From positions 1,240,001-1,304,000 of the forward strand of contig OZ017756.1 in the NCBI GenBank assembly GCA_963969365.1: a DNA stretch of 64,000 bases, in the 5' to 3' direction. Made by a program: the position numbers and the translations under genes. This document shows positions 1-64,000 of this stretch, piece after piece (the first letter of the stretch is position 1; each line of letters starts with the position of its first letter). The notes under the pieces are model-generated. The model made no database searches, was not told where the DNA came from, and saw nothing but the letters and a program-made list of their open reading frames with translations. The stretch is from Asterochloris sp. CNOR1. Lineage: Eukaryota > Chlorophyta > Trebouxiophyceae > Trebouxiales > Trebouxiaceae.

Positions 1-253
1 TGTGCAGGAATCAGGCTGGCTGCATGGGTGCAGAAGAATGCACTTGGCTTGGCGGCAGCTCAGCATCTGAGATACAGTTGGCTTAGGCCTGGCCTTAGTC
101 GCAGCCCTGCACTTGGGCATGTCCTGCAGCACTGCATTCTTAAAACACCTGCCTGTGCATGCATGCAGTAGCAGGCAGTGATAGCATCTACAGGGTCAGT
201 GCATGCCGCATGCCACATCTTCCCTGAACGCTGACCCACCATAGAGCAGAGCA

Positions 254-3200
254 TCAAGTTTCATAGCTGCAGACCAGCTGCACCAAACACTGCTGACGCT
301 CACCCTTGTCCAGTGCCTGGCGTGCAGCTTCTGTGTAGGTCTTCTGTGCAGCGATGTGCAGGTCAAAGGCGTTGCGCTGCTGGTCAGCCGTGCTCATGTG
401 CTGCAGCCAGTGCACAGTGGCCTCAGCAGGTGGACCCAAACACAGCCAGGGAAGCATGCAGCCCGCCATACAGGCACCAGCGCAGCAGCAGTGCAAGTAC
501 AAAGCAGCAACCTCAGACAGCTTCTGCTCTAAGCTGGAACCAGCCTACACGGCAGGAAAGCTGCTTTTTGAACCACGAGGGCACTCCAGGCAGCCGCAGC
601 CTGCTGCTCAGGCATCACCCCAGCATGTTTTGGCTGTCAGATCAGGGGTCTTCAACTGGCACTGCTGCATCGGGCACGCGAGGCGGGACCCCACTGCACC
701 CACCTTTTTGCGCTCTGCAATGACTGCATTCACTTCCTCTACAGCAGCTGCCACTGCGGAAGACTGCAGCCCGTCCCCTGCAGGTGCAGGCAGCAGACTT
801 CTTTTTTTGGAATGCCACTGCAGATTGCAGCAGGGCTTCTGCTCTCCTGGTTGTCAGCTTAACAAATCATGCTGCAAAACAAGAAGCACTGCAGTCCCAT
901 GATATGCTGCACCTGCCTTGTCTTGCTGGACCCCTGTATGCTGATGAGCTGTGGTCTCACCATCAGACTCGTCGCCACTCGGCCGTGCAGCAGGGGAGGC
1001 AGATCTGCTGCCGGCAGCTGCAGCGTCTGAAGCGCTTGCTTGGCTGGCGTTCACATGGGCTACACCTTCTACAGGCTGGGCCTCAATGAGCCCCCCGCTG
1101 CCATGCACAGCGTTGAGGGCGGCCACACATGTGGAGAGCTCCCCATGCAGCTGCTGGAGCAGGCTGACAGCGGTAGCCACCTCACTGTTGGCCATCTGCA
1201 TGGCAAAACAGCTCAGATGCTACTCGACACAGGTGGTTCTGCCACCCAACACATCACTCATGCAACAAAGTCAGCATGGTGGCTGACTGCACAGCCACAG
1301 CCTGCTGTGTAACGATGGCATCCTGCCAAGCAGAGACGCTGCTGCGTCCTGCAGTTGTCATATATCTTGAAGGGTCTCAAGCAGCAGCTGACTTGTGGGG
1401 CCTGAGTGGGTGCACTGAACAAGACACGGAGAGGGCAGTGCTGCAGCTCTGCCACACAATTCAGAGCAGCAGGTCAAGCAAAGAAAGGCAAGTTACCTTG
1501 AGTAAATGGCGTGCCGCAGGGCCCTGCAGCCCTGGCACCTTCTGCATGAGCTCCCCAGCCTTCATGTCCAACATGAGCAGCTGGATAGGGTCTGGCTCCG
1601 GGGCTGGGGTGCTGGGCATTGTTTGAGGGATTCCAGCAGGAATCTCCACTGTGCCTGCACAGCAGGGACACCAGGACTTGCAGAGGGAAGCCTCAAGTGA
1701 GCAGCGAGGCACCAGCAAAGCTCTTCAGTGCGCCTGCAACAGCTGGACCCACTGGTACTTGCAGGCAGGAGGGGCAGCTGCTGCATGAAGGCCTGCTGTG
1801 CTGATGCTCTGCCGTGTGTCCACAGTGGAGCTCACTGCAAGTACTGCCAGGCAGCACAGTCAATATATGTGGGCGACAAGAGCACTGACGGCGCTGCCAG
1901 GCTCACCACGAGGAGCCCCAGCGCCTGCATCCTTGCTGCCCACGGCCACAGCGCCGCCTGCGGTGTGGGCACCATTGCTGCTGTCACCAGGTCCTCCCAC
2001 ACCCAACTGCCATGCCTGCAGCAGACCCTTGGGCCCAGGCCCTGGAGGCGCGCTTGGGCTGCCATCAGCAGCAGGCTCGGCTGCAGGCTGCGCTTGGCCT
2101 CGCTGCAGCACCCTGACCCCTCCAGGCAAGGTGGCAGCGCCAGCACTGCTGCTCCTGAAGGGCGATGTTGCCAGCAGCTGGGCCACAGGAGAGCCCGGCT
2201 CCTGCCAGAGCTGCCCATCTGCACCCGACAGGAGTCCGTTTCCCGCTCGCCTTGCCCTGGCCACAGGCGAGCTGGGGTGCTGCTGCCTGGCGCTAGAGAC
2301 AGGCAGTAGCCCTGAGCTGCCCTCCCAGCGCTCAAAGTTGGGGTCTGGGGAGGCCCTGACCAAAGACGCTCCGCTGTAGCGGGACCGGTCAAAGTCCGGG
2401 TCCTTGGCAGCTACCACAGAGCCGCCCCCATAACCGTATAGGTGGGACACTTCACTGGGCTGAGCCCGCCGGGTGGTGATAGACCTGGCCTGCCTGAGCG
2501 ACTGCGCCTCAGCTGGTGAGGCTTTGCCCGAAGCCTGCAGGGCAGCAGAGGGCACAAGATTGCACCACATCGCCCAAGGAGACTTGCAACATGCAGCCTG
2601 CCACCTGCTTCCTGCATCCAGTAACAGCTTTGTCATTTCACACGGTGCGGCCCGCCGGCCATACCCAAAGGGTCAGCAGGCATCAAGCCGCGCCAGTACT
2701 GCCTGCGTGAGACACCGAACCTGAGCTATCCAGCTTATCTCCAAGCTTTTGCGGCATTGATGCAAACTTTGCGACTGGCTGTCAGCCAGCCCACTTGCTT
2801 TGCCTGTCACCACCACCGACGCATGTGTATGTAGGCACTCAGCCCACCTGCATGGCGCGGCGCTGCTGGCGCCGGTTCTTGCGCTCCAGCTCTGCATCCA
2901 GCTCCATCAGAGCAGCCAGGGGGTCCTCCTCTGGCTCCAACCCATGGCCAGCAGCAGCATCAGTTGATGCTGTTGCTGTTACTGGCTCCTGAACATGTGT
3001 GGCAGCTGCCCCTGCAGAATTGCCAGGCTCTGCTGTGCTGCGGGCGGCGCGCAGGGCTACCTGCTGGCGTGCCAGGGCTTGTGTTGCAGATGCAGGCCCT
3101 GCTGCATTGGCCTGCCCTGAGGCGGTCAGGCTGAGGTGCCCAAACCCAGGCGGGGCATCCAGAGCAGCTTTGTCTGCTGTGCTGCTGGTCCTTGCGTCGT

Positions 3201-5381
3201 CAGGCTCTGACTGGGTGCCAGCAGCGGCAGCAGCGCCCTCAGCAGCAGCAAGGTCAAGCCCTGGTGGGCAAATTTGCTGCTGCTGCTGGGGCTTGGCCGG
3301 CACCCCGCCCACCTCCTCCCGAGACTTCCCAGCACCCTGGCCCTGGCCCAGGCTCAGGGCCTCTGCGGCAAGGCTGTTGGCAGCTGCCTGCGGCCCAGGC
3401 TGAGCTGGGGCGCAAAATGCCTCATGCAGCTCCTCCATGCTGTGCACCACACGGCGGTTGCTGAGCCTGACGCCGATGCGCCCAGTCAGCCTGCAGAGGA
3501 AACATCATAAAGTGTCAGGTTCTTCTTGTCTTGCCAGAGAGAAAGCTGACTCAACAAGGCTGCTCGTTCAGAAAATGGCAGGACATCCCCATCCTGCACA
3601 GATGAGGAATGCATGCAACCTATGCCAGGGCAATGTTGAGGCTGACTGGCCTTGCTGAGCCGCTATTGCTGCTGTTCAAAACAGGCAGCTTTGTGGCACT
3701 ATGCCTGATCAGGAAGGTGCTTACAAATGCTTTGGCTGTCATGCACAGTCTCATGCGCCCTGGCTGCTCGCCTGAGCTCCTCCGGGACCTTCAGATAGGA
3801 CACGCGGCGACTGCCCTTCAGAGCTGCCTTCACAAGATCACTGGACACCTTGGCCTTAACTCCAGGAGCAGTGGAGACCGTGATGTGGGGCGTCCTGCCA
3901 TCTGGGGCCAGCATCTCTGCCATCCAGTCAGGGCAGGAGATGGCCAGTGCCTACATGCAGTGCAAAGGGTGATTCTCCAAGTCACGTCTGCATGAGTGCC
4001 GGACCAAGGCGGTGCAGCATATATGGGGCCTCCTGCGGCCTGCTGTACGCCACATGGCACCTGATCTGCCCCTGCACATAACAATCTGAGGCTGTGTGCT
4101 GCTGTACAACACTGTAGTCTCTGAAGTTGCGGCTGACATGAGGAGTGTGCTTGATGTGCACAGCTGGGCAGTTGCATGAAGTTTAGGGTGGCAGGCTGAC
4201 CTGTGCCTGGGTGTCGAAGGCAATCCCCAGCACTGTGACATCTTGCTCCCTCCCCAGCGGTAGCGCCTCCACCTCATCCAGGCTGGGCTGGTACATCTGC
4301 AGCCCATGGGGCACAGCTGGCGTGCACAATTTGCATTAGCAGCAGTTGACAAGCATAACTAGACAACGCAGCCAACATGGCAACACAGCTCATGCGCTGC
4401 CAGGCATGCACCGCAAATTGGCCTCCATGCTTGGAGCAAAGATGACAGAGAGGGTCTGGTCGGGTACCTTTTGCACCAGGACAGCCACAGTCCCTCATGG
4501 CTGAGCGCAAGAATCCTCACCTTGCCAGGCAGCATAGTCCATGCCCAGCCAACACGCCTGGCACTGCCGCCGTCGAGCGAGCTGAGCATTGCCCACAACA
4601 GCAGATATGTACAATTTTGCAATCTGAAGATATGAGACTAAAGACTGGTGGGCTCACCAGGGTAGTGTGATCGGCGCTGAGGCTGCTGAAGATTGGAGGC
4701 GCCAGGCTCAGCACGCGAGCATGGCTCAGGGGATCTAAGAACAGTCCAACATAATGTATGGTCAGGGGCTGCTTCCACTTGTTTAGCGCTTGGCAACTGT
4801 CCTGCAGCAGGCTCCTGATGCTGGCTGCATCACCCGCAGCAGCGCTGGCCGGCTTGTCAGATCTGGCCTGGCTGCTGCCGGCAGCCACTTGCTGCTTTGC
4901 ACTGGCCGCAGACATCCCCTCCTCCCCCGCACCTGGGCCCTTCGCAGCTGAGGCTGGCTGCCGCTGACCTGCGGAGGTGCTGCGATTCACCTGAGTCAGA
5001 TCCCTGGCTGCTGTTCTGTGGGGTCCAATGGGCTTAAAGACCTCTGCTGGGACCAAGCTGCTGCCACTGGAGGCCATGCCTGGCAGCAGCGAGCACATTG
5101 CATCTGCGCCAGCTTGCACTGCATCGGCCCCCGCAAGTTTGACGGTGCCCAGCAGCGCACTGCCCCAGCTCAGGTCCTCCCCTGGTGCTTCGCTTGCAGC
5201 AGAGGGCTGCCCAGCCGGCTGCTGGGCGGCAGGCGTGCTGTCACCAAGACCGACGATGCTGCTGCTTGCTGCAGCTGGTGACTGTGGGACTTCAACTGCG
5301 TTCTCAAGAACCTCTGCCTCTGCCGCTTCTGGCCACCATTGCCTGTGGGGCATACGGTGCGCCACTGTGCTGGCGGTGCTA
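254..5381 (-). CDS. tRNA-ligase-type 2H phosphodiesterase domain protein with long disordered tail
   Basis: The exon ending at about 4660 encodes LSADHTTL and the exon at 3960-3772 encodes TPHITVSTAPGVKAK. These two H-x-T motifs are the signature of 2H phosphoesterases. The second block resembles the C-terminal cyclic phosphodiesterase domain of plant tRNA ligase (PHVTLWT..GV.AK). Between them lies QMYQPSLDEVEALPLGREQD (about 4200-4300). Downstream exons join in phase: a GC donor at 3772, then LTGRIGVRLSNRRVVHSMEE (about 3495-2855), a small exon YWRGLMPADPLGMAGG (about 2695-2645), SGKASPAEAQSLRQ... (about 2565-1910), GTVEIPAGIPQTMPS, MANSEVATAVSLLQQLHGEL (about 1195) and a C-terminal helical exon stopping at 254. 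The tail is Ala/Ser/Pro-rich, with PPGF-like motifs and a repeated D-P-[DN]-F-[DE]-R. I see no ligase or kinase domain upstream. The N-terminus lies in an Ala/Ser-rich exon open from about 5381; the true ATG may be in an upstream exon near 5440. It could instead be two genes split near 3500. Substrate unknown; RNA 2',3'-cyclic phosphate is the family precedent. Confidence 0.55.
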
Positions 5382-5688
5382 TCACTTGCTGCTGCGCCCT
5401 CTCAGCAGCCCTCTGTCGCACCTGGCGCAAGCTCTGTCATGAGGAGTGGCGGGCTGAGGCCCGGATTGGAGTGGCAAAGTGGCACTGGGTGGCCTTGTCA
5501 CTGCCAGATGGAGTAGCCTTGCCAGGTTGACCTGCCTTGTGCGGTATGTACAGCTCTTCTTAGCCATTGTTGCCAGCCTGAAGCCAAAGCTGGGCAGCAC
5601 AGCATGAGGGCTTTGGACTCTCAATAACCTGGCATCTGCTTTTTTCTCAGGCCGGAGCCAGAGGCACTGCAACATCAGCCAATCAGCA

Positions 5689-8600
5689 ATGAGCGACAAG
5701 TACAAGCCAGATCGCCCCGTCTTCTGCGGTGAGCCTCGCCGCTGGCGCCTGCAGACATCGAGCTGCCATGCCGGCCTCCAGCTGCGCAGCCGGCCCAGAA
5801 CTGCAGGAATTCATGCTGTTGAAGCTCATGTTGAGCACACTGCAGGCAACTTTGAGTATGATGCCAACCCGCGGGATGTGGAGCGCCTGTTTGACAGGTT
5901 TGGCCCAATTGAGCGCCTGGACATGAAGACGGGTGAGCATGCCTCACTGATCACAAGTAGGGTGGCGCCTACAGGGCTGTGCTCAATGTGTTTGCCCCCT
6001 GCGCTGTCATGACGTGGGGTCTTCAATGATCATTGGCCTCGTCCATGCTCCTGCTCGCTGCTTTTGTGGCTTTTGGTTGATTATCTGCTCTGGCAGCTGA
6101 CCGCGCGTGCCTGCTGTGCGGCAGATTGGCCACAAGTCCTCCGGGGGACCTCCACTTTCACCCCCTGCCCTGGGCCTACTTCTTCCCATTTCGCTCCCTG
6201 ACCATCGCACCTCTGCTCCACTTCGCTCACCACCTTCCTTCACCGCGCGGCCATGCCCAACCAGAGCTGCACATTGCACAGGGGGCCTCCACTCACACAT
6301 CAGGGCTTCACTCACACACAACAAGCATTCAAAAACCTCTCGCTTCCTCGCTCTTCGTCACTGGCAACCTCACGCCACCACCAACCTCCTTCCCTTCACA
6401 CACGGGCAACCCCAGGCGGAACAGCCTGGTACCACCTCCAACCACTGACTTCCTGTCTAGCTTTCCGGCAGGAGGGAGCGCTGGCAATGAGCCACACAGA
6501 GCCAGCACCACTGCAATCCACCACACCCATGCCAATGTCATATCCTCTGCTCTGCCTCAGGCTTCGCCTTCGTCTTCATGAAGGATAGGCGCGACGGTGA
6601 TGACGCAATCAGGGCGCTGGATGGGTGAGGGGCTTTCTGAACAATGTGCTGGTGCAGCAGCTATGTGGGCCTGCTGTTGAAGCAAGCTGGCATTGCTGCC
6701 TGACAAATGACATTGCAACCAGGGCTCTTGACGGGTGAGGGCCTGTAATATGAAGTGCACCTCTGCTTACACACAGCCTTGAAGCACGCTCTGCTTGCCG
6801 CGCTCAGTCTAAGCAAGTTGCATCAGCATTCACCCTGCTGAGCACATTGGCTCTTGTGCCAGGGCCATGCATGTTGGGTTGATACACCGCCTTTACAGAG
6901 AACCATACTGGGCTCGGGGTCTGCCAGCATATCTGCAAGTTGTCCTGCAATGTGAGACTGCTGGCATGAAGGCAGTGATGCAGGCTCAAGTGATACGTCT
7001 GATGGATGACCTGCTCCATGTCAAAAGTCTCATCACTCCAGGCGCCAGCAATGGCTTACCTGTTGGCCTGCGTGCCTGCAGCCAGGAGTTCGGCGTGCGC
7101 AGGCGCCGACTGAGGGTGGAGTGGGCCAAGGTAAGATTCAACCGGCTTTCTCATTGTGGTTCTTAGAGTGCTGCCTCCTGCTGGCATATGATTGTTTGTT
7201 GGGCACGCTCTGCCTGCAGATTGACGCTGACAGGCGGCGCGTAGCATGGTCAGCAGCTGGTGTGATCACGACTTTGTCGAGCCCCTCCTGCAGGCCCCAG
7301 TGCAAGTGGCTATGGAAAGTGGGCACTCTTTCAGCTTTGGAGCTGGTCTGCCAGCAGGCCCAAACAATCCTATGCAGCCCTGTAGCTGTGCAGACAGGCC
7401 TGGACCATCTTCTGCACCCCTGTGCAGACAGGCCCAGATGTTCTCCCCACTCACCTCAGCTCAACCTACTGACCCACCCTGCAGGGGGACGGCGAGGTGA
7501 AAAAGCGCGAGGATGTGCGTCGCAAGGTCACCGCAGCCAACGAGACACTGTTTGTGGTCAACTTTGACCCCGACCAGTGCCGCGAACGCGACCTGGAGCG
7601 CCACTTTGGGGAGTACGGGCGCCTGCGCCGTGTGCAGGTGTGGCTCGCCTTGGCTTTGTGCCTGTTGGGGGGGGCACGTGTTGCACTTTGGGGAGTGCGG
7701 GCACCTGCGTCGTGTGGGGTGATCTGCCATGCAAGCCACTCTTGGGAGTATGGGTGCCTGCGCAGCGTGCAGGTGCGGCCTTCTTTTGGTGCTTGTGCGC
7801 ATGCTTCGCGCCTGAGCTGTGTGCAGCATGGCAGCTAGCTTTAGTCTCAAGGAACTCATCTTACTCCTGGGACCAGGGCAATTTTGTGTGCCTTGGACGC
7901 TGCCTTACTTGGTCTGTAGCCCTGCACATGTGGGGCCAGCCAGAGCTGAGCCTGATCTTCTTCCCACAGCATGGCGCGTTCTGGGTGCTTGTGCAGCTGA
8001 GTACGGGCTGGTGTGCATGCAGATCAAGAGGAACTATGGCTTTGTGCAATATGAGAAAGTGGAGGACGCCACCGAGGCGTTGCGGGCCTGCAACCACAGC
8101 CGCCTCATGGGTGAGTGAAGTCTGGCCACTTGCATGTGGGACTGGGTGGAGGATCATCTAATCTGTTGTCCAACTTGCTTCCACCTCTTTCATGGGTGCA
8201 CGACTTGCACTGCCTTGCAGCATCATCTAGCCGCCTGGGGGTGCTCCCATTTCGGCCCCCTGCCCTGCTTTGGAGAGTCTATGTCAGCACATGGGCCTGC
8301 TGATGTCAGCAAGTGGTCCTGCTGGAGACCTCAGGATCACACAAGGACGGGGCACCTGGATGTCTGTGGTGGGTGCCACAGCCTGCAGTGGCATAGAGCC
8401 AGCACAGCCTGGCAGGCACCTGCTTGCCTGTCCACAGTAGACAACAGTCTCTGCTGCTGCCCATCAAGCTTGCCCCTGTTTGCCGTACAGCATGCCACCA
8501 TCACGGTCACATGTGATGAGCAGGAAGCCTCTGACACCATATTGCCCAGGACTCCTCTTCATGCAATATGCCCCGTCAACTCTGCTCACGCTGCCTGGCC

Positions 8601-10660
8601 GCATCATCACAGTGAAGTGCGCTGGGGGCATCTGACTCTGACAGCGGCTGCAAGAGCGGCTTCATTGGCATTGCTTTAGCGAAAAACAGCTCATCAGCCC
8701 AAGATCTGCCTGTAGGCCGCACCATCACAGTGGAGTATGTTGCACGGGAGGCAGATGGACGCCCTCTGGAGGATGAGCTGCGGCGCCCTGCTCCCAGGCG
8801 CAGCCCCACGCCGCCGCCCCGCCGCCGTAGGTGGGCTGTGCAAGGAGTGGCCTGAGTGCTCCCTTTACAGTAGCGTGCAGCATGCCTCTGTGCAGCCCTA
8901 CAAGACTGCCTTGCCGCCTTAAGTGAGCACAGAGACTTACCTGCTTGAGGCTGCAGTTGGCCTGGGTGCAGCCCCCCACCCCGCTGCCCCACCATTGCAG
9001 GTAAGCTTGAAGGTCATGTCATCAGCAGCTTGGGAGTCGATTCTGGGGCTGTGCCATGCTGCCGCGACGATGCGGCTCACAAGAAGGATACCTGCACTGC
9101 TGCGCCCTTCCAAGCAGCCAGCAGGCGATTTTGACTCGGATGTGCAATGCACAGCCTCATCTACATAAGAGGCCACACCAAGCTGGGCAGCTTTGCCGCT
9201 CGGCTCGCACCTTGCTTGTGCTCAGAAGGCTATCCGTAGCAGCCCCGGTGGTCAGGGTCTCCCAGCTGATTCGCTCTTCCCTGGACTGCAGATCCCCCTC
9301 GTATGACCGCAATGACAGGAGGCGCGAAAGGAGGGCATCCCCCAGGCAAGACAAGCCTCTGCACTTGCGCATGCAAAGCACCCGCCTGATGCACCAGCTT
9401 GGCGGAGCTGCATGCATAGCCCGTGCCAAATGCCTGCGCCAGACGAGCCCCTGGTTAACCTTATCAGATAGCATGTGGCCCGGGGCGCACCAAGCCAGGC
9501 CTTCAGGCCAAGCCATCTCAAGCCGCACAACCCCTGTCCGGTGTGAGCCATGCCAAGCCAAGCCTCCAAGATGCAAGGCCGCCCTGCAGCTCCTGTGCTT
9601 GGAAGCCCACAGAGAGCATTGCACTTTCAGGCGTCGCAGGGACAGCTTCAGCCCCGATGACAGGGACAGGCGGCGGCGGTCCCGCAGCCCTGAGGAGCGG
9701 GACAGGCGCAGCCGGGGTGAGGGCCGGGAGCTCAGCCCTGCCTCTGCAGGTAGCCCTGAGCGGCGCAGGAGCCCCACGCCAGCGAACAGGGATGAGCGCA
9801 TGGACGAGAGGTGATTCACTCACTGCTGGCTGTTGGTCTGGTCGGGGGCAAAGGGGATTTGTGCAGCCAGGGACAAGCAGCTGGATGAGAGGTGAGCCTG
9901 CCCCTCTGCGCTTTGGGCCTTTGTTGGGGATGGGAGTTGTGTGTGCAGGGCAGCTCTGGGAGAGGTGGAACGAGCACACGGACGAGAGGTAAGCTCGTGG
10001 CCGGAGTGGCCACCTCTTGGCCTTTGTCAGAATGTGTGCTTGAGCCAGCAGTCAGTGAGCAGCAGGCGGATGAGAGATGTGCAGGCTGCCCTGTTTCGTG
10101 GACTGGCTTGTGCCAGAAATGCCTGCTGTGTGCACAAATCCCATACTGGCGGACAGACACCAGCAGGTGAGTGAGAGATGAGCAGGCAGCCCAGCACGCA
10201 CATCTGGTTGCTGGAAGGCTTGCTTTGTGGAGCGTTGCTGTGTGCTTAAGCAGACAGGAAGGTGAGGTTGCCCTGCCTATCCATGTTGCAGCCCTGCGCT
10301 GAGGTACATAATTTGCTTGACCGCAAGAAGATAAAGCAAGAACCACCATAGATGCTGGACAGCCCTGGCATGTGAAACAAGCATTGGCATATGCGGGGTG
10401 GCATTAGCTGCTGGGGGCAGGGAACCCTGCCCAGGGAAGCTCCACAGCTCTTCAACATATTGCTGTCTTCTGTGCAATCTGGCTGTTTTGTGTGCAGTCT
10501 GGCACTGCAGCTGACAGTAAGTGGCATCTGCTGCTTGGGACGAAGTGCCTGACACATGTCTTGTACTGCCTTCAGGGATCCCAGCCCCCGTCAGAACAGC
10601 CATAGCCCTTCCACTGAGCCCATGCAGGGCACTGAGAATGGCCGCGAGGCTTCTGTATAG
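5689..10660 (+). CDS. RS31/RS40-type SR splicing factor (two RRMs + RS domain)
   Basis: Ten exons join in phase to about 304 residues: 5689-5728, 5846-5932, 6561-6624, 7082-7130, 7485-7637, 8023-8110, 8716-8830, 9292-9345, 9631-9810, 10576-10660. RRM1 runs from RPVFCGNFEYDANPRDVERL through GFAFVFMKDRRDGDDAIRAL to RRRRLRVEWAK. RRM2 holds TLFVVNFDPDQCRERDLERH, then IKRNYGFVQYEKVEDATEAL and RTITVEYVAREADGRPLED. These match the plant-specific RS subfamily, including the VEWAK and VNFDP signatures. The C-terminus is RS/RD-rich (DRRRRSRSPEERDRRSRG) and ends REASV. SR proteins bind exonic enhancers and recruit U1 snRNP and U2AF in the nucleus; in plants RS genes regulate their own splicing. The ninth exon also reads into a TGA at 9812, so intron retention would give a shorter protein. 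Intron 8 uses a GC donor after 9345. Most introns carry copies of adjacent exon edges, which is odd in a gene whose product reads splice sites. Confidence 0.9.
6717..6742 (+). repeat. Echo of SR-gene exon 3 end with donor
   Basis: CAGGGCTCTTGACGGGTGAG repeats the end of exon 3 (CAGGGCGCTGGATGGGTGAG, about 6609-6629) about 110 bp downstream in the intron, keeping a GTGAGG donor. Confidence 0.7.
7684..7775 (+). repeat. Two echoes of SR-gene exon 5 end
   Basis: Exon 5 ends CACTTTGGGGAGTACGGGCG... GTGTGCAG then GTG (7600-7640). Copy 1 (7684-7722) begins CACTTTGGGGAGTGCGGGCA; copy 2 (7738-7775) contains GGGAGTATGGGTGCCTGCGC and again ends GTGCAGGTG. Both copies sit wholly within intron 5. Confidence 0.85.
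8486..8635 (+). repeat. Two echoes of SR-gene exon 7 start
   Basis: Exon 7 opens GCCGCACCATCACAGTGGAG (8716). The intron upstream carries GCATGCCACCATCACGGTCA (from about 8490) and GGCCGCATCATCACAGTGAA (from about 8598). The first follows an ACAG that could act as acceptor. Confidence 0.75.
9868..10185 (+). repeat. Array of echoes of SR-gene exon 9 donor
   Basis: Exon 9 ends GCATGGACGAGAG then GTGATT (9810). The following intron carries AGCTGGATGAGAGGTGAGCC (about 9876-9895), GCACACGGACGAGAGGTAAG (about 9974-9993), GCAGGCGGATGAGAGATGTG (about 10062-10081) and GTGAGTGAGAGATGAGCAGG (about 10167-10186). The first two have better donors than the real one. Confidence 0.85.
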
Positions 10661-10709
10661 ACAGATCGAGATGCCCAGGTCACCCTTTTGCTCTATCAAG
10701 TATGACATT

Positions 10710-10714
10710 TGTAA
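10710..10714 (+). terminator. Putative TGTAA polyadenylation signal of SR gene
   Basis: TGTAA, the usual polyadenylation signal of chlorophyte algae, lies about 50 nt after the stop at 10660. A second copy follows near 10764. The assignment rests on position only. Confidence 0.35.
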
Positions 10715-11972
10715 CCAGCTGTGCAGTGGCGTACTCAACAGAGATTCCGCGAAGTGCGACGATGTAACCAATTGCTTCAGTCAGGAAAAGCCCTTGAGCA
10801 TTCAGACTGGTGAGGGGCCTTGAGAGGTTGTTGGGCTGGAAAACTGCTTTGATCTAGTGCAGCACATCAGCCCTGAGCAATACCAATGGGCAGTGTATGG
10901 TGGCATCTGGTCACTGCTTGGCTCTCTGCAGTGGCAGACAGAGCAAATCTGCGCACAGGCCACTGCTAGCCAGCCACTTGCATTTCAACAAATCGAACGA
11001 TTCAGCACACCCATCACAGCAGCAAATGCCTCCCACTTCGACATGGCTCTGAAGGATGGATGAGTTTCCTTAAGCATCAGATCGGGGCATGTGGCAGATG
11101 TGAGAATCAAGGTTATCCCTCATTCAGAGACATGTTGAAGCAGGAGGCATTTGCTGCTGGAGCATTGTGCACACTGGCTGTGCACATGGGGTGATCAAGG
11201 AGGCACTAGATGGCTCAGTACACAGGGGTAGGTGGTGGTTGCAAAGCAACACTTGGAAAGTCTGTAGCCAATGCAGCATCTCTGTCCCATGCCATGCCTA
11301 TGCTGCTGCTGACTCCTCCTTAACGAAGCAGCCTCCAACTGGTGAAGTGAGCCACTCGCGTGGCATTGTGCCTGAGTGACAAGGCATGGATTGACATCTG
11401 AGAGATCCAGGAGGCAAAGGCTGTGTCCATTGGCATTGCTGCTCCAGCTTAGTGCTGCTTCAAATTGTAGCAGCCTCGTTGACACGGCGGGTCCCGTCAC
11501 CTGTGCCTCTGTGTCTGTGATGCGCAGAGGACTAGCCGAGGCGAGAGATATACATCTGCACTCCTGAAGGGTGATCGCCTGCAGGCAGGCAATCTTGAAT
11601 TGTACACAGAACGCAGCGGCAGCACATGAAGTTGGTGGGATACACAGCATGTCATTGCCGCAGTCAGTGTGGAAGAGGATGAGGTGCGGCATCCCATGTG
11701 CTTTGGACGCCTGATGAGCCATATCAGCATAGTCTCCTGTCAGCAGACAGGAACTGCCCCCTGGGAATGTTCCCGAACTTGTTTCGTTGCAGTAGGCCTC
11801 ACTAACTTCGGAAATGCCAAAGTAGTCCAGCCGAGCTGTTTACGTGCGACGAAGCTGCTGTCCAAGTTTGATTGGCTCATATAGCAGAAGCTGGGTTGTT
11901 TCTTGGCAGCAGCTGCAGGGCTGGTCAACAGTTTTGACCAGTGACCTGGCTCATCCTACCGCACGTAACATC
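10715..11972. other. Intergenic region between SR factor and TON2 genes
   Basis: About 1.25 kb between two plus-strand genes. No exon with conserved protein content was recognised; open frames here are short and Cys/Ser-rich, as expected by chance. It should hold the 3' UTR of the SR gene and the promoter and 5' UTR of TON2. No clear TATA box or tRNA was seen. Confidence 0.4.
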
Positions 11973-14900
11973 ATGGTCAGGGCACCGCTGGAAATCCTGC
12001 AGCGTGCATGTGAATCTCAGGAGCCAATTGATGCAGGTGAACATGGTGAGATCATCAGCGAGCCGTTAGCCTGTGATCATGCCAGGTTGTGCAGTCAGTT
12101 GTCTGACTGCAGAGCAGCAAGTGCTCGCCCACCTGGACAGCATCATCAAGGACCCTGTTGGTCCAACCAGCACTTCCTACAGCGCAGTACCCCTATTCTG
12201 CAGCCAGGTGACAGGCCTGCTAAGCCCCACTTGATGCTGCACAGTGGAGCTGCTGGCAGATGTGTGCCTTGGGTTCTGCCCGCTCAGCCTGGTTGGTGCC
12301 TCCTGCAGGCGAGGCCAAGGGGCGCCTTACAACACAAATTGCACAGGGAGGCAAGGCTGCGGAGCCTCGGGGTAAGCTGAGTGCTGGTGTACCGAGCCTG
12401 CAGCCTCTGCCAGCTCCTGTTCGGCCTTGCTGGGCTCCTCCGCAGTGTTGCAGCATATACGGTCCTGTGTTCTGCCCTGCACCACAGGCTGCTGGCTGCC
12501 CACAGGCGTGCATTGCTTGTCATGCAATGACAAGATGCAGCTCACCCACTGCAGACGTTTTCCCCTGTCTGCCCCGCAGCCCCGCAGCTCTACAGCCAGA
12601 TACTGGCTGATCAGCAAAAGCAGCTTTCAGCAATTGCGCTGTCCTCTCAAGTAGTGCCTCTGACATGAACGCCCTCCAATCCTCCATGTCCTTCTCTTGT
12701 CAAGCCCTGCAGCTGAGTGTCAGCTGAGGGAGCACAAGGTGCTGCCTGATGGCACAGCTCATCTATTGTAAGCACACTGCAGACTTGTTTCGCTGCCCTG
12801 CTCTGCAGCTGCACAGCCAGATGCTGCTCATCAACAGCCAGCTGGAGGAGCTCTGGTACTGCCTGCAGCGCCACGTCACCACGCCAGCAGCAGCTGCTGA
12901 GGACGAGCGCATCAACTATGATGACTTTTCTCAGGTGAACATGTTTCAGTGAGCCAACACTGATGCAGTCAGCCTGCTGCAGCTGCTGAGGATGGGCACA
13001 TCAATCAGACTTGCAGCACCTAGTCAGGCCGCAGGGACTTAACCTGCTGTACAGCGTTGCTCCTTGGATGGGTACCCATTGCTGCCCTCAGGTTTCGGTG
13101 ATGCAGCGCTTTGGAGCAGCCCAGGGGCGCAAGTGCAGGCATGACAACCTGCAGTGGCTGCAGGCCGGGGCAGAGCGCCTGGGACAGTTGGGCCCCAGGA
13201 AGAGGCGCACATGCAGGCGGCACACTACAGGTGCAGGCTGCCTGCAGAGATCTGTGCAGCTTGCTGTGTTGTCATGCAGGCCAGGGCAGAGTCCAACATG
13301 GTCTGTGGCACTGACAGACACACATTTTGCTGCCCACCAGCCAGGGCAGAAAGCCTGCTCAATTGCTTGCAGGCCAGAGCAGAGTGCCTGGAGCGCTTTG
13401 GGCCGCAGGCAGAGGAGTACACGCAGGCCGGCAGGTTTTTGCGCTTCCGCAAGGACGAGGAGGGCGCTATTTCGGTGCTGTCCTTCTTCAATTACGTCAT
13501 GCGCAGGAACGCCATGCTGCAGACGGTGAGCGTCATCTGGCATGACACACAGTAGCAGGCATCGTCTGCAAGGGCAGCATCAGGCGTGACATGCTGGGGA
13601 CCTTGAGAGCCCTCTGCGGGCGCAATGCGGCCATCCAACCAAATGCCTTGCGCTGCCACGCCGCCCGTCTGGAGGTTCCAGCAGGCCAGGTGCAGGAGTG
13701 CCATGCTGCAGAGGGAGAGCACCTCAGGCAGAGTACACACCCAGGGCGTACCCTCTGCAGCTTGGGCAGCATGCATGACACGCAAGTCTGCAGGCAGTGA
13801 GCACCCTCAGGCAGTGAAGAGGTGCATGTCAGGCACTCCCACATGCCACCAGTGTGTCAATGAACAACTCCGCTCGTCTTTGACTGCAGCTTCAAGTAGG
13901 CCACTGCCAGGGTAAACATGCTGCAGGCAATACATCCGGCCACTCCAGCAGTGCTCGACACTGATGGCCTGCTTCTCTGATGGCTGCCTGGCGCTTCCCA
14001 TGCGCAATGCACAAACACAGCTGTGCTGCAGGTGGTGGGCTCCCCCAGGCCAGGATGCCATGCTGCAGGCAACATGCAGCCTCTGGCGTTTGGCGAGGTG
14101 CATGCCATGCTGCACAGGGTGAATGCCTGGAGGGGACACTGGCCCTGCATGAACCAAGCATCCCAAACCCAACTCAGATGCTGACGGCCCCCTGTGCTTT
14201 ACAGCGCCTCCATCTCAGCTGCTTGAGGTTGGGCGGCCAGCCAAGCCATGCATCAAGCTGACCCTTATTGCAGGCAGCCTGCTAACTCAAGAGTGTGCAC
14301 TGCACCCATGGACGCCATAGACACTAAGCTGACCCCGTGTACTGTGCTGTGCACTGTATTTCACAGGACGGTCAGGGCAGCCAGCCCACCAATGCAGCAA
14401 GCTGTACTACTGTAGACCACCCGCCGCCTTGGGAGTGTGCTCTGCACATGTGACATGAAGCACACCTCATGCACTGCACCGTGCAGCGTGTTCACCTAAG
14501 CTGCTTTGACGAGGAGGGGTTGGGCAGCCTGACCGAGACCCAGCTGGAGGGCTACATCAGCCAGCTGGTGCCCGAGCTGCCAGCGCTGCAGGGCCTGACA
14601 TCAGCCATCAGCCTGGCAGAGTACTGCAGGATTGCCAGCAGGAAGTTCATGTTCTTCCATGCCCGGCGCCACAGGTGCTGCTGCAGTGAGCACTGCTGCA
14701 ATGTGGTGTGGTCAGTCAGCTGCCAGGCAGCCTGTGGTGCCCACAGAGCCACTGCCGCTATGCAGCGTGGTCACAAGGCTACCGGGCAGCCTGTGGTGCC
14801 TGCCTGAGCAGTGCTGTGGAGGGCATGCCAGGCACCCTGCGCAGTACTCGTGAGCACTGTGCCACACAGTGGTGTTGTGTGGCAGGCAGCCTGTGCCGAG

Positions 14901-17078
14901 TACAGAGTGCTCAGCTGCACAGCTGGACTGTCTGCAATGCAGTCTGTGCCTCACAGGGTAGAGGTGCACCAGTGCCTGGACAGCTAAGCAAGGTGATGCT
15001 TGTGGGGCCCGGCCAGCAGGCACTTGCAGCCAGGGAATACCCCGACAGCATCCAGCTCCCTGTCAGCCAGCAGCCGAACCTGATTCCACGTTCCGACACA
15101 CTGAGAGTGGAGTGCCGCCCATGCCTACAGCCGGCCCTTGCAGCACTGCAGCCGCTGGACTTTCTCCTGGAAGTGTGGCCAGGTCCCCCGTCTGGACCAG
15201 TGCAGCCCTTGTTACGCAGGGTGCAGATCAGGGACCTGCTGACGAGCCCAGTGCTGGCAGAGCTCATGGAGCTGCGCGTGCCAAGCTCTGCTCAGGATGC
15301 CAGCGGCAATGGTGCTGAGGGCTCTGGAGGGGCTGGCACTGGCCGCTCTAGTCCAAACTGGTGCGCTGCTGCTGAGGCCTGACCTTCCCCAATGCGGCTG
15401 CAGGCTCAAACAGTCGGCCAGCAGTTGTAGGCTCATGCTGGCGGCCTCACCCATTAAAATGTGCAGGAGGACACCATCTCTCTGCAGTGCATCAGGCCGT
15501 GCTGCCCTGCTGTGCACTCATGATGCTCTGCATATGTGCTGGCATGCCATGCACCCTGAAAGCTGTGCCTGTGTGCTGGCTGAGCACTGGTTGTTTGATT
15601 CACTGAGCTCAGCTGCAAGCCCTGCACAACGATGCAAGCTCAGCATTTGGGCAGTTCAGCATTGGTGGTGCTGTGCAGGTTCAGCACAGCCAACGCTGTC
15701 CGAGTGCGGGATTTGTTCACCAGCCTGGATGAGGACCGCAATGAGCACCTGAGCAAGCAGGAGTTCTTTGGGTGATTTGCTTCTACCTGCATAGAAACAT
15801 TAGCAAAGCTGTGGGACACCACCAGATTCCATCCTGCCTGTGCTCAGCACACTCTGGTCGGTTTCACGTCCCCACCATTGCAGAGGAGAGCTCCTGGATC
15901 TGGACTTTGCTGCATCAAGCGCACCAGTGCCATCCCTTCAGACCGTCTATCCTTAGTTGTGATGTTTGTGGAGCTTCCGCCTGATTCCCCCCGCCCTTCC
16001 TGCAGGTTCTGCATGGGCACCATGTCCCAGATATTCCAGGACCGGGTGTTTGAGGAGCATGTGGCCTTCAGCCGGGCTGACAGGAGACGCAACGTGCGCA
16101 ACGAGATGGACATGCCTGCCTTCCTGGACTTCCTGCTGGCCTGGGAGAACAGAGAGACACCCCAGGCCGCCAGCTACTTCTTCAAAGTGCTGGACATCAG
16201 GGGCCAGGGCTACCTGACACAGGTGGGTGGTGGCCGCTTGTTGACTGTGTGTGCTGGGCCAGCCAGAGGACCTGGGAGAGCAGGCAGTCACCCCAGGCAG
16301 CTGAGTTGTAGTCTTGAAGGGTTGCAAGCAGGGCCAAGGGGTGCCGGGCGCAGGTCAGCAATGGCTTTGGCCAGGCCTGGCTGTCAAGGTGCTGAGCATC
16401 AGGGGTACCTGACAGAGGTGAGGGGCATGTGCTCGGTGAGCAAAGTGTTGACCTGTGATGTGTGTGTCTGCATCTGCCATGGAGTGTGCTTCGGCAAGAC
16501 TTCTGCATCATTGCCCAGTAGTGCATTGATCAGTTGTTTTCCCTCCACAACCTGCAGGTCGAGATCTACATCTTCTTCAAGGCTATCTATCGAATGTGGG
16601 TGGCCTGTGGCCAGTACAGTGAGTTGGACCCCTTGGACGTCAAAGACGAGCTGTTTGACCTGGTGAAGCCCCGCGACCCTCTTCGCATCACGCTGCAAGA
16701 CCTGGTGGTGAGCGCACTCATTTTGGCAGTTGTGCCAAAGCAGCGGATCAGCGTATCTGGGCTTCAGCAGTGTGGCAAAAGTGTCAGCTCTGCCGCACGG
16801 CAGCAAGCAGGAGGGCCGGCAAAGTCCCCTGCCGGGGACTGGCTGCTCTGCTGGTGCATCCGGTTAGCCTGTAGCATATCCCAAAGGAGGGGGTCTATGG
16901 TTGAGGGGGCCCTGAAGTGCTCTACCACTGATGTGGGACAGAAGAGTCTGAACCAGAGTGCTGCTGGCTGTAGGACTGCAAAATGGCCAGCTTGTGTCAT
17001 CAGCATTTTGCAGATGTGAATGAGTTCTGGAGCTATGATTCCAGGGAGAGCCTAATGCAACAAGATCAAGAAAGTTGA
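11973..17078 (+). CDS. TON2: TONNEAU2/FASS-type PP2A regulatory subunit B''
   Basis: Exons in phase: 11973-12036, 12113-12207, 12309-12371, 12809-12934, 13373-13525, 14487-14674, 15220-15360, 15679-15771, 16006-16222, 16558-16707 and a last exon from about 17020 to the TGA at 17076-17078. Conserved blocks in order are QLEELWYCLQRHV, ERINYDDFSQ, FLRFRKDEEGAISVLSFFNY, YCRIASRKFMFF, SPVLAELMELR, WFSTANAVRVRDLFTSLDED, QIFQDRVFEEH, MDMPAFLDFLLAWEN, KVLDIRGQGYLTQ, VEIYIFFKAIYRMWVACGQY, DLVKPRDPLRITLQDL and VNEFWSYDSRESL. They follow Arabidopsis TON2 from end to end. Two EF-hand-like loops are visible, DEEGLGSLTETQ and DEDRNEHLSKQE. TON2 targets PP2A in the TTP complex that organises cortical microtubules and the preprophase band; algal homologues lack a classical band but still affect microtubule organisation. 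The short exon that should carry GCKQGGTV-like residues between 16707 and 17020 was not resolved. The start is the first ATG in phase with exon 2. Confidence 0.88.
13092..13372 (+). repeat. Multiple echoes of TON2 exon 5 start
   Basis: Exon 5 opens at 13373 as GCCAGAGCAGAGTGCCTGGA. Intron 4 carries GCCGGGGCAGAGCGCCTGGG (about 13163) extending for roughly 65 bp of similarity, then GCCAGGGCAGAGTCCAACAT (about 13281) and GCCAGGGCAGAAAGCCTGCT (about 13340). Each is next to an AG. Confidence 0.85.
16385..16430 (+). repeat. Echo of TON2 exon 9 end with donor
   Basis: The end of exon 9 (GTGCTGGACATCAGGGGCCA ... TACCTGACACAG|GTGGGT, 16188-16228) is repeated in the intron as GTGCTGAGCATCAGGGGTAC, CTGACAGAG, GTGAGG. 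Confidence 0.85.
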
Positions 17079-17289
17079 CCGCAAATGTATGTGTACCCGT
17101 TATCTCTCTGATCTCTGCGTCCTCATCCCTCAAACTTTTGCCTGGCCTCATGCAGCACTACTCAGTACCCTTATCCCTGAAAAGCAAAGCTGCCATGTTT
17201 CAGCCTGTCCACAAGCTTCTTGCAGAATTTATTTTCCTAGTTCGATGCAGCCAACTGCACTGCTTGCCTGCTTCATGCTAAGGAGCTCA

Positions 17290-17294
17290 TTTGT
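17290..17294 (+). terminator. Putative TGTAA polyadenylation signal of TON2
   Basis: TGTAA lies about 210 nt downstream of the TON2 stop, a plausible 3' UTR length in green algae. Positional evidence only. Confidence 0.3.
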
Positions 17295-18204
17295 AATAGG
17301 CCTAATAGCGCAGGCCGCTCAAACACACAGGTAACATGCGGTCTGTTATGCATGGTGCACTGCCTACTGCCTTACGCTAGCCACATGGGTAGGCCACTGC
17401 TGTTGCTTGTACACATCTGATCAGGCCATGCTCATACAGTGATGCTGAGCACGCAGCCAAAGTTCACCTGGGGACATGGCCTGCTAGCATGGCATGCATA
17501 TGCTGTGGCCCCTTGCCAGCCTACAAGATGGCCTACATGGCGATGCACTGACAAAGTTTGTGGACAGCTGCACGGCAGGCCAGGCCTGTCAGCCTTGATG
17601 CATGGCACAAATCAGCTTTGCAGGTGCTCATGCGCATGGGTCTGCTTACTGGACGACGCCATGCGCAAGCCAGAGCCACACTTACCGGTGCTTGCTGCAG
17701 CCACCTAAGCTGTTGGTCTGTACACTATGGAGCAGTTTGACAGTCCCCTTGTTGCCTCGTTCCTCCCGTCATGTCATCAGCATTGAAGCAGATGTAAAAG
17801 CTGTGTCACCAATGCAGCCGACAACATCTGTATGCAATGAAAAGGACATGAATTGGACCGCCAGACAACTTCATGCAAAACACTCAAAAATCAACATGAA
17901 TGTGTGCACTGATTGAAGTGATTCATGAGGCATGAAAACTATCCAGCGTTGCATCTGTTGGAAGCTGTCTTGATGCTCACGACTGGTGCTTGTATCTGTC
18001 AGAGTGCATGTCTAATGCCAGTCTGCTGTCAACAGCAGCTGCACCCTTTTGACAGGCGCCAACTGACCTCACACTAGTCCCCTGCCTTCAAGCAGCCCGG
18101 CAGCATTTGATAAATGCTCCATAGCTTGTCAGCTCAGGCAATCTGTGCGGCCCATAGAACATGCAACCACCTGATACAGGGTTTCCGTTGCTGTGTTCCC
18201 CTCC
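17295..18204. other. Intergenic region, convergent ends of TON2 and SET gene
   Basis: About 0.9 kb between the 3' end of TON2 and the 3' end of the minus-strand SET gene. I see no coding exon, tRNA or repeat. Short open frames near 17440-17740 and 17600-17916 lack composition or motifs suggesting real genes. Confidence 0.4.
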
Positions 18205-19210
18205 TCAGTCAATGACACAGTCCTCACGGCCAGTCCAGAAGGTTTTGCCATAGTTCAGCAACAGCTCTCGCCCTCCTGCAGCAGCTGGCGCCTTGCTGAC
18301 AGTGCAACACTATGGCGTCTGCTGCCCGTATGGCTGACTGCGGTTGAGCGTCAACACAGCAGCATGTGTGGGCAACTCTCACCTGCACATCTCTCAGAGT
18401 ATAGAATGCCACGCGTCTCTGGCGGCGGAGGTGTGCCGCGCGACATTGTAGCGTGTGGCAGAGTGGTTCATGTGGCAGGGGCTGAAGGCCCTGGTGTCCT
18501 GCGCCCTGGCTGCCCCATCCAGTGTCCACTGCTGATCCACAGTGATGCAGTGGTCTGCCTGCAGGACGGCCAAAGAAGTCCTTGAAAGGTGCTTGAGCCC
18601 CTGACAGCCTGCTGCTGCTGGAGGTCATACCTCCTGGAGTTGACCACTTTCACAACCTTGCCTGACAGCTTGCAGCTGCAGGGGACCATGCTGGGGACAC
18701 AGAGCATCTGCACATGACTGGACACCAAGGGACAGCATTGACTCACCATTCCGCTGGGATAGCGATGCCAGTAGGCGGCCTCATCTAGCATCTCTCCCTC
18801 ATAGTCCCCTATGAAGGTCCCGGCTGGAATGCGCTGCGCGGCAAAGGCCCATTGCCTCGGTCCGGGGTGCTGCACACCTGTGCAGGAGCAGCACGTCGAT
18901 GCCGGCAAGTCTAGCCATGCCGTTCGGCAAGCCTGCAGGCGTGAGCCGAGGAACAGCATGCTGCCATCTGCATTGCACCCATACAAGTGCATGCACATAT
19001 AGCGCCCTTGTAGGCAGCCCAGCTTTGCTCCCACAGCCAAGCTACCTTGATGGCATCGGAATTACATGCTGCTGCTTGACTGCAGCCCCCAGTTCCCAGT
19101 GGAGCGGCCGTCATGCCATTCAAGCTGCAGCGCATCTCTCAGGACTGCTTTCGCAGTCAGCAGAGTCACACCTGCAGTGCCCAGAAGGCTGGCACCCCAA
19201 CAGAAGCAAA
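18205..19210 (-). CDS. SET-domain protein (putative lysine methyltransferase)
   Basis: Three blocks define a SET domain. The exon 18881-18747 encodes RQWAFAAQRIPAGTFIGDYE, the SET-N strand with the usual G.FA...I..G..IG.Y. The exon from 18558 encodes ITVDQQWTLDG and FSPCHMNHSATRYNVAR, the R/C-x-x-NHS motif that binds AdoMet and substrate. The last blocks encode VAFYTLRDVQ and GRELLLNYGKTFWTGRE, the terminal G.EL..NYG motif with the catalytic-site Tyr, ending at a TGA at 18207-18205. No pre-SET or post-SET cysteine clusters are evident, so a non-histone or plastid substrate is possible. Upstream, LLGTAGVTLLTAKAVLRDAL (about 19210-19150) may be an N-terminal hydrophobic segment, but the joining exon is uncertain. 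The reading frame changes between RYNVAR and VAFYTLRDVQ near 18431-18434 with no evident intron, so the gene as assembled is frameshifted. Confidence 0.65.
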
Positions 19211-19443
19211 ATGCTGAAGCGAGCGCAGTAGATGTGGGTTGCTCTGGCCTGCAGAGAAAGCAGTCACATGCCTCAGCCAGCTGCATGTTGGTGGCCTGGC
19301 AGCACCATGTCACCTGCTGCCAGGAGAGCTCCAGCCAGGCAGGTCCCAGATATTGCCAGGCCTGCTTGTTTAATGCTCCTGGCCCTGGCTACTGGCTCTG
19401 GCAGAGCTGGCTTGCCTGCTGAAACACAGCAAACCAACTGAGC

Positions 19444-20616
19444 ATGGGCTGGGCCATCATGGCTTTCATGCAGCCTCATGTAAGTAATATGAAGTTGTCT
19501 TCAGATTTCAATCAGAGCAGCTGCACCCAAAATGCCAGCATCACGGTGCAGGTTGCTGGCGGCAGCAGATTGCAGCTTGATCTACCCGCTGATAACATGC
19601 AGGTGATTGCAGTCTGCTGGACTCCCTTGCTGGCCTCAGAACGTTGCTCTTATGCCAAGCAGTCAATGTCTGAGTCCCTCTCACTGCTGCAGATGGCTGA
19701 TTTGAGAAGAGAGTGGCTGAGAGAACTGCCTGCCACTGTCCAGCTGCGGCTCATCTCACAGGGTTGCACACTGACAGAGGAAGGCACTGTGCAGCTCAAA
19801 GCTGGAGGTACGACATCTTAACACAAAGCACTGCGTACCAAACAGCACCTGGCTTAGTTGTTCCATCCCGTGATTTCATCTGCAGGTACCCTCCTGGCTC
19901 TCAAAGCCAGAGTTTCAGTGCCACAGCATGCACTTGCAGACACTGGCTCCACGGCACTGGACGACAGTGACAGAGAAGACAACAAAGCGGCGGCACGTTT
20001 CAAGCTGCCAAGGGGTGCACCACAATGGCAGAGACGGTCTGATTGTGCAGCTTTTGGCTTGCCCAGGACTGCCTGCCAGCCAACTGGCTTGCAAAGCTAT
20101 CTGTGCACCTGCATATCCAGCTGCTCCTCTGCCGCTCTGCACCCTGTCTTTGTGTGCAGGCTGGCTTCCTTCCTGCAGCGTGACTGCAGGCGCCTGATGT
20201 TGTCTTGTTGCTGTTGTTTAGTGCCAGGCTTTGGATTTGGCTGGGCATCATTGCGATGTGGTGCAGTTTAGCAAAAGCAGCACACAGTGTGGGCAACTCA
20301 GCAGTTTGCATGAATGCTGACTGCTCTGCATCATGCCAGCATACATGTTCAGCTTTCCATGCAGGTTGGGGTTGGGGCCTCTGTATGTCCTAGCAACTCT
20401 GCTGGCAATCATGCTCTGCAACCTGGCAGGCGCAAGCCGGGCCAGGCCAGTGCCTACAGCATCTTCAATGAGGGCGTCAGGTGAACAGCATGACTTGAGC
20501 TGATTGGCACCTCAGGGTTGTTACCAGCACCAAGATGCTTGCTGTTATGTAGGCAGTTGCCTGGCACGCTGAATGCTGACTTCATTGATGAGCAGATTGC
20601 GGAGAGGCAGATGTGA
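19444..20616 (+). CDS. Ubiquitin-like + SAYSvFN domain membrane protein (SAYSD1-like)
   Basis: Exons in phase: up to 19602, 19693-19807, 19886-20036, 20222-20260, 20365-20480, 20553-20616. The first two encode a ubiquitin-like fold: ASITVQVAGGSRLQLDLPAD, then LPATVQLRLISQGCTL and a Gly-rich end. A charged linker (TALDDSDREDNKAAARFK) follows. Two membrane stretches, LWIWLGIIAMW and GPLYVLATLLAIMLCNL, precede SAYSIFNEGVR and QLPGTLNADFIDEQIAERQM, the SAYSvFN signature. Animal SAYSD1 is an ER-membrane factor in quality control of clogged translocons; the N-terminal Ubl fits that theme but its role here is inference. One base appears missing near 20421-20430: the membrane frame and the SAYSIFN frame differ by one inside a single exon. 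The start is unsure (in-frame ATGs at 19444, 19459, 19468 and 19489). Confidence 0.75.
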
Positions 20617-21111
20617 GCACAGCCTTCCAGCAGGGCACAGCGCAGGCAGTCAACTTGCAGCAGGTGTGCCTCAAAACAAGCAAGCAACAATGTTTGGGGA
20701 CAGCTGAGCCCTGGGCACTGTTCATGCTACTTTGATTGGATGACTAAGCGGCAGGCAAAGTCAGAATTGGGGCTCGGATGCTCTTGTTGCGATAAATTTC
20801 AATCTCCATGTCATGCAATTTCATCATTTCAATTTGAACATTGGAAAATGCCTGGGAAGGCCCTAGTGCTCTCGACGCTCGGGTGCTTGTGACTACCTGG
20901 CAGTGCATGCCTGCTACTCTAGAAATCTAGTCCGCTCAAGAGTGAAGTCAAAGGGTATCAAATGGCACGTGCTGCACAGCTCAAAGAAGTTTTCTGCTTC
21001 TCTGAGAGTGCAAGGGTTTCATGAAGTTCTGCACCGTTCCACTGTGCTGGGATGCTCCAGACCTGCAGTGGCCACGCAAGAAGTCCAGTGAGTGACGCAT
21101 GCAAGGCAGAA
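20617..21111. other. Convergent intergenic region between SAYSvFN and SRA1 genes
   Basis: About 0.5 kb between two 3' ends. The stretch 20740-20860 is more AT-rich than its surroundings. No coding exon, RNA gene or repeat was recognised. Confidence 0.4.
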
Positions 21112-24100
21112 TCATGACTTTGCGGCGATTGAAGTCAGCATAGGCTCACATCTTGGTGGACAGCAGCAGGGACGGCTGGGTCTCTTTTGGCTGGCCTGGT
21201 GACTGCATTGTGCCGCCTGCTGAGCCGAAGTCCTGGGCTTGAGCCCATGCCCCTGCAGTGAGCCATGCTGGCTGTCCGCCACAGATTGCTGGGAGGGCGG
21301 TGCTCCAGGCGCCTGCTGCGGCACCTGAGAGGCACAATCTGAATCCACTCTGGCTGCCAGATCCTCCTCAGTTCCCTGCTGCTAGCGCTTCCAAGCCTGC
21401 CTCGCTGCTGTGCTGTGGGGCCAGCAGGCTGCCCAGCAGGTGGAGGGTGGCTCCCATGGCCAACACGCGTGGTGGGCACGCGGCAGGAACTTCTGGAGCT
21501 CTGCGCGGACTGCATCCGAAGCTGTAGGCGCACAAGTTAGGCTGAGCACAGGGGACTCAACATAGAACACAAATCTTCTCACAATCACTCAGAAGGTCAC
21601 CAGGACCATTTACGCTTGTGATTGACGCTGGGCTGTATGCCAGAAGTCATCACTCCAGCACGATTCAAGTGATGGCTTGCTCAGCCTGAGGCATTGCACC
21701 TTCAGAGATCAGGTGTTCTGGGTACGGAAGGAGGGCATTCAAGCACAAGGGGCAGCACAGCCAGCAGAACAAGGCACCAACCTGGGTGAGGCGCCTCCAG
21801 CACAGCGTTCTGTAGCACCTGGGTGCTCAGATCGGTAAGGCAGAAGCTCTCTTGCTGGTCAAGCAGAAGCAGCACTGCAGAGGCACCCCACAAGATGCCA
21901 TCCCCAAATTGCGCCAGCTCCACTGCAGTTGGCGTGGCAGCTGTACACAGGCAGGGTCACATGTCAGCTGTCTCGGAATAGTGGGTCATGCCGCTCTCCA
22001 TCAGGTAGGAGGTGCATCAAGCGGTGCCAAAGGCTGTACCATGTGCAAGCGAGCAATGCAGCAGGCAGCCTGCTTTGGAGCAATGGTGCATGGCCTTGGA
22101 ACCCAATGTGCGTAACACTGTCCCAGTGCCATGCAGCAGCAGCCAACCTTGCGCTGCAGCTGGCCTTGGCACCTCCTGCGTCCCGGCGCTGCTTGAGGTC
22201 CTGCGGGAGGACATCCTGCACAGGTGAGCTGAAAGGTGTGGACTCAAGTGCAGCAGCACTGAGATTCCTTCACACGGCGCTTTGCAACAAACGAAGTCAC
22301 CTCATGCATGGCTGCAGGCCTGGCACAGCACAAAACCCACTGGCCATGCAGGCGATAGTTACAGCTGAGCTCCTGCAGGCTGCCATGCAGACAAGCCGGC
22401 CTCAGGGGCTGCACAAGCCCCCAGTCTCATTTGAGAGCAGATGCGAAAAGGAACAGGCATGATGTCAGAAAGTGAAGTCAAGTTAGCCCGCCTTGATGCT
22501 CATGTGCCCTGGCAGAGGGTTCTATCCCACCAGCGCCCTTTCAGACAGCATTGCAAGCAAGCCAACCTCACACCCACTCATGGGGGGAACGCTCTGCTCC
22601 TGTACATGTGTGGCCGTGCAGACTGTAAGCAGCAGCGCGCCCCAGACATGGTGGCAGTGTCCCAGCAATCTAGCCTGGAAGCTCACCCTGGTGTGTAGGG
22701 CCCTGCACTCTTCACTTGGATGGAGGTGCACAGAGCGAACAGCAACACGCTCCATACGTGGTGGAACCTGTGTGGGCCGGAGTCCAGGGAATGTAGGTTT
22801 GCGTGCAACCCCCGTTGCATGTGACACAGCATGTTCGGCAGCAGGGTCCCCACGCTGCATGCCTGCCGGCAGGCAACCTCCGCCTGCAGTACAGATGATG
22901 TCACCAGGTGTGTGTGTGCCACCTGTGCCATGCAGCAGGGCTGATGTCAGGAGGGTGACAGGTATGTGACCCTCTGGCCATGCAGCAAGGATGGTGTCGA
23001 CACGGCAACAGGTGCTGCGATGTATGTGCCATTGCTATGCTCAGGCATCAATCAGCGGGGCCTTGCTGGGCTGCAAGGCAGGTAGCTTCACCCCAGGTTT
23101 GACACACACCTGCTGCATTAGGATCTCCGCCGCCTGCAGATTGGCAGCGGCAGCACTGCCTGGCTCATCACTTTCTGGGGAGTCAGCACCAAGCAGCGCC
23201 CTGTGCAGGGGCACAGGCTCGCCCTGCAGGCAGACATGCAGCTGCTCGCTTGCAAGCTCTTCGCCAATGTGAGGCCACGGACGTGCTGAGCTGCTGGGCG
23301 CACTGACTGCTTGTAGCCCATGTGAAGAGCTCATGCACCCAGCACAGAAGACCACTGTTGCTCAATCAAGCACCTAAGAGAGGGGGAAGTCTGTCTTGCC
23401 CTGCCACACCTGCTGCAGGGTTTCGGCGGGCGTTGGCGCAATGCCAATCAACGGCGCCACCTGCATGAAGGTGCTGCTCCCCTCTGTGGCCAGCAGCCTG
23501 TCAAGCTCAGCTCCCAGCGCCACCCATTGCCTATCTGTGTGACGCAGGGCAGGGCAGCCTGCCAGCTGGGCCGCAGCACCAGCATCTGCAGGCAGGCCAG
23601 GGATGTACATCAGTTAAAGGTCTATGTGAAGGAGACCTGGCTTGCTGCCCGCTGCCGCTGCAGCTGGCAGCAAATGAGCTTTGGGTTGCCAAGAGCAGTG
23701 GCATGCCTCAGCCCTGGTACAACCTGGCAATGTCAACCAGCTCTCGAAACCGCCAGCATGAGCGCCAAGCAGTATGCTCCTGCCGTCTTGGGTCACGCTG
23801 AGCACCTGTGCTGCTGTGCTTGAGTTGTGCAGGGCGCCTCGCCATGCTGTGCTTTTCGCTGTCTCCCACCATGAGTCCATGCCATCCAGTATGGCAACCA
23901 ATCTTGCATGGCTGCCATGCTGCAGGCAGCCCCACCTGAGAGACCTGGTGAAGGTACTTGCTGAAGAGCCCCACCACACCGCCTTGGGTGCACCCAGCCG
24001 CCATGGATTCCAAAAGAGGCTGGGGGTAGCTTTGCAGCAGGTCTGCCAGCGGGCGCGCCAGGGCGTTGCCTGCCAGGTCTGCCAGGTGGTGGGTCATGGC

Positions 24101-27100
24101 GGCCACCAGCTGCGCCATGCCCGCAGGGCCTGCAGCAGTGTGAAGATCATGTATGTCGCTGTGTTACCATCTGGATGATGCAGGCTACCACCTGCTGCGC
24201 CCCGCCTGCTGACCCTGCAGCATCAGCGAAGGTGATGGCAATGACTGTTCCATCTTCGCTCATAAGGCAAGGCTTCCACCTGCTGCGCCATGCCTGCTGG
24301 GCTTACAGTGGATAGGGCGCTGCCTATGACAAAGCCGTTGACTTTCAGCCTCTAGCCTGCACCGCCTCTGCAAACTCCTTCATTGTAACTTGAGCCTGAA
24401 AAAAGACTATGCTGGGCATGCTGTGAAGGGGTGTCCAAGCAGCAGACCGCACCAGTGACATAGCAGCTCCCTACCTTGGCCAGCAGTTGGTCTGCACACA
24501 TCATGATGCAAGGATAGACCTGCCTCCCTGCTTGCCTACCTGTCAGCCTCCAGTAAGCTTCCAGGTGAGTGCGGCCCATCCAGTGCTCATGGGACCTCGC
24601 CCAGTCCCCAAATGCGCCAGACACCGCGCCGCCTGGTCCAAAGACGAAACAGGGTACGCAGCTGCCCGCATAGCCCCTGCTCCTTGCATGCTCTGGCTCA
24701 GCCTGCCAAGGATACGAGTGTCAAGAGGCTGGTATGCACAGGAGCATTCCTCAGAAGATCATGGCTGATCACTGCTGCTCTGGGGCATAAGGGCCTAGAA
24801 CACAAGGTGGGTGCCCCTCAACATGCTAGCTGTGATCTGCAGCACTTGCCACCCTGCCATGGCATGCACGTGAGTGCACGCCACGGTGACCTGTGAACAG
24901 AACCAGGCAGCTGTGCTGTGCATTGAGCAGGCATGCCAACCAAGTCATCACTCACCATGCGCACAAAGCGGGCAGTTGTGCTACACCATGAGAAGCATGG
25001 CAGCACGTCCAGCAACATCTCTTGGACAGTGTGCTGGGCTACCAGGCTGCCTGTGGCCTCGTTGCCGCCTGGCAGTGGCTTCTCATCTGCCGCCCGCCAG
25101 ACCATGTCCCAGCTGTCCAACAGCCAGAGGCGAGACATGAGCTTGTGGGTCTGCTGCAGAGTCCTGACCTGAGCTGCAAACCCAGGCAGGCTGGTGACAT
25201 CTGAAACCTGCACCAGAGCATGTGTAGGGTGCACAACTGCCTCCAAAAGCCTCCTTTGCCGCAGCTTTAACACTTCCTCATGAAGCCCTCTGCACTGCGG
25301 AGTCATGCTGCTTGCTGATTACCCACACAGAGAATGAGCATCTCAAGGAGCACTGCGTGACAGGCACAAGGCTTGGAAACACAGATGAGTGCCCCCAGCA
25401 CAGTACAGAGTATACACACCTGGTAGGTTGCAACCAGGTACTCTGCATTGTCATAGAGCTGCTGCTGCAGCAGCTCTGTCAGCTGGGCACCAGGCTCCTG
25501 CTGATCCCTTATGAAGTCCAGTTCTTGCAGCCCAGAGAGATCTTCCAACATGCGTGGCAGCCTCAACTCTGGCAGCAGGGCGCCAGCACCTTTGTGGCAG
25601 CTGTTGACAAAGGCTGTGTCTGTCTCAGCTTGAGCAGCCAGCGCCTTGTAGTGGGCAAAGACCTGCAGGGGTTGAGGTTGCTGTGTGTAGTGCGATGAAA
25701 GACGCGTGAGGAGCGGGTGGAGGAGCTCTGGGAGGTCCAGCCACCTTGCTAGCATCCAGCCTAGTTTGAAGTGCTGTAGTGTGCTGCTTGCGACACAGGC
25801 ACATGCTTGCACTGCAACAGCTACAGCTGCCAGATGCTGTGCGCTCTGTGCAATGCAGAATGCCTAGCGCAGGGCACCTGTAGAGATCATGCATGTCGCA
25901 GGTGCAACATGATGCTTGCTGCATGCGCTGGGCTGCAACAAAGCATTACTTTTTTGAAATATGGCAGTGCAGCCTCCAACAATGATGATCACCTCCCGCG
26001 CCATGTGCCCCAGGACCTTCTCCATGGCCTGCCTGGCATCAACCTGCACCTCCCGTGCAATGCTGGTCCCCTGCAGGTTCCGCCAACAGCTGTTCGCAAC
26101 ATCGCTGTACAGCTGCAGTGGGAGCAGTGCCACCTGCAGGGAAGGGTGCAATTCCGTTGAGAGGCCCCATTTTAGCTGGATTTCCAGTGCGTTGGTAGCA
26201 TCAATGAGGATTCAGAGCTGCAGCAGGAGCAGTGCAGCCTGCAGGGGAGGGCATGACAGATTTTTGTCAACAGCTTACCAGGCAGTATGATGTCTATGTA
26301 CTCTTGAGGTAGTTGAGCAGGACGCAGTGAGTGCTGCTGCTGGTCCAACTGCAGTGTGTCCACAGTTTGTGCGCTGCAGGAAAGGCAAGATGCTCAGCCA
26401 GGCCCACCTCCATGGGCCCGCCGGCCTGGGAGGCAACAGCATGCTGCATCAGCTGCCAGGGGAGTGACTGCACCAGTGGCTGGGCATCTGAAGACAGCGT
26501 GTTCTCCAGGTGGCCCTCCCGCAGCCACAGATCTGCCAGGTTGGACACCTGCAGGGGGGCACAGGGTCAAGGTCATGGGTATTGCCTGTGCTCTCTCATG
26601 CAGAGTGCAGGCCAGACATGCTGAATATTGGCCCGGCGTCGACACTGCTGGGCCACCAACTCAGTGGTCTGGGCATACCTTAAACAAAGTGTGCTGAAAG
26701 TCGAGCACGCTCTCCCATTCCAGCAGGCTCTGGCGAAACTGCCACAGGGTTCTGAGGGTGTTGGACTTGATATTCAGCATGCTCTTCACCCACTGCTGCC
26801 CCTCTGTAGGACGGCAGGGGTGTGTCAGTGCTGCAGTCAAGTGAAGAGCTGTGCAGTGGCAGGTAGCAAGTAGGCAGTTACACTGCTCACCTGCTGCAGC
26901 AGCACCACTCATCAGCTGCTCAACAACCTGCTGCAACATGTAGATCTGTGTGTAGGTGGGCGGTACACCGGCAGGACTGTAGTCAGCGTCTGCAGAGCAG
27001 CATTGGCAAAGTCACAACAACATAGCGGAACAGCACACTTCGTGAAGAGCTGCTGCATATTAGTGGATGTGGGACAGCCATTCCACCTGTGTTGCTTGAC

Positions 27101-30100
27101 GTATGGTGCGCTCTGTATGGCAGGGCTTGGGAGCACATGGGGAGCAACCACTCCTGCTCAAGGCAGACCTACATCAGGCAGCAGGGCAGCAGACCTGTCG
27201 ACTTGTCGTGAGCCAGCTGTGCTGGGGAGCCAGCTGCAGCGCCAGGAATGCTTTGCTGCGCTTTAGGCCCAGGCCGCATGGACAGCAGCCTGCCCATGAC
27301 TTTGCCGCTGCCCTCCTGCTTTGCCTTTATAGGCCTGTAGGGTGTCAGCACTTGGGAGCCCCCGGTTGCCATGCCACCCATGGCAGCATTGAGCAGCTCC
27401 AGAGCATCACGACCCTGCACACGCATTAAGCAGGTGTGTCAATTCAGGACATGAGGCAAAGCATTGTGCATGCAAAATTTCTCTTGTTCAAGCGGACCCA
27501 GTGCATATTTTAAACAAAATGCATGAGACTGCCCTTGCAGCTCACCTTCAGGCCAGGCTTGGTGTTGGCCAGTGCCCACTGCAGAAACTGGTTTGTCTGC
27601 ACATGCACTGCCTGCGCCAGCACCTCACAAAGCCATGCCTGTGCGCGCTCCATCAAGGCTGCCAGGCCCTTGATGCAGGCCATCAGCTCAAGCACAGCTC
27701 CAAGCTCCTGCGGCTGGTAGTCGTACCTGCAGTGCACAGTGCTCCTGGCAGCTGCTGCCACAGGCTTGCTGAGAGCAGAGCAAGAGCAGCTGACCCTTAT
27801 GACTGTTTGTGATGCATACAATCAGTGCCTTGCATGCATACTTGCAGCTGGGGGATCTTGCCTGGAGCCGTCTGTGTAGCCGTCAGGCTCAATTACACTG
27901 TCCTCCTCTGACAGCACCTGGGGAGTGGGCACCTCTCCAACAGCAACAGCAGGGTACAGGAGACCTTGCTGTTGGGCTGCTGTGGAGGGCAGCTGTGGGT
28001 AGTGGATGCCAGATGAACTGGCCAGAACTCCCCTTGCGCCTGCAGCTTGATCCAAGTCCTGCAATGTGCAGCTCTGCTGAGGCTGGTCAGGGACTTGAAT
28101 GGAACAGTTACAGCCAAGGTCAGGCAATGTCTTCTGCAGGCAGCATTCAGGAACCTCCGGCAAAGTGACACCGAGATTCACCTGACTTGAATGCACGCCA
28201 GGCCTCGAGCTTGCGGGTGGCAGGGTGGGCACCTGCAACCCAACTGCTGCTGGCCGCTGCTCAAAAGCTGCCTGGGCATCTGCATCCCCTGGCTCTTCCG
28301 GCAGAAGGAAAGTCGCTGCTGCAGTGCACAGGGGCTCCACAGCCCTTTCCTGCTGTGCCACAGCAGGCTGCTGCTGCCGACTCAGGAGGTGCCTGAGGCC
28401 GCGAGGCCTGGCAACAGCTGCTGCCGCCCCTTCTGGCTGCTGGCCAGCGCCTGCGGATGGCACGGCCCCCATGGCTCTGGTGGCCCGAGGAGGCTGGTTC
28501 CAGGGCATCCACCCAGTCAGCGTGCCCTGCCTGGGAGCAGGCACAGACCCAGCTGCCTTGGGTGCCACCTCTGGAGGGATGCTGTCGCCCTGCCCCTCAG
28601 CCAGCTCCAGATCGACTTCATTAGAGGCCACACCGGGCCTCTGTGCTCCCGCTGAGGCAGCCTCTGCCTCAGCAGCAGCTGCCTCTGCCCTAGCAGCATA
28701 TGAGCCTGCTGCTGCTGGACTGCTGCCCACTGCTCCTGCTGAAGCTGCCTCTGTCCCAGCAATGGCTGTCTCTACCCTTGCAGCATAGGAAGCAGCAGGG
28801 GCTGGTGCGGGTCTGGGGCTCCCTGCTGCTGCTGCTGAGATAGCCTCTGCCCTTGCAGCATATGAAGTAGCAGGGGATGGTGCCGGGCTGGAGTTCACAG
28901 CGCCCGCTGACGCCGTCGTAGCAGAGGCAGTGGCTGCCAGTGCCCTGGCAGCAGGGGCCACTGGCAGACTGGGCTCCAAGGTCTGCGCTGCCTGCTGCGC
29001 GCCAGTAGCAAGGGGCGCTGGTGGTGATGCTGCATAGCCAGCGCTGACTGCCTCTGCAGCAGCCTCCACCCTGGCAGGGTAAGCTGCAGCTGACACGGCT
29101 GTTGATGGAGTGCCACTGCTGACCTCTGCTGCCGCCAGGTCACAGCGCGCAGCATAGGAGCTGGCTGCACTGCCAGCCTCTGCTGCTACAGCTGGCACTG
29201 GATCTGCCATGGCATCAGGCGGCACTGCCAGGGCTGCTGCCCTGATCCGGCCGGCCATTGGCTGCTTAGCACCAGGGCGCCGCGCCCTAGTTGCTGGCAC
29301 CACTGTGGCCAGAGGTGCTGCTGCAGCACTTGCATCTGCAGCAGCTGCAGATGCACGGTCACCATAGGTTGCTTCGTTGCGCTTCCCTGCACCAAAAAGA
29401 TTTTTCATGGCCACAGGCGGCCTGGGCGTCCCGCCCTGCCCATCTGCTGGTGTCTGCTGTGGTGTGCCTGCTGCCACCCTGCTGGCGCTGGAGGGGCTGG
29501 GCAGCACGACCGGCTCAAAGTCCATCAGGCCGCGTTTCCTTGTGGACGAGCCTGCTGCTGAGGCTGGCCCTGCTGGACTGCCAGGACCAGCTGACGCATG
29601 GGGGGCTTGGCCGCGTAGGGAGAGCACCTTGCGCAGTCCACCAAAGACACCCTGGGCCTGTGCGCGAGCTGGCCTTTTTACGTCAGTACCCATGGCTGCC
29701 ACCCTGCCCTCCCCAGCTGCAAGCATTTTTAGGTTGCCAGTGATAAGTGGCTGCATGGCCAACTAGACTCAAATCACCACTGCACTAGCATGATGCAAAA
29801 GGTTGGGACGCAGCATGCCACAGGGTACAAACGCTTACAGCAGCTGACAGCAGCAGCTGGCAGGCTTCAAAGCCCCACTCTGACACACCTGAGGACACCA
29901 CCTGCTCCAAAGAGCCGGCTGGCTGCAGCGCACCAGCGCTGGCAGCAGCCACGCTCCCAAGGGTCAGCAGCCCAGAGGGGCCGTTCTGTGTGAGGGCCAG
30001 GGCCTCGGGTGCAGCTGGCATCTGGAGTGCGCCCGCATCGGCCGTCGAGGTAGGCTGCTGCGTGCCTGAGAGGCCCCGCTTGGAGCGCTTCTTCTGCAGC

Positions 30101-33100
30101 TGCTGGGGTCCTGAGCCTGGCTCAGCGGCCCCAGATGCACCCTCTTTGTCAGCACTTAGCTGGCGGGGAGCAGGGCTGGAGCTGGCTTGGCGCTTCCTGC
30201 TGCCAAGACGGCTCAGCATGCGGCCAAGGCCAGGCATACCAGCTCCTTTGGGGGCCAGCTGCAGGCCTGCATCTGCCGCAGTTGCATCAGTCAGGCCAGC
30301 AGCAGTCAAAGGCGCCTCCGTGGCTGCGCCTGGCGAGCTGGCAGCCTGGCCTGCCTCTGCTGCAGCCGCCTGGGGTGAGCCAGTATGGTCTGGGTGGGTC
30401 TGCTCGATGGCATCCTCGAAGGCAGCGGCGTTGCCAGTGCCAATGGCCTCTTGCGCCTGCTGTTTGGCTGCCCTGGGGGTGCGCCCTGAGAACAGCCTGC
30501 CCAGCCGCCCGACCTGCTTCCCAGCTGTGTCAGCAGTGGGCGAGTCCTGCACGCCACCGCCCCCAGCCGCCAGCTCCTGCTGTGGCAGCGCCGACTCCTG
30601 CTCGACGACCTCGGCAGACAGCTCCCCGGCATGCTCAGGGTCATCAGCTTGCGCTCCTCGCCGGCTGGCCCTGCCAAAAGGCCTCCAGCCCATGCCCTTA
30701 GTCACACCCCGGCCAGCCTCCCTGCCTCTGTGGACTGGGAGGGATGGCTGCTCCAGGGCTGGAGCCTGCCCAGTCTCCTCTGCAAACCCCCCAGACAATT
30801 GGGACTGGGCAATAGGTGAGCGTGAGAAGGAGGACCGGCGCCTGCTGTCAGCTGTGCCATGGTGGCTTGACCGCTGCAGCCTCTCATAGTCCTCAGGCGT
30901 TGCTTCCAAGATGCTGGAGATGGGGTCAGGCGACTCCCGCTGGGGTGACCAGGGAGACGTGCCAGTGGAGGCACCCTGCCATAGCCCCTCAGCACCTCCG
31001 TCCCGTTCCTGAAGCCTGGGTGCCTGGGGAATCCTGTTCTCCTGCTGTTGCCAAGACAGCTCCCAAGGCTCAGCTGTGGCGGGCAGCTGCTCTGCTGCGC
31101 GCTCCATACTTGAACAGCCTGCGAGTGGCGCTGCATCAGCCGGTGGCAGCTCTGCTGCATGCTCCTCGTGAGACGTGCCTGCTGCCAGCGCTGCAGCTGC
31201 AGGCAGCAGCTCTGCTGCACGTACTTCATAGCTGGTGCCTCCTGCTGGTGCTACATTGGCGTCCTCAGCAGCTACGATGGCGTCTGCCTGGCTGGAGCCC
31301 TTGCCTCCAAGCAGTCTGCGTGGGTCGAAGGTGGACAGCTTCCTGACCTGCGGTGCCTGCACCTCGGCCTTCTCTGCCACTGTTGCTGTCAGCCCAGCCT
31401 GGGTGGCCGTCCCACCGGCAGGTCCCATCTGCTGCTCAGGAGCAGCAGCACCTGCCCTCTCAGCATAACTGGCAGGCCGCTGAGCCTTGGGGAGGCTCTT
31501 GCTGCGTCGCCAGGGAAGGCGGCTGCGGTTTGCGCTGCCTGACTCTGCTGCAATCCCTTCGCCTGCTTGGCTGTCCTGGGCAGGGCCTGGGCCAGCAGCA
31601 GAGGCCGCCCCTGCTGCAGAAGCAGAGGCCTCCTTCTGCTCCCTAGTGCCAGCCTCTGCAGCCTCGTCCACAAGCAGCTGTTGCTGTTTAGACTTGCGCG
31701 GCGACAGCGCCTGGATCAGCCGCTTGGCAGCAGGCACCTTCTCTGGGCTGGTGGCTGGTGTAGCTGCATATGAGGGCGGGTGACTGACAGCCGACACTGC
31801 ATCCGCCTCTGCAATGGCTTGGCGCAGGGCCTCAACATCTGCCTCAGACACCACATCATCAGGGCTCCCTTGCCGAGCTGGGCGGGAGCCCTCCTGTGCA
31901 GCCATGTGAGACCCGGTAGGGTAGGTGCTCCAGCTGGCTTCACCCGTTGCTGCTGAGTGCGCAGAGGGACTGCCCGGTGCAGAGCCAGCCCGTGCTGGGG
32001 GGCCAGTTGCTGCAGAGCTCTGCTCCAGCAGCTGGGCTACATGCACAGCCTCTGCGCTGTGCACAAAGTGCAGCTCTGACAGGCTCCCACTGGAGGCCTG
32101 CAGGGCAGATAAGATCTGACGTTGGCAAGCTGAGCAACACACCAACCCTGCCTGATGCCAACTGACAGTGCGCTGTCGTCTGCACCACTGAAGCTTCACC
32201 ATACTGGTGTTGTCCTCTAGACAATGAGAGGCCTCACCACTCGCCCAGCAGTTTCCAGCTGCTCATCGGCTTCAGCTGGTCGAGGGGACAGCCACTCCGT
32301 CGGCCTGGGGCTCTCTGAGCCAAGGTTTAAGGGAAGGCGGAAGGGGCCTGCAGCGGGGAATTGTCCAGTCTAAGTTAACATGGCAACACTGGCAGCAGGT
32401 CCCCAACCAGACGGCCAGCTGTGATCAAGCAGCCAAGGATGATGCGCACACTTAAATGCATGAAAGCTGTTGTCACCAACATGCTGCAGCAGTCACCGCA
32501 TGTTTGCTGTGCACCCAGACACAAGCCCTGCAATTCAGAACCACACACCTGTGCTTGGCCTCTGCATCAGCCCTGCTCTGGCTGTGGCAGCCTCCAGCTG
32601 TCGATCCAGGTTTGCCTCACTTCCCTCAGTGGCCTCAGCCACTGGCCTGGCAGGCACAACCTGGCGGTCATTGGCACGCGAGTGTGCAGGCGTGTGTGCT
32701 GGCACATCAGGTAGAGCCGTGAGCTCTTCCAGCGTAGCAAGATCTGGCAGGCCCAGCTCAGGGCCTGCAGCTGCTGGTGGATGGGGAGTTGCAGTTGCAG
32801 CGAGGCTGGCCAAGGGCAGCTGGTCTGACATCCAGGGCGCAAATGAGACATCTGGGGCTTCAGCTGCGTGAGCCAATGGTACCTGGCTGCTCGACACAAC
32901 GCCTGCTGCAGGTGTGGCACTCTCGTGCTCATTTGCGGCAGCAGCAACAATGTTGCCTGCTGCTGCTGCTGCTGTCGGTGCAGTGCTTCTAGGCTGAGTC
33001 ATGCCTGTCTCCACAGGGCTCCTGCTCACAACCACCACGTCTATTGGCACCGGCACCTCAGGAGCCGCATCGGCATCTGACAACTCCTCAGATTGGGAGT

Positions 33101-36100
33101 CCTCTGCTGCCTGCATCTCCTGTTCTGCCTGCATCACGCGACCACCAAAGATGTCTTGACTTTAGGAGGCAGCAAATGCAGCAGTGATTCATGAGGGCTG
33201 CTGAGGAGGAACTGCTGGTGTTGAAGATGACACAGAAGAGTAGCGACAGCAGGCAAGATCTATTCTAGCACGCAGCGCTGAGCCATGTCTGTTTTGGTGC
33301 AGTCATGTGCCTCTGTGTCTGACCTGAGCAATGTCTGCTGGCAGGGGGACTGTGAGCTGCTCCTCTGCAACAGGCTTTGCGATGGCCCTGGTTGGCAGCC
33401 TGCAGCTTGGCATGCGCTGCCCCTGGCTGAGGCGCCAGGCATGCAGCTCCAGCAGGTGAGTGGACCAGGTGCCCATTGCCTTCAGGCCAGCTGTGGCACA
33501 ATGGAGAGTTGGCAAGAGCATCTGCAGGCACCAGTGTTGGTATTCATGTGGGGCAACGCACATGCTAGGAGGCCCAATGGACCCAGTGCAATGCACCGCA
33601 TGCCTCAGACGGCAAGTAGGGCATGGCAGGGCCTGTGGAGGACGCAACCCAGTATCTGCAGGCATCAGTACTAGACTTGGTGTTGCCACCGTGCACAATA
33701 TCTGGGCAATGCGCAGACTTGAGGGCTGCAGCAGAGGTCAATCACATACAGCGGGACACTGAGGCAACACAAGCATGTCTACAGCTCGTTTACAGTCAAT
33801 GCTGGGGGCCTCCACCAAGCTGGACTGGCAATGTCAGAGCGCACCTGTGGTGGTGCCTGCTTGCCCTGCAGCCAGTGCTCCTGGTGGGCAGCTGCCAGCG
33901 CGCAGAAAGCCTCACTGATCTCATCATGCGCCTTACGCACAGCCGGCAGCTTTGGCACGAGGTCATAGGCCTGGGCCACAGCTGCCTGCTGCTTGCTGTT
34001 CAGCTGGTGAAGGGGAGTCAGGGCATTGGCCTGGGTGTCCTGACCTGCAAACCAGGCAGCATGCCTTCTGCAACTGTAGGGCTCCAGGGCAGGTGCAGGT
34101 GCACTGCCAGGCTGGGGCTGGGAGCAGGGATGCATCATGTTGAGGGGCCTAGTGCGGCCAATAGCCAGCACAGCGGTGAAAAGCAAGCCCTGGCAGGAAT
34201 CACACAGAACGCACACAAGCAGGCTGATTTGTGTGCGACTGCACGATGGTGCTGCTGGGAGAGGACCTTGAAGGGTGCAGAATTCCAAGATCAGCTGCAA
34301 AGTAGCACATCCAGGGCTTACCAAAAGCAGCCATGAAGGGCGACAACTGAAACAGCGTTGTGGTCAGCGCCACTGGCACATCTCCATACGCTGCCACCAC
34401 TGGCTTCTGCTTGATCATTCCCAGGCACCGCTGCAGTAGTCTGGCTCCTGTGGCGTCCATGCCGGCTGTGCCAGCATCTGCAGGGAAGAGCATGGCCAGG
34501 AGGACTGGGATGGTCCGCAGCAATGCCAGCCTGTCCTGGGGAAGCAGCGGGAGCGGCTCCCGTTCCTGCACAACAGGTCATGCAGCGGATGAACGAGGGT
34601 TTACTAAGCTGGGAAGTGGCTCTGTGGAACGCGGCAGTGCCAGCCTGTACCAGGGAAGCAGCAGCAGTGGCTGGGGCTCCTCCTGCAGGGGGCGAGTCAG
34701 GAGATGCATGGACCAAAGAACTGGCTATTGGCTTAGCAGCAGCTCACTCACCTTGAGGTACTGATAGGCAAACAGCAGCAACTTCGGGGCAGGGCTGGCG
34801 CATGCGCAGGGAGTGAGCCCAAACACATGGCAGCACATTTGCTGGTATTGCTGCACAGGTGCTGCCGTTCACCTTGTTGACCAGACACTGGTAGTCAAAC
34901 AACAGCAGGCGAGCCTGCACACGGTGACTGTGCACCACACTTCCGAGCTCCACCCGCAGCCGGCACACAGAGGGAAAGGGGGTGAGCAGCATCTCAGCCA
35001 GGTCCTCTGCAGCCAGCTCCTCTGCGTCTGGCTCTGTCAGGGCTGTGCTGCCAGCTTGCTGCTGTACAGCCTCGTGATGCCGCCTGAGGCGCAGCAGCAG
35101 CTCCAGATCATCCTTGAAGCTGGCCTTGTAGGACATGAGAACATCGGCAACCAGCAGCTGGTCGATAACGCGAATGAGCCCCCTGCAGAAAAGTGAGCTG
35201 CATGGTCAGCTAACCCTTGCAGACGGTGCATCTACTTTGGCAGGTGATGCAGGTGCTGGAGACAAGTGGTACCCACAGCAGTGGTGCTTCTGCGCCATTG
35301 TACACAAGATCACACAGCAGGCTGCCTGCATGCTGCTTTGGCAGGTCCTGCAGGTGCCCTTATGGAAACATGCTGAGCAGCGTCTCTCTCATCAGCAGAT
35401 GCCCGGGGCCCCAACTGCATTGGTACTCAAGCAAAAGAGGCTTCCCAGAACACATGCCCTCAAGCAGCAGCAAGGTCTTCAATTCTGTACCTGAAGGTTG
35501 CGATGCGTAGGGTCTCTTCAGTGTCAATGCGGCATTTATTGGGCCTTCCAGCCTCACCTCATTATTGCACGGCTGGCAGTGACCTGCACGCCGTCTGGCG
35601 CCACCAGACCCGCAAACACAATCACCAGCTGACTGCAGACGCTGCTGCAGAACTCCACCGTGTCTGAAAGGCAGCTCAGCCTCTTCTGCAGAGGTGCAGC
35701 ATGTTCGTGCAGCTCTGCTGCACCACAAGGCAGATTACCCTGCAAGTAGGTGCACAGGCCATGTTGGGTGCTACAGGAAGGGACGACTTGCTATGACAGC
35801 CCTGCCTGGTCAAGCTGCGCATTCACAGTGCAGCAGAACTGCCATCGTGCTGGGGAGGAGCAAAACTTTGCCTGCAGCTAGCTTGATAGTTGCCAGGGCA
35901 AGCACAATGTGCTGTAAGAAGTCTCCAGCTGATCAGCAGTGCCCTGTGCTCACATCAGCTATAAGCTTTGCAGAGCCTCTGTACGTGTACAGCTTGGCCA
36001 GGACACGCTCGCCCTGCTCAATGAGATCCTGCATCAGCGCAGCTAGTGTTCAACAAGAGGGAGAAGGTCCCTATACTTTTGGGATGTGCACTACCGCTGG

Positions 36101-36300
36101 TTGGTGAGCAGCACGACAGTCTCACCTGTAGCTGCACAGTCCCGTCATAGTCATGGTGGTACTGCTGTGGCATGCCAGCGAGGGACTTGTGTGCTGCAAT
36201 GAGGGCTGCACCTTCTGTCCCTGCATGTAGAAATGCTGGAGGTCTCTGCAAGGCCTGGTGCTGATGCAGCGCTGCAGCATGGCAGGCAGTCGCTGCTCAT
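21112..36300 (-). CDS. SRA1: SRA1/CYFIP (PIR121, PIROGI) subunit of the SCAR/WAVE complex with giant insertion
   Basis: Blocks follow CYFIP/SRA1 in order. N-terminal half: DLIEQGERVLAKLYTYRGSA (about 36035-35960), LRRHHEAVQQQ (about 35130-34870), LLRTIPVLLAMLF and VVAAYGDVPVAL (about 34560-34330), then WSTHLLELHAWRLSQG (about 33470-33420). C-terminal half: RYDYQPQELGAVLELMACIK (27727 downward), LADLWLREGHLENTL, LLPLQLYSDVANSC, EVLKLRQRRLLEAV, HKLMSRLWLLDSWDMVWR, LVAAMTHHLADLAGNALARP, GIAPTPAETLQQVW, and FGDGILWGASAVLLLLDQQE (about 21910-21780). SRA1 binds active Rac and, within the five-subunit WAVE complex, controls Arp2/3 actin nucleation. Between HAWRLSQG and RYDYQPQE, where homologues have a short loop, lie large Ala/Ser/Pro/Gln-rich exons: 33154-32549, 32347-32238, 32097-29889 and 29716-27862, about 1,590 residues, joined in phase (the last by a GC donor after 27862). 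The N-terminal and last C-terminal exons are not fully resolved. Confidence 0.82.
34521..34715 (-). repeat. SRA1 exon and its downstream echo
   Basis: Plus strand 34524-34575 (GCCAGCCTGTCCTGGGGAAG, exon start LPLLPQDRLALL) is echoed at 34639-34695 (GCCAGCCTGTACCAGGGAAG) in the upstream intron. Confidence 0.75.
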
Positions 36301-37671
36301 ACTCAGGGACAGCTATGGGGCATGCAGACCTGCTGAGACTTTGGTGCTGTCCAGGAAGGTTGCTGGCTTGCCTGCCCTGGCCAGAGGCGCCTGCATTGGT
36401 GTTGTGCCCTGCATACCATTGGAAGAACAAGTGCTTTCGACACAGTCTCAGAGGCGCCGATCGCAATGGTTCAATGCTCCACTGCAGGTTTGGGTACCTT
36501 CAAGGGCCATCTCAGTAGACCTTGCATTGCCTGGCCTTCCTGCACTGCTGCCATCACAACGACAACCCTGCTGCAGGCATCTCAGAGGCAAGCCTAGACA
36601 TAGGCGTTGTGTTACCTCAGCACCAAGCCTGCCCTGATTCGCTGGGGAGTTGCGACCATGATGATTACATTTAGAGTCCGTAGCCTCAATGAACGGGCTT
36701 AGGACTATGACTAGGCTTTTGCTTCATATCGGTGTGCTTGGCCTCACGCAAGAAGGTCAAGTCAAAGAACCAAAATGGTAAAAATGCAGTGGCATGTCTA
36801 GTCATAACCATCAGCATCATATGGATGCCAGCCCCAGAGAGCAAAGTAGCCTTGTTTGCCCTTCGCTGATGAACGTCCCTTGTCATGCTGCCCCAGGCCA
36901 GGTGTGAGGCCAGCCTAGTGCATGATCAGCAGCTGCTTCATTGCCGTTCACCACCCATAACCGCCCGCACCTGCAATGCCAGGCTAGCTTGATGGAGCTC
37001 AGCAGCCAGGCAGCTGTACATCAAACGCGCGACGTACAGAGGGTGGCTTGCAGCGGCTACTCTTCCTGCCCTGACGCTGCACCATAGAGCGCCCATAATG
37101 TGGCGCTGCACCCATGCTGATTCATATCCTGTTGAGGCAGGGTGATGCAGCTGGCCTGCACACAGCAATGCACTCTGCATGCGGGTGCAGTTCATGCTGT
37201 TGTGACCCACATGGCAGCAGAACTCATCTCCAGAAGGACCGCATCGTCCTTACTGTGCTGCCTCTCTGCCCATAGCCCTGCTGTAGAATGAGGCTCAGGC
37301 AAGGTAAGCCAGGCTGGCCCTGGCTCGGCTGCCACATGCATGGTCTGGCAAATTCCACAGCAGGCTTTGCACACCAGGACCACTAGTTCAGGACACAAGG
37401 AGTTACAGAGGAGGTCCAGCTACAGCTTCTTGACAAGGCTAGCTGAACAGAAGGGCTGCAGGGCTTGCACCCCTCATGGTGGAGCACTCAGATGCAAGCC
37501 ATGCTGCTCAAGAATGCTGGGCTCAGCCTGGGCCCACAGTAGCATGTCTACCAAACAGAGACTAGAGCAATGGAAGCACAAGATGAAGTGCTGTAGCATC
37601 AAATGAAGGAATCAATGGCCTGTGGCAGGAGGCATGTTTGGCTTATTCTCAAGGTCATGGGTTGTCTGAAG
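36301..37671. other. Intergenic region upstream of SRA1 and downstream of the carrier gene
   Basis: Expected to hold the SRA1 promoter, its 5' UTR and possibly a first coding exon (36300-36640), then the 3' UTR of the minus-strand carrier gene. No other exon, tRNA or mobile element was recognised. TTACA (TGTAA on the minus strand) at about 37404 could be a distal polyadenylation signal of the carrier. Confidence 0.35.
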
Positions 37672-40668
37672 TCATGGCTCTACGCCATCGACCTGAGGTG
37701 AAGGGAGGCTGAATAGGGAAAGCGAGGGAGCCCCATCACTGGCAACACCTTTGGCCACCTCGTAGCTGGTGAGCAGGATGCAGTAGGCAACTGCAGTGCG
37801 CACAGTGCGTGGACCCACGCCGCTGAAGAGCGCAGGCATCCCGCCTTTCTGCAGCACATGCAGGCAGCCCGGTAAGCTCAGCAGGAGCATGCAGCAGCCT
37901 GCTCTTGTTGGAGAGCTGCAGCTTGGTCAGCTTAGCCAGAGACTTTGCTGCTGCTCAGGTGGCCCTCTCATAGCACGTCACGGCACATGTGCCCAGAATG
38001 CGACTTGTGCAGATTAATGACCTGGCTGATGCGGCTGCAGAAAGCTGACACTCTTTCTCTTGCCAACTTAACTATTTTCCATAGCTCAACCTGTTGTCAT
38101 CCTAGCCAAACCTACCTGTGCCAGCTGCGTCATAACGGCCAGCAGGCTGCGCTGCCTGGCTTTGCTGCTGTCCGCTGTCTGAATCTTAGTCTTGGCCACG
38201 TCAAAGGGGGTGGTCACTGCCGCAGCCACGCCGCCTGCCAGCGTGGCTGCTGTCGCGTTGATGCCCAGGTCTGCCATACGGCTGCCGGGGGCGCCCCCGG
38301 CCTGGGCTAGCATCCAGTTGCGGGCAGGCTCCATCAGGCTCCAGTATAGGGCTGCAGCAGGCAGGGGGACCAGTCAGAACAGGTTCTCTTGTCAAGAAGT
38401 CAGCTGAGGGCAGGCTTGATCAGGCTTCAGTACAGGGCAGCTGGCTGGTCACGAGTCTGGCCAATCATGCTCCCACAGTCGAGCTTTGCATCTGGCCCAG
38501 GCAGGCTCCACCAAGTGCATGCCACACAGGTCCTCATTGGGAGCACAGTTGTGCATCCCGTCGCAAACAGACTCATGGCTGCTTTTCAGGGCTGCATGCG
38601 CCCACAGCAAATGCTTGTCAAAGCTGGCTGCAGTACTGGATATACACAGCAGCCACGAAGGCAGGAGTCATGCTCAGGCAGGGTCTCTGCATGCTTGGGG
38701 TAAGCAGCAGCTGCCAGCATCACAAGACCATGCAGCACAGCGGACTCCCTTGCAGCATGTGCATACACCAAGCCTGCCGGTGCTCACCTGCAAAGGGCAC
38801 ATCTTTGGCCAGAGTGGCACTCATGCCTCGCCAGAGGGAGCTGACCCGCTGCAGGCCGGTGCCCTACACAACAGGAACTTGTGGCGGTTGGTGGCAGGCA
38901 GGCACTTAAGGGTTCATCTGCTGTGCAAACGTGGGAAGAGCAGCACAGACAGCAAAGTCCAGGCTGAGGCTGAGCTGGCTGAGCCATTGTGCTGCTGGCT
39001 GCTGGGCTCGCGTCTCCATTTTCAAGGTGCACGGTGGGGAAGCCATGCCTCTCCTGCTGCCCTGCTCCCACTCAAGAGACACATGCAGGGAGTGGCACCT
39101 GTGCTTTTCTTCACAAGCCCAGGCATTCCTGACACTCGTCACTGGGACCTGCTTCTGAGCAAAGCTGCACAGCACCCAAGACGCTCAAGCTGCCCTGGCA
39201 GACCTGTGCTTCTGAGTGGAGCTTCAGTACAGCCTCCTTGAAGTGCTGCTTTTGCTTAGGGGCTCCAGCAGTGTGAGACGAGCGGTCGGAGGGGTGCCCC
39301 TGGGAGTGTCCCTTCCCCGCAAGTCCTGCTGTTGCCTGGATGCGCGTGCGAAGCAACTGCACAGCAGCAGCAGCCAGGTGTGTGGCAGGCAGTAGATACA
39401 GGTCTCTGCACCAGCTTCTCGGCTGCATTCTGCAGTGCCCAACAGCAGCAGCAGCAGCAGCAGCATTTGTGAGCATGCCAAGCCAGAAAGGAGACAAGTT
39501 AGCTGTTTGACTCAAGTAACAGGAGCCAAGCCTTGCTGCACCATGCAGCATACATGTGTCAGGCACAGCAGATTCTGTTTCCCAGTACAGCAGCATCGAC
39601 AGGCCAGCAGGCATGAAACAGTGAACATTGCAATTGGCTGCGACAGCACTTCCTTCTGCTGACCCTGACCTCAAGAATGGCAATGCAGACCGCTAAGGCT
39701 GTGTGCATGACAGGCTCCACGACAGCAGGGGTGCATCTCTGGTGCAGGGGAAGTGAGTCGACCATGCTATGCCTGTTCAGTCATGCACTGAAGCCCCATT
39801 TGGGCACTCCGCACCTCCAGGGGCGATGTGCAGACCACCGAGGCTGTGCGGGAGACAGCCCCCGCCACGAATGGCGCGTAGCCCCCCAGGGACGAGAATT
39901 CCGTGACCAAGTGGTCATAAAGGGGCAGGTACAGCATGATGGTGGGCACTGAGATGAGCAGGGACACATTGACCCCTCTCCAGAGCCCCTGGGGCCCCTC
40001 GCTCCCAATGATTTTGCGCATGCCATCGATCATTGACCTGCAGAGGGTAGCAGTGAGCAATGAAAATTGCCTGCGACAATTGCCACTCCTTCTGGCCCAT
40101 CAGAAGCATGTCAGCCAGCATTACCCACAGGCTTCAGCAGCAGTGATGGCCAGGACAAGCCACTACACCTGCCGATCATGATTTGCAACCATTGCTGAAC
40201 TCAGAGACAGATCCTGTGGCCTCCTGAAGGCTGTAGCGTCGGACGATAACAATGTGTGATGTCAGGGTGCCAAGCTGGTACGTCAGGCACCACAAGGCAG
40301 CACCTTACTTGTAAGGAGGGGCAGCAGGCGCACGCCTGACCACTAGCGGCATGTCTGTGACTGTAAACAGGGCGTTGCCCAGGCCAAGCGTCTGCACATT
40401 GAGGCTGCAGAGCAGAGACAGGCGACATGGAGCAGGCTGCCATTTGTACTGCAAGAAAAGCTGACAAGGGTGGACTGCAAGCATGCCTGGAGAATGATGG
40501 AATGGCCTGCAGCTGCATCCTCGCAGCGCCTGAGCCGCCTGCTGATGTGATCTGGGCCTGCATCCTGGTCTTGACCACATCAAGCGGACTGGTGATAAGG
40601 GCTGCCACAACACTGGCCACCCCAGCTGCTGCACACCTCTCCCTGACAGAGCTTTCTGCTTGCTTCAT
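37672..40668 (-). CDS. Mitochondrial carrier, SLC25A39/SLC25A40 (MTM1) type
   Basis: All three mitochondrial-carrier repeats are present. The start ATG at 40668 leads into ERCAAAGVASVVAALITSPL then DVVKTRMQAQ (repeat 1, PxDxxKTR). The exon at about 40040-39830 gives IGSEGPQGLWRGVNVSLLIS and ends CTSPLE; the next exon (about 39360) resumes QLLRTRIQATAGLAGKG (repeat 2). Then SSLWRGMSATLAKDVPFAG (about 38855-38790), LYWSLMEPARNWML (38350), AATLAGGVAAAVTTPFDVAK (repeat 3), and the final exon FSGVGPRTVRTAVAYCILLT ends at a TGA at 37674-37672. The LWRG...DVPF and GPR.VR..A signatures fit SLC25A39/40 and yeast Mtm1, inner-membrane carriers linked to mitochondrial glutathione import and manganese/iron handling. 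The long loop with QGHPSDRSSHTAGAPKQKQ after repeat 2's signature is typical of this subfamily. Intron-borne copies of exon edges are present at 38398-38462. Confidence 0.85.
38398..38462 (-). repeat. Echo of carrier-gene exon start
   Basis: On the plus strand, GCAGGCTCCATCAGGCTCCA and GTATAGGGCTGCAGCAGG (38323-38362, exon start and acceptor of the minus-strand carrier gene) recur as GCAGGCTTGATCAGGCTTCA and GTACAGGGCAGCTGGC (38410-38450) in the adjacent intron. Confidence 0.8.
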
Positions 40669-41550
40669 GACCAGCAGCTATGCTTTTGAGTTCAGCACTC
40701 TGCCTGCCCACATCGACATGCTGCTGATATCATGGACAGAAGTGGCCGATTCCTGGGGAGGCCAGCTGTTGGTGCTGGCCACAGACGAGTTCTGCCCAGA
40801 AGGCAAGCAAATCTGCCCTAGAACGTGGGCAGCTTCCCCTGTATACCCATGTTTCAAAAAACACATTGGCCAGTACAAACGCTTGCAAGCATGCATTACA
40901 GTGCTGGCAGGGTCAATAGCAGGCCCATTGCTCAATTGAAGGTTGGACCACTGCACCTGAAACATAGATCACATTGGATGCAAACTGGTCTGCAATGCGG
41001 GGTTCATCAAGCAGACAAAGGGCTCAGGCGCTGGCGCAGCTCTACATGCTGCACCTGCTGAGGCCGCTTCTTGCCACAACCACCTGCAGCACATCACTTT
41101 ACGCACATTAAAAAGCATGAGCAAGCCTCTCCCTGCACCTGGTCCGGCAGTCACTCTCACAGGGTGCTGCAAATGCAAGTTTCCGATCTGCAGCAAGCAT
41201 CTGGCAATATTGCCCCCTCATTTGGTGCTGCTGACAGCTTGCTGTACCAACAAGTCGCAGAAAGCTAATCAAAATTGCCTGTTCTGAAGAATGCAACAGC
41301 ACTAGAATCGGCAAGCATGCGTGCTCTGGCAGCCCATCGGCAGCAGGGTGGGAAAGAGATGTCAGGCTTAGGGCTAGGAGGACCAGCTGCCACAGGCCAT
41401 GCAGGCTTCCTGCCCTCCCTGCCAGACAAGACAACGGGCACTTCTGTACTGCTTGAGGTTTAGTCTGTGTCCATGTGGCAGGCGCACCCAGCTTTTGAAA
41501 TGGCCAGCTGAAATGCTTATGGAAGCACAATAGGCAATGCAGGAGCCTGC
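40669..41550. other. Intergenic region: carrier promoter and kinesin 3' end
   Basis: About 0.9 kb between two minus-strand genes. It holds the upstream region of the carrier and the 3' UTR end of the kinesin. No exon or RNA gene was recognised; an open frame at 41108-41722 partly overlaps the last kinesin exon in another frame. Confidence 0.35.
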
Positions 41551-41555
41551 TTACA
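41551..41555 (-). terminator. Putative TGTAA polyadenylation signal of kinesin gene
   Basis: TGTAA on the minus strand lies about 49 nt beyond the predicted kinesin stop at 41604. Confidence 0.35.
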
Positions 41556-41603
41556 GGCACGGCACATGGCAGATGCAGAGCTAGGAGGCTCCCTCCCTTC
41601 CCA

Positions 41604-44600
41604 TCATCCTTGTGGTCCATGTACTGCTGCCAAAGGTGCTGCTCCAGGCTCTGCCGGGACCTTGGGGCCAATAAGGGTTGCTGGCACAGCTGGACCCACA
41701 CGATACAGCTGAGATTAACCACAGCTCACTTTGAGTATGCAGCCTCCAGCCCAGCCTGTTGCTATCCAGACAAAGGACATGTCAGGGGATGTCTGCAGGG
41801 CAAATGGCAGTTGCGAGGCGACAAGGCCTGACACAGAGCAAAGCATACAAACAATAACTAAGCCTGCTATCACGGCAGGCATACCCTGGTTGCATGCCAT
41901 CAAATGTATGGGTCCAAGTTGCTTTACTGACGCTATCTTTGAGCCTTCACTTGCGGTCACTTGTGTCTAACCAGCCCCCAAGAGGTTGGTAAGGGATGGG
42001 TATCATAATCTGGAAGGATCGAACGCACAGTAGCAGGGGAAGAGAAGGGGCCAAGGGCTGCAGAAACAGAAGTCGTCTTGCCAGCAGTCCTCTCGGGAGT
42101 TGACTGCTATGCTGGTCCGGCACTCATTGCACTGACAGTCGCGCTGACTAGCTTGCTGAGGGCTGCCACCTGCCGCGACAAGCGAGGGTGCTGCTCAACC
42201 TGCATGCCAGAAGGCAGGTGCCTCAGGCAGACCAAGCAACACCCCACCAGCAGACAAACCACAACGCCAGCTATTTACTGCCAGCAGCTGCAGTGAGTTG
42301 GTCAGTGCTCACCTCAGCGGGTGGTAGCTCTGCAAGCGAGCGGCTGATTTCATTGACCAGTGACTTGATTTTGGCGTCCAGGATGGTCTTCAGGGCTGCC
42401 CGCTCCTTGGCATGGTTGCTGCACTGCTCGCGCAGCATGGCCACCTCAGACTCCTGCTCCTGCACACAGCACTGGAATGCAGCGGAAAACAAAGCAGCAT
42501 GGCTCCTGAGGCTTGCACCTTCACAAACTGCCTAAAACCAGCAGTAAATGTAGCCATGACAACCCTGGTGGAGACATGGACGACCAGATGGAGGGCCACG
42601 TAACCGAGCTTGCCCCTGCACTGGGCTGCCAGATTGCTGTGCGGCAGCTGAAGGGCTGCCAGGCATACCTCCGCACTGTGCCTTGAGAGCCGAAGGTTCT
42701 CGTCCTGCAACTGCTGCAGCTGAGCATTTTTCTGTTCTATGATGGCGCCGATGTCCCTTTGGAAGCGCTCATGCTGCTGCTGCAATACCTGCAGCTGCTC
42801 CTGCAGCAGCATTGAGCCTTCAATCAGTGGGCCGTGTATCTGCACAAGGGCTTTGCCAGCAGTCGGAGCATGCAGCCGCCACAGTTGATACCTGCCTTGC
42901 TTGTGACACCACTGCCAGCTAAGCACAGCGCTGGGAGGCACATCAGGCACAAGACAACAGCATATCACTAAGGACTGGCAATGAGTGCAGCCCACCTGCG
43001 CCACCCCTGTCATGGGGCTCCTGCCTGAGAAGGCTGCCTCCTCAGCGGCCAGGGGCGGCGTTGTAGCACCTGATCTGCTGCTGCCCACGCTCACCCTGCA
43101 GGCATTGCCTAGGCATTGGACAGGCTGGCTTCCAGTGCCAGCCCTCCTTGTGCAAGCATCAGGCCAGCCGCACCACTGTGCACCACAGGTCACGTTGTGT
43201 GCCGTAGTGATGATATTCTTCGGGCTCAAGAGGTCCACAACATGCAGGTCCTGCACAGGAACCTGCTGCGTGCCAGTGCTGACCTGCTGGCTGCTGCAGC
43301 CGAGGAGTTGCCCCACTGCCCCAGTGCTGCCTGAAGAGGAATGGACTTGATGGGGGAGGCTACTGCGTGCTCGAGCGCAGCCTTTCTCAAGTCAATCAGC
43401 TCGGCAGTCTTCTGGTCCAGAGCATCCTCCAGAGACCTGCAGGGGCGGCCATGCACAAATTTGAGGGTACATTCAAAATGTGCATGCCAGATGTAGCACA
43501 TCTGGCATGAGTGCCTGAGCCGCTGGTGCAGGCCAGCCAGCGCTTTCAACAAGTGCTGTGCAGACTCAGCAACTGCACAGAAGGCAAGAATCAAGCAGCT
43601 CACTTCTGGTGGCCATCATATGCCTCCAGCTCCTCTTGAAGGGTCAGAATCTGCTCATCCCGCTCGTTAAGCCTGCCTGTCAGGGCAATCATGATGTCAC
43701 GCTGCTTCAGCAGGAGCTGCTTGTACCGGTCCACCTGCAGCAAAACCACAGGCTGTCCCCCTCTGTCCCCCATTGCTGAGCAGTGCGTGGCAGCAAGGGC
43801 CAGAACGCAGCCTCTGCTGTGTGGATCAAGGGCAGCACTGGACTGCAGTCTCCTTCTGCACACCGTTCTCCGCCACGCCTGCCTTTCCTGTACGCTCTGA
43901 AAGTGAGGGATGAATGTGGCATGCATCACTGGGAACCCAGAGGACCTTGTCGTTTGACACCCCATCTGCACGCTTGAAGCCTGAAGATGAACTGGCAGGC
44001 ATGATGGCCCTTGCCCCTGTTTGCCACAGCCCACCTGCCTCCTGCCTCTCCTGCACACTGTGGCAGCTGCAGGCAGCGGAGTGCAGCTGGCTGCAGGCTT
44101 CATTAGATGCCCACTGCATCCCTCTCCTCCTCCATGCCATGCCTCCTCTGTTCATGTACTGTAAGGGCTGAGGCCAACACAATGCGAGCATTGCTTGGAA
44201 GCTACCTGCACCCTCTCCTCCTCCACCCCCTGCCTCTCCTGCTCCAGCTGCCGCACACGTTCCTCATACTCTGCACGTATGCGCCCCTGTTCCCGCGCGA
44301 GCAGCGTCCTGCAGGAGAGTGCTGCCTTGCAGTGTTGTGCCCCGCATGCGCTGCTCCAGTGCGACAGGTTCACCTGAGGGCTCATGCTGCATGCTGCAGA
44401 GGGCTGCAGGCATGCTGCCAATGGTGGGAAGCGCTGCAGGCTGTGCTGCACTCCAACAGCAGATGGTGACAAGCAACCACAGCTGCTGCACCAGCACGAC
44501 ACCCTCCTGCAATGCACTCCACCAAAGGGGCGCCTGAGCCCATACAGGTGCATGAGCGTGCACTCCGATGAGCGCCGTGCACCCCAGAGACCAGCAACCC

Positions 44601-47600
44601 CTCCTGAAGACATGGGCGTCCTCCATCCTGTACCCAATGGTGAGCAGCTGGATGAGCAGGCTGCTGCAGCCCCAGACTGGCAGTTTTCGCCCTCAGCTGC
44701 TCTGCACCATGCTGGGCTTGCACACTACCGCAGAGTGAGATGACGGGAGCGCCCTGAATGTCCTCACGTTGATGCCCACCTTGGACTGCAGGCTGCTGAT
44801 GCGCTGAGGTGGAGCAGCACATGCCCATCGCATACCTGGATGAGGAGACTCCTTCCGTCCCAGCCCAGAAAGGCCCTGTCGCCCACCCAACTTGACAAGA
44901 TCTACAGAAAGGGACCGCCGGCATCTTCAAACCTGACGATGGGCGTATCCCTGACGTCGTGCCAGCCAGTGAGTGCATGCCGCGGATGTGCTGTAGGGCA
45001 TGCGGCCCCTCCTGCTCATCTGTGTAGTGCCCAGACCAGACCTCAGAACGGCCCCTTCCCTCCTGACCAACTGCTTTGTGTGCAGCCCTGGCAACCCTTG
45101 GCCGCTACCCACCTGAAGACGGGCATGTCCTCTATCTTGTGTCCGCCAATGAGCAGCTGGGACTGCATGCTGCTGATGCGCTGCTCCAGGCGGCGCTTCT
45201 CCTCCTTCTCTATCATGAACTCGCGGCTGCGCTGCTCCAGGGCGGTGATGGCTGCCAGCTTGTCTGCCTCTGCACGGCGTTTTTGCTCCTCCACCTGCAG
45301 GCAGCAGGGGGGGGTGGCAGTCATGAGGCAGCCAGGCAAGCAGCCACTAAGCTCAAGCTGCTGCTCGTCCTCTACCTGTGCACAGTCCGCCTCGAGTGTT
45401 CAACAGTTAGCACAAAGGGAAGACGGCCAACACAAGACATGAAGGCTGCCAGCTTGTCCACCTGAGGCACCACAGCTGCCTGGCACTCTAACAAGCAGTT
45501 GGAGCACTTGCTTGCTCGGGCAGAAAATACCTTGAGAAGGTGCCGCTTGTCCACCAGCTCCCGTTGCCTCTGCTGCAGCTCAGCTCGCAGGCGCCGCAGC
45601 TCACGCTCATACTTGCGCAGCAGGGTGCGTTGGTCCACATCCTCATTTACACGCGCCAGGTTGCGGATGGACTTGGCGCGGTTGGCAAACTTGAGGGTGC
45701 TCAGCGACTCTGCAGGGGGCGCAGTGGGGTGTCTGTAGGGGTTGAAGCACAGCGGTTCACACAAGTCGCTATCACCAGACACATAAGTGCTCAGTGGCTC
45801 CCACTGGAGGCTCTGTTGTTTGCATTGAGAGCTGCTGGCCAGCGCATAGGGCTGTTGAAGGCCGCGCTGCCACTGGTTGGTGCTGGTCTGGCGGGGTGCA
45901 CAGACCCCTGGCAAGCCCCTTGGAGGCGCTGCCGTGCTGGCTCTGCATGCCTCAGACCAGCATGTACCACTGCCAGTCCACCCTTCAACTGCAACTGCAT
46001 CATCTGACCATGCTGGACGCTGGTGTTCTTGCTGCTTGCCGAAGCTGCACACTGGCAGACCACGCCTTCTCAACGGCTGCAAAAGCTGCCCCAGCACTTG
46101 TGAAAGACAGCCTGGTGCCAAGGGTTAAGCCGCAGCAGGCCAGACATGCGGACATCTGTGTCCCAAGCACTGCTATGTGCCCAGCTGGCCCCTACTATAC
46201 CGTCGTGCGGGCTCACCAGAGTAGGCCTCCAGCGCAGGGGAGATCATGGCCAGCATGGTGGTTTTACAGTTTCCACCCAAGCTGTCCTCCAGGATGCGGG
46301 TCAGCTTGCTGTCCCTGCAGCCAGGGCAAGCAACAGACCCCTGAAATTGGCACACGTTATCAGCCACCAGAACCAGGTGCAGAGATGCACATGGATGTGG
46401 GGCTGCACCATCGAGCAGTAGCACTCCAGCGCCAGCCTGACACAGCAGTGCAGGTCAGCTGGTGCTAAGGCGGTGTACCGTCCCTGAACCCTACACCCTT
46501 GACGGGAAACGCCCACCTGTAGGGGATATGTGAGCGGGTGCCTTTGGTGTCAGTCAGGGCTGCAATGACGTTGCCCAGTGCGCTCAGGGACTGATTGATC
46601 TTCTTGCTCTCCTCCAGACGCTTGCCTGTAGGCACGAGACCCTGATGGGACAGAATTGTGGCAAGCCCAGCATGCTGCCAGCCGGGACCTGCAAACAGGG
46701 GGCCTGCGCAACACAGGATGCTGGGCAGTCTAGGCGCTGCCGAGAGGCACTTCCAACCCCATAAGACCTGCATCTACCGCCTCTCTGCATGATCTTGTGG
46801 CCTGTGGTCCTCTGCCCACCTGTGGCCCCTGTGATGTGGACGCGCTCACTGCCGGCCAGGTCCACCAGGTTGAGCTTGCCCACCTTGACGCTCTGGCGCA
46901 CGCCGCCCAGGGGGTCCATGGAGGGGTGCCGCGCTTTGCCCATGCCTGCAGCAGGTTGGGCCTGTTGTTGCGCAGCGGCTGTGGTCAGCAAATCATAATC
47001 GAGGCGCAGCGTGATCACTTATCATGCCTGCAGCAGGCAGCGCACTGGCTTGATGTTGAGAGGCCCACAGCCTGGAGATCGAGTTGCATGCACCATGCAG
47101 CATTGGCCACTTGTGGCAACAAAGCACACAGCCCATGGCCTGCAGCCTGGGGCAGGCTCCCTCTCACGTGGGACCAGCTCTACGCAGCATCTACAGCCAA
47201 AGCCCTGCCTGGAGTTAGCCCTCTGAACTGCTCCATCTCCTGGTCCTCTGCTGCCGGGGTGTCCTCAGCAAACACGGTGGACTTCTCCACAATGATGATG
47301 AACACAGCGTGGCTGCGGCTGGAGGCCTCGTTCAGCTTGGTGGCGCCAGTGGCTCTCTGGGCTGCTCCACGCTCCATGAGGCCATACACCTGCATGCACA
47401 ACCAAGCCTGCACCTGCCAGGTGTGCCCACAAGCTACCCCAGCTTGACATGCGCTCACCAGCAAGTGGATTCAACAATTTGACCAGGTGAGCCTACGCCA
47501 TACCCATCCACCTGAGCTGGCTGCCTGACCCACTTGGCCAGACTGCAACACAGAAGCTGTGCACGCTCATTATTACTAAATTTCAGCCCACACCTGCAGG

Positions 47601-50600
47601 GACATGCACCACCCACTCAGACACCCCATGCAGCTCTTCCTCATGAAGCATTCATGTTCCAGCAACCCTCACTTCCCTGAGGCAGCGCACCACCCACTAT
47701 CATGCTGCACCAAGCCCACGTAATTGTTGCTAGTCTGTAAGTCGCAGTCGATTTCACCTCTGCAGGCGAGCGCACCACCCACTCCGACAGGCCATCCACA
47801 TACACGCCGCGTTTGCGGTCTTCCCGAATCACCAGATTCTGCCGGTCGGGCTTCAGGAGGTCGCTGATGACCTGCCCGGACACCAGGGACCACTGTCAGT
47901 TCTTTGCAGGCTGCAGGGCAAGCTGCCAGCAGCCCTGTTGCCCCTGTTCAGGGGCAGCACAGGTCTGCAGCTTGCCATACCACACGTGGTAACAGCCTCA
48001 ACCCTGCAGAGCAACCTGATGTGGCAGCTCAGCTGACTTGGGACAGATGTCTGGCTTGCCCTGACCAGCACACAATAGGCCCTCAGGCTGCTGCCGCACA
48101 ACATCATGGCAGGTATGCTGGCCAGCTCCAGACAGCTGGCACCGTCAGCACCATGCGGGTCTAGCGGCTTTTGCAGTGACCCTGCTGGATATATCTCCAT
48201 ATTGGCATTGTGCAGGCATCCAGCTGCAGCCAACGGGCTGCTGATGTGCGGGCCCTTCTCTTTGCAATCGAGGCACCAGACCGTGCGCATGAGGATCCTG
48301 CAGGTGCCCAGCACCACGTGCTACGCCTCAAGCATGTCTCAGCCAGCCTTGAGGACGTCTCTAACTGCCTGCCCACCAGCAGTGAACCAGCCTCACCTCG
48401 TTGTAGATCTGGAGGTAGGACGCGCGCACAAGGAACTTGCTCTGCGCGGCCTGGCGATCGCTCTCAATGTACTGAAACACGTCCTCGATGGCGCGGGGGA
48501 TGATACCCCGTGTGGGGCCCTCGTGCCCGCCCTCCATCGTGTAGGTCTTGCCAGTGCCTGCGGGGGCAGCAGTGGGGTTGGGATTCATGCTTTGGGGCAC
48601 ACACAAAGGCAGAACTGCTGCGCGTGCTGCCGTGGTGCTGGTGAGGCAGGCATGCAGGGGGCTGCCACTGGCAGGCAGCGTGGGGCTGCAGGTCTGGCAC
48701 AGCAGCTGGAGGCATGCAGGCACGATTTCCATGCAGGTTCTGACACACACAGCTGCACCTAGCATGCAGGTCAGGCCCCACCGGTCTGGCCATATGCGAT
48801 GATGGCCGCGTTGTAGCCCTGCAGCATCATCGAGTGCCTGTGAGGTGACAGCATTAAGCTAGCACAGACAGCAGATACACTGTAGCACTCTCTGCACCAT
48901 CAAGCTCAAGCCGGTCAAGTGGCGAGTCAGGCGGTCGGTCAAGCTCCCAGCCAGGCAGCAAGTGGGCCGTGCAAGCCCAGGACAAGGCCCCCAGCCTCCT
49001 CTCAGCCAGGCCGGCAGCTGAGCAGACCTGAAGTGCATTGTGAACAGCTCCCCGCGCTGTCTGCTGATACACCTCTGCCTGCAGTGCCTCGGCTGTGTAC
49101 ACGTGGTCAAAGGTGAAGCGGTAGGTGGAAAAGACCTGCAGGGTGTGAGATCATTGCTTAAATGCCCAGCAGGACTGCGCCTGTGTATGCTGCACAGACA
49201 CTGGCATGTACATAGGTGCATTCAGCACACCGGGGGCAAAGCTCCCGCATGATGTGCTGTGCTCCCACTGCTTCCAGCATTGTCTGCTGAGCTGCATGTT
49301 TGCCCACCTTGTGTGGACAGGCAGGGGGTACCATGCTTGCGTATGCGCTGATTCTGCTGCACGCAGCTGAGCGGGAGATACTTGCCAGCCCATTCTCTGT
49401 GTTGGTGCCACCCCCTGACTGCAGGGATTGCAGGTTCTCTGACAGGATGATGGTCCGGTGGCTGGGGTCCGCCATGACGGTGTTCTCGAAGGGGCGCATG
49501 CCCTGCAGCTCCCGGGGGAGGGGTGGCCGCACGCGAATGACCACCTGCACGGATGTGGGTGGGCTGTCAGCAGGAGAGTTGAGGCAAGCCCTGGTGTGGT
49601 GCATGCCGCGTATGCCTGCAGGGCCGGAGGGCGCAGCACACCAACCACCTGCAGCAGTAAGGGTGAGAGCTGGGGAGAGCCAAGCAGTGGGGGGCTACTG
49701 CACGCCCTGACATGCTATGCTACTGCAGGATGGGCAGTGACGTGTTGATGCAGGGGGTTGCTTCTGGAGTCCCAAGACCTGCACAGTGGGCGGTCATACC
49801 CCACCTACACCAGTGGGGCTGAGCTGTCAGGGTTAGGGCACTGAGACAGCAACACAATCAAAAATGATGCAAGTGCTGCAGCTCGCGAGCTGCAGATGCA
49901 GTCGCACATTGACTTGTTACGCTGAAAGGTGCGGCTGAACTCACAAGTCTCAATGTTGGTGGACATTGGCCGCACAACCTGTGATGGTGATGCAGGGCAA
50001 CACCATCACTCGGAACAGACGGGGCGAGCTGTCAGGCAAAGTCCAGCTTTGGCAGCTTAAAGCTGGTGCAGATGCATGCCCTGCAATGCCCGCTGCTGTG
50101 GCTGACCATGTGCAGCAGCTGGGCTGGCCGTCAGGGGAGGACAACACCCCTCGGTCCCTCCTGCTGAGGTGGCACTCAAGAGAGGCGTCGGTGCCCTCCA
50201 ACCTTAGTGCCAAAGGACAGGGCACCAGCAGCAGGCTATCAAGTGCAGCCGTGGCAGACTGGGCCCCTCCAGTCCCTACTGTCCATGCCCGCGCTGCTCA
50301 GCTTGCTGCTCATCCCTGAGGGTGCCAAGCTGATGCATGTCACTGAGTTGCAGGCGCAGCCATGCAAAGGGCCTGCATGCTTGTGTTGGCACTGCAAAAG
50401 ATACTCTGCTCGCCTCCCAGCGGGCGCCTGCTCTGCGCAGACAGCTTGGGGGCACCACAGCCCATTTGGGTAAGCCAGCTGCCAGCTCCAAACCTTGAAG
50501 TTCTCGCCCTGCTCATCCAAGAGGCCATTCTCTTCCTGCTCCCTGGCTGTGGCCTCTGTCTGGGAGTACAAATCAGAAACCTGCCGAATCATTGCCTGCA

Positions 50601-50754
50601 GCTCCCCTGGGGATGCCTGCAGGGTGGCACAGGCAAGAAAGGACCGCTTCAGGGGCTGACATGCCAAGTCACCTGCGGCATGATCACCATGATCAACCAG
50701 GTTTCTTGTGGCAGCAGAAGTTACCTGCTGGAAGCTCTCTATGTCTGCCTGCAT
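41604..50754 (-). CDS. N-terminal-motor kinesin with coiled-coil tail
   Basis: The first exon, 50754-50725, encodes [10 protein letters not shown]; 50616-50494 encodes [20 protein letters not shown] and ends GENFK, which joins in phase to [13 protein letters not shown] (49544). The motor follows: [20 protein letters not shown] (49136-49029), [12 protein letters not shown] (about 48820), the P-loop end [40 protein letters not shown], switch [10 protein letters not shown], switch [48 protein letters not shown] and [17 protein letters not shown] neck and long coiled coils follow ([60 protein letters not shown]). The last exon, 41708-41604, gives [16 protein letters not shown] and a TGA. This is a plus-end-type motor by position. 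The KIEDMPVFR block and neck resemble a kinesin known to me from ciliated protists; I cannot name the family. Several introns carry two to four exon-edge copies. Confidence 0.87.
43850..44155 (-). repeat. Echoes of a kinesin coiled-coil exon (44205-44280)
   Basis: The plus-strand exon text CACCCTCTCCTCCTCCACCC, CCTGCCTCTCCTGCTCCAGC is echoed at 44117-44155 (CATCCCTCTCCTCCTCCATG), 44030-44085 (CCACCTGCCTCCTGCCTCTC) and 43850-43905 (CACACCGTTCTCCGCCACGC), three degenerate copies in line. Confidence 0.7.
44595..44985 (-). repeat. Echoes of a kinesin coiled-coil exon (45115-45190)
   Basis: The plus-strand exon text GGGCATGTCCTCTATCTTGT, GTCCGCCAATGAGCAGCTGG recurs at 44613-44680 as GGGCGTCCTCCATCCTGTAC, CCAATGGTGAGCAGCTGG, and more weakly at 44755-44810 and 44930-44985. 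Confidence 0.8.
47600..47720 (-). repeat. Echoes of a kinesin motor exon (47766-47815)
   Basis: The exon text GCGCACCACCCACTCCGACA (plus strand, about 47769) recurs as ATGCACCACCCACTCAGACA (about 47603) and GCGCACCACCCACTATCATG (about 47685). Confidence 0.75.
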
Positions 50755-51301
50755 GGTTGGGGTCTGTATAGCTGTAATCTCTCACCAGATGCAGGCAAGA
50801 TCAGGGTGCAACTTCAGCCTTAACGGCAGCAGGACCCGATGATCCAGCACATTTAGGCCTCTGAAGGGTGCGAAGTGGCTGTTGAGGGTAGCAGTTTGCA
50901 GAAGTGTGACTGGGACACACGACAAGCTTTTCATGTCATGATTCAATTACATATTTAGCATCCCCGGACTTGCCATTGCACTTCAGCTCGGCCGCCTGCA
51001 TTCCAGTCTAGAACATCGGGCCTCTGAGTAAGCCAAGCGGGAGCTCACCGTCATTCGAGAGGGAAGAGCACCCAGCACGGCATTGTGAAGGCAGGCTGTT
51101 GCTGATCACTTTGATTTCTTCAGGTGACAGCGGTCACCGCCTGCCAAGTGTGGTGCATCATTGCAGAGACATCGGTGCTGCATCTTAATTCCCTTCATGA
51201 GCTCTCAAGGGTCCATTGGTTAGTGCAGGCGCAGCAGGCACTGAAAGGCCGAGTTGGCAGCATTTACCAATCGCCAGGGTTCAGGAGGCCCCTGATCAGC
51301 A
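50755..51301. promoter_or_regulatory. Bidirectional intergenic region between kinesin and dynein light chain genes
   Basis: 547 bp separate the start codons of the minus-strand kinesin (50754) and the plus-strand Tctex1-type light chain (51302), so both promoters must lie here or overlap upstream exons. No canonical TATA box was found; the region around 50940-50965 is relatively AT-rich. Confidence 0.5.
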
Positions 51302-52714
51302 ATGGATGACGCTGCGGCTGTCTTTGCTGCACCTAAGCAGACAAGCTATGAGAACACATATCGCACCAGCCCTGAGGAGTATGGAGAGGAAAGTTGCGGA
51401 GCCATGTAGCTAGATCCTGCAGACATGCTGGTTTGAAATTCTGGCACTGCAGCATCGCTCATCTGGAGTGATTCACCCCAGAACCTCTACTGCAGCAGCG
51501 GGGCTGGCTGCACAAGCGTGATGGTGCCATCGACTGCCCTGACCCTGACTTGCCCCTTTCCTCCATGTGCTGCAGCAGCTGGAGTTCAAGCGGCATAAGG
51601 TGCAGCAGGTGCTGCGCACCGTCCTCGAGGAGCGCATGAAGGGGCAGATGTATGACCCAGTCAAGGGTGCACAGGTGAGGCTTCCGTGCTTCTCCGGAGG
51701 TGCGCTGCTGTGCATCTGCTGGCAGGTCCAACTGCGTATCGCTCTGCCTGCTCAAGTTCAGCCCAGCAACCAATCATACCAGCGCATGAAGCTGTACTTT
51801 GGGCTTGAGCATGGTGGCAGACTGCAGTGCTGTCGCACACAAAGGCTCTCCTGTGCTGCCACCTGCTTACATCTTGACAGTTTGTAAGCTGCCAGCAGCA
51901 TGTACTAGCACCACGACAACCCGGCAGGCACGCACTGCAAGCTGTCCAGCATACTGACTGCTGCCTGCAGTATGCTAAGCAACTGGCAGATGACCTGCGA
52001 GAGAAAGTGAAAGCCCTGGGGTATGACAGGCATAAGCTGGTCGTGCAGGTGGGCGTAACGCACTGTGCTTGTCGTTTGGGCTGTCCATGCATGACTGGCC
52101 CAGTTAGAGTGTGCGGGAAAGGCGCCTGCAAGCTGATGCGAAAAGAGAAGCTTGCAGCAGGTTTCATTGATTTTGGCCACTGTGCTTGGTTTGTTGTCAC
52201 TTCATGCACGTGGCCCCATTTCAGTACTGTCAGCCATGATGGGCTGCCCGCCACTCCAGCGAACCCCAACAGGCCTTGCCTGGCCCCAGTGGTCGCTTTG
52301 TGTCCGCCCACATGCTTGATTGTCCAGAATTCCTGGTGCAGTCAGTCTGCAGCCCCGCCCCCTGCTTTCACAGAGGAGAGCCCCAGCGCCAAGACCTGTC
52401 AACCCACAAAGCAGGGCAATGTGCCGCCAATGCTGCGCTCCTGGCTGCAGGTCACACTGGGCCAGAAAAAGGGGCAGGCCATGCGAATTGTGTCTCGATG
52501 CCTTTGGGACACCCATGCAGATGCCTCAGCCTCCGAGTTCTACGAGAATGAAACCCTATACTGTGTATGCCAGGTCTGCTGTCATGCACACACCTGCCTG
52601 TTCTGGAGTATATGCCTCTGTACTCCTGAGGACAAAGTGATTTTTGCATTTTATGTGTGAAGGTTGCTCACTCTACATGACCACTTGTAGGTGTACGGAC
52701 TTTACTTCGAGTGA
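51302..52714 (+). CDS. Tctex1-family dynein light chain (DYNLT2B/TCTEX1D2-like)
   Basis: The start exon reads MDDAAAVFAAPKQTSYENTY then RTSPEEYG, matching the ENTY start of this family. Later exons: 51576-51674 FKRHKVQQVLRTVLEERM, 51971-52048 AKQLADDLREKVKALGYDRH then KLVVQ, 52451-52573 VTLGQKKGQAMRIVSRCLWD and SEFYENETLYCV, and 52691-52714 VYGLYFE then TGA. The order and the RCLWD..D...YENETL.C signature define the Tctex1 fold. The closest known members are DYNLT2B (cytoplasmic dynein-2, intraflagellar transport) and Tctex2b (inner-arm dynein). The protein would dimerise and bind dynein intermediate chains. The junction between the first exon and 51576 is unresolved because no phase-compatible consensus donor is obvious. 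The gene lies head to head with a kinesin. Confidence 0.82.
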
Positions 52715-53278
52715 CTCCAGCAGTGGACATGGCACATGATCAGGTTTCACGCCAATCTAGTGGCCACCATTCGAATGCATGCATGTGCATCATCCAAGTC
52801 ACATTTCTGAACTTGCACTGTATATCTCGTCAGCATTTGCTGCCACCACCTTTCTGATCAATACTACTCAGAATCAGGGTTCAGCTGCCAAAATATAAAA
52901 GAGGACCTTCACAAACGATTGCAACACTGAAGGTGCCTCTACTGGAGGCACCCATAGGTTGCGGGATGTACACAATCAGTGGACACTTGCAGGCATGCAC
53001 TAAGAAGGGAAAGAGGTGCTGGACATGCGGTCTTGGGAATTGAAGGGAATGGAGCAGCCAGCCAGATTGGCGTGCTACCTGGTTCAGGGCGGGATTGTTC
53101 AGATGGGGCGCTTGTGTGGGGATGCTGCCTAGCCTGCACTGTGAGCCATGGGAGGCGGTTCAGGGGGCACAGAACTCTGGATTGCACATGTTGTGTGTGT
53201 TGGACCCCTGGAGGGTTCCCCAACACAGCCTGCGTGAGACTCTCCCTGTTCTGGAGGCCTTGCAGGAGGAGGCGCGCC
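52715..53278. other. Convergent intergenic region with TATA-like tract
   Basis: TATAAAA occurs at 52894-52900 on the plus strand in an otherwise TATA-poor window, but no convincing plus-strand gene follows. On the minus strand an open frame (about 53259-52939, GLQNRESLTQAVLGNPPG...) could be an alternative last exon of the bZIP gene if the weak donor after EECYAEE is used. Confidence 0.35.
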
Positions 53279-56200
53279 CTACGCCAGGTTACACCCTGGC
53301 GCGCATGCTGGGGCACGGACCTCTTCAGCATAGCACTCCTGGACGGCATTCATGAAGGCCAGAGCATCCACGTGCTCGGGGAAGGACTTGAGGATCAGCC
53401 AGGCGCTCTGCAGGGGTGAACAGCAGAGCTTAGTGGTTCCTCTGCTGCAGTCTGCAGCAGGCTGCGCAAGCTTGCATGCAGGCAAAGGGCAGCACGCTGC
53501 AAGTCCTCAGCAACTTTGCTGCAGCTGGCTCGATGGCCACCAATGCAGGCTGCTGCTGCAGCAAGCCAGCAGTATGACATGTCGTGGCAGTGCTATTTCA
53601 ATGCGGATTGGTGACCCCCACGTGTAAGTGCCTGCAGACCCTTTAAGCGCAGACCAAGCTGCCAGGCATTCCACCTGCCACTTGAGCTGGCAAGCCTGCA
53701 AAGCCATGCTGTAGCTGCCATGACACTGCATTGCTGCATGCTGCACCTGAAACACCACTCAGACAACACACCTGCAGCGGGTTCAGCTGAAACCTGAAGA
53801 CCGCGTACAGCATCTGGACATTGAACTGCTGCTCCTCCCTCAGATTTTGTTCCAGTGCCTCCGACAGCTTGTTCAGCTTGCTGTTGTCGTCAGCAGCATT
53901 GGCAATGACCTGGTCTGAGCCCGAGTCTATCTGTGGTACGACTGTGTCGACCAGCTGGCGGCTCAGCTCGCTGCGTGTCTCAAAGATGCTACAGATCGGC
54001 AGAAAACATTGCGTCATGTTGCAGGTCAAGTGGGGTCCTCAAAGGGGCTGTCCGCAAACTGCGTGCTCAGCGCTGCAGCTCTTGGAGGATGCTGCAAGCG
54101 GCGCGGCCATGTGTCAAGGAGACGAGCCTGCTGGCGGTCTCTCTTTCGCTGCAGCTAAGGGGAAAGCAACATGCCATAACTGACATGGCCCGCGGCAATA
54201 ACAACGCCAAGAGCAGCATGCAATCCATTGCAAAAACGGGTGCCTCCCGCAGGCATCGCAGAATAATCTCCTGAGGTCAGCTGCTGACTGGGCACGGCAG
54301 GACTCACAGCTTCAGCCTGTTCAGGCATTCCATCCTCAGATTGATCAGCTGCTGCTTCTGCTGCGCGGACAGGCGGCACTCCTTGGCGGCATTGATCCAG
54401 CGATCAGGCTCCCTCCAGCTCTTGAGCGTGCCACACCTGCAGCACGCCAGGAAGAGCCATGGTGATCAGGGGGCGCATGGACACCAGAAATTGCAGAAGG
54501 AGCCGCTGAGCGAGTTCGTTGTCCTGAGACGGCAGCAGCAGTGCCCAAACACGCTTTGCCTAACTCATGCTTTGCTCGACTCATGGCAGCAGTTCAGCCG
54601 GTGCCCAACACATGTGGTGGGAGGTCAGCCATCTGCAGCTCATGCTGGAACTGCAGCTCATGCTGGAACTCCAATGGCGACGCTGCCACAGAGAACATCT
54701 CGCAGGATCCCAGACCTAAGAGTTTGTAGGCCCAATTGAGCACCCCTCTTGTGAGCGCTGCAGCAGCCCCGCTGCGTGTGCTACACCCCACTTACATATT
54801 GCAAGTGCTGCTCAGCTCACTCTCCTGCAGCAACTTGCCACAGCTGCAACACTCCCACGAGAGGTCAGCCCCTGCTGTGGCAGCACATGAATCTGTATTC
54901 ATCGCATGAGGAGCAACATGTGCATAAGGATGTCCTTTGTCCTGGGCAGCTTACTCAGCAACAGCCTACCTCGCGCCCACAAGACAGAGACTCACAGTGC
55001 ACTGAAGTGCCAATCAGCTCTTGTTTCACAACCATGCTTGCACTCAGTAGTCAGAAGCCCCACTCATGCATTGTAGGTGGAGTTGTACAATGTGGCAGCC
55101 TTCCTAGAGGGCTGAAAGCAGGCATTTGCAAAAGGAAACCTCGCGGACCATCACAGGCAGTGTGCTGGCACGTTTCCCCAGCCAGAAAGCCACTCACACA
55201 TCATAGGTGCGCGCCAGCAGCTCGTCCATCTGGATGCCCTCCATCTTGGCCACCTCGCAGCAGTTGATCACCACCTGCTCCAGCTTGCCAGCCAGCTTGC
55301 CCAGAGCCTCTCCCTCAGGGTCTGGGCCCACCTTGGGCCGCTGGTCCCACAGCTGGAGCTCCTCCAGGCACAAACGCAGCTCATCAATCTGCACCGATGG
55401 AACAACACATGCAGTGGAGTGGCTAGTGTGGGCTGAGGTGCAGCTCATGTGCTGGTCCTGGAGCTGAAGGTCATCCAGGCAGCCGCCTGGTCACCCATGC
55501 ATCCTGCACTATAGGGAGTGCACAACAGGCAATGAACTGACTGTTGGTCCTGCAGTTGCTAAGGGTCCAGGCTCAAATGCAGCTCGTCAATCTGCCTGAG
55601 ATACCCAGCCAGAAATTTGAAATGGAGTGGGCGGAATGCGTGCTACCCTGAGCAACCACTTGGCCAGGGAGATGGTTCAGGCTCTGGTGCCGCCTGAAAT
55701 GCAACAGAAACTGCTCAGGCAGAGTGCTAGTGCAGCCAGCAGTGTCAGGATACTGATTGGCAGAAAACATATTGGGTGTCAGGCTCCCAATTTTTGCAAT
55801 CGCAGAGCTGCAGAGGCAGGACTGCAGCCAGACCTGCAGCCAGGCCACCAACATTGATGAGTACCAAGTGCAGGCTCTGGTGGTTGATAGACTGCAGCAC
55901 CCAGCGCTGCACTGCACACGCAGCTATTGCTGCAGCAGGGTTTTTGCGCTGACCCCAGGGGTCAGAAGTACAAACCATGATGGCGAGCAGGCATAGTGGT
56001 CAGGCCACTACCGGTTTGACGACGAGCCAGCAGGCATTACGAAAGCTGACATGCAATCTCTTCTCACCAGGCAGCGACAAACTGCATGCATTAGCTCCAT
56101 GTGTGTCACTGTGGAACACAGGCTTATGTCAACCCCCATGACCATGCAAGCAGAACATTCAACGCTGAATCGTGTAGCAGCCATCTGAGACCGTCACCAC

Positions 56201-58640
56201 CTGCAGCCACCCTGCTGCAAGGTGCACCGTCGATGCTGATGCTTGTACAGTGCTTACCTATGCCCAAAGCAACCTCCTCACTGTTGAAACAAGGTGCTAC
56301 ATTCGCTGCCAGACCAACAGCAGCTTGCAACGATGACCACTTAGCGGAAAGCAGGCAGGCCACCTACCGACTGCAGCCACCCTGCCTCAATCTGCATCTG
56401 CTCAGCGTTCTTGCGCCCCTGCGGCCGGCCCCTGAAAACGCTTTCAGCATTGCCGGAGGCGCCCGCACTACCACTGTTCCCTCCCGCACTGCCGCCGCTG
56501 CTATCAGTGGTGACAGCAGACACCGGGCCTGCATGACGGTTGTATGAAGATTAGCCTGCTCCCGCGGGGTCAACCAGATCTTCACACAATCCTACTTATA
56601 AGTTCCAGTGGCTCTTCCACGTGTCAGACAGGGAATGCTCACATGCAGGCCTACTCCCAGGGCCTCCAAGGCTGGTTGCTGGTCCCAGGGCCTGCAGCAT
56701 CTCCAGGTACTTTGCCAGCCCATGTATGCTTTGCAGGCTGTACCTGCCCTCAGCACAGAAGTCCATTGGCAGGCCTGCACCACCGGGGTGCCTTGTATAT
56801 GCGTTACCACCCTCGCTGTGAGGCCAGTGCTGCAGCTCACCATGAGAATTCATGGGCAGCCCTGCGCCAGCCAGAGCCTTCTCCTTCAGAGACAGCTCTG
56901 CCAGCAGGGCGGCATTCTCACTCTCCAGCTGCTCATTCATCCTCTGCATGGCCTGCTTCTCTTCGACCTTGGCAGCCATCTCCTCAGCGCTCTGCTTCTG
57001 CTGCTCTACCCGCTCCTTGAGCTTGTGTCTGCAGCACACGTGTTGGCAGTGGGTGCGTACACAAGGAGACATGCACAGCTTCTGCCGCTCCACCTGTTTC
57101 GTCAGCTTGGGCCTGCGGTAGATTGAAGCACAGTGCAAGCGTCTCAGAGATGATCAGACCTTCAAAGGCTTGGGAAAGTGTGTAATGCATCTCTGCTGCT
57201 CCATGTGCTCCTTTACCTTGTATCTGCAGGAGTGAATGTCACAGGCAAGAGAACAGAGCTGGGGCTTGCATCACATGCCATGGGCGCAGATCTCCTCTTT
57301 GGCAGCTGTCTGCTCCCTCTTCAGATTGCGACTGTAGTAGGAGGGGCAACAGCAGGCGCAGTGCTGGGCCTCCAAGACCTCATATGATGGCTGGCAAAGC
57401 CTTCTGGTGTGTGAAGAGAGACTGAATCCTTACAGCCTGACTCAACACGGCACATGCAGCAGCGCAGCTATTCTGTGAGGTGTGTGTGCAGTTCAGGCCG
57501 GTTCAGTGCAGACCACTTTGCCATTGCTTGCTGGCAGGACAGTGGTGCCCAGCTTCTCCTCACATGGCAGAGCAGCAAGCGCTCCAGCATGGGTGGGTTC
57601 ATGACAGACAAAAGACTAAGCAGCAGCAGGCCAGCCTGCAGCAGGCTGGCACAGCCAGCAGTGCTCACGCCACTGCTGCATTGACAGACAAAGACACCGC
57701 ACCAACCTGTACTTCTTCTGAGCCATCTTGTTGAGTGCCTGTTGGTGGGGCGTGAGAGTACGCTTCTTGCCACCTTTGGCATTCTTGTTTGCTGTTGCGT
57801 TCCCATCAATGCCGTCTGCAGGGCAGAGAGGGTACAGAGCTGCAAGCAGGGTGCTGAGCGGGCCGTGCCCCTGCCAGAGACCCCTCGTGGAGGCACGCTT
57901 AAGCGCATGTGGGACAGTGGGGCACGCACTGAGCTGCTGGTGATGCTGCGCCCGTCTCAACACCAATGGCTGCACCAGTTTGCACAGCAATACAGCAATG
58001 CCAGGCTGCTGATCAGCAGGTCAGCAGGTCTGGACAATAACAGTCAACCTCCTACACCTGAAAAGCCCACAAGGTTGCTGAAAACCGCCACGAGAGGACA
58101 TACACAGCTTTTCGACTGTTGCTGTGAGGCTGTGAGGGTTGCCAGGAGGCAGTCATGCACACAGGGGCCATTGCGCTTAGAGTCGCCGCTGACTGGGCAG
58201 TCTGTCCCAGCAAACCATTGGCACGCAGAGCACCACGCATGTACACGCAAGGGCAAAGGCACCCTCCTGGCTGTCCTGAGCCTTACTTGCTGTGGAGGCA
58301 TGGAGATGGGTGCTGCCTGCGGAGCCTTGGCTGGATCTGCCCTCTGACCCTGTTCCACCTGCTAGTCCGTTCAGAGACTGGTCTGCAGGCACCAGGAAAG
58401 CAGCATCAGCGCAGAGGCAACGAGCAGCACATCCGTCACCTTGGGAAAGAAGTTACCTAGGGCTATACTCTCGAGGAATGGATCGACTGGCTGCCATTCC
58501 GGGTAGTCCTGGACGCCCGGAAGCTGGGGGTTTAAGGCCGGCCTGCCCTGCCCTTGGTAAGGCCGAAGCAGCTTGTCTACAAAGATGCGCTCCCCTTCAG
58601 GAACCGGCACGTCTGTGGGGTCCAGCTGCTTGCCCCTCAT
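53279..58640 (-). CDS. bZIP transcription factor with algal-type C-terminal helical region
   Basis: The start at 58640 gives MRGKQLDPTDVPVPEGERIF. A Ser/Gly-rich exon (about 58385-58285) follows, then KKRTLTPHQQALNKMAQKKY plus R (about 57815-57716). Phase links this to HKLKERVEQQKQSAEEMAAK, RMNEQLESENAALLAELSLK (57028-56841). N-K-M-A-Q-K-K-Y-R fits the bZIP N-x7-R DNA-contact signature of the AQKKYR type, followed by a heptad zipper. Later exons: SAVTTDSSGGSAGGNSG (about 56534-56377), 55388-55200 LCLEELQLWDQRP...MDELLARTYD, 54436-54308 LKSWREPDRWINAAKECRLS, 53988-53772 ETRSELSRQLVDTVVPQID, and 53407-53279 SAWLILKSFPEHVDALAFMN. The C-terminal helices, including LNPLQSAWLILKSFPEH, recur in algal bZIP proteins as I know them and may act in regulation or dimerisation. 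A nuclear DNA-binding regulator with unknown targets. The last exon may instead splice on to 52939. Confidence 0.8.
55445..55605 (-). repeat. Two echoes of a bZIP-gene exon start (55345-55395)
   Basis: The exon text (plus strand) TGGTCCCACAGCTGGAGCTC, CTCCAGGCACAAACGCAGCT recurs as TGGTCCTGGAGCTGAAGGTC (about 55451) and TGGTCCTGCAGTTGCTAAGG, TCCAGGCTCAAATGCAGCTC (about 55545-55590). The second copy also repeats GTCAATCTGC. Confidence 0.85.
57085..57231 (-). repeat. Two in-frame copies of the bZIP basic-hinge exon start
   Basis: The exon used in the main model starts at 57028 and encodes HKLKERVEQQKQ. Copies starting after AG at about 57115 (encoding PKLTKQVERQKLC) and about 57226 (encoding YKVKEHMEQQR) have the same splice phase, so each would restore Arg at the AQKKY|R junction. 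Confidence 0.8.
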
Positions 58641-59669
58641 TCTAAGCCCGGCGCTGCTCTGGATGTCAATATGATAAAGCAAAAATATTGCAACCACAGC
58701 TGCGGCTCAGACTGACTTGAACATGAATGATCAACAACTGGGTGATTGTCATCTGTCATGCACGCAGTGCAGGATGTCTACAGCACAAGATTCATGCCCA
58801 AACATGCGCAACTCAAGACCAGCTGCAGGGGCAGAGTACTTCAAGGGTGACACATGATGTTACAGTATGTCAGCGCAGGGTGCGCAGGGTCTCGCTGCTT
58901 CTGTTGCCCCTAGTCAGAGGCGCTGAGGCTGCTCTGCCCTGCAAATCAACCAGTGGGCACCTCATCAGCAGGCCCAGCTGCATCTAAAAAGGAGACTGCA
59001 GCATGGCCGGGCATGATTTAACTCACTCTGGTCGCAGCAGGTGTGAAGGGTGTTATGTCCTGTAGCACCTGTCGCTGTGCCTGTCGCTGTGCCTGCAAGG
59101 GGACGCTACTGTGCTTACCCCCCTTGGGCTGGACGCCTGGTGCACACTGCAAAGCCATCTCCCTCCTGCAGTCCCACGAAGATCCACTCAAGGTAAAGGT
59201 AATGCCTTGGCAGGGTTGGCAGGGTACCTCAGCAGATCTCACTGTCGCAGCTTGCTTTCCTCTGCAGCGAGACGGCCTGTCTTGGGGTTGAAATTTTCCT
59301 GCAGTGGTCAAGCGAGACAGCCTTGAAGCTGGTGTAGCTGGCTAGGCATTGAGATGGCCGGCACCACGCCCTCGCTCACCTTTTCCTGGTCTGCACAACT
59401 GGTTTGGCATGTTGACATCTTGAGGCTGACCCCAGCATGCATCATGTCGTCTTCCAGCACACAGAACTGCTGTGTTGTGGTGGTCAAAAGTGCCATAGAA
59501 GTTGCTTGCGGGGAGCTGATGGTGTTTTGGCCCTGACTGCTGCTTGCGACGTGATGCCCTGCTCTCACCTGCCTGCAATGTTTAGTTGACCAGTCATGGG
59601 AATTCTAAAGAGTCAAACCACAGAGAGGCTACAGAGATTATGCATCAATCAGTGCTGCTTTTGCCATGA
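58641..59669. other. Intergenic region: bZIP promoter and histidine-phosphatase 3' region
   Basis: About 1 kb. Minus-strand open frames at 59018-59311 and 59308-59568 are Gln/Ser/Thr-rich and could be upstream bZIP exons, but no phase-compatible junction could be fixed. At 59071-59100 there is a short tandem of CTGTCGCTGTGC units. No RNA gene was seen. Confidence 0.35.
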
Positions 59670-59674
59670 TTACA
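59670..59674 (-). terminator. Putative TGTAA polyadenylation signal of histidine-phosphatase gene
   Basis: TGTAA on the minus strand lies about 120 nt beyond the stop at 59795. Positional evidence only. Confidence 0.3.
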
Positions 59675-59794
59675 TGAATTGTCAGTTCCATGCCCGTTCA
59701 TTGTGGCCCCCGGACTTTAAGTCCAATTTCTCTCAGAGGGAAATTTGTCGAGTGGAGTCACAAGAGAGTGTTCGGCTATTTCTCTGTTGTTCCA

Positions 59795-62700
59795 TCAGCC
59801 TTTCGTCTGATCCGCAGTCGGTGGCGAGTCTGGGAACTGGAACGGGGCCCAGCCGGGGGCATAGTGATGATATGTGTTGCCCACTGCTTGCGCGGTGCCC
59901 ACAACAAAATTGAGGACCTTGTACGCTGGCTTCAATTTGTCTGCAGCATTGCGACAGCACGTGAGGCATGTACAAATGCAGCAGCAGACCAGGGAGCAGC
60001 AGGAAGCATTCAGCTGTTTACCTGTCCACGTCACGCCGTTCTCCCCAGACTTCGATTCAAGCTCCCAGCGAGACCAGCTGCCATCTGCACTTTCCGCAAA
60101 GCTTTGTCAGGCGGGAGGCGCTGACATAGCTCTGGAGGGTCTACCCCTTAGAGCAGCAAAGCAAGCAGCGTGCATGAGCTGCAGCGATGACATACCTTCG
60201 AACTGCTCCCGGTAAGCAGCCTGCATGAGGGCAGGTGTGTTAGGGACCTGTGCTCCATGACGCTGCAAAAGTAACCTCTGCAGCAGGTCTAAGGGCTGCC
60301 AGATTAAGCAGGGGGTTGTCATGGCGGCAGAGGGGCCCATCGTCGCTGAGCAAAGCAGTTGGGGCTCCCACCGTCCATCCTGTGTGCAGCACAGGGTACA
60401 CCAGTGCCCAGGGAAGTAGCCGTGTCACTGAGGCAGAGATGCCATCCCAGTGGGTTACTACCAGGAGGTTTTCACCGCCTGCCTCTTCTGCTAGCTCCTG
60501 CACACAGGACAGCAGAGTGCAGTCAAGTGCACAAGGGCTGCAGTGCCTGCTGCTGGGCAATGTTCAGCTGCAGAGCGGGCTCGAAACAGTGCAAGCACAA
60601 GCAGAACACAAACATGCTGCCTACATCCTGGAGCTGGCCATGTATGCATTGCAGCACAGTGCAAGTGAGCAGTGCTGTGCCAGCTGCACAGCATACCTGG
60701 AAAGCCCTGCCATACCTCGCTCGGGAGTTGAGCAGGTTCTCAGGGTACCTCTTGAACTTTAGCTCACCAAACTTGACCTTGTCAGCAATGCCTGCATTGG
60801 AAATTTGCAGCTGAGTTGCCTGCAGCCCATACTTGCTGTCTAAACATACATAGCTCCAACAGTTCTGGCTAAGGGGCCTCAGTACTGCACAGAAAAGCCT
60901 ATGCAGGTGCCGAGCAACTGTGCAGCACGATCTGCACAGCAGAGTGTGGCAAGGCTGCCTGAGTCCTGCGGCCAGCATCCCCCCTAGCCCCCCACCCCCA
61001 CCCTGAGAAACAGAACTGTGGACAGGCAAAGCACCACACAGGTGCAGACGATGCTGTGTGTCTGCTTGAGGTTGATGGCTCAGCAGCGTGCACCTCAGGT
61101 GTCTGTGCCCTGTGGCGCATGCTGCCGAGCATGCATAGCTGTCATGCAGGTTCACCAGGAAGTCTCTGTTTCAGGTGGGAGATGGGGTCCTGATTCTCCC
61201 AGAACCAGTCATTGATGTGACCTTCTGGCAGGACGCCTCCCTTCCTGACAAGAATCCTGGGACTGAGGAACTGCAGCAACAACCAAGTAGGTTTTCTGGA
61301 CGGTGCTGGCAGCTTGATGCCTCATGACACTCTGGGAGACACGAGCTCCACAATGTGCTCCTCAAAGTGATCGCCTCACCTCTGCCACCAGGCACGATAT
61401 TGTCCACCTGGAAGGGTCAATGCCAAGACCTTCAGCAGCAAAGCGAGCTGTCTGAATTGTCCTGTAGAAGGGGCTGATGTACACGTGCTGAAAATTAAAC
61501 TTTTTCAGCCTCGCTGCCACATCCTTGGCCTGCACGCCAGTGTTCTGGGCTAGTAGGCTGGTACGCTGCTGCCTGCATGGCATTCTGTGCAGCACTGCAT
61601 GCTGCAGCTAGGCATACAAGATACTTGCAGAAGGCAGCATGCCTATCTGTGCCCTTCCGCAGTGGCTGCAGCTTTACAGGCTTCTAAGCCTGACTGCTGA
61701 TTTTGACAGTATGGTACAACGCTGACCTGCTCCTCCCCTTTGGGGCTCAGCCAGGGGTCAAATGGCCGGTCTGATGAGGCTCCCCATGCTTTGTCTACCT
61801 GCAATGGCAGAGGCAGCATAAGCCAGCCTCCATGCATAGGAGGTAGGCATACAGACAACTTGCCTGCAGCCCTGCAGGTGTGGCACGCACACACAAACAC
61901 AATTGGGGGCACGACCGGCCTGCACATGGCTCTGCAAGCTCGGCTTGGAGACGTGCATGCACGCAGATGACTGGGCACACAGAGGGCCTGCACGATGTGC
62001 ATGCAGTCTAGCAAGCGCTGCAGGCGCATCCCTGCACCTCGTCAATGCGCTCGCCATGGCGCATGACCACCAGATACTGCCGCCGTACTGGAGGCCCAGA
62101 GGGCTGCCGCTCTTCGCGATCCTGCTCCTGCATGCCCAGCTCAGCCTGCAGGGGAGCGTGGCACCCTGTCAGGTTCCGTCTTGGTGCCTGGCAAAGCCTT
62201 GGGCTCCAGCGTGTGCAGTCTGCATGCTACCGGCACTGATTGTGTGAGGCTCTGGGCAAGCCAACAGGGTCTTGCTCTGCCCCAGCTCTGCCTGCAGTCC
62301 AGCAGAGCAGCGTGTCAGATCCCAGGTCCAGTGACCCCCCTGCAGACACCAAGCTCGTCATAACGTCGTTATGGGAGGCAGAGGAATGCTGCACTGAAGC
62401 AGCACAGCAGTAGGTCAGCAGCGGCTCAGTCAGGCCCCTCTCTTCAGGCCCAAGGTGTGGCACAGATTGTTGGAAAGCCAATGGCAGTGAACATGGCACC
62501 CTGTGAATGCTTTGGGACAGCCTTGGTAATTCATCAAGTGCAAAAGCACTCAGACCGCTCTTGTCCAGCATGTGTGTGCCAGCCAGTGCGTGGTAATGCA
62601 GTCTCTGCCTGCTCAAAGGCTGGCAGTTCGTCAGGCCCTAGCACATGGTGATGCATCGGGCCGCAAAGCAGCAACCTACAGGTGGCCCCTGTCAGGGCCA

Positions 62701-63019
62701 AGGTGAAGGGAGGACTGCACAGCAGGCTACATAGACCCATTCTGTGGAGCGACTTAGTGCTCCAGCCGCACGAATGTCACAATTCAGCGGCTGAAAGTGC
62801 AGACTAGTGCTTGCCTGTGTCTGAAGCTGCTCCACAGCTCCAGGCTCAGGAGAGTCCTCTGCTCCCTGCCCAGACTCTCCTGAGCCAGGAGCATTGTTCT
62901 GGTTCCTACACAGCAGAAAGCGCATGTAGGAGTGGCACCTTTGTGAACAGCCATTAGGCCTAGGCAAGGCTCATCCTGGCCTACCCCTCAGCGGATGCTG
63001 GCTTGCTTGATGATGCCAT
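59795..63019 (-). CDS. Histidine phosphatase superfamily (phosphoglycerate-mutase fold) protein
   Basis: The start exon 63019-62985 encodes MASSSKPASAE; 62905-62814 encodes an acidic linker (NAPGSGESGQGAEDSPEPG) and ends at a GC donor. The exon 62145-62038 ends RRQYLVVMRHGERIDE, with the RHGE phosphohistidine motif. Then DKAWGASSDRPFDPWLSPKG (about 61797-61728), KKFNFQHVYISPFYRTIQTA (about 61530-61374; conserved SP..R..QTA), KVKFGELKFKRYPENLL (about 60790-60700), and ENLLVVTHWDGISASVTRLL (about 60495), holding the second catalytic His. The C-terminus continues TPALMQAAYREQFE, WSRWELESKSGENGVTWTG and ADKLKPAYKVLNFVVGTAQA, ending near PTADQTKG. The family removes phosphate through a phosphohistidine intermediate; UBASH3/TULA-type and plant phosphoglycerate-mutase-like proteins are similar in layout. 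Substrate unknown. THWDG replaces the commoner THG.. at the second His. The Tyr/Trp-rich C-terminal part after the phosphatase fold is not recognised. Confidence 0.78.
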
Positions 63020-63513
63020 TATGGGAATGGAGGCAGCAGCAGAGAACAGGACCAATCTTCTGGTGGGGCCTGATGACTTTTGACAGGCAATTTGCAGTGC
63101 AGCAGGGAGTTTCCTGAAGGGACGCAGGCAAATTTGAGTTTGAGCTCTTTGAAAAATTATATGGCGCATGAGTCTGGCTGTCAGGGGTAAATCAGGCCGC
63201 CAGACAAGACAGGGCGCTGTCCTGCTGATTCGGTGCTGCAGCTTTAGAATTCTCTGACCTGCCCTGAAGCTGAGCCTCATTTATTGCAGTGACAGCCGAG
63301 GTGCTGGCGTATAGAGTTATCTCCTTTGAACAGATAGATCGGTGTCTGCTTTGGATCAGCCTTGACCCTCTATGCACAAAACATTGCTGCCTCAGTCCGG
63401 ATGCAAGGGCCAACTGTCAGCCCCTGGAGCAGCACAACATAGAGGCAGTCTGTTGAACAGGTGCGTCAGCAGACCTGCCTCAAGGCCCCTGCAGCAGCTG
63501 GGGCGAGACACGC
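63020..63513. promoter_or_regulatory. Divergent intergenic region between phosphatase and plastid-protein genes
   Basis: 494 bp between opposed start codons (63019 minus, 63514 plus). An AT-rich ATTATAT-containing stretch near 63155-63165 is the only TATA-like element seen and could serve the minus-strand gene. Confidence 0.4.
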
Positions 63514-63897
63514 ATGGCACCCTGTCAGTCCTTGCAGAAGAACACTTGGCCAGTCCGGAAGCATTGCTTTCCACCATGCAGGCCGCTGCGGCAGCCATGC
63601 CGCAGCACACACCAGCCACAGTGGCAAGTGGCTCGCCTGTCCAGGCAGCAGGCAATACGTGTGGCACATGCCGCGTCCACAGAGTCACCTTCAGTGGATG
63701 AGGCCCTGGAGGACGCAGCCAAAAAGGCCGACAAGGGGGCGGATGGGCTCCAGCAGAGCGTGCAGGACGCAATTGAGAACGCCAAGTCTGCCCTGTCCAA
63801 TAGCTTTGATAGCCCTCTCCCAGAAGGCCCTGTTGGCAAATATGAGGAGGCAGAGCTGTCTGACGAGCTGAAGGGAGAGGTGATTCAGTCATTGTGA
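63514..63897 (+). CDS. Small, probably plastid-targeted acidic helical protein
   Basis: A single open frame of 127 residues starts MAPCQSLQKNTWPVRKHC and ends at a TGA at 63895-63897. The first 55 residues are Arg/Ser/Gln-rich, almost without acidic residues, and hold RQQAIRVAHAAS, a typical plastid transit peptide with a plausible cleavage site at VAHA. The mature part is acidic and helical: DEALEDAAKKADKGADGLQQ, SVQDAIENAKSALSNSF, ELSDELKGEVIQSL. The Ala/Lys/Asp heptads recall LEA-like or thylakoid-associated small proteins of green algae; I recognise no named family. Single-exon structure contrasts with its intron-rich neighbours. Confidence 0.6.
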   Translation: MAPCQSLQKNTWPVRKHCFPPCRPLRQPCRSTHQPQWQVARLSRQQAIRVAHAASTESPSVDEALEDAAKKADKGADGLQQSVQDAIENAKSALSNSFDSPLPEGPVGKYEEAELSDELKGEVIQSL

Positions 63898-64000
63898 CAC
63901 TGGACACTGAGGCCTCCGTGAAGAGGTCCTGCCTGTGAGGCGCAGCAGTTTGCTGGGGGACGGCAGTGGCAGTCGCGCTTTCATGCACAGCTGCTTGCTA

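Follow-up and report, generated by a model that had tools for sequence, protein, structure and literature searches.

The locus considered here raises the question of whether introns carry degenerate copies of the edges of their own exons and, if so, how such copies arise. It is a window of 64,000 nucleotides from the genome of Asterochloris sp. CNOR1, in which an earlier note had described these copies, referred to below as echoes. How introns become longer in the absence of transposons is difficult to trace, since an intron overwrites the record of its own past.

Matches of exon edges to their own introns

Exon edges were taken from a gene finder trained on 264 kb of the Asterochloris sp. CNOR1 genome, with 50 kb held out. 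In each test, 40 exonic bases were aligned against the adjacent intron; exons of less than 40 bases and introns with fewer than 60 usable bases were excluded. The tests covered 1,009 exon edges over 314 kb (505 donor and 504 acceptor), 163 of them in the held-out 50 kb. The stricter cut-off, p < 0.0045, denotes that no control segment reached an equally high score.

At p < 0.01, the own adjacent intron is matched by 9.7% of the 505 donor and 6.7% of the 504 acceptor edges, compared with 0.9% of 1,703 (donor) and 1.1% of 1,742 (acceptor) for nearby non-adjacent introns within that gene. Shuffled versions of the own intron are concordant with this control. This comparison of own with other introns had been named in the earlier note as the test that could refute it, and the claim survives. 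As matches to other introns stay at chance level, a transposon or introner is excluded, as had been proposed. At p < 0.0045, matches are found for 37 of 505 donor and 26 of 504 acceptor edges over the 314 kb, with about 1.7 expected each, and for 7 of 82 donor and 5 of 81 acceptor edges in the held-out sequence. The pattern is present in all six sampled genome segments, and in the window alone 21 of 192 tested edges have an own-intron echo at p < 0.01 (about 2 expected).

The echoes are local and direct, and belong to their own junction. Donor ends match the downstream and acceptor ends the upstream intron, which is the direction originally described; opposite introns are matched at p < 0.0045 by 0.9% and 1.4% of 423 edges, slightly over the expected 0.3%. 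Exon middles (0.5% of 214 and 0% of 223) and reverse complements (0.5-0.7% of 423) are rarely matched at the same cut-off. Among 20,685 query windows, 313 contain a local direct match scoring at least 120, whereas far matches number 1 and reverse-complement matches 7. Exact-word lag counts also show a local direct excess, but one that stems partly from a few arrays, and were superseded by the alignment tests. A BLAST self-search was not used, as it misses pairs with a lag below 100, and match identities were tabulated without self-overlapping pairs. The intron echoes of exon edges are thus real. More than one copy per intron had also been reported: when the best echo is masked, a second is significant at p < 0.01 in 11 of 79 matches (about 1 expected). 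About 10 of the 79 matches at p < 0.01 must be false. The assertion that nearly every gene is affected was too strong, since at the sensitivity of these tests at least one echo was found in 24 of the 49 genes with at least six tested edges; 8.5 would be expected.

Echoes in six genes

Echoes were recovered in all six genes previously named, with five in the SR factor, four each in TON2 and SRA1, three each in the carrier and kinesin genes, and two in bZIP. They carry the exon edge together with its splice site into the own intron, lengthen it, and plant decoy sites, as had been stated. Profile matches were obtained for the products of the SR gene (RRM_1, E 8.4e-29), the carrier gene (Mito_carr, E 9.4e-36) and the kinesin gene (Kinesin, E 3.5e-96). 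The names SRA1 and bZIP are labels of the earlier note; for SRA1, no match was returned by a Pfam scan covering 337 residues of its N-terminal part. SRA1, carrier and kinesin form one merged gene model and were separated by coordinates. The whole window contains no Rfam match at the gathering score and no tRNA.

In the SR gene (plus strand), the exon end at 7598-7637, with its modelled donor at 7638, is the source of two echoes. The first lies at 7684-7716 (30/33 identical, z 11.8, p 0.0035) and the second, which has kept the GT, at 7735-7798 with a lag of 135 and 51 of 62 aligned bases identical. The exon ends at 6585-6624 and 9771-9810 are echoed at 6707-6734 (21/25, z 4.0, p 0.0034) and 9864-9891 (22/28, z 3.8), respectively, while a weak echo at 8890-8921 (22/32, z 3.7, p 0.0068) belongs to the end of a simple-sequence exon at 8791-8830. 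On the acceptor side, the exon start at 8716-8755 is echoed at 8598-8630 (28/33, z 6.4). By eye, more degenerate copies of the exon end at 9771-9810 extend until about 10175. In the sister ORF P0015, the SR exon appears by eye to run into sequence resembling that after the second echo of 7598-7637, a reading that would resemble the single-copy state.

TON2 (plus strand) has echoes of the exon ends 12895-12934, 13486-13525 and 16183-16222, located at 12984-13012 (25/29, z 5.5), 13676-13714 (29/39, z 7.1) and 16385-16417 (29/33, z 6.8), respectively. The Astpho2 TON2 model P0001 agrees on the first of these exon ends and lacks echo sequence at the three donor junctions. Residues resembling the echo at 16385-16417 are seen by eye in the sister ORF P0004 and not in P0003. 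Acceptor-side echoes of the exon start at 13373, an edge not among the 21 significant ones, were discerned by eye at 13154-13372. A read-through frame in this stretch contains ARAESNM and ARAESLLN ahead of ARAECLERF, and in sister ORFs similar residues adjoin the TON2 exon at 13373. Judged from these protein letters, echoes may be common to sister strains. A further match, at 13906-13929 (20/23, z 2.7, p 0.0069), concerns the predicted exon start 14032-14071. P0001 lacks the exon starting there, which the gene finder has probably called from an echo; one of the four TON2 echoes therefore sits at a probably false exon. The doubtful predicted exons 14032-14097 and the tiny 13280-13300, neither of which is found in P0001, were retained in the counts. 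Echoes can mislead gene finders, as two predicted TON2 exons resemble them.

The remaining echoes lie on the minus strand. In SRA1, the exon ends 24956-24995 and 34873-34912 are echoed at 24890-24930 (28/40, z 4.2) and 34756-34780 (20/25, z 3.9), and the exon starts 26094-26133 and 34526-34565 at 26214-26235 (19/22, z 3.4) and 34640-34672 (27/33, z 7.9). The carrier gene has an acceptor-side echo at 38401-38437 (31/37, z 10.8) of the exon start 38312-38351, and echoes of the exon ends 39204-39243 and 39815-39854 at 39150-39183 (25/34, z 3.0) and 39670-39705 (27/34, z 3.7). Three kinesin exon ends are echoed: 44206-44245 at 44114-44153, where the donor GT is lost (33/39, z 10.0), 45113-45152 at 44933-44972 (27/40, z 5.5), and 47758-47797 at 47675-47698 (23/24, z 4.6). 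Both bZIP echoes are on the acceptor side, at 55566-55591 (23/26, z 6.4) for the exon start 55349-55388 and at 57073-57111 (29/39, z 7.3) for 56989-57028.

Decay, origin and rival readings

The echoes are without codon constraint. Over 95 events, mismatch amounts to 0.197, 0.190 and 0.251 at codon positions 1, 2 and 3, and to 0.268 at fourfold sites, a profile that indicates an unconstrained echo combined with silent change in the exon. Only 30 of 257 gaps in the echo alignments are divisible by three. Strong echoes retain GT in 11 of 24 and AG in 8 of 14 cases, near the prediction from a flanking identity of about 0.75. Tandem exon duplication yielding alternative exons does not fit in so far as the copies are neither in frame nor constrained. 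The duplication events are mostly old, with about 0.25-0.3 substitutions at each neutral site, and young ones are scarce. None of 38 strong echoes is at least 90% identical to its exon edge, whereas 44% would be predicted under a constant rate; this scarcity of young copies misfits a steady process. With old events many and young ones few, duplication seems to have been more frequent in the lineage's past and to have slowed since. Exon silent change of 7-9% (fourfold about 9%) falls short of the echo decay of about 19%; a simple clock therefore does not apply. Tandem Repeats Finder (TRF) returned 8 rows in the window and 67 arrays in 314 kb, none with a period above 40 and more than 91% matches; a minisatellite was rejected on the absence of near-identical head-to-tail units in this search.

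The echoes are best read, with a probability of roughly 0.7, as fossils of ordinary short local duplications that chanced to span a splice junction. Such duplications would most likely be head-to-tail and roughly 50-200 bp long, and may have arisen by slippage or template switching. A duplication over a donor or acceptor would leave the protein unchanged if splicing keeps the exon-adjoining site; the second copy would then land within the intron, which would grow by one unit, and the extra copy would decay neutrally, decoy splice site included. Duplications within exons would be purged unless in frame. The consistent direction can be understood on the same basis, because only copies past the used splice site should leave the mRNA unchanged. 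Exon edges are conspicuous since protein selection preserves one of the two copies, so that an edge pair accumulates differences at about half the rate of a purely intronic pair.

Most of the lags are in line with this proposal. Between exon and intron, 104 of 130 pairs have lags of 60-219 bp within a search reach of about 360, and 47 of 130 lags are multiples of three, which is no preference, while 30 of 45 exon-exon lags show one. Lags of 70-79 bp are rarer than those of 80-89 bp (2 vs 16), a shortage that counts against it and that detection explains only in part. The intron side adjoining echoes is weakly more similar than random (mean z 0.67, n=45, and 0.49, n=34). The SR and kinesin example alignments, being permissively scored, are no more than suggestive of head-to-tail adjacency; the banded span-versus-lag analysis, with null spans of about 250, was discarded for the same reason. 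Intron-internal 40-mers match at p < 0.0045 in 12 and 13 of 560 cases each, and reach z > 5 in 11 of 1,120 cases vs 38 of 1,009 edges. Equal density would predict about 0.24% for intron-internal 40-mers at d 0.30, 0.47% at 0.25 and 1.2% at 0.20. Intergenic 40-mers count against the reading, with 0 matches in 90 where about 2 would be expected at the intron rate; as the gene finder fuses adjacent genes, this sample is small.

A junction-aimed process, such as mis-repair or RNA-templated copying, would paste a compact exon edge and splice site into the own intron. It is a rather unlikely reading. It draws on small deviations from the simulation of random-phase tandem duplications, which with a frozen exon and a divergence d of 0.28 substitutions per site comes near the observed profile from -40 to +20: the signal is centred on the junction (z > 3 for 66 of 691 at -20 to +20 vs 50 of 691 at -40 to 0, an enrichment ratio above the simulated one), and exon-side reach is shorter, at -80 0.473 against 0.505-0.538 simulated. 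Similarity near null beyond about +10 also speaks for it. Simulated pasting of 30-60 exonic and 8 intronic bases, however, lowers the -20 to +20 rate to 0.61-0.76 of that at -40 to 0, whereas the observed ratio is 1.08 for donors alone and 1.4 pooled, and it gives no signal at +8 to +48. Moreover, intron-internal duplications exist and, corrected for double decay, would be at least as dense as those at edges if the echoes are as old as they seem, that is, unless younger than about 0.2; the 220-base tests are blind to lags above about 260. Random-phase duplications yield nearly the same edge-centred signal, since decay acts on both copies of the intron part but on only one copy of the exon part. 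The data call for no junction-targeted process, so that from the earlier interpretation the local, direct and, at some junctions, repeated character stands, but not the need for aiming at junctions.

Much less plausible is error-prone synthesis, in which copies are about 20% diverged at birth and the process may be active today. The missing echoes of high identity and the lower silent change in exons would agree with it, but it predicts an intron-flank similarity of 0.50-0.54 at +20, where 0.463 was observed and 0.455 is null; exon silent sites have changed since the events, and some echoes seem by eye to be common to sister ORFs. This apparent sharing and the retention of GT or AG in about half of the strong echoes could speak for selection on spare or alternative splice sites or exon pieces, a shade less credible still, since the dinucleotides are not in excess over flanking identity, the first and second codon positions have decayed to a similar extent, the majority of gaps disrupt the reading frame, and the Astpho2 TON2 model lacks echoes at three donor junctions. 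An origin of the introns themselves from tandemly duplicated exonic AGGT segments, a known mechanism (excerpted text of PMC2891723), is highly improbable and was rejected: the upstream exon end recurs at the intron 3' end in 0.3% of 392 cases and the downstream exon start at the 5' end in 1.0% (p < 0.01), although old introns could have lost the trace. Chance, CTGCAG-rich composition or gene-finder error has a negligible claim; the expected false matches and the two echo-like TON2 exons fit it, but same-gene introns, shuffles, reverse complements and held-out sequence refute it for the bulk of the signal. A bolder extension of the duplication reading is unlikely too, if slightly less so than any of these rivals: a wave of junction-spanning duplications, possibly by splice-junction-centred copying, would have lengthened many introns and then nearly stopped, leaving exon edges as frozen references for counting and dating it.

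Relation to known systems

The events are widespread and mostly old, and the decoy splice sites that they leave show no sign of being favoured or disfavoured by selection. In any genome, junction-spanning duplications can be counted simply, and dated roughly, by comparing exons with their own introns. Should the age gap be confirmed, it would imply a change in the mutation process. Short tandem duplication is a common source of small insertions in eukaryotes. The echoes resemble such duplications in being direct, local and tens to hundreds of bases in size, introns included, but a steady supply should leave many young copies, which are nearly absent.

Introners, as described in the excerpted text of PMC9860276, likewise place repeated intronic sequence genome-wide; they are copies across many genes, whereas echoes match their own junction only. 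Intron birth by tandem duplication also involves local duplication with splice signals, but the available part of PMC2891723 predicts exon copies at opposite intron ends, which are absent here. The closest description is that of a potato RdRp gene with a tandem duplication over an intron-exon boundary (Ma, Lan and Niu 2016, PMC4974935, in excerpt), which also mentions an 83-bp tandem duplication within an intron. The basic event, a tandem duplication spanning a junction, is therefore already in print in that source. Both cases share direct duplication over a splice junction, with splice signals inherited from the parent junction. As far as the excerpt goes, potato presents a single recent case in which a new intron and a piece of exon arose, whereas in Asterochloris many old events lengthened existing introns and no exon was gained.

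Detection of exon-edge echoes

Worn copies of exon edges ("echoes") are found in the introns adjacent to those exons, in all six sampled segments, and the pattern is statistically strong. Gene models were built with a purpose-written hidden Markov gene finder, trained on the window and four 50-kb stretches of other contigs (264 kb; 44 genes, 606 exons). A further 50 kb was held out and predicted without retraining. For every exon of 40 bases or more, the 40 bases at its end or start were then aligned to the adjacent intron, with up to 300 equal-length segments from other genes' introns as the null. At p<0.0045 no control segment was as good, which is expected in about 0.3% of cases. Donor ends reached this level against the downstream intron in 30 of 423 training and 7 of 82 held-out cases, and acceptor ends against the upstream intron in 21 of 423 and 5 of 81. 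With targets of up to 400 bases, the controls gave 0.9% and 1.4% of 423 for opposite introns, 0.5% of 214 and 0% of 223 for exon middles, and 0.5-0.7% of 423 for reverse complements. At z>5, reverse complements matched in 0 of 1,692 cases over four sets.

The claim of the earlier note that introns echo their own exon edges is thus upheld: at p<0.01, own introns were matched by 9.7% of 505 and 6.7% of 504 edges, whereas non-adjacent introns of the same gene gave 0.9% of 1,703 and 1.1% of 1,742. The window alone contributes 21 matches from 192 edges at this threshold. The proposal of several echoes at one junction also stands, as masking the first echo revealed a second in 11 of 79 cases. Their presence in nearly every gene was overstated; echoes are widespread, but of the 49 genes in which six or more edges were tested across the segments, 24 have at least one (8.5 expected).

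The assembly comprises 56.4 Mb in 21 contigs; the Asterochloris glomerata paper reports 56 Mb, a GC content of 56-62% across 98% of the genome and a mean of 9 introns per gene (PMC6652019). The training models yield the consensus CAG/GTGAGC for donors and CTGCAG/G for acceptors. The latter is unusually strict across the five segments (T 92%, G 94% and C 97% before AG, hence TGCAG), and may also be behind the CTGCAG-rich look of the sequence. Pfam confirms an RRM in the SR factor, Tctex-1, a kinesin motor and a mitochondrial carrier, and returns only weak EF-hand matches for TON2. The TON2 model protein is 85% identical to the Asterochloris model Astpho2 over 91% of the query, with mismatches, judged by eye, mainly at exons added or missed by the predicted model; a more distant match is the protein phosphatase 2A regulatory subunit B''. 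Two predicted TON2 exons (13280-13300 and 14032-14097) are echo-like and missing from the Astpho2 TON2 protein P0001, an example of how echoes can mislead annotation. The names SRA1 and bZIP are those of the earlier note. Within SRA1, a stretch of about 1,240 residues with abundant Ala, Pro, Ser and Gln is encoded by two very long exons at 28187-32097, where an 87-bp degenerate repeat also lies (28644-28805).

Decay and age of the echoes

Echoes are in direct orientation and near their source, with median lags of 124 bp for donors and 116 bp for acceptors (220-base targets); 104 of 130 exon-intron pairs lie at 60-219 bp within a search reach of about 360. Lags of 80-89 bp are far commoner than those of 70-79 bp (16 versus 2 of 130), an imbalance for which detection accounts in part at most.

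Echoes behave as dead sequence. Mismatches to the exon at codon positions 1, 2 and 3 amount to 0.197, 0.190 and 0.251 (95 events), the excess at position 3 recording silent substitutions in the exon after the copy arose. Multiples of three make up 30 of 257 gaps, in gap-rich alignments of which about one-eighth of the matches are false. Among strong echoes (z>5), 11 of 24 on the donor side still have their GT and 8 of 14 on the acceptor side their AG, close to the prediction from flanking identity and with no sign of selection keeping or removing decoy splice sites. Lags in multiples of three are preferred in exon-exon pairs (30 of 45) but not in exon-intron pairs (47 of 130), as expected if selection on the protein acts on the products of a single mutation process; repeats in coding sequence may contribute to the former.

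The median identity of strong echoes to their exon is 0.75, and none of 38 reaches 0.90, whereas a simulated constant rate predicts 44% of detected echoes at or above this value. When every kind of strong local pair is counted, only 2 of 141 reach 0.90, and TRF found no array with a period >40 and >91% matches in the 314 kb. A steady process should never leave fewer young than old pairs per unit divergence, which leaves two options, a drop in rate or immediate divergence of the copies. Immediate divergence is disfavoured: it predicts an intron-flank similarity of 0.50-0.54 at +20, against 0.463 observed, and leaves the silent exon changes unaccounted for. Silent change at fourfold sites (about 9%) is below echo decay (about 19%), a gap that may reflect codon constraint. 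Old duplication does not fully account for the lack of young copies. A few small arrays of 34-45 bp units (L012:4141-4228, L016:8947-9009, L026:4917-4988 and L026:5905-5999) look younger than the echoes, at 83-97% identity, and may represent a separate slippage process.

Sister strains were viewed through ENA ORFs running from exon into intron, compared by eye as protein letters only. Downstream of the SR exon end (7598-7637, forward strand), residues of P0013 and P0014 resemble the first echo (7684-7716) and those of P0012 the second (7735-7798), while P0015 passes from the exon into sequence resembling that after the second echo, a single-copy state. In a TON2 intron, two echo-like stretches of P0004 are missing from P0003. 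From these protein letters, the echoes seem to predate some strain splits, with gain or loss since. The read-through ORFs P0004 and P0012 (both on 40,666-base contigs) and P0003 and P0008 (both on 1,718,634-base contigs) suggest that related algae have public contigs, translated as if prokaryotic.

Focus on the exon-intron junction

The signal peaks at the junction. Matches at z>3, with donors and acceptors pooled and counts computed from rates, rise on the exon side from 4/443 (-120 to -80) through 10/502 (-100 to -60), 14/595 (-80 to -40), 24/646 (-60 to -20) and 50/691 (-40 to 0) to 66/691 at -20 to +20. On the intron side they number 16/691 (+8 to +48), 22/691 (+28 to +68) and 36/691 (+48 to +88), the last window being nearest to the target. 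Such centring looks junction-targeted, as if a process aimed at junctions pasted only the exon edge into its own intron; however, this compact paste, when simulated, gives too little at -20 to +20 and nothing at +8 to +48. Random-phase tandem duplications approach the observed profile when simulated with a frozen exon and an age of 0.28 substitutions per site. Their 50-130 bp version gives similarities of 0.648, 0.609, 0.512, 0.477 and 0.470 at -40, -10, 0, +10 and +20 (null 0.440), compared with 0.659, 0.607, 0.498, 0.474 and 0.463 observed (null 0.455; weighted means of 54 matches). An edge-centred signal arises because the exon part of the unit decays once and the intron part twice. The misfits are a shorter observed reach on the exon side and a stronger -20 to +20 window.

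At z>5, intron-internal 40-mers match in 11 of 1,120 cases and edges in 38 of 1,009. Simulated detection at a divergence (d) of 0.30 substitutions per site is 0.03 for intron-intron and 0.48 for exon-intron pairs, and equal duplication density would yield about 0.24% intron-internal matches at d 0.30, 0.47% at 0.25 and 1.2% at 0.20, so that the data do not require a hotspot at junctions. Among intergenic 40-mers, a small sample of 90, none matched. Of the local process around exon junctions proposed earlier, the local character holds, but aiming at junctions is not needed.

Comparison with known duplications

The pattern first resembles a new junction process, but short local duplications of old date, which frozen exon edges would make visible, explain it better. 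Among the matches listed in the open-licence literature, titles and abstract starts describe no genome-wide exon-edge copies in introns, and the words "tandem" and "duplication" are absent from the Asterochloris paper (PMC6652019). Intron gain via tandem duplication is described for Drosophila (PMC2891723); the copy pattern expected of such intron birth was looked for here and is absent. In potato, a single gene is described with a duplication that spans an intron-exon boundary (PMC4974935).
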